Shown: positions 1-64,000 of the stretch, in pieces
How positions within the stretch are numbered: the first letter of the stretch is position 1
How the letters are laid out: each line of letters opens with the position of its first letter
Assembly (NCBI GenBank): GCA_031213475.1
Contig: JARUPZ010000013.1
Span: 2,630,231 to 2,694,230 of the forward strand
Source of the DNA: Nereocystis luetkeana
Lineage: Eukaryota; Sar; Phaeophyceae; Laminariales; Laminariaceae
Direction: 5' to 3'
Length of the DNA stretch: 64,000 nt
Notes under the pieces: generated by a model
Told to the model about the DNA's origin: nothing
Databases searched by the model: none
The model's input: the letters and a program-made list of their open reading frames with translations, nothing else
Program-made: the position numbers and the translations under genes

Positions 1-3000
1 AGCAGTAGGAGATTAACACGGCCATCTGGTGAGGAGGGAAATTCATATATACCCGTACACAAGCTGTGATTCCACGTAAATAGACCAGCGGATGTCGTAA
101 CAAGTGCGTGTGTAATGGTCACACATCTTGGCAGGAACGATACTGTCATCGGCCGAACACTGTGAAAACTTGGCCCGTTAACACCGGGTGAACAAATTAC
201 TGCTACAACGCCCCTGCGTGAAACACGGCGTAGTGAAATACGGTGGGTGACGACAAGTACTTTGGTAGGCGATGAGTTTGGAACGTAGTAAGTAGAGCAG
301 AACAGAACTACGGAAGATGCCCATGATCGTTTAGCAACATTATTTACGTTAAGGTATCGTAACGAACAATGTAGAAATATTCGCTACAACACAAATATGT
401 AGCAGGTATCAAGGGGTAAGCACGAGAAACCCCACGAAGTAATAGTACCAGGCATCTTCAAGGAAGTGATGTGTGAGTATCAAGACATACACCATGACAA
501 ATATTGGTATGATTTACGATTCGCTCATCACTATAGAGATATATTAAAGAACTGTGTTCACGGGTGCGTAGGTTTGTTCACGGCACATCGACGCACGCCT
601 ATAATAGGTAACAGCTTACAGGCCAAGCACGTGGAAATTCTTTTGTTTTTATAGTGTTCGTCGTGTGTACGCTCCGGCTTCACTCTTGCCGGTGGTTCGA
701 CTATCGGTAGCGTACGGACGATTCCCTATTAATTAGCAGACACCCCCCAGCTCCCGCGGCGCAAAACTGCGCATGGTCGTTCAGGGGGGTCATATGCGGC
801 CATTCCCCTTTCTTGTTATTTTCTCGGCGTGGTGTGCTGGTGCATAAAAATATATGTACAAACGGTTTGGATTAGAGTTAGGGCCAGGGATATATCTCTA
901 TATACTTATCAATTTTCTCTTGAATCAAGATGCAGCACACGTACCGGACACTGGGCATGCTAGATGGCGATGGGCAATAATAAACCATGTGTTCCGAAAC
1001 GCACGCACGTGGTGAAGGATTTCAGCTACTTACTGTACATTTGAGAATATCCCTTTGCGCGTTCTCGGCTACTTGACTGCCTTCGCTCTCAATTCCAAAT
1101 TTCACTCATGTAATTTCATTCTAGCCTATACCTTGTGTTCGGAGTGCTCACGCCTGGTTCACATCCCATCCGGTAAGGGCCACTCTTTTATCACGGGTCG
1201 AGATATGTGTTATACGAAGGACTCTCGGTATGAAGAGTCGGATGAAGTGCCGGTTTCATCACCCCAATCTGTTTTGGTCGCCGTCCCAACTTTTCACGCC
1301 CAAGTTGAACTCGTGCAAGGCGCCGCGGTGATATTTCATCAACGACGTGAACCCGATAGTTTCAACGCGAAGATTATGTAAACACGCTGGTGTGAACCCG
1401 ATAACGTGGTGAGACAATGGTGCGAACACAAGGATATGGAAACAATGATGAGAACGAGATGGCGTGAAATGTATACTCATGGCAGCAATGCGAAACCGAT
1501 AAAAATGCACTCAACCCAAAAAGAAGGTCCAGCCGGACATCTGCAACGCCGCACACACGCAACCGTCGGCATTACAGAGAGTCTAGTTACTGATACATTT
1601 TCGCATAATAATAACAAACCGGTCAATTCACCTTTGTCACGGAAATTCCTGGTAGAGACCGACGTGATTTTATTTCTCCCCGGTCAATAACCTGTCCCTC
1701 TTTGGCAAGGCTTCATTAGTCCATACTACTGTACCTCAAGTAAAAAAGAGAGCAAAATTTCATCCACACCTATTCATCTACTGTAGATTCTATACACACA
1801 GTTTCAATCCATCGGGGATATTGTGTTGGCTCCTACAGACACACATACATAACGATTTACTGGTTCACACTAGTGAGCACAATAAAATGGTTGTTTTTAA
1901 TGTTTCACCCGCCCCTACCTCTTTTTTTTATTATTGACCTGTCAGTTGAACACTTCGTTGGCGAACAAGCTTGTTGGCGTATTACCTGCAGTATAACCCA
2001 CCATTATAACTGTACTTGTGGGGTCGCTACATACCCGTAAGGACCTACGCTTGTCATTTCCCCCCGGCCCTGACCCAGACCGCCTCGCGCTCCCAAGCGG
2101 ACTGGCTCGTACCCCTTTCAGACTGCTGCAATCTACTCGTACGCACGCCGAGCGACTGGTATACCTAGCTTGCGTTTCCAAGCTCGGATATCTACAGGGC
2201 CAACTACGCTAAGGCGATTACGGTACTACTGCCTCCGTCAACATCAATCGTGCATAGCAGGTAGGTGAGTGCGCTGACCAAGCTATATGCCAGACGCAGT
2301 TCTTAGTTTGACGTGCCTCGCATGCTTCGGCGTATTCGAGTGTAGGGTACAGGTTGGTCCAAAATCGCCTCCTGCACCGGATCCTGGCTCGCACGCAGGC
2401 CCGACGTACACGTACGGGAAATACATCGCCATACAAGAAAGCTGGCGATGTTCATGAGATGCCCTAATCCACCTCGGCGCCCATATACAATGCCACCAAA
2501 GCCATACAAACTACCAGTGCGGTCGTATCAAGCGTACGTCAAAAGCGCACACCAACGGAAACATGGGAGGCGATTATACCCGGCGCCAGTTGAAGGATGA
2601 GTACGTAACTTGTGCTCGGCGTTGTTGGGCGTAAAGCGTGCGTACGCGTACGAGATGCGTGTAGCATCAGGTCATACTTAATTTGTTTGTCCCCGTGGAA
2701 TTCGGCAATATACCTTGGGGGACATAAGAGTCCGCGATTAATTAGGGTGGATCTCTATCGTACAGCATGTCTTCGCGCGGATCGTACGGGCCCTTGCAAG
2801 GGCTTGTGCTTGGACAGGGGGCCCGTTAAATTGAAACCACGTTTGGCTGACTGGGCTCCCTAACGGATAAACTACCGGGTCAGATTAATGTTTTACAACA
2901 CGATTCGTCATAGACCTTAGCCATGGGGGTGTTCCTCGGCTTTATATTGTGTACTTTGTCAAATTCAGGTTTGGCGTGAGGAACAGAGCTCCGCGAACTA

Positions 3001-5489
3001 AGAGCTAGGAGCCCCCAAGCGCATCCATGCTGTTTGAAACCCACACCTTACCCCTTCAGCTTGGCCTGACTCACTCCGTTGATGCTGGCATCGTCTTGAA
3101 ACGTTAGACAGCTGCCTGTTTCCAGTGAAGCCCCAGAAGGGAGAAGACGAACCGGGTTGGACCAGCCAGTGCGCGGCAAGCACGCCTCGAGAGCCACACG
3201 TGTCTTGATAAACGGGCTGGTGAGCACTCCACGACGACTACACTATCATGGTTTGTCAGGAGCGACGACAGCGAGAGGCCAACCGTATCCACTGCCGGGA
3301 AACCAGGCTGAGAAAGAGAGGTTTGGAACAGAAACTGATCAAGGTGAGATATGTTTAGCAAGAAAGGCTGTTTCGCAACCGTTTGGGGTCTTCTCAACGC
3401 ACCTCGACATGCCACAGAAGCCACATTGTATCAGCGTTTGAAAGTAGGTGTGGCACGAGGTAGTGTGCAGATGAGCGTCAATCCCCGAAAAATGGGAACA
3501 GTCTCGAACGACTAGTCCTGTACGAATGTGACGCGAAAGCATGGAAATCATATCAAAACATTGAACACTGCACCAACAAATAAATAGCAAGAGTTATTCT
3601 GCAGAACGAACACCCTTATATCCGACCGAAATCGCTACAGCAGTTTCGAGAAGGTTTGATACGCATTCACCCCCCCCCCTCCGGTACAGAGGGTTGCCGA
3701 ATTCTACGAGGGCATTCATCAAATATCATGATGCGAAACAGTTTTTTTTCATATCAATAGCATCAGGATTGGTCGTCAAGAGCACCATATTTTGCCTAAT
3801 CGATTGGGTCGGGACCGTTCACAATCAATAGCCGCAATCGTCCTGCCCACGCTCGGGCAAGCATGTGACTCTGGCTAAAGGAGTTTGCACCTGGGGACGA
3901 CTTGCGCTCGGTTCGGCTATCTCGGCAAGAACACGCGCGCCCTGCATGTTGGCGCAGATGCTCGCATCTTATCACTAAGGGTTCATATTACACGCCACCG
4001 AAACTCGTCTGCTGGGTCTTACAATAATATGCATGTGAGGATAGTATATTGTTGCACAAGTGCATCGCCCGCAGATCACACGCACTAAAGCGAGTTGACA
4101 GACGAGTTCAGGCCTCGGGCGGAACGCTTGTATGGTTTTAGAGCGTCAGCCACACCATGCTCTGCGCACTATTGGGGGCGGGTAGGGGTACACCCAAGGT
4201 CAATACTGTAAGAATGGGAACATTACCGACCCGCGCGCAGAACAGGACACATTTATATGGTGCGCCATCACACTGGTAAGACCGTCAAGGCCCGGCACGA
4301 CACCACTGCCACTTTCACTGGTTGGATCCCTATCCATAAGCCCCATACAACCAGGTACATTCTCTGCTCAGAAGATGTTTAGAGCAACCTATATCGGTTT
4401 TTACTGAAGGCCGCGAGGAGTAAGGGACTCATTTGTTGACGCACTACTCTCTCAAACGACAAACTTCCAGTCATACTATAGTATGCTCACCTCGCCATAG
4501 GTGTTCTGTTTCGATTCACCTTAGGAGGCGGAGGCTCTTAAAATTTACCGAGACATAGTAGAACGAGGACCCGACCTGTTCTCCTGCCACGGATGTTCGT
4601 GGGATGCCCCTTTCACGTGAGTCTGCCGTGCAAACGAATTTGAATTTTAAGTTGAATTTCTCGGCGGAAGCTCGGTCGAAAATGTATCTGCTCCGAGACG
4701 GCCAAAGCTTTGGTTCCTGATGCGGAGAGTGGGGCAGGTAGGCACGCATGTAGATCGCATCACCAGTAATACAAGCAGGTTCGATCACATTCAGTGAGTA
4801 TTGACTGGGTTTGGTAATTGAAACGTCGTTTAGCAGTCGGTAGGGTCATGTTTGAGGGGGGCTACACTATCCGTATGAAGTCGTGACCTACGCAGGTCTG
4901 ATCGGTGGCATATTCCATGTCTGAAGTCAGTAGCGTATTAATCTTTCTTTTTTCGACGTTGAAACGATTGGAGCAAGCGCCATATATTGTCAGATGGCAA
5001 ATAGAGCAGCAGTAAAAGGTTGGGGTGCATTGGTCGGGGCATGCGGGCGTTGGTTGCTTCCTATGCGGTTTGATTTATTTTAGGGCTTCAGATTTGTATT
5101 TTTCTATCCCAAAAATGGAAGCATCTGCTTACTATCCAGTCTGAATATAAAAAAAATGACCTAGAGTTGCTGGAGTCCGAGCGCCCAAGTCGTCAGATAT
5201 TGACCTAAAATCCGACGACTTGGGTTAAAATTCGAGCATGGCATGGTCTCTAAATCCAAGATGTTATCCACGACTGCAAGCAGCAGCGGCGGAACGGTGG
5301 ATGACTTCGATGATGACACAGCTGTATAGCAACGTTGCCTTGAGCCCGACGCGCGGTCGGCGGGCAGTCGGCGGGCGGCGCATCTCTCCGTCACCAGACT
5401 ACAGTCGGCTGGTGCGGGCTTGGGCCTGGAGACCAAGAGAAGCGTACTCTGCGCGGACCTCTCCGTCGATACGTACTCGAGGACTCGTA
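1..5489. other. Gene-poor stretch, nothing recognised
   Basis: I read both strands and found no protein family, RNA gene, transposon end or long repeat. The open frames here are short (under about 110 codons), overlap on both strands and show no family motif, so I treat them as chance. Base composition is mixed, with no satellite. Confidence 0.5.
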
Positions 5490-5538
5490 CAGCAGCAGCA
5501 GCAGCAGCAGCAGCAACAGCAGAAGCAGTAGCAGCAGT
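5490..5538. repeat. CAG trinucleotide microsatellite
   Basis: About sixteen CAG units, the last few interrupted (CAA, AAG, TAG). The tract lies inside overlapping open frames of 97 codons on the plus strand (poly-glutamine) and 163 codons on the minus strand (5161-5652, poly-alanine). Neither frame has a recognisable domain, so I call only the microsatellite. Confidence 0.85.
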
Positions 5539-6871
5539 CACATTGTGAAATACCAAACACCAAGACAGGTCGACTCTAGCGCACTCGATACGCCTCTTCC
5601 CCGCTAGACCAAATGCAATCAGCGTTCGCTCGGATGCGTGGGTCCTACGCACGTGTGGCGCAGCCAGCGCGTCACTTGGCGGCGCCAGACCACGGCCACA
5701 GCTATTAGTCTCGGCGTTTGCTCAATTCTCTGCACGCACAATGATTCTGTTTTTTCAAATGTTTCGATTTTTTCAATTTGCCAGGTTCACATCTGAAAAT
5801 GCGCAGAATCTGAAGCTCGAAAGTCGAGCCGCATGGGAATCAGCCTGAGTGCAACGAGCCAAACGCATAATGTTTAATCCACTCAGGTTTAGGTGCTGAA
5901 AACAAGCGTTGAGCTGTTGTTACCCTATTGCACGGGCGGTCGCATAGTTTGATAGTACCGTTCCAGCATCGTCTGGGGTGACGTTTTCCACAACAGACGT
6001 ACCATTCTGACCGTCGTGGCAGAAATAGATACGAACTGTCATCTGCCGACGCCGCTACCCGGGTGACCGGATTCCAGATTCCAGCGCTGCTGGCGCACAC
6101 TCAACAAATAAATGCTAAACCTGTCAATAACTAAAAGTTGGGCTACTCGTATACGAAAAAATTCCGCGACCTGCCGCTGTGCTTGTATCCTTAGTAATTT
6201 CGGTAGACTTCACCGTGCCCCACACGGAGCCATTGATCGTCGTCGTTCCGCTGGCTCCGCGTGGCTTTCCCTCAGATCGAACAGCGTTTGTTGACTCATC
6301 GGCATCAAGCACGGCCAGTGTCTTTGCTGATCCCTCGTCCAGGAAGAACAGCTCTGAGACAAAATTGAAACGTGCCGTCCTTCGCATCAAATAACGGTTT
6401 TTGAAGGACTTCTCACCTTCTCGACGTATTTAAACCTTCATGCGACAGGCATACTTATTTGAACTGGATACGTGATGGGTCTGCGCCTCCGTAACATTCA
6501 GTATAACCTGCACAGATTGTCCTTCGCCAATATCTCCACAGCGAAGCAGACGTAATGTGTTCGAGAAATTTGCAGCTGGACGTACTTACGAAAATGTAGT
6601 TGAGTTTATTTATATATATATCACCTGAAAGTTAAAATTGGCGTGTGCTGCGTGATAGCTGCTGTAAAAATCGGACCAGTACACCGAAGTATTAAAAAAT
6701 CAATCCTGTTGCGCAAGAAGCAACCGCTCCTATGGAGGGGCACTGCCCCCCCCTCCCACACATTCCGCAACCCTGTATTGGAGGAGAAAGGTTTAATCGC
6801 TACATTTGCTTTTTTTTAGATCAGGAAAGATCCAAAGTGAGCCAATTCCAGAATGACATCCTCGCCACGAC

Positions 6872-7291
6872 GTGAAACATTCCATCTTGTTGATCAAAAT
6901 GATCATTGCGTCTTACCCCTCGATCGTTAATGTGCGCGGCGGGCCATGCCCCATGGAAACCGCGATTTCTACTAGGTTCCTCTCCGATAGCTTCCAAGAG
7001 CGACTCAAGCTGGCACAACATGAGATTCTCGACCTACCGCTCGCCGTCATCGTAGAACCGAGCGACTCCTTGCTGCTGAGGACGGCTGTGGGAAAAGTCC
7101 TCGAGGACCACGAAGCTATAGCTACCGCCAAAGACGGCAGTGGTAGAGGTGGGGGGGTGCAGGGTGGCAGTCTGGTCTACCTGCGCGTGGGGTGGGGCGG
7201 AGTGCTGTTCAGCGCGAGCATGACCATAACCATTGGCACCCAAGGGATGACCGTCGTCACACGACTTTACGATGAGTTGAGAATGCCGTAG
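6872..7291 (+). CDS. Hypothetical protein or exon, 139 codons
   Basis: I do not recognise this frame. It opens with a hydrophobic stretch and continues with a plausible helical segment (residues about 40-85), then a glycine-rich region. A pyrimidine tract ending in TTTTTTTTAG at 6811-6820 lies just upstream and could be a splice acceptor, so this may be an internal exon. Overlapping open frames on the minus strand (6913-7131, 7034-7243) make chance or antisense equally possible. Confidence 0.25.
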   Translation: MKHSILLIKMIIASYPSIVNVRGGPCPMETAISTRFLSDSFQERLKLAQHEILDLPLAVIVEPSDSLLLRTAVGKVLEDHEAIATAKDGSGRGGGVQGGSLVYLRVGWGGVLFSASMTITIGTQGMTVVTRLYDELRMP

Positions 7292-8894
7292 ACACGTGGT
7301 AGCGGCGGGGGTTGCTTCATCCCTATCGGTTTCGGTGCGTGTGTGCCGAGAAGGGGAGGGGGTGATAGCGCAGTGACCGGGGAAACAGATGCGTTAGGCG
7401 TGGGCGGCATGTGATGTATGAACTAGGTGAAATCAATTATTTATTGCTTTTTTTGAGGGGACAAGAAATATTTAGGCGCTGGCTTATATTTTTGGTATGT
7501 ATTCAAGCTTACGAAACAAATTGACGACGCTTGAAGGGGCAAACTATCCATGGCAACACCACGTTTATTTGGCTGGACCCATGAGGCGTTCTACGATAGG
7601 GGTTCCCCCTAATTTTTCGAGGCTCTTATTTACCCCCCAAGGAATAATGCGGAATTCAACTGGGACACACATATTAGTACGACTGATTGATGCTACGCGC
7701 CATCTCGTACGTTTGCGTCCGCAGTACACCCAACAATGAAGAGCATAAGTTACATACTCATATGTGGCTAGAGTCTACCGAGATCTGAAACATGAGGTGT
7801 CCTGTAAGGACGCCGTTCGTTGTGGTTCAGAAAGGTTTTTCCCCCAAATGTGATATCTCTATCGTAGAACGCCTCCCATGTCCGGTAGGGGGGTACTTCT
7901 GGGTCCAAATATTTCAGCTTGATGCATTTTGTCAACTGAAGAACTACACGATCTTGAAATTTCGCATGCCGAGCTACCTTTAGTACAAACAGTAGTCGGG
8001 CGGGTCTTTCTCGCGTTGCGCGATTGTTGTGTCCCGAAGCCGCCATGTTTTAATAATGGTGAAGAGGCACAGCCTCATTTTCATCATGCGGTCGGTTTTT
8101 GGCGTTGACGAGTTTCGTGTTTTTAAGTTGATAATAATAACTCAATTGACTGTGCTTTCGTTTAGAAGAGCGGCGGCGCCACGATGGGAGCGACGCCTTT
8201 CTTCCCTGAGATCGTCACATGAGTAACTCCATATATCATCCCAAACAATACGAACATCTAACAAGTTTGTTCGCTCAGCCTGACCAACCACTCTGTGCGC
8301 TACTACAGGAATCTCGAAACAAAAAAAAACAGTGTACCTGGTACTCCTTTGTCGTACTTATGTCCTTATAACGGTCTGTTTCTCAATTAATTGACTACTG
8401 CTGCTGTGTTCTAAAACAAGTCATGGCAACCACTTGTTTCTCCCTGGGCAGGCTCAACCGGTCAGACAGTACTTGAGCAAAAACTCGATATACCGTAGAA
8501 TGAGTCATAGTTATATCTCCCTCACAGTTGATACGTTTGATCGATAATGTCTGCACATTGGTGATATTTTAGGTATCGATTGTACTACTACACGAAATAT
8601 TGATTGGCGTTACGAGCCACGTGAAACAGGATGTACCAATCTAATTGGTGATTTAGGGGGAAGGCGCACCCCCCGTTATTACGATCTGCTTGGTCCTGCG
8701 ATATCTCGAGACTGCCTATGCTGACTTTGATCCTGTTTTGTGTGATCGGCAGCTAGCTGTTACAAACCACATGTGAGATACATTTGATACTTCAAGGGTT
8801 CACTCTCAGGGAAATACGTCTCTCGAAATAGCAGTAGCCTTTACGAATACACTCCAATTATCGTTGTCATCGAAAAAGCAATTTCTAACCGCAG
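7292..8894. other. No gene or repeat recognised
   Basis: There are short overlapping frames on both strands only, with no family signature, and no inverted or tandem repeat I can support. Confidence 0.45.
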
Positions 8895-9010
8895 TATTAC
8901 GGGGGACCATGGTTAATAGGACCAAATATTGTTAGTAAAAATGGTTAAATATATGGGTTTTTATGTGTACCATAGGTCCTACGGAGTATTAACTATGGTC
9001 CCCCGTAATA
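8895..9010. repeat. Hairpin MITE, family 1 (TATTACGGGGGACC ends)
   Basis: A 116 bp element whose ends are inverted copies of TATTACGGGGGACCATRGTT. The inner parts of the ends (TAATAGGACC / GGTCCTACGG) also pair in part. The AT-rich centre carries TATTGTTAGTAAAAATGG, seen in the other copies. There is no coding capacity. Related copies lie at 10051, 40285, 50584, 56908, 57351, 60180 and 60515. The transposase source is not in this window. Confidence 0.9.
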
Positions 9011-10050
9011 GCAACATCAGCCGCTTCATGCTTGAAACATGAGACAGTTCCGCTCCCTACTCTACCGAGGCAGGGTTCACCGGCGGGTCCGATGACCGAA
9101 TCTACCCCATGGTGTTTGTCTCGTTGCAGCACATGTTCAAGATGTCTGCCACTAGCAGTTGCAATCGTGCTTCTGTCAATGCGTGGCTATCGCGGCTCTC
9201 ATATTCGTGTATAGCAGATACAATACCAAGGTTTGAGTGGATTTCACATAGCTGTAGCATCAGCTACAATCTCGCCCCGCAGATGAACATGGACGGTTGA
9301 ACCACAGCAGTGTAAGTTATAAAATGTTTTAGACCTACATACGAGGTGCCGCCCGAAACAATGTCAGTATACGCTGTGAAAACCGGAGCCCTCAAGATTT
9401 CCCGATCACCACAACAAGGGTTTGCCACAGCCCCATGCGCCAAGGGGAGCATATATATCGATGGTCGAAAGAGTGCAAACTACGGCGATGTGCAAAACCT
9501 TCACAATTACTGCTGATGCACTGTTCTGCGCCTTAGACTATCCTAAAAATATATTGGAAGAGCCGTTCATCCGAGAAGCAAGACGGCTTCGCCCAGGATA
9601 ATATATACACCTCCGCGCTTAGTACTTATCGTGGCCACAATCCTCGAACATACCTCACGGTGCAGACACTGCCTAGGCTGGTAGCGTGGGTACGGGGGTT
9701 CAAACCTGCTTCTTCTACTCCTCACCAAACCTCGCCAGCCAGGCCGAATTTGAAGGCAGTGACGACTGCGTGCGGCTCTGGAGCATGTATGTGTTAATTA
9801 ACAATACATCCGAACGTTTCGATATCGGAAGCCACAACCAACCGCGTTCGAGCCACAGACCAGTTAGATCGGGTTTCCTTCTTCGCCGCCACGCTGGGCC
9901 CAGACTGGTTGCGGTGAGGTTCTCACAGAACTATTTCACGACCGCAAACAAACGTTGTCGACTACGAATTCGCTGCAACCATAGACAATGCTGAGTGTGC
10001 AGAATGCCCACAACTACTCCCACAACTTACGTTCCCTGGCTTTGGAGTGC

Positions 10051-10171
10051 TATTACGGGGGCCCATAGTTAATAGGACCCTATCTATGGTATACATAAAA
10101 ACCTACCAGGTATATATTTATCCATTTTTACTAACGATATTTGGCCCGATGAACTATGGTCCCCCGTAATA
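10051..10171. repeat. Hairpin MITE, family 1
   Basis: A 121 bp copy with the same TATTACGGGGG / CCCCCGTAATA ends and the TAATAGGACC inner motif. The centre is in the opposite orientation to the 8895 copy (ATACATAAAAACC at the left). It overlaps the end of an open frame on the minus strand (10084-10683), whose last thirty or so residues are therefore MITE-derived. Confidence 0.9.
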
Positions 10172-10683
10172 GTAGAGGCACGCTGATCGGGCACGGGCAT
10201 CGTTGTTGAAGAGTTATTGGTTCCAACTCTTGGAGCCACGTCCGTGTCATCGCTACCTTCATTTTTATCTGTTCTTATTATCATGTTACATTTTTCTGCA
10301 CCAGGTCCTGCGATCATCCCTCGAGGCCATGGAGGGTTTTGTTCACCCCCCATCCACAGGTTTACGGGGTACTCTGATCTAAAATGATGTATCGTAGTTA
10401 TTGTTGCCCCCGATGGAACGCATTCGAGCGCTGTTCTCAATTGCTTGTGTTTTTTTCTGTGAGGTCGCAGTTGTTGGAGTTGGTGAGAGTGACGAGAGAG
10501 ACCGATCGGCACCGACACAGACGGCACCTTGGCAGGCGGGGTTTGGCTCATACTGCGCGGCTGCGTTCTGGCTATCGGTGCTACTCGTGGTCCTACTGGC
10601 CGGGGGTATGGGATACTCGTCGTGGCTCTTGCGTTCTCTTTTTTGTTACCGCGTGAAATGAGCACAACAAATTGCGAAGGCAA
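10172..10683 (-). CDS. Possible hypothetical coding segment
   Basis: An open frame of about 170 codons runs on the minus strand before it enters the MITE at 10171. It is rich in basic, proline and serine residues, with no domain I can name. Plus-strand frames across the same bases contain a hydrophobic stretch. I cannot tell which strand, if either, is coding. Confidence 0.15.
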
Positions 10684-10771
10684 CGACTCGATACGAGTCG
10701 ACGAGAGAAGATCGTGTCATTCGTGAGTCTTGGGTGTGGTACCTGATTTTAAAGGAGGGCAATCGCAATTT

Positions 10772-10791
10772 GGGGGGGGGGGGGGGGGGGG
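10772..10791. repeat. Poly-G tract, 20 bases
   Basis: An uninterrupted run of 20 G on the plus strand. Two further tracts of 21 G occur at 30961 and 47404. This one has no paralogous gene beside it. Confidence 0.95.
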
Positions 10792-11174
10792 CTAACTCAC
10801 TTCTATGTTGCACCTCCTGGACAAGTTGCGGTCTTATGTGTCGTACCTTCTCGGCTTTATTGTTGTCACCCGGGCGGTTCAGCATTCCCGACTGCTCGTC
10901 GAGTTTTATCGACTTTTGCCCACTATCCCTCTGAAACAAGAAAAACGTGTTGGGCACACAGAGAGGAGCCACATGAAGCAAGTACTTAGTGCGGGGAAAT
11001 ATGTTCGACGGAACTGGCATGCACCTGCCTGCCGTCGGTTGTATATCGGTTGTGCAATGAGAAACAGGTTGTTGTGTCAAGAAACACCCCCGACGCCTAT
11101 TATTACAATGTAAACGACAGGTTGACAAGAGATCCCTGTACCGCAGAATATAAGAAGAGTCCATCAAGAGGGGG

Positions 11175-12928
11175 TCATGATCCCCAACAAATACGACATA
11201 ATTTCCCAAGCTTTTCTGTTTGTTGATACTGCGGCTGCTGTGTCGATTGGGGTAGTGACCCCCAACAAGCAGTTCCGCAACAACAGCAGTTGTTTCCCAC
11301 GTGCTGTTCTGCATGTTGATGCTCTGGCTGCGGTGTCGGTCGTGCAATGACTAAATAAATATGCGAATCACACAAGACGGTTACAAAGTAATCGACATAT
11401 ATATATATATACATACGAGGACAGGAGATCTTCGTACTACACACAGGATCGAAAAAGAAAAGTATAAGAGGCCTACCAGGGGGTCTTGGTCTCCAATTGG
11501 TTGCACGGCTGCGAATATATGTAATTCATTGAGGGGATATCAGAGAAAAAATACCCATCGAATTATACTTCAGCACGATGTCAAAATAATGTTAGACATA
11601 ACGACGAGCGTGAGATATATATGGTGTTTCCCAAAGTCAGCTGAAAACAAGTACTTGGGCAGTCTTTTCCGACCAAGTTAATGCAATACTATTTGGCAGT
11701 AAGTAAGCTTCAGGGCATTTTATTTTTCATATTGTAGCACATCATCATCCTGACGTAGCAAGGACATACAGCACACACCACAACTCTGCGGCAGCATGCA
11801 GCAGGAGCAGCCACAACTCTGCAGCAACAGCCCATTTGTCGCACGAGCCTTACAATTCGAACCCCCGACCAAAGTACGACCAGCTCCTCGGTTCGGTATG
11901 GACTCGCAGCCATCACCCTGCGACAGCAGCAGCAATGCCGACGGCGTTGAGGGGCATCCAGCACGCGTGGCTCAACCGACAGCCTCTCGCACGAACTAAC
12001 TGGAAAATATCGACCACAATATCTTCCCCGACTGTGTTGACCACACGCAGCAGGGCACATGAGACATATTCCCAACGCCCCACCCAACCCAAGGTCAACC
12101 GGTGGATGGATGGTAAGCGTTCGCACGATGGCGACCCGCCCGGTGAACACTGCGGCCCCAGAGACCTGACGCGGTAGTAGTCGTGTTCAGCCTGCGCAGC
12201 CTGACTACTCTTCTTCGGACTGCCAGGCTAAGGCTCAAAGCCGCCGTCATTACAGCTGTTGAGGTCTCATAGATTGATCCCCTCAGGTGGCGTTGGTACA
12301 GTATGGGTATGGTATGATACGTGGTACGGTATGATATGGCAGGGTGTGTGATGTAGCGCGGTCTGTGATGTTGTACGTTGGTATGGTATCATACAGTGAT
12401 CATGATGATTCGACATTGGCTCAAATCCCCACTATCCTGCCAGTCAGTGTGGTCACAAAGACGGGGGGCGTACAAAAAAGTCTTTCGATGGGAGAAAACA
12501 ACCACGTACGAAATAGTGCGCACGGCAGTACCATGCCAGTCCGTCAGGGAAAGGGTACTATCGAGCTGTGGTATACCACCCTTTATCCCTTGAAACTAGA
12601 TTAAACCCGGAATAAATCAACGGCAATACGTACGTGTTGTAGCAACGTCATTCACGAATATACCCAGACAAATATAAATAGAAAAGTGTGATTAAATAAA
12701 ATCGTACTGGAAATAGAGGTAACTATTTATTTTCCGAATTCGGGGAGACGAAATGTACACTCACTCGCGAAAAAAAACGAAGAACAAAAAAGGAAGAAGA
12801 AGGAAATGTTCCAATAAATAGAAAAAAGAGAGAGAAATCGAAGCAAACATGCGCTGAAGGTGCAAGTCGAGTCCCGAGGACAAGCTTGCTGTACGCTGGT
12901 ACGATCAGTCTTATGATATGTCCAGCTG
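11175..12928. other. Low-complexity, CAG/CAA-rich stretch without a convincing gene
   Basis: The segment holds an imperfect direct repeat (11205-11340, reading as two Gln/Cys-rich units on the minus strand) and a CAG/GCA-rich part (11795-11990). Frames are open on both strands, up to 146 codons, but their content follows the trinucleotide bias. There is no family match. Confidence 0.35.
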
Positions 12929-13022
12929 AACCCCTTTAGAACCGCAGTCCCGTTTTTGTGGGAAAATACTTGAAATTTGAGTGGTTTGTCCCCTAAACGG
13001 GACTGCGGTTCTAAAAGGGTTA
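12929..13022. repeat. Hairpin MITE, family 2 (CCCCTTTAGAACCGCAGTCC ends)
   Basis: Arms of about 38 bp pair as ACCCCTTTAGAACCGCAGTC and its complement, around a short AT-rich centre containing TTGAAATTTGAG. The same unit is found at 37079 and 51337. The ends here are slightly worn (AACCCC / GGGTTA). Confidence 0.9.
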
Positions 13023-13325
13023 TGGACCAATATATGGGTGCCACAAGAAGAAGACCAGACGGAAGGCAGCAAGACAAGCGAGGTTCAAGACGAGGTGCTA
13101 ACAACAAACAAAAAACGAGCAGTCCCATATCCAGTTGGCGGGTCGAGGACGACAGAACCGACAGAAAGGGGACAGAGACAGACGGACCAAGGAAGGTGTC
13201 AACATAAGAAAGGGGATTTTGTTTCTTTGAAAATATCAAAGGGTCACACAAATATAATAATACGAGGACGCAGCCGACTAGAAATGACAGGGCACGGAGA
13301 GGGGAGGGGGTGTCCCACGGAATAA
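13023..13325 (+). CDS. Possible coding fragment, unidentified
   Basis: An open frame follows directly after the MITE. It encodes a hydrophilic stretch rich in Glu, Lys, Thr and Arg, of the kind seen in linker regions of retroelement polyproteins or disordered proteins. No motif supports a function, and the frame starts inside the MITE. Confidence 0.2.
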   Translation, partial: WTNIWVPQEEDQTEGSKTSEVQDEVLTTNKKRAVPYPVGGSRTTEPTERGQRQTDQGRCQHKKGDFVSLKISKGHTNIIIRGRSRLEMTGHGEGRGCPTE

Positions 13326-13429
13326 TAATAGGGCATCACAACAAACAAAGAAAACACAATCTAAGAAAGAAGCTGTAACACAGCATCAGGCATTATTAGT
13401 CACTGGGTGTCTCGACTAGAAAGACGACC

Positions 13430-14460
13430 AGTGCCAAGTTCCGGCGGGTGCCTTCACTTCCTTGCGGGGTTGAGATTTATTTCACGGGATCGCACGGGAC
13501 GGGATTGAGATACCACGGGATTATACAGGACGGGGTTTCATGGGACAAAAAAAGCACGGCACTCAACGGGACGGGATTGAGTTATCACTGAATTGTACGG
13601 GACGAGATTGATATATCACGGGATTCCACGGGATGGGATGTAAAAAGGATTGTGCAGGATGTTTGTGCGGTACACAGCAAGCGCAATACTTCGAATGATA
13701 TTACAAGATTACACTTTTAGTACTACTGCATCATATGCGAACATGGCTGGTCATGACGCCCTACCCCTGTCTTGTCGAGATCTGGGTTGTAGCTTGTGTG
13801 TGCAGCCCATGAAAGAGTGGCACCCGTGTTTTATATCGTAAGGAAGGCGTGTCGCGCCGCGGGGGCGCATTCATTCGTGTTGTTTGAGATCGCGCTGAAT
13901 CATCCTTCATTTATTTGAAAGATTTTCTTGAAGAAAGTGTTTTATACGTCAAACCAGGCGAAACGAAAACAATTGGAGTCCTAGGAAAATCGAATAAAAC
14001 AATTGCCGGAAAATAAACACTTTTAAAAGTAAGTGTTTACAGGCCAAATTCCATAATACGACCTCACGCCTTTAAATTGAGTGCGTCCAACCTTTTAGCT
14101 ACGAGTATACACCAGAAATCCCTGGGAAATCCCGTCGTATCAGAAAGCACGGTATGAATCCCGCGGGATCACGACACCACGGGACTGGTTTGGACAGCAT
14201 TTGGGAAATCTCAAAGTTCACGGGTTTCTACGGGACGGGGCACGGATTTCACGGGATTTGCTTAAACTTCGCGGGAGTAGTTTGCACGGGATCGGGCTTT
14301 CAAATAAAACACGGGACGTTATCTGGATCGCGAACATTTCCACCGGATCAGTTTGGACGGGAACAGGAATTTCAAAATTCCACGGGATCACGGAATTATC
14401 CTGTATCCCTCGGAATTCCGCGATATTAGCACAACGGAAAAAAATTCCGAGGAAAACCCT
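13430..14460. repeat. Degenerate CACGGGA/ACGGGACGGGATT satellite
   Basis: The motif CACGGGACGGGATT and variants (CACGGGATT, ACGGGACG, GGAATTCC) recur dozens of times with irregular spacing of about 15-45 bp, in two blocks (13430-13650 and 14140-14460) separated by about 490 bp of unrelated sequence. Small open frames inside (for example 14154-14429) are made of the repeat and are not genes. Confidence 0.75.
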
Positions 14461-15065
14461 GGTATATCCGAGCATGCGAACGCTCGATATGCAGATGTGC
14501 TCCCTGTGAGACTACGGGTTTTGGTTCCTACTTCAGCACCCGTACTGCTATTGCGTTAAACCGACGCACAAGTACGTATCCACACGAGCATGCGAAGGGA
14601 ACCATTTCTAATATCGATACGCGTAATGGTTTCGTGCAGCGGGCGGAAGGAATCCGAAGACGTCGCCCGTGTAGCAACACTTTTCGGAGTTTGAGCCACC
14701 GATCGGGAAGCAGAGCGTCAAGTGCACGGTGATCACAAAGTTACCTGCCTCGGGGCGGCTCCCTGCTTGCAACCAGCAGTGCGGGAAACTCTTCACGTAC
14801 AACACCGTGCCGACTTGCAGCGGGAAGGAGGAAAATATATAAATACTGATCGATGTTTACGTGCGAGGGTGCCAGGGATGTGTGTGTGGGATGTGGTATA
14901 GAGACCAGGCGGTGCTGGGACCGTGAATAACTTGTGTATTATTGTCGTCGGGGAAGTCAGAAATCCAGAGTGCTCGGGGCAAACCGAGACACACGAAAAG
15001 TAACCGTGCGGTGTAACCAAAATCCAGAGGGGTTCCGTACCATGGAAATATATCTGGACCCATAC

Positions 15066-15935
15066 TTACGGCATACCGTAGTCCCTGAAACACCAAAGAA
15101 ATCCTGAATGTATTCTAAACCTACACCTACCCGAATTTGCTACGAGTACCTCCTTCAGCCCCCCTGCTCGTTGTAATCTCGTCATGATATTACTTCGAAT
15201 CGTAGTATGAATAGGAACCAGACAATCGTAGTCTAATGAAATACCGAACATTTGTTTAATCCTTGAAATACCCCAAACATAAAAATGCGTACACACACAG
15301 AGAAAAATGCATTCGAAAAATAATAATTTTTGAGAAAACACGTAACGAATAAAGATATAAAAAAAATAATGCTCCAACAACCCCCCTGCTGGAATAATCC
15401 CTTTCATATATATCGTAAAACTCATTATTCGCATGAAAAACGAAGTATAAACAATGTTTTTAAAATTCATCACAAAATTACTGTGAAACTCGAATGACAC
15501 CTTCGTCGAGAAATCCGCATGCTGATATTCGGATGGTGAATAGATAACCGACATCCCTTTCCTTCCTACGAGTTCCCGAATAAAGTGGTGTCGAACATCG
15601 ATGTGTTTCGAGTTCGAATTGGTGATCGGGTTGTGCGCACGCTGCAATGCACCCTGCTTGTCCTCGAAAACCGGAATAATACGCGGAATGCCAGCCTGGG
15701 GCACCATGAAACGCCAAACCTGCCTCAAGAACAAAACCTCCTTCAAAACGTCGGAAAGTGCAACGCACTCAGCTTCCGTTGTCGACAACGTCACGCACTT
15801 CTGAGTTCTTGAAAACCACGATACAGCCGCACCTTCACACAATATTACTCAGCGGCCTTGCTGGCGTAGTCTGCGTCCGCAAATTCCAACATGCTCAAAC
15901 CCCCCGCTGAGCCTCTCATAGCTATTAGGCGGAGA
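15066..15935 (-). mobile_element. Fossil Ty1/copia retrotransposon, 3' part
   Basis: The minus strand shows the end of a Ty1/copia pol gene, the RNase H region, with the family motifs TLSTTEAECVALSD, EDKQGALQRA and KHIDVRHHFIRE. A purine-rich tract, then TGTTGGAG at about 15379 reading leftward, fits the start of a 3' LTR. The rest of the element (gag, protease, integrase, reverse transcriptase, 5' LTR) is absent. It is broken, with two or more breaks, and the LTR cannot be paired, so it is old. It lies head-to-head with the copia piece starting near 15985. Confidence 0.85.
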
Positions 15936-15984
15936 ACTCTTATTCTACGGAAAAGGGGGGAGTCCAAGGTAGACGACGTGAGCA

Positions 15985-18216
15985 CGTCGGATCGAGGGGA
16001 TGGCGAGGTAGTGGATGAGCTGCGACGGTCGAGCTCACTTGAACGACCTCAATGTGACGTGGGATTTTGACCTGGACACGTTCATGCAGGAACGCGCACA
16101 GCAAACACCTGCCGCCGGCGAGGCCGGTGACGAAACACCCCGAGACGATGGGTTCGTCTCTAGGAGGTGCCGTGGACACCTCCCCGGCCCCGAGGGGAAA
16201 GGCCGAAACAGCCGAGATGATGGGTTCGTCTCAAGGGAGCGCCGTGGACGCCTCCTCGGTCCCGGCAGGGACGGCCAAACGTAACCCGGGGGGCAGCATC
16301 AGCCTCCGGCACCCGCCAAGGGAACGGTGGGGATCCCCCCGCAATCCTGTCGAGGGGGTCAGCACACGAGCTCACCAGCTGGGGACAGCTCCCCCCGACA
16401 GTACGGGACCAGACCCGGGCGGAGAGCCAACGCCTGGTGGATGAACCTGTTGTGCACCAGGTAAGGATGGGTGAAGGAGCCGCAGACGCGCTTCTTGCAG
16501 TAGTGTACGAGTGGTGGACGAAGCCTGGGAGTATCCCAAATCTTGCGTTCTGGACGACGGAAGGAGCAGTGCCCTTGACGGCCGGAGAAGCTGCCGTGGA
16601 GAATAAAAGGGAGTTGATCGTGTGCATGCCGAGTGGTTTCCCGGAAGACGTAAAATCGCCCGCTGAGTCCGTAGCAGATGTAGAGGGTTGCCAGTGGCAC
16701 GAGGCCATGCGAATAGAGTTGGACGGTCACAAAACGACCGGTACATACGAAGCCGCGACACCGCCACAAGAGCGTAAACCTGTGGGTGCGAAGTGGGTGT
16801 TTACTTACAAGGCGGACAAGGATGGCCTGGGAGTAAATACAAAGGCCAGACTTGTGTCAAAGGGTTTCAGCCAGGTGGAGGACGTACATTACTTTCGAGC
16901 GTGCGCACTAACTCCCTCGTCAGCGTCAGTGATGTTTCTGGCGGCTGTTGCCAAAGAACATGGTCTAAAGAATTTTCCGACGTCGCACAAGCCTCTGTTC
17001 GCGGGAGACTCGACGCCAAGATGTACATGAAGAAGCTACCCGGTGGGTGTGGCGACGTGTCAGAGAAGATTGCCCGTCCAAACAGATCACTGTGTTGTCT
17101 AAAGCAGAGCGGACAGCAGTGGGCCAGATTATTGGTCGAGACCGTGGTAGAGTACGGTATGGAGCAGTGAAGGTCTGACCCGTGTGTGTTTCGCATGGTT
17201 GTAGATGGAAAATAATATCTGATCATGTCCCTTCCTGTGGATGGCATCGTGGTCGCAGGATCGGACGAAACATGCAGAGATTTCCATGGCGTGCTAGTTG
17301 CGAAATCCCCCACGAATGACCTCGGCGAACTGACTTGGTACACTGGTTGTGCTTTCAAGCGCGTCTGGGAATTGGGGGCATTGGAGATTACGCAGAGGGC
17401 GTTTGTTGAGAGGATACTGAATATTTTTGGTGTTAACTCATCCTCGGACATCCCCGCGACCCCCGGTGTGGAACTGGGTCCAAGAGACGAGGGCGAACTT
17501 GGAGAAGACTGACCGTACAGGGAGACTGTGGGCAGCTTGATGTGGCTGTCGGCCACGACGAGGCTGGGCATCTCGAATGCTGTTCATGCTATGGCGCGCC
17601 ACTCCCACAACCCTACGGAGAGGCACTGGAAGGCAGGTTTGAAGATTATGTCTTACCTCCACGGGACCAGGTTTATGAGATTGACTTTTGTGAGGGGTTC
17701 GGGATTGGATTTGCGGCCGTCAGTTGGGCAAGTAGCACGCGGAGGCGTGTTACGTTGTCGACGGCAGAAGCAGAGTATGTCGCCCTGGGTGAAGGGGTGA
17801 AGGAAACTTTGTTTACGGGCGCGGCGTTATCGTTTCTTTGTCCACAGCTAAGCGGACCATGTGTTCGGGTTTTCGATAATATCCAGGGGGGCATACCGTT
17901 AGCTGCGAACCCTCTTAGCTATGCTCGGAATATGCATATCGACGTGCGTTTTCATTTTTTCAGAGGCCTGCTTCGTGCTAAGAAGATCGACATTCGGTTT
18001 GTAGCTTCGGAAGAGCAGCACGCGGATATTTTGACGAAAATCCCTTGCTGCGACCCCTCTAAAGTCGCACCGTAGGTTCTTGTTGAATCTACCTTTGGAC
18101 GGTGAATAAGGGTGTATGAGTATTAGTCGATGAGTACCATGTTTGAGTGATGCGAGGAATAATTTGTCAGGTCGCCAACCCTGCGCTACTTTGAGGGGCA
18201 TGGGGGAGTAGGGCAC
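15985..18216 (+). mobile_element. Fossil Ty1/copia retrotransposon, pol region
   Basis: Parts in order on the plus strand are: the linker between integrase and reverse transcriptase (to about 16640), the reverse transcriptase start (GAKWVFTYKADKDG at about 16786), later RT parts, and RNase H (TLSTAEAEYVALGEG, HIDVRFHFFRGLL, EEQHADILTK near 17755-18045). The family is Ty1/copia, a different lineage from the minus-strand piece at 15066. It is broken in several places and has no full-length frame. A G-rich tract at about 18195 and CT-rich sequence to about 18600 may be remains of the 3' LTR. No matching 5' LTR was found. Confidence 0.9.
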
Positions 18217-19737
18217 CGCATGGCATTTTATTTTCTGGCTATGGTCATCGTTTGGAGTGCGGCCGTTGTTTCAATTGCAATGGCTTGGGGTGTACGTGTT
18301 ATGCAGAGGGTCTTGACCCGGTGGCCGGGTCTCCTCCTGCGGGACTGTCGCTGGGTGTTCTTAGGTCCTAGCAAGTCTTGAATGTCTTTTCGGCCTCGTT
18401 ACGGCTGTGAAGAGCCAGGGAGAGTGTTCTTTTTGATCGTTTTAGCAGCGACGGTCACAAGCTGTGGAGGGTAGCGTACATCTTCGCAGGCGGTATTGTG
18501 AATTCTGCCGTGTGTTCATAAGAAGAGTTCGAGCACTCCGTTCTCCGCTCCGAGCTACGAGGTACGGCCCGCTTTCTCTCTCTTCCTCTGTCCTCTAACA
18601 CAACGGTTATAAAGAGTCTCATCCGACCACGTGGTGGTCAGGGCATCCAGGCTTGGACTCTACGAACGTCGTATATACCGGATATCTAGGCTACATTTAG
18701 TTTGGACATTACCAAACCACACCTAGAGTCCTTCTGGTAACACCGGTCGTGCTCTCTTCTTCTTAGGCAACACATTCAGGTGGACGAAAGCACCCCCTTT
18801 TAACATCCTAGTAGAAGTTGGGCAAAAGGCGGAAGTTCGAATAGCCTGTCGGAACCGGAGGCATCCCGCAAGGTGGGGAGATTCCCACGTTCTGTGGAAT
18901 TTACGTCCTTTTCTATATCCTAAAAGATGCTTACGTATAACGTCTCTTCGTTGGATTGGCATAAGTTTCGCGGAAGTTGTTCGTACATGCGAAACGGAAC
19001 GGGTATTTGTTGTCGATATTTTAGTAAGATGTCGAAGGGGGAGTGGTCCCGCTCACCCGTGCACTGGCATGCTGCGTGAGGAAGAAACGTGCTCAATTAT
19101 AGTTACGCGGCAATCGGCAAGGCGTCCTCGTTGATTAGCGCTGGACCAGGTCCGCAAGGTGCTTCAAAACAAAGGAGATACACTAGCTATATTTTCAAAT
19201 CGAGAGCCAAGAAATCAAAACGTAGATGAAAAGACATCCACTGTTAGCTACTTGTAAGGCGAAACGTGCAGGCGTTTGTCGACCACACCATAAAGTAGCA
19301 CCCAACTGGCAGGCCCTCAAGATGAACTCTGAAACGAGCCCCCCCCGTACGGCGTGGTGGTATGGGCTAGGCCAGCTTAGCTTCCTTCGAAACGTAGTGG
19401 CAATGCAGACGAAGCCGTAAACGAGGGGGGCATGGTCACGGGAATGAGTAGGCTGCTTGCCACGGAGTCCCACCACGAACCTCTACCACTACCTACGACC
19501 TTGCACTCTGCCGCAAACTTAATTACCGGGCCGCTCAAGATATCGGGGCATACAGTGGTCGTACCATCGGACAGCAGACCCCACCTTGGACGCCTGACGC
19601 ATGATGTATTTAAGCAATGCCTGGTGTGGTTGACATTCACCATGCCGTCCACAGTATGCTGCTTGCAAAAGGCCGGCATCCTGCTACCCTCGAAATTGAG
19701 GCTCGGACCGTGGCCGGCTAATGAAATTCCAAGTAGC
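18217..19737. other. Probable LTR remnant, then unassigned sequence
   Basis: The first 400 bp resemble copia LTR sequence in texture (CT-rich end CTCTCTTCCTCTGTCC near 18580), but no second LTR supports this. From 18.7 to 19.7 kb I see no gene, RNA or repeat. Open frames on opposite strands (19377-19826 minus, 19432-19791 plus) overlap and match nothing I know. Confidence 0.3.
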
Positions 19738-20050
19738 ACCCTACTCATCCATACCCCTTTGAAAAGCGTGAGGTGGCGACCTGACAAATGATCGATCGCA
19801 TGACTTGAACATCGAGTATTTGTCATACCCCTTACTCACCCCCTTTTACTCACCCTCCAATGGCAGCCGAGGAGGCCATGGCGTTGGCCGAGAACCCTCT
19901 TTATTCTCCTGGCAGCACGCACATTGGTGTGCGTCATGACATCGTTTGAGAGCTACTTCGTGCGGAGAAGGTTTTTCTTTGTAGTCTGTAGTTTCTCAAC
20001 AGCAGCCCGCGGATATGTTGACAAGATCCGTTGCTGCACCTTTATTCACC
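19738..20050. mobile_element. Small fossil Ty1/copia fragments
   Basis: Two pieces abut. At 19765-19835 a segment (GGCGACCTGACAAAT) matches, in inverted orientation, the sequence downstream of the RNase H region at 18100-18200. At 19870-20040 the plus strand carries a short RNase H remnant with the copia-type pattern LAENPLYSPGSTHIGVRHD. Both are broken and old, and look like debris from the family at 15985-18216. Confidence 0.65.
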
Positions 20051-22200
20051 AACAAATGTAGTCCCGGGTTCGATTCTCACCGAAGTCGTGTTTCTACTTT
20101 CTTCTGATAACACTCGACGAGCGGAGGGGTTGAAAAATATCGATAGAGTGCCTTTTGCTCCCAAGCGTGAACCGAGAAAGTTTCCAGCTGCAGCAATGAA
20201 AAAAGTGAAGCGAAATACTGAAAGAAGTTTCCGAAACAAAAAGGACCGCCGTTTTCAGGGGGCCCCGTCGTTCAGAACAATAAAATGAGTTTTTTCGTGC
20301 TTTTTTAAGCAGGAATACTCTTAAATATTTATGGTGCACAAACGACAGACGACCACGACTCCTTCCGAACATGGCATAGCTTAGCTCCAGTACTCCTCCA
20401 GTATGCCTCAGGCCCTTGTTATACTCGTACACCCACACGAGCAGGGTACTACGGTAGATGGTCTTCTTCGTCACTGTGTCAACCCTTCTCAGCCTCTGTC
20501 TTCCTAGTTCAACCTACTGCAACCCATCATCAACTCTATGAACCTCTTGTCCATCCCCTCTGTCCACGTATATACTATGCCGACGGTTCAATAACTCTCC
20601 ACAAAACCTCAGATTTCCTCCGTTCAATCTTCTACACCCACCGAGCAACTACTACAGTTAGTTGCTTCAGTGAAAAAAAAGACGGGGAAAACCCCAAAAA
20701 AACATCGAAACAGTTTTTTTCATCATCAAAAACCTTGGATGATGGTCGTATAGCCCGTTGGCTGTCAGCATATTCCCTCGGCGTACAGTTTTGAATTTGG
20801 ATATCGTGTCTAGAATGTGGTTTCTGACTGGGTGGGAGACTGCAATGTTGGAAATGGATATTTCGAATTTCACCGAAATATTTAGTTCAACTGTTTATGT
20901 ACTGCAGCCCCAAACCACTCAAATTACAAGTAGTTTGTCCCCAAGACCGCACTACGTTCCGGAAAGGGTCAATAAAGTCACAGGGGTAAGCAAAACAAGG
21001 CAAACACACGCGAGAAAGCTAATTTTCAGATTTACTCTGAGTGTTACTGGAAACAGACGGCGGGCGAACTGTTGTCTGAGTTCATTCTTTGTGACAACCG
21101 GCAGTATCTAGAAACGAACAGGAAGTTGGCCAATAGAGACTGCTGCTGTACATGTATGTGTTATTGGTCGAAATTTGTAAAGCGAAAACACACGCGGCAC
21201 GCCACGTAACGCCCAGCTGGCAAACACAGACAATATGAACGAGAGCGACTGCATGCGTCATAGCGTGCGCGGCGCCGCCAACCTCATTGTCTAATTGGAG
21301 GCGCGCAGGCTAGGAAACTATGTATCTCTGGGTCTCTTGGGTGGTAGCCCCTAAACGTCGACGCACTGAGCAGCAACGACGCTTATTATGTCGAACGTGA
21401 GTCTATCCTTCGCTTGTGGGGTTGATCAGTCGGTTGTCGTGGCATTTGTCCAATCGATTTGGTTTAAAATTCATATTTCGCGACCGCCGTGGCTTGTTTC
21501 GAGATCTTACCACACGCGTATGATGTCCTATGGCTTGTAGGCGCGGGTGCGACTGTTGTCCCGGTAGCCTCGCATTGTTGTTCTCGTTGTATCGCCTTGG
21601 TAGTGATCACCGATCTGATCGACGAAAGCGCCAACATGTCCCGGGAGCGTTGACCCACCGTGGGCATGCCACGTCAACCCGGATCAACTCCCAAACACGA
21701 TTTTGATTCAAAACGACGACAGTGGTGTTAGCACACTCTTTAGTGGTGCGGTGCGTGTTTAGATCAATGAAGAGAAAAATATTTCAAAATAAAAAATCTA
21801 AATAGATTCGATTTAACTTCCTTTAGAACGAACCTGACACCCGTGATGAACATTACGATCGTGCTGAAGCCAGAAGTATTATTTGCTTGCAACAGCAACT
21901 AACTGCAGATGCCACGGAAAATAGGTCCAGCGTAGGGGTAAGACTCCGAGACTGTCGGCGATTCCTTTATGGTGTATCGCGAAATCTTGTCCGGATAGCA
22001 TTTCTTCACGCACATTTTGTGTACGGCGAACATTTTAGACGTGCTAGAACTTCGTCTCGGGTATAGGCGCGTGGTCGCCGGACGCACGCACCCTCTGTGG
22101 GTGCCTGTCGAAGCCCCTCCCGACATAGAACGGGGAAAACTATTTTACGACTAGCGATTTCTAACGGTGCCACCGAGTCTGTCGCAGCCAGTGCGTGCAG
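20051..22200. other. No gene recognised
   Basis: I read both strands. Short hydrophobic or basic frames occur but have no motif. A GGGTTCGATTCTC string at about 20062 resembles a tRNA B box, but there is no tRNA fold around it. Confidence 0.4.
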
Positions 22201-22249
22201 TATATGGAGTGTACAGTCTAAATTCGAATAGGCACTTAAAACCAGGTTT

Positions 22250-22545
22250 CACGCTCGTTGGGGGTTGCAGTTTTTTTACATTGTCGCCAAGGTCCATCGA
22301 AGAGGGTGCACATCCAGGGATCTGAACAGAGGTGGGTAAATAAACGAGCGCCCGTGAAAGGGGCCTGTCGAGCTTCTTTACTGAGGTCAACGTCAAGCGT
22401 CGTTCTCCTGGACTCCCGGACCTGTCTGGGCGTGCATCTCTCTCTGGGCGTGCGTGTTAGCAAACAACGTGTGCACGTCCAGCTACCTCTCGGTTATATT
22501 CGGGACAAACATAGCACCATATTCCGATCTCGGGAAACTCGGTAG
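22250..22545 (+). other. Copy 1 of a two-copy segment, possibly coding
   Basis: This segment aligns with 45385-45690. TTGCAGTTTTTTTACATTGT here matches TTGCAGTTTTGACGTTGTCG there, and about 210 bp further on CCAGCTACCTCTCGG matches CCAGCTACCTTTCGG. In the plus frame the second block reads CTSSYLSVIFG here and CTPSYLSVMFG there, with differences mostly at third codon positions, which hints at coding. I do not recognise the protein. Confidence 0.4.
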
Positions 22546-22620
22546 CGTGGCTGCGTACTGTTTTCATACGCTATCGCACGTGTGTACCATACTTTATCCC
22601 CCAGTATACGTACCTTGAGT

Positions 22621-22780
22621 AAAATGGCGATCCAATCCATGGATTCATATTTGGCACAAATAATGGAACCATTGATTATATCGAAATGTCTCGGAATTTG
22701 TATCGAATCGAGGTCACTTCTTCCTTTCGCTCCCGAAACCTCGTGAGCTTTACGAGTTGGTCGCGAAATTCTTGAGAGTA
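22621..22780. repeat. Dispersed repeat copy (AAAATGGCGATCCAATCCAT unit)
   Basis: About 125 bp are almost identical to 28654-28785, from AAAATGGCGATCCAATCCAT to CTCCCGAAACCTCG, and then the two diverge. The near-identity suggests a recent copy. The other copy sits just past a DIRS-like element, so this may be a detached piece of that element's end. Confidence 0.85.
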
Positions 22781-23399
22781 TGCTGAGAACCACCCGGTCG
22801 ACACCAGCCATTCCAGCGGACGCGACTGCCGCTATCGCGTCGGCCCCGTGCCGGCGCCTCCCGGCCTAACCGCGAGCTTGAAGCAACGCGGCTTTTGGTT
22901 TGGTATACTCTAGACCTCCGGTTCCATGCCATTCTCCTGGAGTCGGAGCACTGTGTTCTTCTCCTCGGAGCATCCGAGGTGGGGGCGCTTGGGGCGGCGC
23001 TGCGCGTCAGCTAGGCTACGGGGCAGGTGCTGCGGGAACGTAGGGACCGGCGGCTCAAACTGAGACGGTCGAGATCGCCGGTGGGGCGAACGCTGTGGAG
23101 AATGCCTCAGCTGGAGCGAGCTTGGGGGCGGAGCTCGTCCAAGTTGGGCCCCTCAGGTCCAGCCGCCGACCATGGAAATAAGGAGTACCTGGTAAATATT
23201 ATCAGGATCCGATCGGACTCACTACAATCACGCACCTTCCAGAGGTACGAGGGGGTTTGCCGCTTTCTCGCGTATGCGAAGTTGTGTTGGTCTGGCGTCG
23301 CTGTCCCTGCTGGCCGTGGATCAACGACATCTACGGGTGCAGGGCGACAAAGACAAATTGGTGTCGGAGATTGAGTACGCGGGGACACAGATTGGTACG

Positions 23400-24085
23400 T
23401 ACTGAGTACAGGATACTTCTGCATTTTCCCGCTTGTCCTGAGTACAGCAAGGGAAAGGCACCAATGGGGACACAGATTGGTATCGAAGATTGTGTGGGGT
23501 AGAGAGTATTTTGCTACGATCCCGCTATGCCCTCTCACTGCCAATTGACGTGCGTATGCGGAGGGTACTCGAGTTACCCTAGAAGATGGTGGTATGTGCT
23601 TGTGCCCCTTGCTCCCTCTCGTTACGGCTGTTTCTCTCGTTGTACTGTTGTATTCTCTCGTTGGACGGTGGGGCGGAGGGTCTCCCTCGATACGGCTGCA
23701 CTCTCCCGCTCGTACGGAGTACAGGATACCACTGCATGTTCCGGCTTGCCATGAGTACAGTACGAGGCCACGGTGTGGTTCTGACGCCCGCCCGCTGGTA
23801 ATGAGTGCAGGATACTTCTGCATTTCCCGCTTGTCCTGAGTACAGTACGAGGCCACGATTTGGTTTTGACGCTCCCCTCGATACTGCTGTATGCTCTTTG
23901 TGCTGCTGTACTCTCTCGTTTGACGGGGGCGAGTTGTACGGCTGTATTCTCTCATTGGACGGTGAAGCGCATGGCTCCCTCGATACTGCTGCAATCTCCC
24001 GCGCGTACGGAGTACAGGATGCATTTGCATTCAAGTACAAAATACATTTGAATTTTCCTTTTATTTTCTCGCTCGTACTGGCTGC
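23400..24085. repeat. Minisatellite, complex 5' part
   Basis: Blocks such as GAGTACAGGATACTTCTGCA and TGTACTCTCTCGTT recur irregularly (about 23405, 23710, 23810, 24005). They share the CTCTCGTT...GACGG element with the regular array to the right. The 307-codon minus frame at 23107-24030 is built largely from these repeats and I do not call it a gene. Confidence 0.75.
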
Positions 24086-25900
24086 GGTACGAGGTATGAT
24101 CCTATGGGGTCTGGTACTGTTGTGCCCCCTCCCGCCCACGTGATGCTGCTGTTTTCTCCCGCTTTGACGAGGTTGTAGAGGGTATGATCCTACGGTGTCT
24201 GGTACTGTTGTGCCCCCTCCCTCTCTCTTGATACTGCAGCATTCTCCCGTTTGGACGTTCAAGTGGAGGGTATGGTCCTACGGGGTCCGGTACTGTTGTG
24301 TCCCCTCCCTCGCTCCTGGTACTGCTGTTTCTCTCGCTTTGACGGAGGAGTAGAGGGTATGATCCTACGGGGTCTGATACGGTTGTGCCCCCTCCCCCTC
24401 TCGGGATACGGCTGTTTCTCCCACTTTGACGAGGTGGTAGAGGGTATGATCCTACGGGGTCTCGGACTGCTGTGCCCCCTCCCTCGCTCCTGATACTGCT
24501 GTTTCTCCCGCTTGACCAGGGAGTAGAGGGTATGATCCTACGGGGTCTGGTACTGTTGTGCCCCCTCCCCCTCTCGTGATACGGCTGTTTCTCCCGCTTT
24601 GACGAGGTTATAGAGGGTATCATCCTACGGGGTCTGGTACTGTTGTACCCCCTCCCTCTCTCTTGATACTGCAGCATTCTCCCGTTTGACGTTAAAATTG
24701 GAGGGTATGGGCATACGGGGCTGGTACTGTTGTGCCCCCTCCCTCCACCTTGATACTGCTGTTTTCTCCCGCTTTGACGAGGGAGTAAAAGGGTATGGTC
24801 CTACGGGGTCTGGTACTGTTGTGCCCCCTCCCTCTCTCTTGATACTGCAGCATTCTTTCGGTTTGACAGTTGAGGGGAGGGTATGACCCTACGGGGTCTG
24901 GTACTTGATACTGCTGTACTCTCTCGTTCTGACGGTGGAGGGGAGGGCAGGGTCCCACGGAATCTGGTACTGTTGTGCCCCCTCCTTCCCTCTTGATACT
25001 GCTGCATTATTTTGTTTCGACAGTCGGGGGGAGGGTATGATCCTCCGGGGTCTGGTACTGTTGTGCCCTTTCCTCCCGCTTGATACTTTTCTATTTTCTC
25101 GTTCGACGGTGGAGGGGAGGGCATGGTCCTACGGGGTCGGGTACCGTTGTGCCCCCTCACTTCCTCGATACTACCGTGTGCTCTTGTTTGGTGGTGGAGC
25201 GGAGGATATGGTCCTACGGGGCCTGGTACTATTGTGCCCCCTCCCTCCCCCTTGATACGGCTGTATTCGCTCGTTTCGACGGGGGAGGGGGGGGCATGGG
25301 CCCATAGGGTTGGGCACCGTGGTGCCCACTCACTCCCCTCGATACTACCGTTTTCTCTCGTTTGACGGATGAGCGGAGGGTATGGTCCTACGGGATCTGG
25401 TACTGTTGTGCCCCCTTCCTCCCCTCGATACTGCCGTATTCGCTCGTTTTGATGGTGGAGGGGAGGTACCGTGGTGCCCTCTCATTCCCGCTTGATACTG
25501 CTGTATTCTATAGTTGACGGTGGAGTGGAGGGTATGGTCCTATGTGTCTGGTACTGTGGTGCTCCCTCCCTCCCTCTTGATACTGCTGTATGTTCTCGTG
25601 CTGACGGCGGAGTGGAGGGTATGGTACTGCGGGGTCTAGCACTGTGGTGCCTCCTCCCTTCCTCTGGATACTGCGGTTTTCTCTCGTTTGGACGGTGGAG
25701 TCAAGGATATGGTCCTACGGGGTCTGGTACCGTTGTGTCACCTCCCTTCCTCTTGACACTGCTGTATTCTCTCGTTTTGACGGGGGAGGGGAGGGTATGG
25801 TCCTCCGGGGTCTGCAGCTGTTGTGCTCCCTTCCTCCCTCGCGATACAGCTGTATTCTCTTTTGGGTCCTCGTATACGTGTCGATACTACGGTAGAACCT
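24086..25900. repeat. Minisatellite of about 20 units of about 87 bp
   Basis: Each unit reads roughly GGGTATGATCCTACGGGGTC, then TGGTACTGTTGTGCCCCCTC, then CCTCTTGATACTGCTGTTTT, then CTCGTTTGACGGTGGAG. Successive starts lie at about 24188, 24271, 24363, 24447, 24534, 24622, 24707, 24796 and 24885, giving a period of 83-92 bp. Because 87 is 29 codons, long frames stay open on both strands (for example minus 24102-24677). Units drift towards the right end. There is no evidence of a real protein. Confidence 0.93.
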
Positions 25901-26269
25901 CACTTTGACGATCGGAAGCGGCGACCGTTACCTTGGCCATAGACACTCCGTGGGCTGGCGGGGGACCCGCTTGACTCAAGCTAATAAGATGATAATTGCG
26001 CTTACATATGACGGCGCCCCTTTGTGGGTCTCACATGCGCTTTCGATACTGCAACGCCACAGGTTTTGTTTGCATATATGTATATTGTTTCTTATATATA
26101 TATGTATTTTATTTATTTTATTTTGTTCGATTGTTTTCAGACACCAACGCAACTCGTTATCCTCACTTTCTGTTACCGTATTAACACCCATATGGCATGT
26201 AGATACGCACGGAGTTGCGTTGCCGGTGTCTGTGCAATCGCCATGTTTTCTCGTCGACCCGCCTGGATA

Positions 26270-26520
26270 CACAGCTTCGCTTCAACGCTTGCTTACAAAG
26301 ATTTATTTTGTACCAAGGGGGACAGAATTATGTCCCTCGTTTGGATCGATTAACTCACCAAGGTTGCCACGCGTGTCTTCGCGGGGCTGCTCATGGTGTT
26401 ATACAGCATTCCGTATACGACGCTTGCTGGCAAAGATTTACTTACTCCGTACCAGGGTGGCAGAGCTATGCCCCTGGTTGATCCGATTACCTCAATTATG
26501 GATACACGCGCGTTTCGCGA
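26270..26520. repeat. Imperfect direct repeat, two units of about 125 bp
   Basis: The segment starting at about 26286 (CGCTTGCTTACAAAGATTTA, GTACCAAGGGGGACAGAATT) recurs at about 26420 (CGCTTGCTGGCAAAGATTTA, GTACCAGGGTGGCAGAGCTA) with scattered changes. It lies directly before the DIRS-like remnant and could be part of that element's left side. Confidence 0.6.
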
Positions 26521-26589
26521 GGTGTCCTTTTGCGCTATATGATACCCCGTATATATAGGAGTATCCTCACCTCTTTCCCCCCACGGTGC

Positions 26590-29015
26590 GCTGTAGATGG
26601 TCGCCGACGGTTGGCTCCGACGCCTTGATCGACGCCACGCACACGTGCGGCCCGTTCTTCTCCCCACGCCCCCCTTGGATACCGACGAACGCAAGTGGGC
26701 GCACACGGGAGCCCGGCCCGCCTCGGGAGTGTGGCGGTCCGTGGCGGATGTCACTCGTGACCCCTTGCAGGGTCTCCTACGGCGTATTTCGTGGGATGCT
26801 CCGATATGGGATGCGGGGGGGGATGGGAACCAATTCGTGCCGGGGTTCGTGCGCCGGAATGTACGCTTCTGGCACGACATCATTCTTAAAGTGCACCCGC
26901 TTCGAGACACGTTGGTGTTGTACTTACGCGATGGAAGGGGATCTTCACGATCTTCTCCTAAGGGAATACCGGGGTCCGTCGAGTGCCGGCCCGTATGACG
27001 TCACCCGATTTCCCGGAGCGGTGTTCCACAACCGTATCCCGTCAAGGTTCACCAGGTTTGTGGACGACGAGGCACGAGCCCTCGGCTTTAGACTTCCGTG
27101 CCAAAGGGTAACGGGTGCCCAAGTTTCGTCTACTATCGCGCAGGGACGGGTGCCATCACATAGTGGCGCGCATATATTTCGCTGGATCGGGCGTCTTCAA
27201 ATGCTCTTCGAGGCTTACGGTCCCCCTTTATTTGGTGTTCTCTTCCACACAGAACGGCACTGGCGGAAGCCTCTCCAGGGTGGGTCACCTCTATGTGGGG
27301 AGGCAACGACCAGGGACTTGGTTCGGTTTGCGTTTTGCTCTACGTGTCAGGAAGAAAACGTTGCACACATAAATTTCTACTAGGAGATGCGGCGCTCACC
27401 CGGTTCGATCATTGCCGGCCCCGCGGTATCCGGCGCGGGTGCCTGTGGTGGTGGATGTTGATAAGACGCAACCACGTCAACGCCAAGTACTGGCGGCGAT
27501 GGAGGGGCGCCTCGGGCAAGTCCGAAAAAGCAGGGTGGCAGACAAGTTTGACGCGTTTGTGCTCGTCGTTTCAGCGGGGTCTCGTGGTTGGCAAACAGCT
27601 ACCCTAGACGATGTCTTTAATTCCTCTGCTTCATCGACACGCAAGGGAAAGGCACAAAGATGGTGCATGAAGCGTCTTGCCCCGGTGTGGGCCACGCGGG
27701 CGACGATACGTGCCTGACGGGGTCTTCGTGTGCTAAACGGTATGTGGCCGAGTCTATTCGAAAAGGTTGGGTCGAAGCTGAAAATGGCGATGAAAAAAAA
27801 CGGGCAAGGAGAGGAATGGGACCCCGTCTGCCGGGTAGGAAGTCCGTGCTCGAGCCCGGTGGTAGATTCGTACCTTACCTTGGTACCTGAGGAACAGAAA
27901 CAGGTCGGGATTCAGGTCAATCAAGCGCCGCCGATGCTGGAACACACACTCATAAATCTGCTTAGCGACATGCGGTTGCGCGCTCAGGTGGCCAGCTCTC
28001 TGGCAGAGCGTATTTTGCTGACCCGAGATATCGCCTTGTATTCCTTGGCCTTCCGGGCGGTCACAGCGTGCATCTCGGCCCACAGCGGATTGGGTGGGAC
28101 TCAAGCACTGGGCACCTCTTCCCCGTTGCTACGGCAGAAGGTGGCCGGGGCCATCTCTCTCTCTCCGCGGCCCGTATGACGGTGACCGGCAAAGCTATCT
28201 GCGAATGGCAGACCTGCCGAAACACCTCACGACCCACTCCTTTCGAGGGGGAGGCTCGCTCAGCAAATCCCTGGCCGGGACGGCTGTGGACGAGATCATG
28301 AAAATTGGTGGCTGGAAGACAGCGTCAGTTGCAAAATACTACATCGGGGCTACCTCGAGTGGACGAGTGCGGGGTAGCAAGAAGAAACGTGGCTAGAGCT
28401 ACGCGGACGCTAGCGAGCTACCGTTGTCGCCGGAGCTCAGAAAGGACTTTGCGGCGTGTGCGGGTAAGGACAGAGTTCAGGTGATAGAAGTTTGGGTGAG
28501 ACTATTCTGCCCCGGACCGGCGGTCAACTACAAAGGCAATCTGAAAGGAGGCGTAAAGAAGTATGGGCGGGACCGCAGGCCGGCGCAGGAGGCCTCATCC
28601 AATCCAATACTTACATTAAATGATCCACGGTAGAGAGACAGAATACTGCAGTAAAATGGCGATCCAATCCATGGATTCATATTTGGCACAAATAATGGAA
28701 CCATTGATTATATCGAAATGTCTCGGAATTTGTATCGAATCGAGGTCACTTCTTCCTTTCGCTCCCGAAACCTCGGGAGTAGAGTTGGTCGCGCCATTTC
28801 TTGAGACCATCCCACCCACCCGGCAGTAGGATTAGTTTTATTGGGCTTGTATTCCCAGATCATTTACAGGTACTAACCCCGCGCAGAGTTTGTGATCCGC
28901 CACTTTACTCAGCGCGGGGGCAAATACCGGACGGGACCTCCTGCCTGGCGCAGGAGGCCTCATCCAATCCAATATTTACATTAAATGATCCACGGTAGAG
29001 AGACAGAATACTACA
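26590..29015 (+). mobile_element. Fossil DIRS/Ngaro-like tyrosine-recombinase retrotransposon
   Basis: Parts in order are: a segment before and at the start of reverse transcriptase (FVRRNVRFWHDII and NRIPSRFTRFVDDEARAL, about 26840-27090), a short piece that may be RNase H-like, and then a tyrosine recombinase region (27400-28396). The recombinase has a core-binding part (AKRYVAESIRKGW), LLTRDIALYSLAF, and a C-terminal HSFRGGGSLSKSLAGTAVDE and GGWKTASVAKYYIG block that fits the HxxR box and catalytic-Tyr segment. Most of the RT is missing. A repeat of about 65 bp follows at 28585 and again at 28949, as expected of split direct repeats in Ngaro-type elements. It is broken in several places, of moderate to old age. 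Confidence 0.85.
28585..29013. repeat. Direct repeats of AGGAGGCCTCATCCAATCCA unit
   Basis: Two copies of a unit of about 65 bp (AGGAGGCCTCATCCAATCCA through GGTAGAGAGACAGAATACT) lie at 28589-28650 and 28950-29013, 364 bp apart. Between them is a 125 bp block shared with 22621-22780. A third copy of the unit, more diverged, is at 39768-39832. Their place right after a tyrosine recombinase suggests the terminal direct repeats of that retrotransposon family. Confidence 0.85.
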
Positions 29016-29429
29016 GGAAATTTATGATATGCCAAGTCATGATAGTAGCAACCGTATCCGCAGCGTGTCAGCGAGCCTCCAGCAGACCGATCTCACTCTC
29101 AGTATCAGTCGGTGTCCATCACCCTTTTCACACCTTCTTCGTTACCAATCCACAGAAGTTCCGCAACATGGCAAGGGTACGCATACACCCGGGCCGCAAC
29201 ATGGCGAGAGCACGCAGAAGCCCTGGATCAACGGCCATCGGAAGACGAAGCATTCCAACCACACTCAAACAAACGTCCAGGAAATGTGCGTATATCCCCA
29301 CCTCAAGACAAATGAAAGCACGTGACATATATATGGCAACAACATATGAACACGCCCAGAATCTCTTCGTATTTTATGACCGAGCAGCAGCCATACACCC
29401 TCTTTTTTCAATGCTTTCGATCATGGTAG

Positions 29430-29948
29430 TATAGTATTCGTGCCACTACGTGATACCCCTCCCCCTCCCCCTTCCCCCTGTTCTCCCCATCTGGATGTTG
29501 TTGAGAGGTTGAACTTGGAACCTTGCTGACTGCTGACTGGCACTCGGCGGTTATGAGTTCTTCCACGAGAAGGAGAGCCTTACGAAAAACACGGGTAGTT
29601 CCTGTCCAAAAGCTCGACCTGTCGACAAATTCAGACAACACAGACGAGGAGACAAGAGAGAAATCGCAGCGCCAATGTTTGTTCAGAGGAATTACACCGT
29701 TGTTTTGGTTCTGCCATTGTTGTGATGTATCGATCACGAGCGGAAAGCCAATTGGTATGGATGTCTTTATTGAATCAACGGCAAGACCTCCTCTAACAAA
29801 GAACGAGAAGACAACCGTCCGAACGAGTGTGAATGGGTGGTACTTCTTCGAGCATTTACCGTGGTATTGTGTGGGATGCGATTCGACCAAAGGTTCGATC
29901 GCTCCGAAGCCTGATCGGGTGCTCAATCAGCGCGGTCAGTCGAACACT
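29430..29948. other. Segment paralogous to 46200-46560, possibly coding
   Basis: On the plus strand 29553-29650 reads VVPVQKLDLSTNSDN; at 46350-46400 the same frame reads VVSVQELDLSTEKTD. The DNA match is strongest around CCTGTCGAC and extends about 150 bp. The minus strand is also open here (29408-29926, 172 codons). The segment lies 1.4 kb past exon 6 of the proximal lectin-like gene, as its partner does for the distal gene, so it belongs to the same tandem duplication. Coding strand and function are unknown. Confidence 0.55.
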
Positions 29949-30661
29949 GCTATATACCTGTGTTGCACTCCCCACGAAAAAAACTGATATTACCAAAAGT
30001 CCCGACAACAAAGACAATGGAAGCACGTCTGCCGATGTTTTTTCTCCGAGGACATTTCGTTTATCTGCTCTAGCTCGACCGTTCCTTGCGGGAAAAAATT
30101 TTGTCAGACCGGATATGAGCGCCTTGGTGCACTCCCGTGAGTGTGCCAAAGCGACAGCATTTTTCGTGTCCTCCTTCATACCGGACCTTGTCGCTGAAGG
30201 TTGAAAATGTGGTACCAGGCGCTTGAATTTTCGGTTTCTTGTACTCTAAGTCAAGTTTTTTTTCCCCTGTAGAACGAGAAGGAGGAACGTACTCGTATTC
30301 TGGGTTCCGCCAGCTCTCGTTCTACAGCAGGAAACAATACTTGGTTACAGTACAAGAAACCGAAAATTCAAGCGCCTAGAACCACATTTTCAACCTTCAT
30401 CGATATTTTCAACCTTCAGCGACAAGGTCCGGTATGAAGGAGGACACGAAAAGTGTTGTCGCTTTGGCGCACTCACGGGAGTGCACCAAGCAGCTCATAA
30501 CTGGTCTGCCAAATTTCATCCCGAAAGGAACGGTCGAGCTAGAACAGACAAACGAAATGTCCCCAGAAAAAAAACGGCGGCAGACGTGCTTCGATTGACT
30601 TTGTTGTCGGGGCTTTTTTTTGTGTTTATTAGTGGGCAGTGCAGCACAGGTGTATATCATA
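29949..30661. repeat. Large foldback element, arms of about 300 bp
   Basis: The left arm (29949-30244) and right arm (30352-30661) are inverted copies, from ATATACCTGTG / CACAGGTGTATAT at the tips to GCGCTTGAATTTTCGG / CCGAAAATTCAAGCGC inside. The centre (about 30245-30351) holds a nested hairpin, TGTAGAACGAGA with TCTCGTTCTACA. Both arms encode, outward from the centre, the same open frame ending FVSSFIPDLVAEG (plus 29833-30204, minus 30409-30666). No transposase was seen. This resembles foldback or large MITE DNA elements. Confidence 0.88.
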
Positions 30662-30960
30662 CACACAGAAATGTCCTAAAATATCAGTATCGCTTCTACA
30701 CCAATCTGTAGTCTAAACATCCCTTTTGCTTAGGGACCGAGTAGAACCGGGTAAAGACTTACACACTGGTCGCCTGACAGCAGTAGTAACAACAACTCAA
30801 GGCGGACGGTTTGAGCAAAGCTCAACAAAAAATGCCTGCGCTGGAACATCAAGCGAACGCGGAGCGTGCATACTGACAAGGAGGCATGCTTCGAAGTATA
30901 TGTATTATGCTTAAACGTCGGGGACGGCAACACGCACGTTCTCAACTGCGTCGACGTTGA

Positions 30961-30981
30961 GGGGGGGGGGGGGGGGGGGGG
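30961..30981. repeat. Poly-G tract, 21 bases
   Basis: An uninterrupted run of 21 G. On the sense (minus) strand of the neighbouring gene it is C21, lying 405 bp past exon 6. The distal paralog has a C21 tract in the equivalent place (47404-47424), with a shared TAGATGACTGAATG-like block beside it. Confidence 0.95.
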
Positions 30982-31385
30982 CAGTTTGATCGTTACATGT
31001 ACAAGCGATAATCCTCTTAGGAGGTATAGATGACTGAATGACTGCACGACGTATACCCACCGTTTGATTCGACCAAGTCGCTGTCGGCTGCAAGTAAATA
31101 TTTCGAGAGATACCGCCGTAATCAGCACATATCCTGTACCAGTGCCATGGTATACGTAGGTATAGTCTAGTTGTTCTGCCAATACCACCTACTGCGTATA
31201 ATGATTTATTTTCCTCCTCAAGAGACTCGCCACAAAGCACGCATTCACAATATCTGTCATAACAACAATCGTACATGGTTGTAAAGTTTACTGTTGTTGC
31301 TACATATACGTTCTGATGAGGGGAACGAGGTTGACGCAGCATTGCACGCACGGATTTCTGGCCTCGGACGTAAACGTGTTCTTGC

Positions 31386-34300
31386 CTCAGTGATGCTAAG
31401 CCAGTCGTTGTAGCCAAGACCACGCGCCACGAGCTTGATAGTAGAGACATCGACGGCGTTGAGGGTCCAGTTTTCGAAGTCGAGCGTTGTGCCGCTCGAC
31501 GTAAAGGTGCCGAGGCTCGAGCCGTCACCTAGCACCTGGAGCGACGCCCAACGTCGAGGCGAGGTGTGGTACGGTGCGGTTCGGTGAGGGCGAGAAAGAC
31601 AAGTGCAAATTATGCGAACGGCCATGCTCCCTGCCATGGCGCGATATAAAGCGCCTTATCGTATCAAAACGAATATATAAGTAGACAAAATTTTATTCCC
31701 GAATGTACAAACAAATCAAAATCTCACCATAACTACCTGCGTCCCAAGCGAAGTGGGTACGAGTGAGTATTCCTGATTTTAGTATCATCCGTCGCCAACG
31801 CACCTTGATTTTCCGGGTGCGCTCGTCGCCCTTGTGGAAAGCGATGTTCATGCTGATCACGTCCTGGGGTGAGTCGAAAGCAAACTCCATGTAGCAATTA
31901 CCGTTGCCGAGGTTCTTGCTGCACGACCACCTTGACTCGGGAATAATGCTGCTGTCGCGCGTTAACTCCGGCAAGCAGCCCGTGTTACCGCAACCGTTAT
32001 TGTTGGAGGAGCGAGTGTCGTAAGCGTTAGCGCTCACGGATACGGTGGTCTTGACGGACGCGTCTTCTTGCAGGCTCGGGTGTACCTTACATATGCCGTC
32101 TACGCACAGGTCGTAGTCGAACCTGCAGTTGTCGTCGCTGGCGCATGCTTCGCCTGCGGGCAAACCGACAAAGAAAGAGAGACATATCAAGGGAGACGCG
32201 CGCGCACAACGGACACACACCATTCGATAGGAAAAGCATGGCGATAAGGGCAATATCTGCTGTTTCAAAGCATTCCACAGAGAACGAGAACATCGTGGAA
32301 CTTCGCGTGAGATAGAAGCCCCTTGTGGTACTCCGACGATTCGGTGCTCCGATTCAAAGTGCGCAGCCGCCTTTGTCTTATTGTTTACAACCGATCGCTA
32401 TGGAAACCCCCAAAAAATAAATGGCCGTCTTCCAAAAATTATGTGCACATACATGTTGACTGCACCACCAGTGGATTGAACTCTACTGGTTTGTCGAAAC
32501 TAAACTTACGTACGTCCCACAGAGCACCATCCCATACAACGGAAAACTAAAAAATGTGCCAGGTATGCATTACTACAAGCGAGGAAGGAGAGCGGGGGGG
32601 GCGCGGGCACGTTACGGACAATATTGTGTTGTCTCTATGTACCACTCTTACTATTAATGTGATGGTGACGATACATTGAAGCGAAAACGCCTAGACGAAT
32701 CATCTGCGGTGGCCCCTTCACTGCTTCGCCGCCAGTTTACGGCTTCGCCTCGACAGCAAGCCAAGGGAAAATAGTGTACTCTGCTGATGACACATACAGT
32801 ATATAGTACTGGCTGGCCCAGATCTGCGCTTGTTCGGCCTTCCACAACCTTAAACGCACAACATCAGCATGGCAACCCGCTGCTGAGACGAAGGAAAGCC
32901 CCACCTTACAAGCGAACTCCGATCGTCCGGACGACCAACCTATAGCCAAAGCGTGTTTGACGTTTACTGCGCTTAATCAATCTTGCGCAGGCTGCAACTA
33001 GTATATGCTTAGTAAACTGTTGGCGTGTGTTCGTTGTACGTTCGAGTATACAAGAAGTAATGGCCTCGAACAAACGTTCTACCCATACCTATTATAAGGC
33101 GTGAAACAAACCTTCAGTGAAGTTCTTACCGGAAATATACTTCGAAGCATACATACCTCGTACGAGTACGTGCCTCAACTAACCTGTGTCAGACTCGGCA
33201 ACCTCGCAGAACCCATTCCTGATAATGTTCGCACTCGAGTCCAACTCCGGAGGTACTATGCAGTCATGGCTCGTGTCGCAGCAGGGAACGCTGTTGCTGC
33301 ACGCAGAAGCTGTACCGGTGACAGTCAGCAGGACAGGGGAAGGGGGGGGGCAAAACTGAGTATCTCCAGCGCACTGCGTACGAAAACGACATACTACCAG
33401 GTAGTGTATACGAATCGACTCAACTTCTACACGATATTGAATACTGCTGTTGATTATATAGCGCTACCTGCTAGACCACTCAGTCAGCGCTGGCTGAGTG
33501 GTCTAGCATGCAGTGCTATAAAATCAACAAAATATATGTTTTAGAGTGTTCGTGGAATCTCGTCGACTTGGCCACAGTGATCTCCGGGGCCCTCCCCTTG
33601 CCAAACGCTACTTACTGGTGTCTAGAGGCACACTATCATATATTCGTCATTTGTTTTTCATTTTAAAGCGTGCGCGCTGGAGACAACACGATTTATTATG
33701 ATGGTGTGCCTCTAGACACCAGCAGCGTTTGGCAAGGGGAGGGCCCCGGAGATCACTGTCATGAAGTCGACTAGATTCCACAAACTCTAAACATATATCT
33801 TGTTGATAATATATAACACTACCTGGTAAACCACTCAGTCAGCGCTGACTAAGTGGTCTAGCAGGTAGTGCTATACAATCAACTACTACTAACTGCAAAC
33901 AAACAGGAAGCTTCCCTTGCTGTAGATTGGGATAACGCCCCCTTGTGGTTATTCGTTGTCATCGCATAAAGCGCCTAGAAAATATCATGCAAGTATTGCC
34001 CTTCTTCTTATTTTTTTAAATCCTTTCGTACTCCTGTAGTCTTCGACGTTGAAGCTTATGCAAACTTCATGCTGCACGTCGAAATATGTCAAACACAGGT
34101 GGCAATTCATGACAACTCCATGGCGACATGTACTAGTGGAAAATACCCGTGGGCATATTGATATGGTCCGGAAGCGTACCGGAAAGGGGCATCGTCGTGT
34201 TTAGCGTGTTACAATAATAGTGCATACCGGTAGGATCTAAGGGGAGTGCACCGGTGTATCTACCGGGAAGATCCTGCGCCATAAAATATTGTAGAACCGA

Positions 34301-37300
34301 GGGACTGATGCATCGCGCAGACTGCTTGCAATGCTGATTGCCGACGTTATATCTGGAAAACTTACACGTAACACATTGTTGTATGTATTGACTGTAAACT
34401 ACAGTGGTACGGCAGCAGTATATATTTAAGTTGTTAACACACCAGGTATATAAGCATGTTTAACCTGCAACCTGACGACGGGGTACTTATCTACGGTTCT
34501 CACCTAGCGCGGCGCACGCGTTGCCCACTGCGGGCTGGCAAATTCCTTCGATGCAGTCGTTAGCAAACAGGTTGCACCTGTCCTTTCCGCATTCGTTTTC
34601 GCAGGCCTGGCCTGTAAGGAGATTTACCGAAGAGCCAGCGAGACTAAAACAATGAGGCAAGCTTGAACGCGAAGGTTTACACAGAAGCCAGCGAGACCAA
34701 ACCAATGCGGAGAGTCCGAGCGTAAAGATCTATCCAAGAGCCAGCGCGATCAAAGAAATGAGGCAATTAATTCCGAGCGCGAAGATTTGCGCAAGAGCCA
34801 GAGCGACAAACTTAACTAGGGAAAATCCGAACGCGAAGCGCTATTAATATCATAGGACCATTCAAGCCTGTGGTCTTCACCTGTCGTTGCTGTATTTTCT
34901 GAAGTTCGTGGCCTACGCTGCACGGTGTGTGCGCAGGCTGCTGCGATACGCGCTATAGGATCGGTATACCAGGTGTAGGTGCATCAGCTTGCCCAGGGGA
35001 GCACGTAGCGAAAACTCCAGCGACCCAACTACTTTTCAAAAATTGGACAGAACGCTCGCGCCCCCGTCACTACTACTGTTTGTTTTTCAATTCGACGTTT
35101 TTGAGAGTGTGGTGTGGTTTTGTCCGTTCTCCCTGGTTTACCCCGATGTCTCCTCGGCGTGTCACCATTGCTTGCGAGGTCTTTACAAGAAAGGCCAATT
35201 TCGACAAAACCAGTCTCTACACTACAGGACGCCATTTATTTCACCAACTTAACTCCTGGAGTTTGGACATGCCGTGGGAACTTGGGCATGCCGTGGCTGT
35301 GCTGCAGTAGGTATTGGGTCGTCTATACTTCGCCTACGCGTGGTTTGTGTCTTATTCTTAGAAAACGACCAGCGCGGAAGGGTGTGTGAAGACTTCCACT
35401 GTTCAAAATACATACTGTGAGTAGTATAAGTGCGTATGTTGTATGCTGTATGCCGTGAATCTGCATCGTCAATCAGTCGTTGGTTGTGAGAGCTGTACAT
35501 GACTGATTTCCACAAATTCATAATATATATACTTCCACAAAGTCGGCATCTGCAGAGAGAGGCGGCCGAGGTTTTAGGTTGACTCGTGGGACTTGCTTCG
35601 TCGCGAGTCGGCCACGATCACCATGCTGCTGGGATTGTATTAATAGTGGATATTGCTGGCGTGTGTTTGTCTTTTTTCGAACGAACAACAACCTAAAAAG
35701 GCAAGTATGTTGTTCGCGGGTCAAAACCCGACCCGCGGGCCCAATCCGCAAGTCGGGGCAGGAAGTATTCAAAATCTCACGGGTCGGGTCGGGTCGGGTC
35801 AACAGGCTCCCAAAATCTCGCGGGTCGGGTCGGTTCAGTTGACCCTACCCGACCCGACCCGACCCGACCTGGCCCGTGAGGTATGACCTGACCAGCGAAC
35901 ATCTCTGGTATATATATATGAGGTCGCATCTTGCCTCCTGCACCTCCCTACCGTGATTGTGCCTCGTAGGCAGGTACTGCTACTGTATATACACAGTAAT
36001 TCGCTGTAATACTAATAGCCCCAGCTTAGGGACCGCCAGGAAAGAAGAAGGAACAGGGGGGGGCGGGACGACAGACCCACACCGATGACGTGGGAATGGA
36101 GCTTGGATACCGCTTAGGACTTAAGAATAGAACGTAATGAGAAGGAAGGAGCAAGGACAGCAAATGTAGTAGACAAGCCGAAAGTTGGCACAGAAAGGAG
36201 GTAGACTTGGTGCGTGGGTTTCCTTTTGCTTCCGAGGTTTTCTTCTTTCGGGAAAGATATGAGCGATCAATGTTGAAGATCATGCTGCACATTGTCGGAT
36301 GGCAAGAGAAATAATAATAGGGCACGGATAATTACATATTAATAGCGCTGTGTACAGCTTTTCCTACTGAGTATAATATGTTGTCGCTATCATTGTTAGG
36401 CCTGTACAGTCTTAACTTGTCGTCGTAAGCCGTCTCGAGTTGGTTGCGATGGCCGCGCGGAAATTGCTTGGTTGGCCTTGCTGCCGCTGGTGGAGTTGGG
36501 CAGAGTTGCGTTATTTCAGTTTGTTCCACCACGGTCATCCGGTGGTACAGTATGTAGTAGGACTGCAAGTAAGAAGCATCCTTCGTCCTTGCCTCACTAA
36601 CTCACTACGAGTACGACGAGTACCACTCCACGATTATGACAACAACAGCGTACGAGCACATACTGCTTGCTGCATACTCGTACTTGTACTTGTATTGCAC
36701 TTCGTACAAGTCAAGTGCACGATAGGTTCCCTTACTGGATACCACCTGGGCTACCCCCTTCATTGTATATCTCCACATGTCTGCATCCACATATATATCC
36801 GCACTCACTCGCCGTGTATATATTGCGACAGGAACGTAGGAAGTGTTACGTTACGTACTACTGCTGTATGTGCAAAAGTATCAATAGTCCATCGATTATA
36901 CCCTGTACATACCTTGCTCGTACGTATTCATATGATACGTGATACCTGGCTCGTAGTGCGGCATTTCCGCCGCTATATTTGCACAGACAAAATTACGTAC
37001 CAGGTACCAGGTACACAAATACCACTACTATCTGATGTACGAAAGGGGTGTGGGTCACTCGTCACGCGTGCATGGGTACTTTAGAACCGCAGTCCCGTTT
37101 TGGGGACAAACCATTCAAAGTCCAAGTAGTTTGTCCCCAAAACGGGACTGCGGTTCTAAAGGGGTTAATACCAGGTATGATACTTGGTGTGTCGAACGGT
37201 GAGATGTCAAGATACTTGCCATGATGAGGGTGGAAAAACCTGATGTGGCAGAAACCTTCATCGCAGTCGTGCACTGGGTCGCAGCATTCCAGGCCGTTCG

Positions 37301-38673
37301 TGGAGCACTCGCCGTCTGGATACCATGCATGTGGCAGGAATAAGGCGACATGCGGAACAGGGGGAGGAGAAATATGAGTAGGATGGTCGGGGTGAAACGC
37401 ATGCACGCAACAGAGCAACAGCAGCAAGCAGTAACGCCGGTCGCTTACTCACTTGCCGTACCGGCAACATTTATTACGTCACACAGACAGCAACCTAGGG
37501 AGAGAAAGTCCCAGAGTAGGTTTAGCCGTAGCCTTTACCCTTTCCCCCTGAACCCGGGCTATAGCCGGTAGTGCCGGATTTTTCGGCTGACACGTAGCAG
37601 CGCATACACATACATACCCTGTACTGGTCTGGTATAGTACTTGGTTGTTGTTGTTGTTGTTCTCACATTAACTCCCCGACGAAGGAGTCCGTGGTCATAC
37701 AAAGGTGCTGGAGCCCTAGGAAGATCCAAAAAAAAAAAAAAACGAAAGTTCGGCTGCCTCGAAATACACGAGACGAAGAAAGCGCACGAGCTAAAACCAA
37801 TGTGCAAACTGAACTAACATGGCCGCGGGTATATCCTCTCAACTATAACATAGAGTACCCCCGTTCCCACCACTAACCAACTCGTGGCTGCTGACTACAG
37901 CGGGTGCTGTCTGAAGTGTTGCCTGCACCGTACGAAACGCACGGTAGTCCTGAAAACGAAAGAGGAACACACCTGCCTGCTATCTGGAGTGCTGTCAGAG
38001 TGAAGACTCGCGGATATGCCGTGAAAAAGGAGCAATCGAACCTTACTACCACACGAATATCAACGATCGCCATCTCTTCCTGGGCTGTCTGACACAAAAA
38101 GGTGCAGCACATTTATGATACCACGTCCCTGATAATTGCGTAGGTTATTCCCCATGAAGGTACCAGGTACCAGGTATGTATCTATGCATACAGTGTACGA
38201 GTAATTTTCCTGCACCGATTGATTACATGCTTGGCATCAAAATGAGGAAAAAGTTGTGAGATCGACACAATTGGCACACATACATTCCTTCGCTCGTTAC
38301 TTTTTAATAGATTGTTGTAAAAGCCGGGAAGCGGAGACCAACGAAGTGGATTACTATCAGCCGATGTCTATGATCATCATCGCACATATCTGCCATTGGG
38401 CATTGCGCAGCATACGGCACAAGCTTTGACCTCTATTGAAAGACAAGTTGTTCTCGCAAAGATTGAGTTGCGACTGCTGCTGTATACCTTACTTATACCT
38501 GTTACTGATGTATAGCTGCTTTTCAAGTACAACAATCGAAGGAGTTCAATCTACGCGTTGTCTTACCCCGTTCCTTACGCTTGCTTACCGAACACCGCGC
38601 ATGTCTCTTGGCCAGCTCCTGTTGATAAGACCGCCAGAAGAAGCGTGATTATCACCGCCTTCTTGTTGACCAT
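31386..38673 (-). CDS. Secreted cysteine-rich, F5/8C (discoidin-like) protein, proximal copy
   Basis: Six exons on the minus strand: 38673-38589, 37315-37220, 34611-34504, 33309-33184, 32153-31804 and 31535-31386, totalling 915 nt (305 codons). The start is the ATG of MVNKKAVIITLLLAVLSTGA, a clear signal peptide. Exons 2, 3, 4 and the start of 5 are cysteine-rich modules ending in CDEGFC, CIEGIC, a longer NGFC, and CVDGIC. Exons 5-6 form a domain with SRWSCSKN, ISMNIAFHKGDERTRKIKV and YNDWLSITE, the strand pattern of F5/8 type C or CBM32 lectin domains. Exons 1-4 join in phase 1; 5 to 6 is phase 0. The introns after exons 2 and 6 appear to begin with GC. The 3' end is unresolved: a small terminal exon ending at a TAA at 30911-30913 is possible. 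Probably an extracellular or wall protein that binds carbohydrate; the ligand is unknown. Confidence 0.8.
33449..33883. repeat. Foldback DNA element with hairpins inside each arm
   Basis: 435 bp, starting GTTGATTATATAGC and ending GCTATACAATCAAC. The left arm runs to about 33650 and the right arm from about 33700, pairing through GGTGTCTAGAGGCACAC, TTGCCAAACG and GGGGCCCTCCCC. Each arm carries near its tip its own hairpin around ACCACTCAGTCAGCGCTG (33461-33521 and 33815-33875). Flanking TACTGCT / TACTACT may be a 7 bp target duplication. It has no coding capacity and lies in intron 3 of the proximal gene. Confidence 0.9.
34621..34840. repeat. Minisatellite, four units of about 54 bp
   Basis: AAGAGCCAGCGAGACCAAA-like units start at about 34630, 34684, 34737 and 34793, each followed by AATGAGGCAA and CGAGCGCGAAGATTT variants. 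The array begins directly upstream of the exon 3 acceptor (34612) of the proximal gene, in intron 2. No similar array flanks the matching exon of the distal gene. Confidence 0.85.
35711..35880. repeat. GGGTC / GACCC pentanucleotide repeat in inverted arrangement
   Basis: Four GGGTC units at 35781-35800, two more at about 35823-35832, then about four or five GACCC units at 35839-35868. The block can fold on itself. It lies in intron 2 of the proximal gene. Confidence 0.9.
36247..36312. repeat. Terminal fragment of repeat family 3 (GTCGGATGGCAAGC)
   Basis: TTTCGGGAAAGATATGAGCG through CACATTGTCGGATGGCAAGA closely matches 56224-56293. The final block is the inverted-repeat end of the element at 42614-42866. 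Confidence 0.75.
37079..37168. repeat. Hairpin MITE, family 2
   Basis: TTTAGAACCGCAGTCCCGTT pairs with its complement ending AAAGGGGTTAA. The left TTAA is lost and the right one is kept. It lies in intron 2 of the proximal gene, 50 bp past exon 2, so the copy inserted close to the unusual GC donor. Confidence 0.92.
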
Positions 38674-38830
38674 AGTTTCACAAAAATAGCTTCGCTTCGA
38701 CTGATGACACGGTAAAAGGTTCGCGTGGGTGTATCGGCCGGCGGGAGCAGTACGTGTAGCGCTCTATGCTGGAATTGGAGGGAGTGCGAGAGGCGAGGGC
38801 GTGGGCGTGTGTTGTGTGTTGTGTCATTTT
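38674..38830 (-). promoter_or_regulatory. Leader and proximal promoter of the proximal lectin-like gene
   Basis: Upstream of the ATG, the minus strand keeps blocks also found upstream of the distal gene: GGCCGATACA (38728-38737 here, 55560-55569 there) and CGCCCTCGC further up (about 38795 and 55669). Together they show that the 5' flank was duplicated with the gene. I see no firm TATA box. Confidence 0.5.
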
Positions 38831-40284
38831 GTGGTGTTATTGTTTTCCTCCGTTCTTGCGTCCACAGTGTACAGGTACGTATGTGAAGCTCTGTTTTCAA
38901 AATGTTCATCTTTCGGTACGAGGTACTATGATAGGGTTCAGAACTTGGCAAAATACCAGCAAGCAGTCCACGGACTTGATTGTGGCAAATGAGTAGCTCA
39001 CATACATACATGTCATGTCTATATTATGTTGACCGCATATATATACTTAAAAGAGCAGTATTTATCACTTACTTACTTGTCAAGTAAGTATAGACGTGAC
39101 CGAGTATAGACTATCATACATACCACAATGTGACATACCGGTACCACAATTGACTATTATTATTGTCATAATAATGTGGTTGACAACTGACTGGAAAGTC
39201 GTGAGGCATAATATACAGCAGTAGTAGTAGTATATGCATGTCCATCACGTTCCAGGAAGATTCTTCAAGTTCTAAGTAAGTGGCGTTCTAAGTGCTGTGA
39301 GAAGGGCGCGCATAACATTCTTTCTTGTGTGTGGCGTAAAAATTACCCCGACCCGCACGGTCGTATCCGACGCTGCTTTCCACATCATCATGGCTGGTAC
39401 AAAATGTGGAAGGTTGAACGGAGGAAATCAGGGGTTTGTGGAGAGGTTAAATCCTTGGCAGGGGCCGGGGTTACAGTACGGTAGGGTTCTCTGCAGAAGT
39501 TAGCAGTCTATAACCAACGGGTGTGTGCTACATACATAGGCACTCTTACGATCGGAGAGCTTTATCTTCCATACTCGTACTAGGTTCCCCTACCTACCTG
39601 GTATTTTAGCCGCGGTTTTCTCTGCGTGCGAGTCCACGCACGGCTAAAACGCCAGTACGATTCAAGTTTGGATGACACAGCACAGCGCATGCATGTGGTA
39701 GGTGGCTATTCACGCACAAAGAAACTCAAGGAAGTTTGGGTATAGGACCACCGACCGGGGCAGGAGGCCTCATCCAATCCAATACTTACATTGAATGATC
39801 AGCGGCAGCGTGAAAGAATACTACTGCTGTACCTGGTAGTGTTTTTTTTTCGCGCAATTTTTTTGTCCTCCAGATTTTCCTGACTTTTTTTTCCAAAATT
39901 TGAAATATATATATGTATGTGTGAAATTCAACTTGCCTGATGTTTTTGCTTCTTCTGGAGAAATCGCGAATAGTGACAGAATGCCTCCGTATCTTGATAC
40001 GAATCTCGAAATATTTTCAAACTGTGGTCATTCTGGAATATAATAAGCTCTCCGATAAGAATGAGCACAATAAGGTCCAGCACTTACTTCTTGAAATAAA
40101 TGGTTCCAGATTCATTCATGATGAGCAAAACCAAATCTTAAATTTCAGATTTTGATGGTGAGGTAGTAGTATGGATGGCAGTTCATTTGTCGCTGTTATT
40201 CCGAAATCCGTCGCCATAATATTAAGGTCCGTGATCACCGAACAGGCTCCAACAACTTGGTTGGGCATATCGGAGAAGAACTGC
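38831..40284. other. Intergenic stretch with one repeat fragment
   Basis: The only feature I can support is a copy of the AGGAGGCCTCATCCAATCCA unit at 39768-39832. The rest is AT-rich with short repeats (AAGTAAGTA, TATATA). No gene recognised. Confidence 0.5.
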
Positions 40285-40397
40285 CATTACGGAGGGCTAT
40301 AGTAAATATAGGACCAAATATTGTTGGTCAAAAAAGCGAAATATATAGTTTTTTGTGTTTACCGTAGGTCCCCCATTAACTATGGTCCCCCGTAATA
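40285..40397. repeat. Hairpin MITE, family 1
   Basis: The left end is worn (CATTACGGAGGGCTATAGT) and the right end intact (CTATGGTCCCCCGTAATA). The centre keeps AATATTGTTGGTCAAAAAAG. About 113 bp. Confidence 0.88.
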
Positions 40398-42613
40398 GTG
40401 TGCTGTACGAGTATCAGAAATCATGTGTGTATCTCTTACAACATGCATGTACACAGGCTAATTCAACCTGAATTCAAAAAGGTATTTAAGAGCCGGAATT
40501 TGACGCCGTGTTCGAGAGATACATCCTTAATGTTTACAGAAGTCCGTCGCGTGTTCTATGAGCGCCCTCGACCCGCTACCTCAAGCTGTAGCTTCTTCTG
40601 ATCATGTTTCGTCATGTAACTGTTTTTGTTTGTTTGTGGTATTGAGGCCTTCAGAAATCCCAAATTCCGGGAGGAAGAACACCCTTGTGAGTTAACGGGT
40701 CGACATCAGTGACTTATAGAACGCGTATACAATAATAATGCAGGCTCCCCCTAAAAAAAAAGACGTGAATATCTGGGCTTGGAACTACAGCAGAAGCACA
40801 TCGTAGTGGTACTTCCAGTAGATTTTTCGGCATGGGACCAACTTTAAACACAACTTGACGTGCGTACGATATAGGTCTACGCAGTCAGATAGATCTTGGC
40901 GTATTATTTGCGCAAAAACACATGCACATACAATACGAAAAAACTGACTTCGTCAGAGGGAAACGCCTGGCGCCTCGTACTGATTTCGTGATTGGATTGT
41001 GGTTGGGACACACAATAATTATCGTCGCTAGCGCCACCCCTAGGCTCCAGCGGAACAACTAACTATGTGTGGATGTCACCCTGTTCCGCGTTTGATATCC
41101 GTCAGTTTGATGCCCAGTATACATGCAAGTAGCAGTGGTCTCTTTCTATGACCCCAGCCAAAACATAGCGCGGCAGCCGGCACTACTCAGGACGTTTCCA
41201 CAAGTAAGTAAGTGACAGTCTCATGTGTACCAAACGAGATGTTTTCACGCTATATATAGCGGGCCGCCGGCAGTACTGAGCCGGCTCTAGAAAAGGATCC
41301 CTGCACAGCGGTGTTGACATTCGAGTAGATATTGCATGCGGCATTTGAACCAGTTCACAGTTGCACTGGTACAAATCAACTAGACGGAAGTCCAACAGGC
41401 GTAGATGTTTCACTTCAAAGTAGACTTCGATGGGGCTTTACAGGCCGAGCGTGTCAACGTCAATGGCTTCCATGATAATTCATGGGACTCCGAGCGCTTT
41501 CACTTGGTTCCCAGAAAAGTCCCATATAATACTCAAGATACTATAGCGACTGTCACGGAACTTTCATGAGATCTCACGAAACGTTTTTGGGGTCCTGCCC
41601 ATGAGCGAACGCATCATCATAACAAAAGAACAAACAAACGTCAACGGGCAGCCCTACTATTTCATGAAAAAAGCCCGTTATTAAAACACTACTTACTACT
41701 ACTACTGTACAGAAAAAAACATGAAACCACTCTAAAAAGTCATCATGAAAACCGTTGCAACGCCACCAACGTTCATGGCAACACCATGGAGGCGTTGTGC
41801 AAGCCCTTGATGAAAAACATAGATATGCCACTAAAGCTCCGCGAGAAGCAACGCAGTATAGTAGTACCAAACCAGGAAAGAGCCGCATGAATGCACGCGA
41901 AAGTCGACGACAGGCTCATGCAAACCCCATGAAATCACCATGCAAAGGAAGGGCCTGCTGTACGTACGTAAAACGCACCATGAGAACTTCAAACACGCAT
42001 ACATACATGCAGGCACTGCGAAGAAAGGTTTATTAGGTGACTTATCTCCTTTGTTGCGGCGTTTTGATTATAAGAGTATGCTTCCCCGTGCAATGCCTGG
42101 CAGCCGCAATATGTCCTCCTCTGGATGAAGAATCGTCCGACACCCCTTTAAAAAGTTTCCGAAAGTTTGTCAAAGTGATACCCAGGCGAGGCCAGACTCC
42201 GCAATTTCTACCAGAGGCAACGTCCTAGCGTGAAAGCAGCAACCCCCCCACCCGTGTGCATGACCTCGAGCAGAGCTGGAGGCGCCCTGTATAGCGGCAT
42301 AGTCGGCCCCTACTACTGCTAATAATGTCGGTGCATACTGTCCGTTATCACACTGGCGTTGTTCAATCGGCGAAGACTACTACTACTACTACTGCTTCCT
42401 GGTTCGTCCTCGACAGATTTTTCGTTTCGAGCATAATTTGAGCATTCCCTCCGGTTCCCCGCTGACTGCTTTCTGTTTGTTTCTTCGAAGTCAGATGGAG
42501 GGATGTTGGTCGTAGTAGTCTTCATGAGCGTCACATCAGTTTTTATTTGTCGTATGACACTGCCACGCTTTTTTTCTGCAGAGTTGTTGTTCGCTTTCTG
42601 TCAGCCTTTTTTT
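40398..42613. other. No gene recognised; CATGAAA-rich part
   Basis: Between about 41460 and 42010 the short string TCATGAAA and variants (CCATGAAA, CATGAGA, CATGCAA) occur about a dozen times with no fixed period. Overlapping frames (41574-41888 minus, 41755-42036 plus) follow this bias. Nothing else stands out. Confidence 0.4.
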
Positions 42614-42866
42614 AGAACAACACTGCGCATTGTCGGATGGCAAGCAGAATACTAAGAATGTAATTCTCACATCGATTGCGATTATTGAGTGAGCGGAAGC
42701 CGGCCACCTTTCTCCCCCTTGGCGCGAAACCACAAATTAATTGCAGTATTGCCGCTGCTCGCCTGCGCGATGTTGGCCCACGATATATATGTTGAAAACC
42801 TTCTCCGCGATCTCCACATTATTATTAATAGTACGCTTGCCGTCCGACAACGTGTAGTGGTGTTCT
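42614..42866. repeat. MITE family 3 with GTCGGATGGCAAGC ends
   Basis: AGAACAACACTGCGCATTGT then CGGATGGCAAGC at the left, with its imperfect complement GCTTGCCGTCCGACAACGTG then TAGTGGTGTTCT at the right, enclosing about 190 bp. Single ends occur at 36281, 53203, 54885 and 56265. The match to 53203 continues past the end (AGTGAAGAACTCTCCA), so these may be internal cuts of a longer element. Confidence 0.75.
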
Positions 42867-43434
42867 ATTAATAGAAAACACCAACAAAAAGTGAAGGACT
42901 CTCCATATCAAAATTGTACTACTTCGCCCATCTCGAAAAACCCAAGAGTCTCCCCACACCAAAAGGCGCAATTTTCTCCGGTATACAGGGGAAGATGGTT
43001 TGGGGTGACGATTACACCCCGTTCAAACGCCCATCTCCGGGCCCACGTAATAGCCCCTATCGTACAGTGCGCGCCTATTTTACTACTGTAGTTCCCCCCG
43101 GGTTCGCGAAAACCGTCAAGAGTTATGTGTTCGGGTGTATCTAGATGTTGCTTCCACACAAACAACAAGTATAATATACCAATGTGGATTTCGGGGGCAA
43201 TTATGGGGATTTTCGTATTCAAGACAGAAGTCTCTCCAGATTTCACCAAATCTACTAACCTGACAAAAATGTGGGCAAGACGTAAGATCTTGACAGTCGT
43301 TTTGTTCGGTTTTGTGTGTAAGACTTGTTAAGAAGACGTCCAAATAAAGGACCGTGGCCGATTTATATTCATCGTTAGCGGGAGCGTTGTTTGCAAGTCG
43401 TCTGCAAATCGAAAATACCTGCGAGGTCTGTTGG

Positions 43435-43572
43435 AGATCCCCTAAGGCCTAAGGCGAGATGGGATCTCCTCAGGTGAGTAGGGATCTCCTAAGATGAGAG
43501 GGGATTCCCTAACGTAACAAGGGATCCCCTAATAAGGCAGAAGGGATCCCCTAACTAGGGGGATCCCCTAAC
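43435..43572. repeat. Tandem GGGATCCCCTAA repeat
   Basis: Seven copies of GGGATCYCCTAA with variants (GAGATCCCCTAA, GGGATTCCCTAA) spaced 14-26 bp, separated by short AG-rich linkers. The core GGGATCCC is self-complementary. Confidence 0.88.
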
Positions 43573-44177
43573 TCGCTACAACAGGTGAATCCTTGATTCA
43601 AAACCCAGAATGACCAAGTCATGGCCGGTTTTTAGCCAATCTTCGAGATTTGTTTCGTAGGTAGGTGCACACTTCAGTTGCGCAACTACCTCAAAATTTC
43701 GTTTGTATGTATTTTTCTTTTCTCGCACTCGGCATCGATCCCTCTCGTCCATGCGGTTACGGTTTTGGTCATATGATCTGAAAACGTTAGGTGTTTCGTA
43801 AGCTATTGTGTGTGCGCGCATAATAAGTATGGTTGGATCCCCCCTATGTTAAACACGTATATCCAGCAGATAGATCACTGCAAAATCATCACTATTTTCA
43901 GCAACACTTGCTGCTAGCTCTTGTCTGCGGCAGGTAGCTCAACCTCACAGCACGCCGCTAGCTCAAGCGCAGCGGCAAGCTTGCTAGTTTCAGGACACCA
44001 CGCGGAGGATTCGCCTCTGTCCTCTACGCTGTGTGCGACTCGTCATCATGATGCTGATGCGAAGCCCCAGTCTCTCTCTGGGATATCCGACATCCAACAT
44101 GCTCATGTATGTTCCTAGTTAGTTCCTAGTCATGCAGACACTGCAGCAGAGGTACCTGCTGTATTGAAACTACGGCA

Positions 44178-44651
44178 CTACGGGCCTTGACCCTTCACAA
44201 GCTGGGTCTTATGCTCTCCCCGTTCTTGCCCTGTGCATTCTAGGCAGATGACTGCGCAGAGAGCTTGCGGCGGGTAGTACATATATATATCCCACAATCC
44301 TTTTGCATCAGCAGGTGACACTCGGATCTCGGATGGATGGATCGCAGGTACATATATATGTCGTGGGTCGATACAAAATATCTGTGCATTTAACATCAAC
44401 ATCGTACTGAACTGTCTGGCGTAATGATTTATTTGTTGGGTTCTCGGGGAAGGTGGGGGTCGATAGTGAGACCATGTGGGATTCTTTCGCTTGCTACGGT
44501 CCATCAAGGTCCCCTCGAAGTCAGGGTACGCGGAAGCGGAAACTTCCTGAAGCACGAAGCCGTTTTTTTTCTGAAACACAAATCCTTTTATCTTGACAAA
44601 AAGCGTTCCCTGCGGAACATACTTACGATATTCGGCGAACTCCTGCATCAC
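44178..44651 (-). CDS. Possible exon of an unidentified protein
   Basis: An open frame on the minus strand begins near MQEFAEYRKYVPQGTLFVKI and continues with a mixed hydrophobic and charged sequence that looks more protein-like than neighbouring chance frames. A good splice donor, C|GTAAGTATG, lies inside it at about 44629, so the reading may instead stop there. A long frame on the other strand (44424-44858) covers the same bases. I do not recognise a domain. Confidence 0.25.
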   Translation of the reverse strand: MMQEFAEYRKYVPQGTLFVKIKGFVFQKKNGFVLQEVSASAYPDFEGTLMDRSKRKNPTWSHYRPPPSPRTQQINHYARQFSTMLMLNAQIFCIDPRHIYVPAIHPSEIRVSPADAKGLWDIYMYYPPQALCAVICLECTGQERGEHKTQLVKGQGP

Positions 44652-45384
44652 ATCACAGTCGATCTCTTGGGCCTTTGCAGTGACCTCGTGCCTGCTCGTG
44701 TTCTAATGCTATGTTCCTGTGCATTGACGGGAAAAGAAGTGTGGGCACTGCTGTTTGAATACCCTTGCTCGATGGAAGTCCTATATCATGGTATTCGACC
44801 CACACGCATCCAGCCACACGCTGAATCCGTCTCTCTTCTCGTGCAATGCTTTAATTAAACCGCCCCACGAACTGAGCCCACCAAGCCTAGACCTCATGTC
44901 GGCAATACTTGGGGCAATTATCCGAACTCGATATAGGTGTTTTCCAGTCTTCCTCGGCGATAGCCCCTTTTCCATGTATTATTGTGATGTAACCCCTATT
45001 ATTGTGAAACGTGCTATGACAAACAGCATACCAAGGTGCCATATAGCTTATTTCAGAGTCTCCCTATCTATGCGGTACGTAACCCTGCCTCCCCATGAGC
45101 GATTGATGGGGCAGGAATAATAATTGCAAACAAACTTCCGGCTATACCCGCCTCTTGAGGGATGATTCAATCACCTCTTCCATCTAACCTGGAACTACTC
45201 CTAGCTTAGGCCCCAACTGTATGTGTCAGCTTGACAGGGCCGAGGCGATGCTGCTGAAGGCGGTGCACCAGCTTGCCCTCGAGCATCTCCGGCCCAACCT
45301 TACGCCCGGCCAGAATAAACACGGCATCGGAGGAACAGACGCGCTCAGAGCGCTGAACTTCCCGTTTCCAGTTACGGTGGCGAT

Positions 45385-45690
45385 GGCGCCACCTTTTGTA
45401 GGGGATTGCAGTTTTGACGTTGTCGCCGCTGCCGACTGAAATATGTACACGTAGTGATTCACACAGCCAGGGATAAAGCCGAGCACCCGCACACACTTGT
45501 GGAGCTTCGTTGCTGCTACTTACTGTAGCGAAAATGACACGGTAGAGTCGTTAGAGGCGTAGCCCGGGACCTTCTTGTCGTACAACCTCTCCTGGGAAGG
45601 GCACGAAGGAAGACGACGCCTGCACGCCCAGCTACCTTTCGGTGATGTTCGGGAAGAAGACAGCGCAGTCTTCCCGGATCGAACCCCAAG
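45385..45690 (+). other. Copy 2 of a two-copy segment, possibly coding
   Basis: This is the partner of 22250-22545. The plus frame carries PFVGDCSFDVVAAAD at 45389-45436 and CTPSYLSVMFGKK at about 45629-45660. A GTAAGT donor-like site on the minus strand at about 45530 keeps a minus-strand exon possible too. The upstream plus frame from 45221 (CQLDRAEAMLLKAVHQLALE) is helix-like. Function unknown. Confidence 0.35.
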
Positions 45691-46199
45691 GCCACGCAGC
45701 TATGTGAGCTATAACTCGAGCACACCTGCACACAAGTCTGTGTCATTTATACGTACACACGGAAGCACACCTCTACACGGGGGCGGATAACATTTACTCC
45801 GGAACTAACTGCTGTATATATTTGAAGCAATCTTACGTATCACGCCCGTGAATCTCCTGCAGACTGTTCCAAGCCCAACTACAGACAGACGGCGCCTACT
45901 ACCCTCCGCATATCGTCGTCACCACCAAGCTTATGGGGCTCGCAGTACTGGCTGTGGCGCCCACGGTGAGAACCCACGGCCACTGAAAACTGGCTTATCC
46001 CAACCACACCTACACGAATGCCGAAAACCATCTTATGTGTGTTCCACATCCACCAAACTGGAACAGTTCAGACATATATTATATATATATATATACTGTA
46101 GCAAGACAACTCTGAAGACGACCAATATTGGGTTGCCTTCCCTTACAGCAGTCATACACCACAATAATTGACGCATATATACGGCAGTATCCTCTTATA

Positions 46200-46560
46200 T
46201 AGTGACAGCAGTGCACGCGAGCCTCCCTCCCGTCCGTCTGTGAGCTCAAGGCCGCTGATTCGATGATCGCGTGGTGTGCACGTGGAGCTCTCATGACCAC
46301 TAGGCGGCACGCTGCAGCTCTTCGCTGTAAAAGAGTCCGTTTAGCAAGAACTGGCGTAGTTTCTGTCCAGGAGCTGGACCTGTCGACCGAAAAAACAGAC
46401 AAGATACAAGCCAAGGAGAGACAAGGCATGATTCGAAACGTCGTCGGTTGCTTTGAAGGTGCGGCGCATATTGTTTCCGTAATTGATGCCGTAGTTGACG
46501 AGCGTGAAACGAGCGGAATGGAATGTTCGAAGTTTTTTCTGTAGGGTATACATACCAAAC
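46200..46560. other. Segment paralogous to 29430-29948, possibly coding
   Basis: The plus frame 46263-46544 (93 codons) carries VVSVQELDLSTEKTD, matching VVPVQKLDLSTNSDN at 29.6 kb. The two lie at the same distance and orientation from the exon 6 copies. After about 50 codons the two frames diverge. The minus strand is open as well. Confidence 0.5.
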
Positions 46561-46985
46561 CCATACCCGGGGTATTTACTCGGGCGGGCATTGCCCCACA
46601 AAGAACTTCTGCCCGTTCTGCACGACAAGCATACCCGTACCCGGAACTTCTGATAGCTTTTTATGGCATTTATACCCTTACCCGAAACTTCCGTAAGTGC
46701 CATGCGCCCGTGCCACGATACCCAGGGTACGGGTACAACACCCCACACCCGTACCAGGTATTTATTTGTGTGGGGTAAATACCCAGACGATAGGGTAAAC
46801 ATCGGGGTATGCCCGGTACCCGTCACTTTGCGGTGCGGTAACGGATTCGGGTACAGCATTCATATACCCGCCCGGGACTCCTGTGAGTTCAGTAAGACTT
46901 CCATGCAATAATAGCCGGAACTTCTATGAGTTTTTTGTGAGGCTTCCATACCCGTACCCGGAGCCTACGAACCCTTACCGAAACA
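46550..46985. repeat. Degenerate TACCCG-rich satellite
   Basis: ATACCCGTACCCGGAACTTC and shorter pieces (GTACCCGG, CGGGTACGG, GGGTATTTA) recur on both strands over about 430 bp, in a pattern of short direct and inverted repeats with GAACTTCTGAGTT-like spacers. No gene. Confidence 0.7.
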
Positions 46986-47403
46986 TAATTTTTGGAATTT
47001 CCGTCAAACGGCAAGAGGAAAGCGAGACCGAAACTCACCCAGAGAGGCTCATTTCTCTTGTTTAGCATATGAGTATACAGTATATAGATACTAGTACATC
47101 CTTGATATATACGTGTCGGTAGGGTGTATGGTGCGCTTTGACCGAACATTCGGACCCTGTTTAGCCTGAATGATGGCATGCTATGCGCCATCATCAGGCG
47201 AAAAGAGGTCCGAACTGATTTGCCTTCCAGTCATTCGCACCCCTTACGACAACATAACAACCCAAGAATGACGCTTGAGGGCTCAAAACAGACACAGCCG
47301 TTATCGCAGGCCCTTCGGAGACAACCACGAGCGCGCGTACCGACATACACCAGCGTCGAGGATGGCAGTACTACGTTGTCGACAGCAATGGCGGTGCAAG
47401 GCC

Positions 47404-47424
47404 GGGGGGGGGGGGGGGGGGGGG
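47404..47424. repeat. Poly-G tract, 21 bases
   Basis: 21 G on the plus strand, C21 on the sense strand of the distal gene, 385 bp past exon 6. It matches in position the tract at 30961-30981. Confidence 0.95.
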
Positions 47425-47808
47425 TAATTGGTGGTTATTGAATTTGTCTTCGGTAGTCTGCCATAAACGTGTAGATGACTGGATGTCTAAAGGGTTTATA
47501 CCGTGGCGTTATATTGGATCATAACAGCACTACGTCTTCAGCACGTCACTACCGCGAAGATGTCATCCGACTGAATGCACGGCATGGTTCACGACCATGG
47601 TCCATGAACTTTTTTAATTCGCTGCCATAGCATAAATATATAATGGTAAGGGTTTCTTCTGTTCACGCTGACCACAATCATGCACCGCGTACAAAATAAA
47701 GCAGTCGAGAAACCAAAAGAACAGACGGATACGAGCGTCACTCCTTCTATATATCGAGCGACAACAGATCGAGGAGTAGTAGCTCCACATGCACAAACAC
47801 CATCTTGC

Positions 47809-50800
47809 CTCGGTGATGCTTAACCAGTCGTTGTATCCCAGATTACGGGCGACGAGCTTGATTGTGGAAACGTCGGCGGCGTTGATGGTCCAGTTTTCGA
47901 AGTCCAGAGTTGTGCCGCTCGAGGTAAAGGTCCCAAGGCTCGACCCGTCACCCAACACCTGGTGAAGACGCCCGACATCGCAGGACAGCAAGGCACGATA
48001 CGATGCGGTGGGGTGACATGCCGTTTGGCGCGGGGGGACACGGTGTGAAAAATAGTAACAAATGTATTAAACCGGTGCAAGGAATTGCCCTATACACTAT
48101 GGGCATGTAGCACACTCCTGAGTGCGCACGAGCGAGGGTTGACAACAACGAAATACGAAATTGTCAAGGGAAAAATGCTACCCTGAGTATAAGCTCTTCC
48201 CTCTGAAACGCAACGCCACGAAAAAATCCGCAATCGAACAACGCTTGGCCAATCCACCTTGATTTTCCGGGTGCGCTCGTCGCCCTTGTGGAAGGCAATG
48301 TTCATGCTGATCACGTCCTGGGGAGAGCCGAACTCGAACTCCAAGTAGCAGTTCCCGTTGCCCAGGTTTTTGCTGCACGACCACCTAGACTCAGGCATGG
48401 TGCTGCTGTCGCGCGTCAAGTCCGGCGAGCAGCCCGTGTTGCCGCAACCGTTATTATTCGAGGAGCGGGTGTCGTAAGCGTTAGCGCTGACGGATACAGA
48501 GGTCTTGGCCGAAGCGTCTTCTTGCGTGCTGGGGTGGACCTTGCATATGCCGTCTACGCAGAGTTCGTAGTCAAACCTACAGTTTTCCTCGGTCAAGCAC
48601 GGTCCACCTGTGCGCGGACAGATTGAGACAGAGAGATGGTGAGGGAGGGGAGAGAGGAGAGCGCGGATACACGGACGCACAATCATTCAGTATTGATAGT
48701 GTAGAGAACATATGAAGATGAAAAGGACTGTACCGTCACTGGTGTCGATCTCCACGGAGTGCAACGGTACACGTTGCCCTTGGGGGGGCACTAGCAACCG
48801 AGGAGGATAGCCATGCCTAGAGTGAGGTAGCCAGAATGGGATAAAAATTAAGCACATACATGCCATGCGGGTAGAGTCTCGACATTGTCACGTCGCGAAA
48901 CTATTCAGCAGAACAGTGCGCCTACTATATAGTGCGAAAGCGGAAGGCTGTGCTAGCCTGAAGTTTCACTAGACACTACACAGTAGGCACGACTTCATAC
49001 AACATGGGAATACGCTTGAAAAAAGTAGGCAGGCGGACAAACCGTAACATGTTGATACGATACATGATGATCTCGACTAAACCATCTGTCTGTACCCACC
49101 GGCACTTGTCGTTTTGCCTCAACTTACCCGTGCTAGACTCGGCAACCTCGCAGAACCCGTTCCTGATGAAATTTGCGCTCGAGTCCATCTCCGGAGGCAC
49201 AATGCAGTCATGGTTCGTGTCGCAGCACTGGATGATGTTGCTGCAGGCGGCACCTGAACCGGCGCCAGAAAAAAAAATGGAATGTACGGGGAAATCGCGT
49301 GAAAGGCCAGCATAGAGCATAGAAGTGAGTCCCGCTTCGACAAAGCGGTTGCTACAGTGTGCACACACAAATTCCTTATGGCGTTACGGCTTCACTCTAG
49401 GATATTTCACAGACGATCCAGATTCGGCTTACGTCGGGGTTTCGAGTGTAGAGCAGTCGGTTATATTTCAACCATTTCGTCAAAGCTGGGCCGAGACCTA
49501 CCGCAGACAGGGTAACACTGCCCAGAAGAGTATGTAGGACGGATGTATGTGAGGGGTAGTGTGAAAGGATGGCATGTAGTGGCGAGAGGTCCTTCGATTT
49601 TTGAACACTTCAAACGGATCGAACAATTGATTGTGGTTTGTTGGGGTAACCCGTTGCCGACATCGATAGCATCAACTATATCTGGACGTACAAGGGGGAC
49701 GTTTGGGTATACATACTCCGGGTTTTCCACTTGAAGATCATGCGTTTCAAGGGATTTCGGGAGTTCAGGCCAGGTAGATCTCGGCTTGTCTCGAGAAAAT
49801 AATACATCGGCATTAGTATGGTCAGCATTAAAGATGAGACCATATTGTGCATGAGGCCACACGTTGATCGGTTTGCCACGGTGTGGTTAAAAAATCGAAA
49901 CACTCACTCTGCATGTGTATCCCAAGACACGCCTTTTGTTTTCGTACAGAGTTGAAGCCAGAAATCCACCAACTGCTGTGGCTCACCAGGCGATTGGTCG
50001 ATAGGTGCACTAAAACGGCTGTAAAATGCGGAGTTTCTTCATTCAAAATTGTCACAAAGCCGCGAAAAAATTCGGGTCTACATGACACAACGCTAAAATT
50101 GGGCACACCCGGACCGGAGGAGCAATACCAGGCAACCATGCAGCTGACGACAAGAGCCGTGTTTACGACCCATCTCGTGAAGTGGTGGGCCGCAAACAAG
50201 TTCAAATCCCCAAGTGAATCACGAAACTGCATATTATATATATACAACAACAACCCTTTCTCCTCCCCTGATTAGCGTTCAAGATATTTCAACATGCACG
50301 TAATTTCCCCCGCAATGTGTGCGGGTTGTATTTGCGGTACTTTTCCATGCGCCAAAAAGCGTGGGGCGACTGGATTCCCGGTGAGTAGTATACTGTCGTC
50401 CCGTCGCACCTGAGAGCATCCAGAGGCGGCGCTGGCGTGTTTTCTTTGCGAGGGCTGTCGAGCGCACGTTATATATGCATCAGTCGGCTTGAAAATGTTG
50501 GCTATGCTACATACAGCTGGCCTGTTTGTTCGTCGTGTGTGTAATATCCACGCCGATATAAATGTTCGAGGGTGTGTCTACCGTATTACGGGGGACCATA
50601 GTATATAGGACCAAATGTGTACTATCCACGCCGATACAAATGTTCGAGGGCGTGTCTACAGTATTACGGGGGATCATAGTAAATAGGGCCAAGTACTGTG
50701 TTGGTAAAAATAGAAAAAGTAAATAGGACCAAATACTGTTGGTAAAATAGGAAAAAGTGGATGTGTTTGTGTGTACCGTAGGTCCTATTTAATATCATGC

Positions 50801-53800
50801 CCCCCGTAAAATAATAGAGTAGATTTTCTGAGGGTATCCGGGTACCTAAATGTAACCGAACATGACCACGTCAACCAACGTCCATACACGAGTACCCCAG
50901 AGCATATAATGCTGATGCAGGTAGTTTGCTGCAGCGGCGATAGCCAGTGTCCAACGAGGCTCTGATCGGGGGCGGGCGTCGTTCGTGGCCAGATGTGTGA
51001 ATTACGCAGCATGCATCGTCTGCGTTCGGCGTCTTGGAGTATTATTGAAGCACACACATGATAGAGAGAAAATTGCGGTCTGACCATGCGTTATGAACTT
51101 GAAAGTGGCACAGAGACTGATACGCGAACATGCGGCACACCAAGTTCCTGTTCGAAAATCGATGCGTTGCAGCGCGTGCTTGTACGTAAAAGCACATTGT
51201 GAGAATTTTGCTGTTGTTGTTGGTAACTGGTCACCCTCGACGAGCAACTATCAAGGGTATATTGCTGTGAGTCGGTCAATACGACGACGCAATAGGGAGC
51301 CTCTACGCAGCCGTAGATATCGCACTCTTCTGATATTAACCCCTTTAGGACCGCAGTCCCATTTTGGGGACAAACTACTTGAAATTTTAATGGTGTGTCC
51401 CCAAAACGGGACTGCGGTCCTAAAAGAGTTAACCGAGGGAGGTTTGCAGATGCGCCCCCAAGGTTTAGCTAGACCTTCGAACCTCTCTCGTCTGTTATCG
51501 TGTCTTCCTCAGTTGAGCCTAGCGAGGGCCATCTTTCAATAACATACAAACAGATCGCGATCGGTCACGAACCTGCCTAACACGGCGGTTTGTGCAAAGC
51601 CTGTGGAGAAGAATATCGACCAAAATGTCGCATGCGGTCCCTTCGCCAAATTTTAGCCTACTATGGAGACGCGCCCTTCAAACGTACCAGGTATCCTGGT
51701 ATGAAATACTTTTCCTGTCACACCTTCATTTCTTGGCGATTCTCACCTAACGCAGCGCATTCGGTGCCCACCGCAGGCGCGCAGAGTCCGTCAATGCAGT
51801 CGTCGGCAAATGGAGAGCAAATAGTCTGCCCGCAGTCTTCGCCGCAGACCTGGCCTGGTGTAGGTCAATGCAACAGCAGCGGGCGAGACGATGCTACTTT
51901 GTTCAGCTGGTTTTGAGTGCATGTCGCTGACATTGAAGCGAAATCTACTGGTACACAAAATCAGTGTTGGAATTATAGAGGACGTGATATTCATACTACT
52001 TACAGTAGTAGTAGTGCAAATAGGGCCGTGCCATGGTACACTTCGGCAGGTGGTCTGGCACTACAACACCCCGCCGCATATCTGGCCCGCGGAGGTGTTA
52101 CACAGCAACGAGCGAAACAGCAACGAATGCTGCTCCTTCCGCTGTCTCATGAGTAGCGAATGACGTGTCGAAGTGTGTATACTGTGTATTATTGTCGGAT
52201 ATAGATCAAAACAAACGTGCTTTTCATAGCCGGTACCACAGTAGTAGTATAAATAGTAAAGTAATCCAGCCGTATAAAATGCTGTACAGCGTTTTTCATA
52301 CTGTACTGCTGTAGTTATTCATTGTGTTCGATGCATATTTCAGATTCTACGTAACAGGTGTCTAAGTTCTGCTGCCATTCAACTCGCCAGATCTGGTGTG
52401 TACATTAATCATGCCCGGTACTGCTGCGCCATGCCTGGGTTATCGTAGGATATACCAGGTAGCACGTGCGACAAGACAACACACCCTCGGATGAACTTGC
52501 TTTCCTCGGCAACCGTGTACACGCAACTATCTAGCGATGAGTCTATGGCAAGATCGCCGCGAGATATTTCCAGAGGCATCATTCCTGTCGGGGGTGTCTC
52601 GGAGGGTCCGTCATCCTGCGTGTTCTACGGCACAACAAGTATGTAAGATTACGGAGGTTCCGAAGAGAACGAAAACACAAAGAAAAACAGGCTTTGTTTT
52701 CGAGATTCGTAGATCCATTAGATTCACAGAGGAATAGAAGCAGTAACAACAAGAAGCGCGAAAACTACGGTTTTGGGCAGGTTGCATTCTCTATTCTCTC
52801 TATCGCTTCTCTTGGAACTCGGCAGCCGTTATTCCAAACGTTTTGTGCAGCACATACATCAAAACCTATTAAATTCTCCAAGAAAGAAGCAGCCCACAGC
52901 CTGTGGGGCATTAATCGTTCCTGGAGAATATGTGACAGAAGCAGTGTGCAGTACAAGGAAGTGATCTCGGAGAGGCTGAACACGTTGGCTTGCGAGGGTT
53001 GTTTTTTCTTCAAACCATCAAATACAGAGCAGTACACAGATTTTCTTGTTGAAGTCTCTCGCCGTAGTCTTCTTCCCTGGAAATAAATGATCATCATCAT
53101 GAGTATTAGACGTTGAACCTCATGCTCCGCCGTGGATCTTCTCAATCCGACGTCCCTGGATTTCTGGGTGACTCTAGTGGACATATACGAATTATTATTA
53201 TTATGCTTGCCATCCGACAATGTGTAGTGTTGTTCTAACAAACGACTAATAATTAATAACAGAAAGTGAAGAACTCTCCAGAATAAAAGCGCGGCAGTAT
53301 CCTACGACAAATCAGAACATGTACTATAATAGTATTATTGGTTTCCGGTACGGGAACAACAATGGCCGCTACTTTGGCACGCTGTGCTCGGACCTTCGGC
53401 TGGTAGGTGTCCTGGTAGAGAGTGGATGTATGTATGTGTCAACGTGGTGGCTCGTCTATCTGTAGACGTGTCGTGTGTGGCTATCTCGAGATTGGCTGGC
53501 TTGCCCACAGTAGTTTCTCAATTGATTGAGGTCTCCACCTCGATTTGTAGGTAGGTAGGACCTGGTGCTGCAGTGTGGTTGAAACTGGTCAAGGTTCGGT
53601 AGGAGGAGAGGACCAAAACAAGAAAACAGCCCCCGACTAACTGAAAAACCTGCACTGACCTGCATTTGATTTACTTGGGGGCAGTTACAGCTCCCCACGT
53701 TCAACTTCAGAGCACGAAACTGATTCGCGCTCCTTATTTATTTATGGGCTGTGTTTCCGGCGCCCAGAAACTGTTGTCACGAGGTAGGTAGGTGCTCTCA

Positions 53801-55513
53801 TTAAATTTTCCTCGAAGTAACTTGCCAGTCTGCAGCACCAAAGAGCCGCGAAATCGAGGGAGTATAGAATGGTCGCGCGCCGGCGCCCACATGGCTGCAA
53901 CACGAATGAAAGAAGGATTTAATTAACCAGACGCTTGCTGATTTCCTCGCGGATCATTTGAACCATCACGAAGTCTCGATGCCGTGAGAGGTACTTTGTG
54001 GCACATCATGCTTCAGCTCAAAAATGAGGGGGAAAAAGGGCTACGCGTATACTAAAAAGCAGCCTTGGCCTCTTGTATGTTTTATAAAATTATGAAACAT
54101 GTCAGCTGTGAGTTCGACTGTGATTAAATAGTCGATATACTCAGCTTTGCAAGCTAGCTGCGTAATACGTCTCGTCTGTGTTTGGATGAAATGTGTTGCC
54201 TGAAACCGAGAAACGATGGATCCTGTTTGTTCTCAACTCCCTCTACTACTACTACTACTTACTGCTGTATTATCCAACCGATGTTTTATATTGGCCATAC
54301 GCTATAATCTGAACAATAGATACCTGAGAGTTTCCATCCCGGCCTTGAACACAATACTCGTAATAATACCAAAACAGGTAAAAAAAGGTGGTATATTTAA
54401 GGTGTCATGCGCTGATGGAACTCCACCACACCGGGGAGACCGCCATCAAACTACAATAATCGCACCGTGTATCGAGGTGTGCCTGAGTGTGAGCTCGCGG
54501 TGTATGAGTGTGTTCCGATATCATCATGCTGTTCGGATGCAAATACATGGCACATACATGTATGTATGTATACTCGCCGTGGTGGGGGAAGAATTGCCTG
54601 ATGTGACAGAAACCTTCATCGCAGTCGTGCACTGGGTCGCAGCAGTCCAGGCCGTTCGTGTAGCACTCGCCGTCTGGATCATTGTTTGTGCACAGCAACA
54701 GGCGGCACAACATTGAATGGGATAAATGTATGTGTCCACAGAACAACAACATATTCAGGAGTGAAAGAAGCACTCGATCGCCACACAATAATTATTACCA
54801 GGTATTGTTTTCCTTTGGTTCTCTTTCTATCAGATACGTAGGGGAAATGTTTAGACAACATCATTAAAGTTCTCGTGCTTGGCGAAGTCGGATGGCAAGC
54901 GAAACAAAAATGATGACTGGGAGGAGCTGGGCCCGAGTACGCCTTGCAAAGCACCCACAGACAACGAAAGCGGTACGATGGTATTACACTCCGGAGAGAA
55001 AACAAATAGAAGTGCACGCTCCATGCACCCCTTAATCCGCGCTACGTACTGCTCTGTAGCGGAGAACGTGAAAGGTTTTAGCACGTAGAAACAGATACAA
55101 CATACGTTCCCTCGTACTTGCATGACATATGTATCTACGTATACCTGCGAGAAAAAATGCACGACACAGCAGAAGAAGAAGCAATCTCATCCTACACACA
55201 GCATGTAGTAGGTATGTCATACCCCGTACCTGGTATCAGGCATCAGGTATGTATTTCGTGCCGCAATACACGATTATCATATACCGACGTGTATCGCCGA
55301 CGCATTCAAACTAAAATACTCCCAACTCCCCAAGGAAACACTAAACTTCGAAACATCGGTTGTGCTATGGACAAGGTCGTTCGACAATGCGTACCCTTCA
55401 AAATGTTGGCGGCTCGCTAAAGATCGCTTACCGAGTACTGCGCATGTATCTTCGCTAGCGCCTGTTGACAGAACCGCCAAGAAGAGGGTGAACACCACCG
55501 CCGGCTTGATCAT
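47809..55513 (-). CDS. Secreted cysteine-rich, F5/8C (discoidin-like) protein, distal copy
   Basis: Six exons on the minus strand: 55513-55432, 54673-54578, 51854-51747, 49253-49128, 48607-48258 and 47958-47809, 912 nt (304 codons). The ATG at 55513 starts MIKPAVVFTLFLAVLSTGAS, a signal peptide; an in-frame GTG further up is less likely. The order of modules, splice phases and the sizes of exons 2-6 equal those of the proximal copy. By my count exon 6 differs at 3 of 50 residues and exon 5 at 17 of 117, but exon 3 at 15 of 37, so the lectin-like half is kept and one cysteine module drifts. GC donors again follow exons 2 and 6. The 3' end past exon 6 is not resolved. Likely a secreted carbohydrate-binding protein. 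Confidence 0.8.
49461..50232 (-). CDS. Hypothetical two-exon membrane protein nested in intron 3
   Basis: Exon 1 (50232-49908) starts MQFRDSLGDLNLFAAHHF and has one hydrophobic segment (about residues 22-40, WVVNTALVVSCMVAWYCSS) fit for a signal anchor. It ends at a good donor, A|GTGAGTG. Exon 2 (49789-49461) follows a weak acceptor (TTTTCTCGAG) and keeps phase 1; the intron would be 118 bp. A TATA-like run lies at about 50233-50245. The frame would give about 217 residues. I recognise no family. It has the same strand as the host gene, and no counterpart was seen in the proximal copy. If the intron is wrong, these are two unrelated frames. Confidence 0.4.
50539..50705. repeat. Tandem duplication including a MITE end
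   Basis: A unit of about 91 bp, from TATCCACGCCGATATAAATG through the MITE start TATTACGGGGGACCATAGT, is repeated directly (50543-50618 and 50621-50709) with few changes. The first copy holds only the left end of the MITE; the second leads into a complete element. Confidence 0.85.
50652..50813. repeat. Hairpin MITE, family 1, internally duplicated
   Basis: Ends are TATTACGGGGGATCATAGT and ATGCCCCCCGTAAAATA. The inner TAAATAGGACCAAATACTGT block is present twice, making the element longer (about 162 bp) than its relatives (109-122 bp). Confidence 0.85.
51337..51432. repeat. Hairpin MITE, family 2, with TTAA flanks
   Basis: It starts TTAACCCCTTTAGGACCGCA and ends with the complement ...GGTCCTAAAAGAGTTAA. 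TTAA at both ends is the target duplication used by piggyBac-type transposons. It lies upstream of nothing coding, in intron 3 of the distal gene. Confidence 0.9.
51860..54570. other. Intron 2 of the distal lectin-like gene
   Basis: Apart from a family 3 repeat end (53203-53236) and a short CTACTACTACTACTACTTAC run (54244-54263), I see no element here. An open frame on the plus strand at 52694-53086 and one on the minus strand at 52765-53241 overlap, and neither is recognisable. Confidence 0.5.
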
Positions 55514-55700
55514 TTTCGAAAGAAATCGCCTCGAGTGACGCGGTGATTTACGGGTGGTTGTATCGGCCACGTATGGGTACGCAGATCAGATGGAACACAG
55601 CAGCAGTAGTGAGTAGTTGAACTTGCTGGGTGTTGTGCGGGGGGAGGGGGGTGAGAGAGGTACAAGCGAGGGCGTGTGTGGGGGGCAATAAAAATGTTTC
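55514..55700 (-). promoter_or_regulatory. Leader and promoter of the distal lectin-like gene
   Basis: Blocks shared with the proximal gene's 5' flank are found here (see 38674-38830). The distance from ATG to the shared GGCCGATACA is about 46 bp here and 54 bp in the other copy. Confidence 0.5.
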
Positions 55701-55991
55701 TTATGCTGCCGGCCGTGACTGCCTCAATATTGAGGTATTGTTTTCATGTTTATCAAGTAGAGCTCTGAATGTATTATTATTTATGTGGTTGATAATTACA
55801 CCTCACATACTACCTGTACGTGTTACAGCAGCAAGCAGTCCCCTACGTAGAATATTGATTGTGGTAAAATATTTGACCGCGCCAGTCTACCAGTCAGTCA
55901 GTACGTACACCGAGGGTACACTGATAGTGCACTATTAATACTGACTATAATACAGGAGATTGTGGTGGTTGTGGAACCAGCAACGAACGGC

Positions 55992-56048
55992 AGCAGCTTA
56001 CCCGAAAGTTCTGGGGATAATATCCCCAGAACTTTCGGGTAAGCTGCT
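55992..56048. repeat. Perfect 57 bp palindrome, 28 bp arms, 1-base centre
   Basis: AGCAGCTTACCCGAAAGTTC followed by TGGGGATA pairs without mismatch with its complement after a single A at 56020. It lies about 480 bp upstream of the distal gene's start codon. Its sequence is not that of any MITE family here. Confidence 0.95.
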
Positions 56049-56223
56049 ATATAGGGTTACCTACAATAATAGCTTCCGAATATTTCATAATGTTGCGTGT
56101 GGCACGCGGCGGTGCAGGGTGTAACTTTGGAGGAAGGAAGTGTCTTTCGTCTTCCAGCTTCTTCACACAGCAGACATATACCTGGTGCATAATGTTCGGA
56201 GTTCTGAAGGCGCGTGCACAATC

Positions 56224-56300
56224 TTTCGGGAAAGTTATGAGTGATCCATGTTGAAGATCATGCTGCACAATGTCGGATGGCAAAAGAAATAATAATAATA
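56224..56300. repeat. Terminal fragment of repeat family 3
   Basis: Matches 36247-36312 over about 66 bp with few changes, ending in CACAATGTCGGATGGCAA and an ATA-rich tail. Confidence 0.75.
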
Positions 56301-56907
56301 TATTATTGTGTGGTCATAATTACCCCGAACCTGCGTCACCTCAAATAAATGTGGTCAGGTATGTATGTGGTGAGTGGTGATCGGTCATGAGCAGGGGGCA
56401 GTTTGTCATTTTGTGTTATTATTGCTGTTGTTACTAACGCATCGCCTTCTACCACACACACAAATCGGAAAAATGGGAACGAAGCCTAAAATGAGAACCA
56501 AGCCGTATCTCCAGAACCATGTATGTGGTGTATATCTCAGATAACCAAAATGATCCTGCGAAACCCCTTGGCCAGCCCTGTGAGAGGAGCTCGTCAGAAC
56601 GGTCATTCATGCTCCATCTCGTGCCTTCGGGTGGGCGCAAAAAGCGATATACGCTGGCTCTATTGTGATTTCTCTAGAATCTGATGCTGGCTACCGCGGC
56701 GATGCCGAGGACTTCCAGCCTGAGCGACAGCTCATTCGAAGGCTGCTGTACAGCCCCACAGGACTGTCAACTTTTTTTCTTGGAGTTGTACACAATTGGT
56801 TTGCTTTCTAAAAAAAAACGTCCGTTCTCATTTTTTGTTTCGTTCCCATTTTTCCGATTTGTCTAACCGAATTAAATGTTCTGGTATATCATACGAAGTA
56901 GTGCTAC

Positions 56908-57022
56908 TATCACGGGGGACCATAGTAAATAGGACCAGATGATGTTGGCAAAAATAGGTAAATATGTAGGTTTTATGTATGTTATGTACCGTAGGTCCTA
57001 TTTAATAGCCCCCCCCGCAATA
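56908..57022. repeat. Hairpin MITE, family 1
   Basis: 115 bp, TATCACGGGGGACCATAGT at the left and CCCCCCCGCAATA at the right, with TAAATAGGACC inside and the usual GTAGGTTTTATGTATG centre. Confidence 0.9.
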
Positions 57023-57350
57023 CTGTACTGGTAGTATGTACCAGGTATACAGATTACTTTGTCCTTGAGATTGGCCCTTGCTTAGCCGTTTCAAAGTCGA
57101 TTTTGTACCAGGTTTTGACCCGGAAACAACCCAATTTGTCGATGTCAATAATGAGAGGAGATCCACCTCTCGGGGAACAGGTTCGCTGGAAGTGCCTTTC
57201 ACCTAGCTCGCGCCTCCCGACTCGACCACGGTGGCGAGACCTCTGTCGCGCCCGCGGCGTGTCCTGGTGGAACGCGCTAAACTCGTTTCATTGTGGCTAA
57301 ACAGTTGTTCCGGCATCTCAGTATCTATCTACTACCTGGTACAGTAGTAC

Positions 57351-57472
57351 TATTACGGGGGACCAATAATAGTTAACAGGACCTACCTATCTATGGTATA
57401 CATAAAAACCTATATGTTTAACATTTTTTACTAACAATATTGGGTCCTGTTAACTATAGCCCCCCGTAATAG
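57351..57472. repeat. Hairpin MITE, family 1
   Basis: 122 bp, TATTACGGGGGACC to CCCCCCGTAATA. The centre is in the opposite orientation to the 56908 copy. Only about 330 bp separate the two. Confidence 0.92.
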
Positions 57473-60179
57473 GTACGTTCGAGTACGTACCGATCGCTCT
57501 GTTTGCAAGAGGAAGATGCCTCATTGATCGGCTGGGATTAGATTCCGAGTTTTCAGCCCATCACAGGTAGGTTTCAAGTCTCGACAACACGATATTACTC
57601 TTCGTTTTGTGTCGAATAGTTCTGCTCTTTTTCCTTCCCTTTTTCCTTTCCGTTTTTTTTTTTGCTGTCGACTAAAAAAAGCGATCGAGTGTTGGGGGAG
57701 AAGATAAGACGCCATGACATGAGAACTAACTGTAGCTTATGCGAACACCCAAAATTAGACTTCGTGGGTGTGGACATCAAATTGGCGTTGTTACCCCCGC
57801 GGACCCCCTCTGTAGTATGTATGGCGATGCAGCTCTAGGGGTTTTACCGGGTAATTTAAATACATCCCTTGGCGGGTTCGTCGCATTTTTTCAGCCCATG
57901 TTTGTCTAAATCGCATTTTACAGTCTCTCTGTTTGTCTATACCCATTCATTGCGGGCATGCGCACAGCAGCAGGCGGGTGCCAGCCCGCCACGGCAAAGT
58001 CTCTCCTTTCAATCTTGTACACGAGCTGGTGCCAGCCAGCAACAGCCACAAAGTTTCGGGTTGAAGTTTTTGCACCTTGGTTTTTGAGAGTTTGGAAACG
58101 AAATTCGAAATTTGGGAGAGTTGTGCGTCATGACATGCGAAGAAACGCGAAACTGCTCCTCGATGGCTTTTTTTCATATCATCATCACAGGTATTAATTT
58201 GTGTACTTTTTCTTTCTTCTACAGATAGATACGAGTATACATTTTTTGCTTGATTGTTCGGCGATTTTAACCCTCCCTGACAAACGCGCACGCTGTTGTT
58301 TTTTTTTCACGCCACTTTCCAAACTCTCGAAAACTACAAGGTGCAAAATCACTCCCGTGCAGAGTGATATTTTTCCTACTACAGTAAGTAGGGTTCCCAG
58401 AGACCAACATAAATTGTTCCAGCACTTCGTCAGGCGTTTAATGAATCGGCTTTGCACCGCTGGCAGAACAAAACAAGTAGTGCAACGCATGTCTTGTGTT
58501 TGTTTAAAGGATCACATCCACTCGTTCAGTGTCGACCTATAATTATATTCCCTGTAACCGATTTAATACAAGACAAATTGAATGGATTTTATGTGACCAA
58601 AATACACGCGTATTACATCCATCCCTGGGCAACAACGCCTCCCCGAAAACTACGAATAATTCCCGTAGCTTACGAACTATACAGACAGCTCGCATGTTCA
58701 CCGATCGATGTGTTTTCCCTTTCTTTGTTGATGCGGTCACGTGGAAACGATAACTAACTGTTGTTGTAGAGTCACGTGGATATGATCGCTGCTGCAGTAC
58801 ATAGAGTGGCGCTTTCGTGTTGTTTCATGGCCCGAAGGTGGAGGATTTGGTTGTCGCTGGAACCATCTTGTATTATTGTGAATATATATATCAGGTATAT
58901 ATTTATAAAGGAAGGTAGTCTGTTGTCGCAGGACAGACTCCAAACATCAAGGAGAGAGTGAGAAATATGGTGAGGTGAATGAGAAAAAAAACGGAATTAT
59001 TTTATACCAGTAAAATTGTAATGTCAGGACATAAAGCAGGTGTGAGTCGGCAGGACTTTTACTATTCATACGTGCCCACAAACATACCAGTTATCCAAGG
59101 TATCCACCTATATACTATTAATACCACTGAACCGCCAAGTATCATATACCGTGGTATGGAAGAGATCGCTGCGTAGCCAACTTGAGGACCCTTGACGAGA
59201 GGTAGGTTGGGTAGGTTGGCTCGGGAAACACAAGAAATATAACTACTCCGAGTACATGCCAGCCGGAATAATATGTTTCAACTCTGTATCCTAGTCATCT
59301 TCCAACGGGAGAAGGGACTGAATCGGCCAGAACCCTTACTATTAATACTACTACAGCTCTGTGTCCTATTAATAGTCATTTTCCGACGGGAAAAGGGACT
59401 GAATCGGCCAGAACCCTTGCTAATATTGCAAAAAAAAAACAGTGGACGGGAAAACGAGATGCGGCCCGCGGCTTCAAGTGCTCCTCCTGGCTAACATCAC
59501 GTGACCGACTCCAATAATATATATTGATGAAATTGTAAAGAAACTCGTCACTCGTGACCCTCGCTTCTCTCGGACAGACGGGGGCGCATAGATAGGGAAA
59601 ACATTCAGTCCTCAGGAGGTGCCCGCGCGTGCCCCCAGCATGTATCAACTGATTGACGCGCCGGCAGTAACCCCACAGGCCTTGGTTAACACGCACAACC
59701 TTTGTTTTCTGTGGCGAAGGAGGGTCTGCGAGGATCTGACTACAACATGGGGGGAGGGGGGGGTCGCCCCCGCAACTATACTACATTTATTTATGTAATA
59801 TACTCGTGCTAAGACTACACACAGTATAGGGTTACAGTATGGGGGTAGCTTTCGCTGGGTAGATATAGCTTGCGGGGTTTACCTATCAGGATCTTGACGA
59901 TTTCGACTGTCGAACTCCCACACGTGCGTCCAAGCACTTACTTTGCGTATCACTCCTATGTATACTAGTATTCGTTCAATCTTCAGGAAATCAAGCGTAC
60001 AGCATGATGTTTCCTCTGAGTTCGGCTTTGTTGTTGAAGCACGGAGAACTTCAAGCGAGGACCCCCAGAAAAATTTACGCGCATCTCTTTACCTTGCCCG
60101 TAGTGCGACTCCACTAGTTTCAGTCGGATACCCCTCTTTTCGGCCGGAAATTTGCCCCTTTTTCGGCGATATTGACTAT
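57473..60179. other. No convincing gene
   Basis: The stretch contains a degenerate GCCAGCCNGCNACGGC pair (57977 and 58030), a tandem duplication at 59282-59430, and short frames on both strands with no family motif. Confidence 0.45.
59282..59430. repeat. Direct duplication of about 75 bp
   Basis: CTCTGTATCCTAGTCATCTT plus ACGGGAGAAGGGACTGAATC and GGCCAGAACCCTT at 59282-59336 recurs at 59356-59428 with a few changes. Confidence 0.88.
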
Positions 60180-60288
60180 TATTACAGGGGACCATAGTTA
60201 ACAGGACCTATGGTACACATAAAAACCGATATGTTTAACCATTTTTACTAACAATATTTGGTCCTGTTAACTATGGCCCCCCGTAATA
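60180..60288. repeat. Hairpin MITE, family 1
   Basis: 109 bp, TATTACAGGGGACCATAGTT to CTATGGCCCCCCGTAATA, with TAACAGGACC inside both arms. One of the best-preserved copies. Confidence 0.92.
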
Positions 60289-60514
60289 GTTTTGATGATC
60301 CGCCGTGAATCCGTTCTAATAAATCCCTCGACATTCCGCCGAGGGCACAGAGAGGAGAGGGGGGATACACCTCGTATGTGCCTTCGTCCCGGGCTATCGG
60401 AGGAAGCGGCTTCCATTAATAGCGTATGTGCAACATCGCGGACACGAGGTGTTCATCCTGTCGGCCAGACCTTAGATTGAAACTCACCCGGGTGACCACC
60501 GTTGTGCTGTCAGC

Positions 60515-60624
60515 TATTACGGGGGGACACAATAAATAGGACCTACGGTACTCACAAAAAACTATATAGTTCGCTATTTTTACCAACTATATTAGGTCCT
60601 ATTTACTATAGTCCCCCCGTAATA
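60515..60624. repeat. Hairpin MITE, family 1
   Basis: 110 bp, TATTACGGGGGGACACAAT to CTATAGTCCCCCCGTAATA. It lies about 230 bp from the 60180 copy. Confidence 0.92.
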
Positions 60625-61299
60625 TAGGGTGGTGAGATCCTGGTAGGGGCGATACTCTGCTGTTGTTGGTGTATGAGAGTTATATTTTAAGCGAGGACCA
60701 CCCGACTGTTGCGCGCGATCATTTGCAACGCGGTGTTACGCCCGCTGTGCGCCCTCGCATGATACAACAGTGTGGAAGGATGCAATATCTTGAATAGTTG
60801 TTGTCACAGCGCCGATGATCAAACGTTCCTGTGGGCAACAATCGTCCTCGAGCAAATCTTAGGATGAGGCCACCCCTGCCGGATAGGACGCGGTGAGATG
60901 TCAGTTTAGGCAGTAGTACCGCGATCAAGCTCTCAATAGCAAGAAGCAGTTCACGCTGCCCATTGCGCATCACTCGTATCATGATGCACGTGGAAAGACC
61001 AAAAATCTAGCAACATCCAACTTTCGCACTAGTCCCAGCGATCACATATATTCCTTTAAACTATACTCGTCCCTAGGAGAACGTAAGGATGAAACCTATG
61101 ACCGGGAGAGACCGCCAGCGGGTGATGAGTATGACGTGATGACGTGATGACTTGCCGCGATATTTTCAGCACTATAAATACGTTGTTGATGGTGCGTTGC
61201 AAGTGTTCGGCTGAACGAAGTACACGTTCTGTATGCGATCGATTGCAACAACTCGATACTGATCGTGCCCGATGGCATTGAACACAAAGGATCAGTTTT

Positions 61300-61690
61300 C
61301 AAAAAAACGATCGTTCGACGAACCCTACAAAGATTTAATAATCGGCACACGATATAATTCAACGATTATAGAAAGAGAGTCGTTAAAACCATATTTGAAC
61401 GATCGGTTTTACCGACTCTCTTTTTTCTGATCGTAGAACGATCTCGCTTCTCTCTAACCATCCCATTTTTCGATCGTTGAACGTTCGTTTTCAACTCTCC
61501 CTTTTTCCGATCGTTGAACGATCGTTTTTGAACGATCCCTTTGATTGAACGCTCGTCGCACGCTCGATCTTGATGGTCCTTTTTCACTATTATCAGTGTA
61601 GGGGTCGTTGATCGATCGTTCTTATCAACCCCTATTCCGATCATTGAACGATCGTTTCCAACGCTCCCTTGTCTTGCGATCGTTCAATGA
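61300..61690. repeat. Cluster of TTGAACGATCGTT dyads
   Basis: CGATCGTTGAACGATCG and variants (ATTGAACGATCG, GTAGAACGATC, CGATCGTTCAATG) recur about nine times at spacings of roughly 40-90 bp, joined by CTCCCTTTTTCC-like pyrimidine strings. Each unit is itself a dyad. Adjacent plus-strand frame 61608-61913 starts within it. Confidence 0.8.
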
Positions 61691-62159
61691 CCACAACAAG
61701 GCGGCGGCCACATCCGCGCGCTTGCACCGCAATGACGCGAGAACCGCGAACAACAAGGGCGTGAGAGCCACGGAGAACAATCGAACTGGCTCTACCGAAG
61801 ATGGAGACAATATCGCCCGCCTAGAAACGACAGCAGAGGGAGGTTCGACCATGGTATGGCGGTTCGAGAGAGCGAGGACTCGTCCCAGCCGCGTTTGCGG
61901 TAGGGTTATATAGTCAAGAGAGCGGTGACGACACGGTAGTACTAAAAGGGTTGGCGACCTTTCGGCGCGCGAGAGGAGAGAGTGCCACGAAACCGGAAGG
62001 CGGTGCACATACTACAGTGTTAGGGTTGAAGCAACACGACGGCTGGTTTCCAATCACACTATTGTACGTACTACGCGCATGTCAGCGGCGTACGTCAAAA
62101 ACGGTAAGCGGGGTCGTCTCCGGCGGCGGGTAGAGCACAGGACTGGGACCCAGCACTTA

Positions 62160-64000
62160 ACGGAAGGTAGCGCAGGAGGAGGAGGAGAGGGCTGGGCTAT
62201 GCATTTCGATATTTGCACGACATCACAGGGGAATCGAAGCGATAAGTGCGCCAACGTTTACACCGCGACAAGCGGCGGTGGGCGACGGTCACGGGGACGG
62301 TGGGAGAGCAGATGAGAGCGTTTATCTAAGGGAGAAACGTGCACAGGGCACGCACAGGGCGACTTTTGTGACGAGCCGGGCGAGCGCCGAGGCACAATCT
62401 CCATTTTAATACAGTTAGAACACATACAGGTAAATATATTAGTGAAATAACTTACACACGAATACAATTCGAAGTTTTTACATGCAAGCTCCAGGGTGCA
62501 GACGCGAACACGTCGACACACGCGCAGACTAACAGCGTGCGCACGTTCCGCCAAGACAAAACAGTATCCTTAACGCCCCAAGACATTTATTTTTGCCAAT
62601 CAAGTCCGTCTCACGTATTACAATTGGCAACCGTTTCATGTGTGTATCAAAGCGGAAGAAATTGTACGAAAGACGTGTATGCTACTGATACATGGATCAT
62701 CGATCCGACGTGCCGCGTAGCAACTGATTGTCATTACGTCCGCCATGTCTCTCGGCGGGCTCGTCTGGCCATCGCATCGCACCTACTGTACGTTAGCCGC
62801 ATGTACACAGCGACACATGTATTGAGTAGTAGTGCATCGTTTAACTCCGGCACCCGTAATTCCTTGCCCTACCTAACAAAGACATCCGTACACCGTGCCG
62901 TATCAAGCTGCGTAAAGGTGCGCCAACGTATCGTACGTGGCCCCAACGCGGAGGCACCGAGAATTGGGATTTCGTTCCCACCCCTTCCCCAATCCTGAGC
63001 GTCGAGAAACGGAAGGGGCGGGGGACGGAAACCCAGTCCAACGCAGAGAACACACCGACTGTGGCAGACGTTTTGGGTGATCGGTTAGGCGGAAGCGTAT
63101 GGTGGCTGTGGTGGGTTGCGGGCTACGGTTTCGGGGCAAAAGGTGGTTATGCGAAACCGCCCATCAGAAACAAGTATACCACGGCTGTCGCTTTTACCTC
63201 CAGGAAGAAGTGAGCGTGTGCTGACGAGACATGCAACAACAACCTTGTCTCCACAATCCAGTGCATGGGGGCTGTATGACGACGAGACATCACGCAACAA
63301 CTTTGTACATACAACACGCTTCTTCGTGCGAGTCTCGCTTGTCCTAAGCACGTTGTAATCACGCCGTAGAGAAGAGGGCAAAACAAGGCCGGCAATCAAA
63401 AAAGAAAGATGGAACTGGTTTCGATCTCGGCCATGGGCGATAGGACTCGAGATATGTGCCACAGCATCCTAGGATAGGATTCGATCTTGGCCATGGGCGA
63501 TAGGACTTTCGAGAGGATCGTGAGAGGTCCTCGCGAACTTTAGAATACCGGTGCACTGCTGCGCTACAAAATTTACCCCCCACAAATTCCGGGTAGACTG
63601 GCCCGAAAAAAAACGTGAGCGCGATTTTAAGAAGGCCAATTCCCTGGAAAAAAATACAATCCACCGGCCACGCAGGCAGAGGCACAGAAACAAATTCGAG
63701 TACGAACCACTACTGCATACTGCACCCCCGCAGGCTGAGAGCAGCAGTATAGCGAGCGCCGTATATAGAAGACCTTGGTCCAGCTCCGAAAAAGTGGTTG
63801 AAAATATGCTTGACCTGACACGGTAACTAACGCTAACCCCAACGGCGCGTTCTACGATCGAGGTAGCACATTTCCGCTATTAAATAACCTGTTTTCTGAA
63901 CGACGGGGTTCCTCAACCTAAAATCGCCGGAACGTTACTCTTGTTTCGAAAAATAACGTTGTTGTATACCTGGGCCATGGGATTATTCACCGCGAGTGCC
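62160..64000. other. No gene recognised; short direct repeat at 63419-63508
   Basis: TTCGATCTYGGCCATGGGCG followed by ATAGGACT occurs twice, 61 bp apart. Frames such as 62537-62998 (plus, 153 codons) have no motif and no splice context I trust. Confidence 0.4.

Follow-up and report, generated by a model that had tools for sequence, protein, structure and literature searches.

The window analysed here, a 64,000-nucleotide stretch of the Nereocystis luetkeana genome (C13:2630231-2694230 of a 465-Mb assembly), carries two genes that are probably an old paralogous pair within a clade of five, encoding predicted secreted proteins in which cysteine-rich modules precede a CBM32-like domain predicted to bind the uronic acids of alginate. 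The pair is an ordinary, old gene duplication (dS about 0.67) and not a segment copied recently. Duplication long ago would have given the two copies, after which introns and flanks would have drifted apart and each taken in repeats of their own, whilst the coding parts would have been held by purifying selection. The duplication itself is ordinary; the interest of the locus lies in a predicted secreted algal protein whose binding domain has, as its closest match among solved structures, a bacterial alginate-binding module.

Comparison of the window with itself reveals collinear blocks at 29.5-38.7 kb and 46.3-55.5 kb, separated by offsets of 15.9-17.4 kb. With splice sites placed by conservation, these blocks resolve into gene 1 (38673-29580, 317 amino acids) and gene 2 (55513-46341, 316 amino acids), which lie head to tail on the minus strand, each with seven exons, an open reading frame and intron phases 1,1,1,1,0,0. 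The exons, as modelled from conservation, are:

38589-38673, minus strand: gene 1 exon 1, start codon and predicted signal peptide, matching gene 2 exon 1
37220-37315, minus strand: gene 1 exon 2, Cys-rich module 1, followed by a GC-AG intron
34504-34611, minus strand: gene 1 exon 3, Cys-rich module 2
33184-33309, minus strand: gene 1 exon 4, Cys-rich module 3
31804-32153, minus strand: gene 1 exon 5, Cys-rich module 4 and start of the CBM32-like domain
31386-31535, minus strand: gene 1 exon 6, CBM32-like domain continued, followed by a GC-AG intron
29580-29618, minus strand: gene 1 exon 7, end of the domain and stop codon, the same exon as in all five modelled paralogues
55432-55513, minus strand: gene 2 exon 1, start codon and predicted signal peptide
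54578-54673, minus strand: gene 2 exon 2, followed by a GC-AG intron
51747-51854, minus strand: gene 2 exon 3
49128-49253, minus strand: gene 2 exon 4
48258-48607, minus strand: gene 2 exon 5
47809-47958, minus strand: gene 2 exon 6, followed by a GC-AG intron
46341-46379, minus strand: gene 2 exon 7, with the stop codon

Amino acid identity between the two genes, taken from translated matches that extend slightly beyond the exon edges, is 66, 86, 61, 66, 73 and 94% for exons 1 to 6, respectively. The initial annotation of this DNA had described six exon-sized blocks recurring in the same order and on the same strand, and the offsets given above bear this out. The number of exons, however, is seven per gene and not six. 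The further segment reported 1.4 kb past exon 6 does recur (29595-29638 and 46356-46402) but is not additional to the exons: it is coding exon 7, and the strongest supposed 'flank' match is thus coding. Exon 7 is preceded by an AG acceptor, ends with a stop codon and completes the CBM32-like domain, the match to the CBM32 of AlyQ (see below) spanning the exon 6-7 join. It is easily mistaken for flank because the intron in front of it starts with GC.

Three more genes with the whole seven-exon layout (C13b, C28a and C28b) are found in the assembly, making five in total, three on C13 and two on C28. C13b is located at C13:2537235-2545600 on the plus strand, 135 kb from gene 2. In the five complete models exons 2, 4, 5, 6 and 7 are equal in length, the open frames run to 313-317 amino acids, the phases are 1,1,1,1,0,0 throughout and there are no stops or frameshifts. 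Searching the genome with the N-terminal Cys-module region (E ≤0.1) finds 20 places, assigned by hand to four exons in each of the five genes, and none elsewhere. The dN/dS ratio lies between 0.17 and 0.35 across the ten pairs of genes; for the window pair it is 0.17 (0.10 in the CBM32 part), a value indicating that purifying selection has kept the coding parts of genes 1 and 2. Given these ratios and the intact frames, it is highly improbable that these are functionless copies, in decay or carried by repeats, in spite of the many repeats in their introns.

In the five conservation-based models, introns 2 and 6 each have a GC donor in four of the five genes, with an AG acceptor, and the remaining gene (C13b for intron 2, C28b for intron 6) has GT at the same site. 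For intron 6, a GT donor probably preceded GC, since it is present there in 29 of the 29 readable members of the wider CBM32-like family described below (of the 40 loci sampled from that family, nine gave no in-frame reading at the site and two were missed by the pattern). Splicing in vivo at these sites, the GC donors above all, is predicted from conservation.

The predicted proteins have hydrophobic, signal-peptide-like N-termini, no further long hydrophobic stretch and 26 or 27 cysteines. Homology and the nature of these N-termini support the earlier suggestion that the window holds two secreted lectin-like paralogues in tandem, secretion being a prediction. The N-terminal region comprises four short Cys-rich modules, each starting in its own exon after a phase-1 intron; these had no PDB match at E values up to 10. 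The C-terminal CBM32-like (F5/8 type C) domain is split across exons 5, 6 and 7. Its best match among solved structures is the CBM32 of AlyQ (PDB 7d29), with a strength of 35-38 bits and an E value of 1.3e-8 for a provisional splice and 1.3e-7 for a corrected five-sequence profile (A3). Counting along the alignment, AlyQ residues R248, W303, D209 and T214 correspond to R, W, D and S in the window proteins, all four invariant in five of five genes, with the Arg and Trp at R86 and W136 of alignment A3. The available part of PMC5651945 reports that in AlyQ D209 and T214 hold calcium, that R248 may contact a carboxyl group and that W303 is the counterpart of the Trp critical in YeCBM32. The Pfam model PF00754 gave a 98-residue match to the provisional splice (14-16.5 bits, E 0.009-0.055, against a gathering threshold of 28.2) and none to the five corrected models at E up to 10, nor did the five corrected proteins match any Pfam family above its cut-off (best E 0.13).

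How far does the similarity between genes 1 and 2 extend beyond their coding exons? Corresponding introns and 3-kb flanks were compared by local alignment and the scores set against those of shuffled sequences (60 shuffles in one run, 30 in another). The clearest signal is in intron 6, where each gene has a C21 tract (30961-30981 in gene 1, 47404-47424 in gene 2) at nearly equal distance from exon 6; the whole window has just three C/G runs at least 12 long, and two of them are these tracts. The tracts lie within a pair of patches:

30916-31075, minus strand: gene 1 intron-6 patch around the C21 tract, collinear with gene 2
47354-47521, minus strand: gene 2 intron-6 patch around the C21 tract, collinear with gene 1

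The 160-bp alignment here scores 35, against shuffle maxima of 19 (60 shuffles) and 16 (30 shuffles). The tract noted in both copies by the initial annotation is confirmed. Introns 1, 2, 4 and 5 score 19, 19, 16 and 16, where the shuffle maxima are 16, 18, 15 and 14 (60 shuffles) and 15, 20, 17 and 17 (30 shuffles), intron 1 alone of these four exceeding both; by the same comparison intron 3 is at chance level. The 3-kb 3' flanks of the pair have no common sequence (score 15, shuffle mean 14.4, maximum 17). In the 5' flank, scores over 150, 300 and 1000 bp are 28, 29 and 33, where the best of 100 single-base shuffles reach 27, 27 and 28; this match near the start codon is marginal.

A stronger upstream match (40266-40405 and 56890-57030) was considered as common flank and rejected, being a dispersed repeat found in many places in the window. 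Members of this family occur in gene 2 intron 3 as well, with a score of 41 against the gene 1 upstream flank, and the upstream 3-kb signal is therefore not common flank. Other repeats score 66 and 59 between intervals that do not correspond. Of the proposed recurrence of the 5' flank, then, the marginal match near the start codon stands and the stronger one falls. A collinear diagonal beyond the exons is clear in the intron-6 patch, marginal in other introns and the 5' flank, and absent in the 3' flank; it is thus nearly confined to the exons, leaving the proposal of one duplication of gene plus flanks unsupported as worded. What visibly recurs is the gene pair, not a 17-kb segment.

Corresponding introns of genes 1 and 2 differ in length and in the repeats they contain, those identified being:

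30097-30516, no strand given: foldback repeat in gene 1 intron 6, nested arms of 112 and 89 nt, from the repeat listing
33448-33883, no strand given: nested foldback repeats in gene 1 intron 3, from the repeat listing
37079-37168, no strand given: MITE-like element in gene 1 intron 2, from the repeat listing
51336-51432, no strand given: MITE-like element in gene 2 intron 3, of the same family as that in gene 1 intron 2

The repeat listing has no foldback in gene 2 intron 6. Similar MITE-like elements are found elsewhere, in introns 1 of C13b, C28a and C28b and in intron 2 of C28a. As the repeats occupy different positions in the two genes, the idea that intron contents differ through independent invasion is supported.

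Whether the two window genes are each other's closest relatives was addressed through substitution rates, trees and flanks. At silent sites the closest pair is gene 2 and C13b, with a dS of 0.42 (95% bootstrap 0.32-0.54), compared with 0.67 (0.51-0.87) for genes 1 and 2 and 0.66 (0.51-0.85) for gene 1 and C13b; the first value is lower than the second in 99.7% of bootstraps. The nearest gene at silent sites is thus not the tandem neighbour, and to speak of the two window genes as a tandem duplication may be inaccurate in its details. Non-synonymous changes point the other way: dN is 0.114 for genes 1 and 2, 0.149 for gene 2 and C13b and 0.165 for gene 1 and C13b, and is lowest for the window pair in 97.9% of bootstraps. 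Trees divide along similar lines, with third positions joining gene 2 to C13b (73%), first and second positions (88%) and amino acids (93%) grouping the window pair, and all codons undecided (53 and 59% in two runs). All four trees set the C28 pair apart from the three C13 genes, at 97-100% support. Gene 2 has the shortest branch. The AU, KH and SH tests reject none of the three possible trees (AU p 0.08-0.94 across four partitions, from 5000 resamplings, which is below the number advised for the program), whilst the bp-RELL values of 0.029 for the window pair on third positions and, for the gene 1-C13b tree, 0.049 on first and second positions and 0.031 on amino acids are flagged as exclusions.

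Two histories have to be weighed against these data. According to one, gene 1 split off first and gene 2 and the opposite-strand C13b separated later, with gene conversion or slow protein change in gene 2 giving the window genes a false appearance of being closest at replacement sites. The dS values and the short gene 2 branch are what this history would lead one to expect, and it gains from two features common to gene 2 and C13b, a pyrimidine-rich intron-4 end and 300 bp of collinear 3' flank (score 42, where 30 shuffles reach 19 at most; the gene 1-C13b flank match is weak, at 22 against a shuffle maximum of 20). It must nonetheless contend with the dN values, with the C21 intron-6 patch, which among the ten pairs is found only between the two window genes, and with the failure of the AU test to separate the trees; we put it a little short of an even chance. 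According to the other, this pair and no other goes back to a single tandem duplication of a segment of about 17 kb that held the gene and its flanks, and the flanks have since decayed past recognition. The conserved order, strand and offsets, the exclusive intron-6 patch and the amino acid and first-plus-second-position groupings would all follow, but the pair has no common 3' flank where gene 2 and C13b retain one, and the silent-site distances, third-position tree and third-position bp-RELL result count against it. This history is plausible, though we would not rely on it. Taken together, the data suggest that the C13 trio is a near-trichotomy, a more recent separation of gene 2 from C13b being slightly more likely than a simple tandem pair.

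The CBM32-like domain is much more widespread in the genome than the five-gene clade. A query with the exon-5 region (E ≤0.001) returns at least 123 exon matches, at least 70 of them in one 1.16-Mb array at C3:5.93-7.10 Mb with a median spacing of 15.4 kb (71 on C3 overall), and at least 16 on C22 at 7.8-9.0 Mb. In the C3 array 64 of 70 matches have no internal stop. The PF00754 model finds two places genome-wide, neither among the 123 matches listed. The family supplies direct candidates to test. These loci resemble the window genes in the domain itself and in the intron before the domain end, which is at the same place in all 29 readable members, but the donor in those 29 is GT where most genes of the window clade have GC, and the four Cys modules have no match in the wider family in a genome-wide query at E up to 0.1. 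In a sample of the best 40 of the 118 matches remaining after the five genes, near-identical copies included, the Arg position is readable in 38 (R 16, N 16, D 6), Arg thus being replaced by Asn or Asp in 22; for the 20 readable C3 loci the figures are R 1, N 13 and D 6. The Trp position, readable in 29 of the 40, is W in 26 and F in three.

No such algal family was found in the titles and abstracts searched, where coverage of journals was partial, and we make no claim that it is unpublished; 'discoidin' occurs in the available part of PMC8307928 in the abbreviation list only. As a separate observation, EsV-1-7 has at least 150 matches in this genome and none in the 14 control genomes. According to the available parts of two papers, this family is expanded in brown algae (PMC7457493, PMC12477816), and its domains are also present in giant viruses and an Ectocarpus transposase (PMC12477816). 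The matches thus make a brown-algal host likely, although their number by itself is no proof of it.

From homology and the conserved residues we infer a ligand and a role for the window proteins. The protein would reach the extracellular matrix and there bind the uronic acids of alginate, perhaps at chain ends, through the AlyQ-like Arg and Trp; the fold would be calcium-stabilised, and the Cys modules may form a disulphide-bonded stalk or a partner-binding part. The ligand assignment is a guess, because the ligands of CBM32 domains are diverse, the AlyQ CBM32 binds cleaved and not intact alginate (both from the available part of PMC5651945) and the match to AlyQ is of the modest strength given above. 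A non-alginate ligand, such as fucoidan, galactose or microbial glycans, with a role in microbe recognition, is the less probable reading but a substantial one: the diversity of CBM32 ligands speaks for it, as does a wider family that is large, clustered and variable at the Arg position, whereas the proposed uronate-binding Arg and Trp are invariant in the window clade.

A bacterial CBM32 on its own binds calcium-alginate beads and swells them without cutting, as the accessible portion of PMC8776709 reports, and an enzyme-less CBM32 protein could therefore act on the algal wall. A bolder extension of the alginate reading, and in our view an unlikely one, is that the window genes belong to a large brown-algal set of enzyme-less secreted CBM32-like proteins, overlooked by Pfam, which the alga uses on its own alginate. 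The set would loosen or cross-link the calcium-alginate wall, much like expansins in plants, or would sense chain ends released by an attacker. If so, the C3 array, with Asn or Asp in place of Arg, would represent a branch that binds something else.

The known systems nearest to these proteins are CBM32 domains of alginate lyases, examples of which bind alginate in assays in both bacteria (PMC8776709) and a diatom (PMC11960938), on the evidence of the parts of these papers available. The CBM32 of Persicobacter AlyQ (PDB 7d29, 5xnr) is similar in sequence and shares the Arg, the Trp and the calcium-site Asp, but its calcium-site Thr is replaced by Ser in the window proteins, and AlyQ has a lyase domain where the window proteins have Cys modules and no recognised enzyme. 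The second comparison is with Nitzschia sing1, in which the available part of PMC11960938 describes 91 alginate-lyase genes, 77 of them with a CBM32, gained from a bacterium (a Vibrio gene), and a CBM32 C-domain that pelleted with alginate. There the CBM32 is fused to PL7 lyase domains, whereas no lyase domain was found in the window proteins. By that description, nonetheless, Nitzschia sing1 is likewise a stramenopile with an expanded and mostly secreted set of CBM32 proteins.

Introns 2 and 6 are of the GC-AG type in both window genes (gene 1 and gene 2, the paralogous minus-strand pair), making two such sites within the small clade:

37219-34612, minus strand, intron 2 of gene 1, GC-AG
31385-29619, minus strand, intron 6 of gene 1, GC-AG
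54577-51855, minus strand, intron 2 of gene 2, GC-AG
47808-46380, minus strand, intron 6 of gene 2, GC-AG

Whilst the window genes have GC at the intron 6 site, GT is found there in all readable members of the wider CBM32-like family (29/29).

A common 5' flank of the two genes is mimicked on the duplication diagonal by a short dispersed repeat of about 90-135 bp, found on both strands by self-comparison of the window:

8895, 10051, 40286, 50718, 56908, 57348, 60180 and 60515, both strands, copies of the dispersed repeat

Outside both genes are a minisatellite (24093-25860; about 20 copies of an 87-88-bp unit) and a perfect 28-nt inverted repeat with arms 1 nt apart (55992-56048), about 480 bp upstream of the gene 2 start codon. 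Open frames on both strands at 15066-18075 resemble Ty1/copia polymerase and RNase H remnants, judging by a putative motif.

Beyond the window, an open frame containing EsV-1-7 repeats (G000:C13:2567423-2569018) lies about 22 kb from C13b, the third paralogue on this contig. A CBM32-like family array spans 1.16 Mb of contig C3 (G000:C3:5934154-7095761), with 70 exon matches among the matches listed, 64 of them stop-free within the match. At the position equivalent to R248 of the alginate lyase AlyQ, the 20 C3 members sampled carry Asn or Asp in 19 cases and Arg in one.
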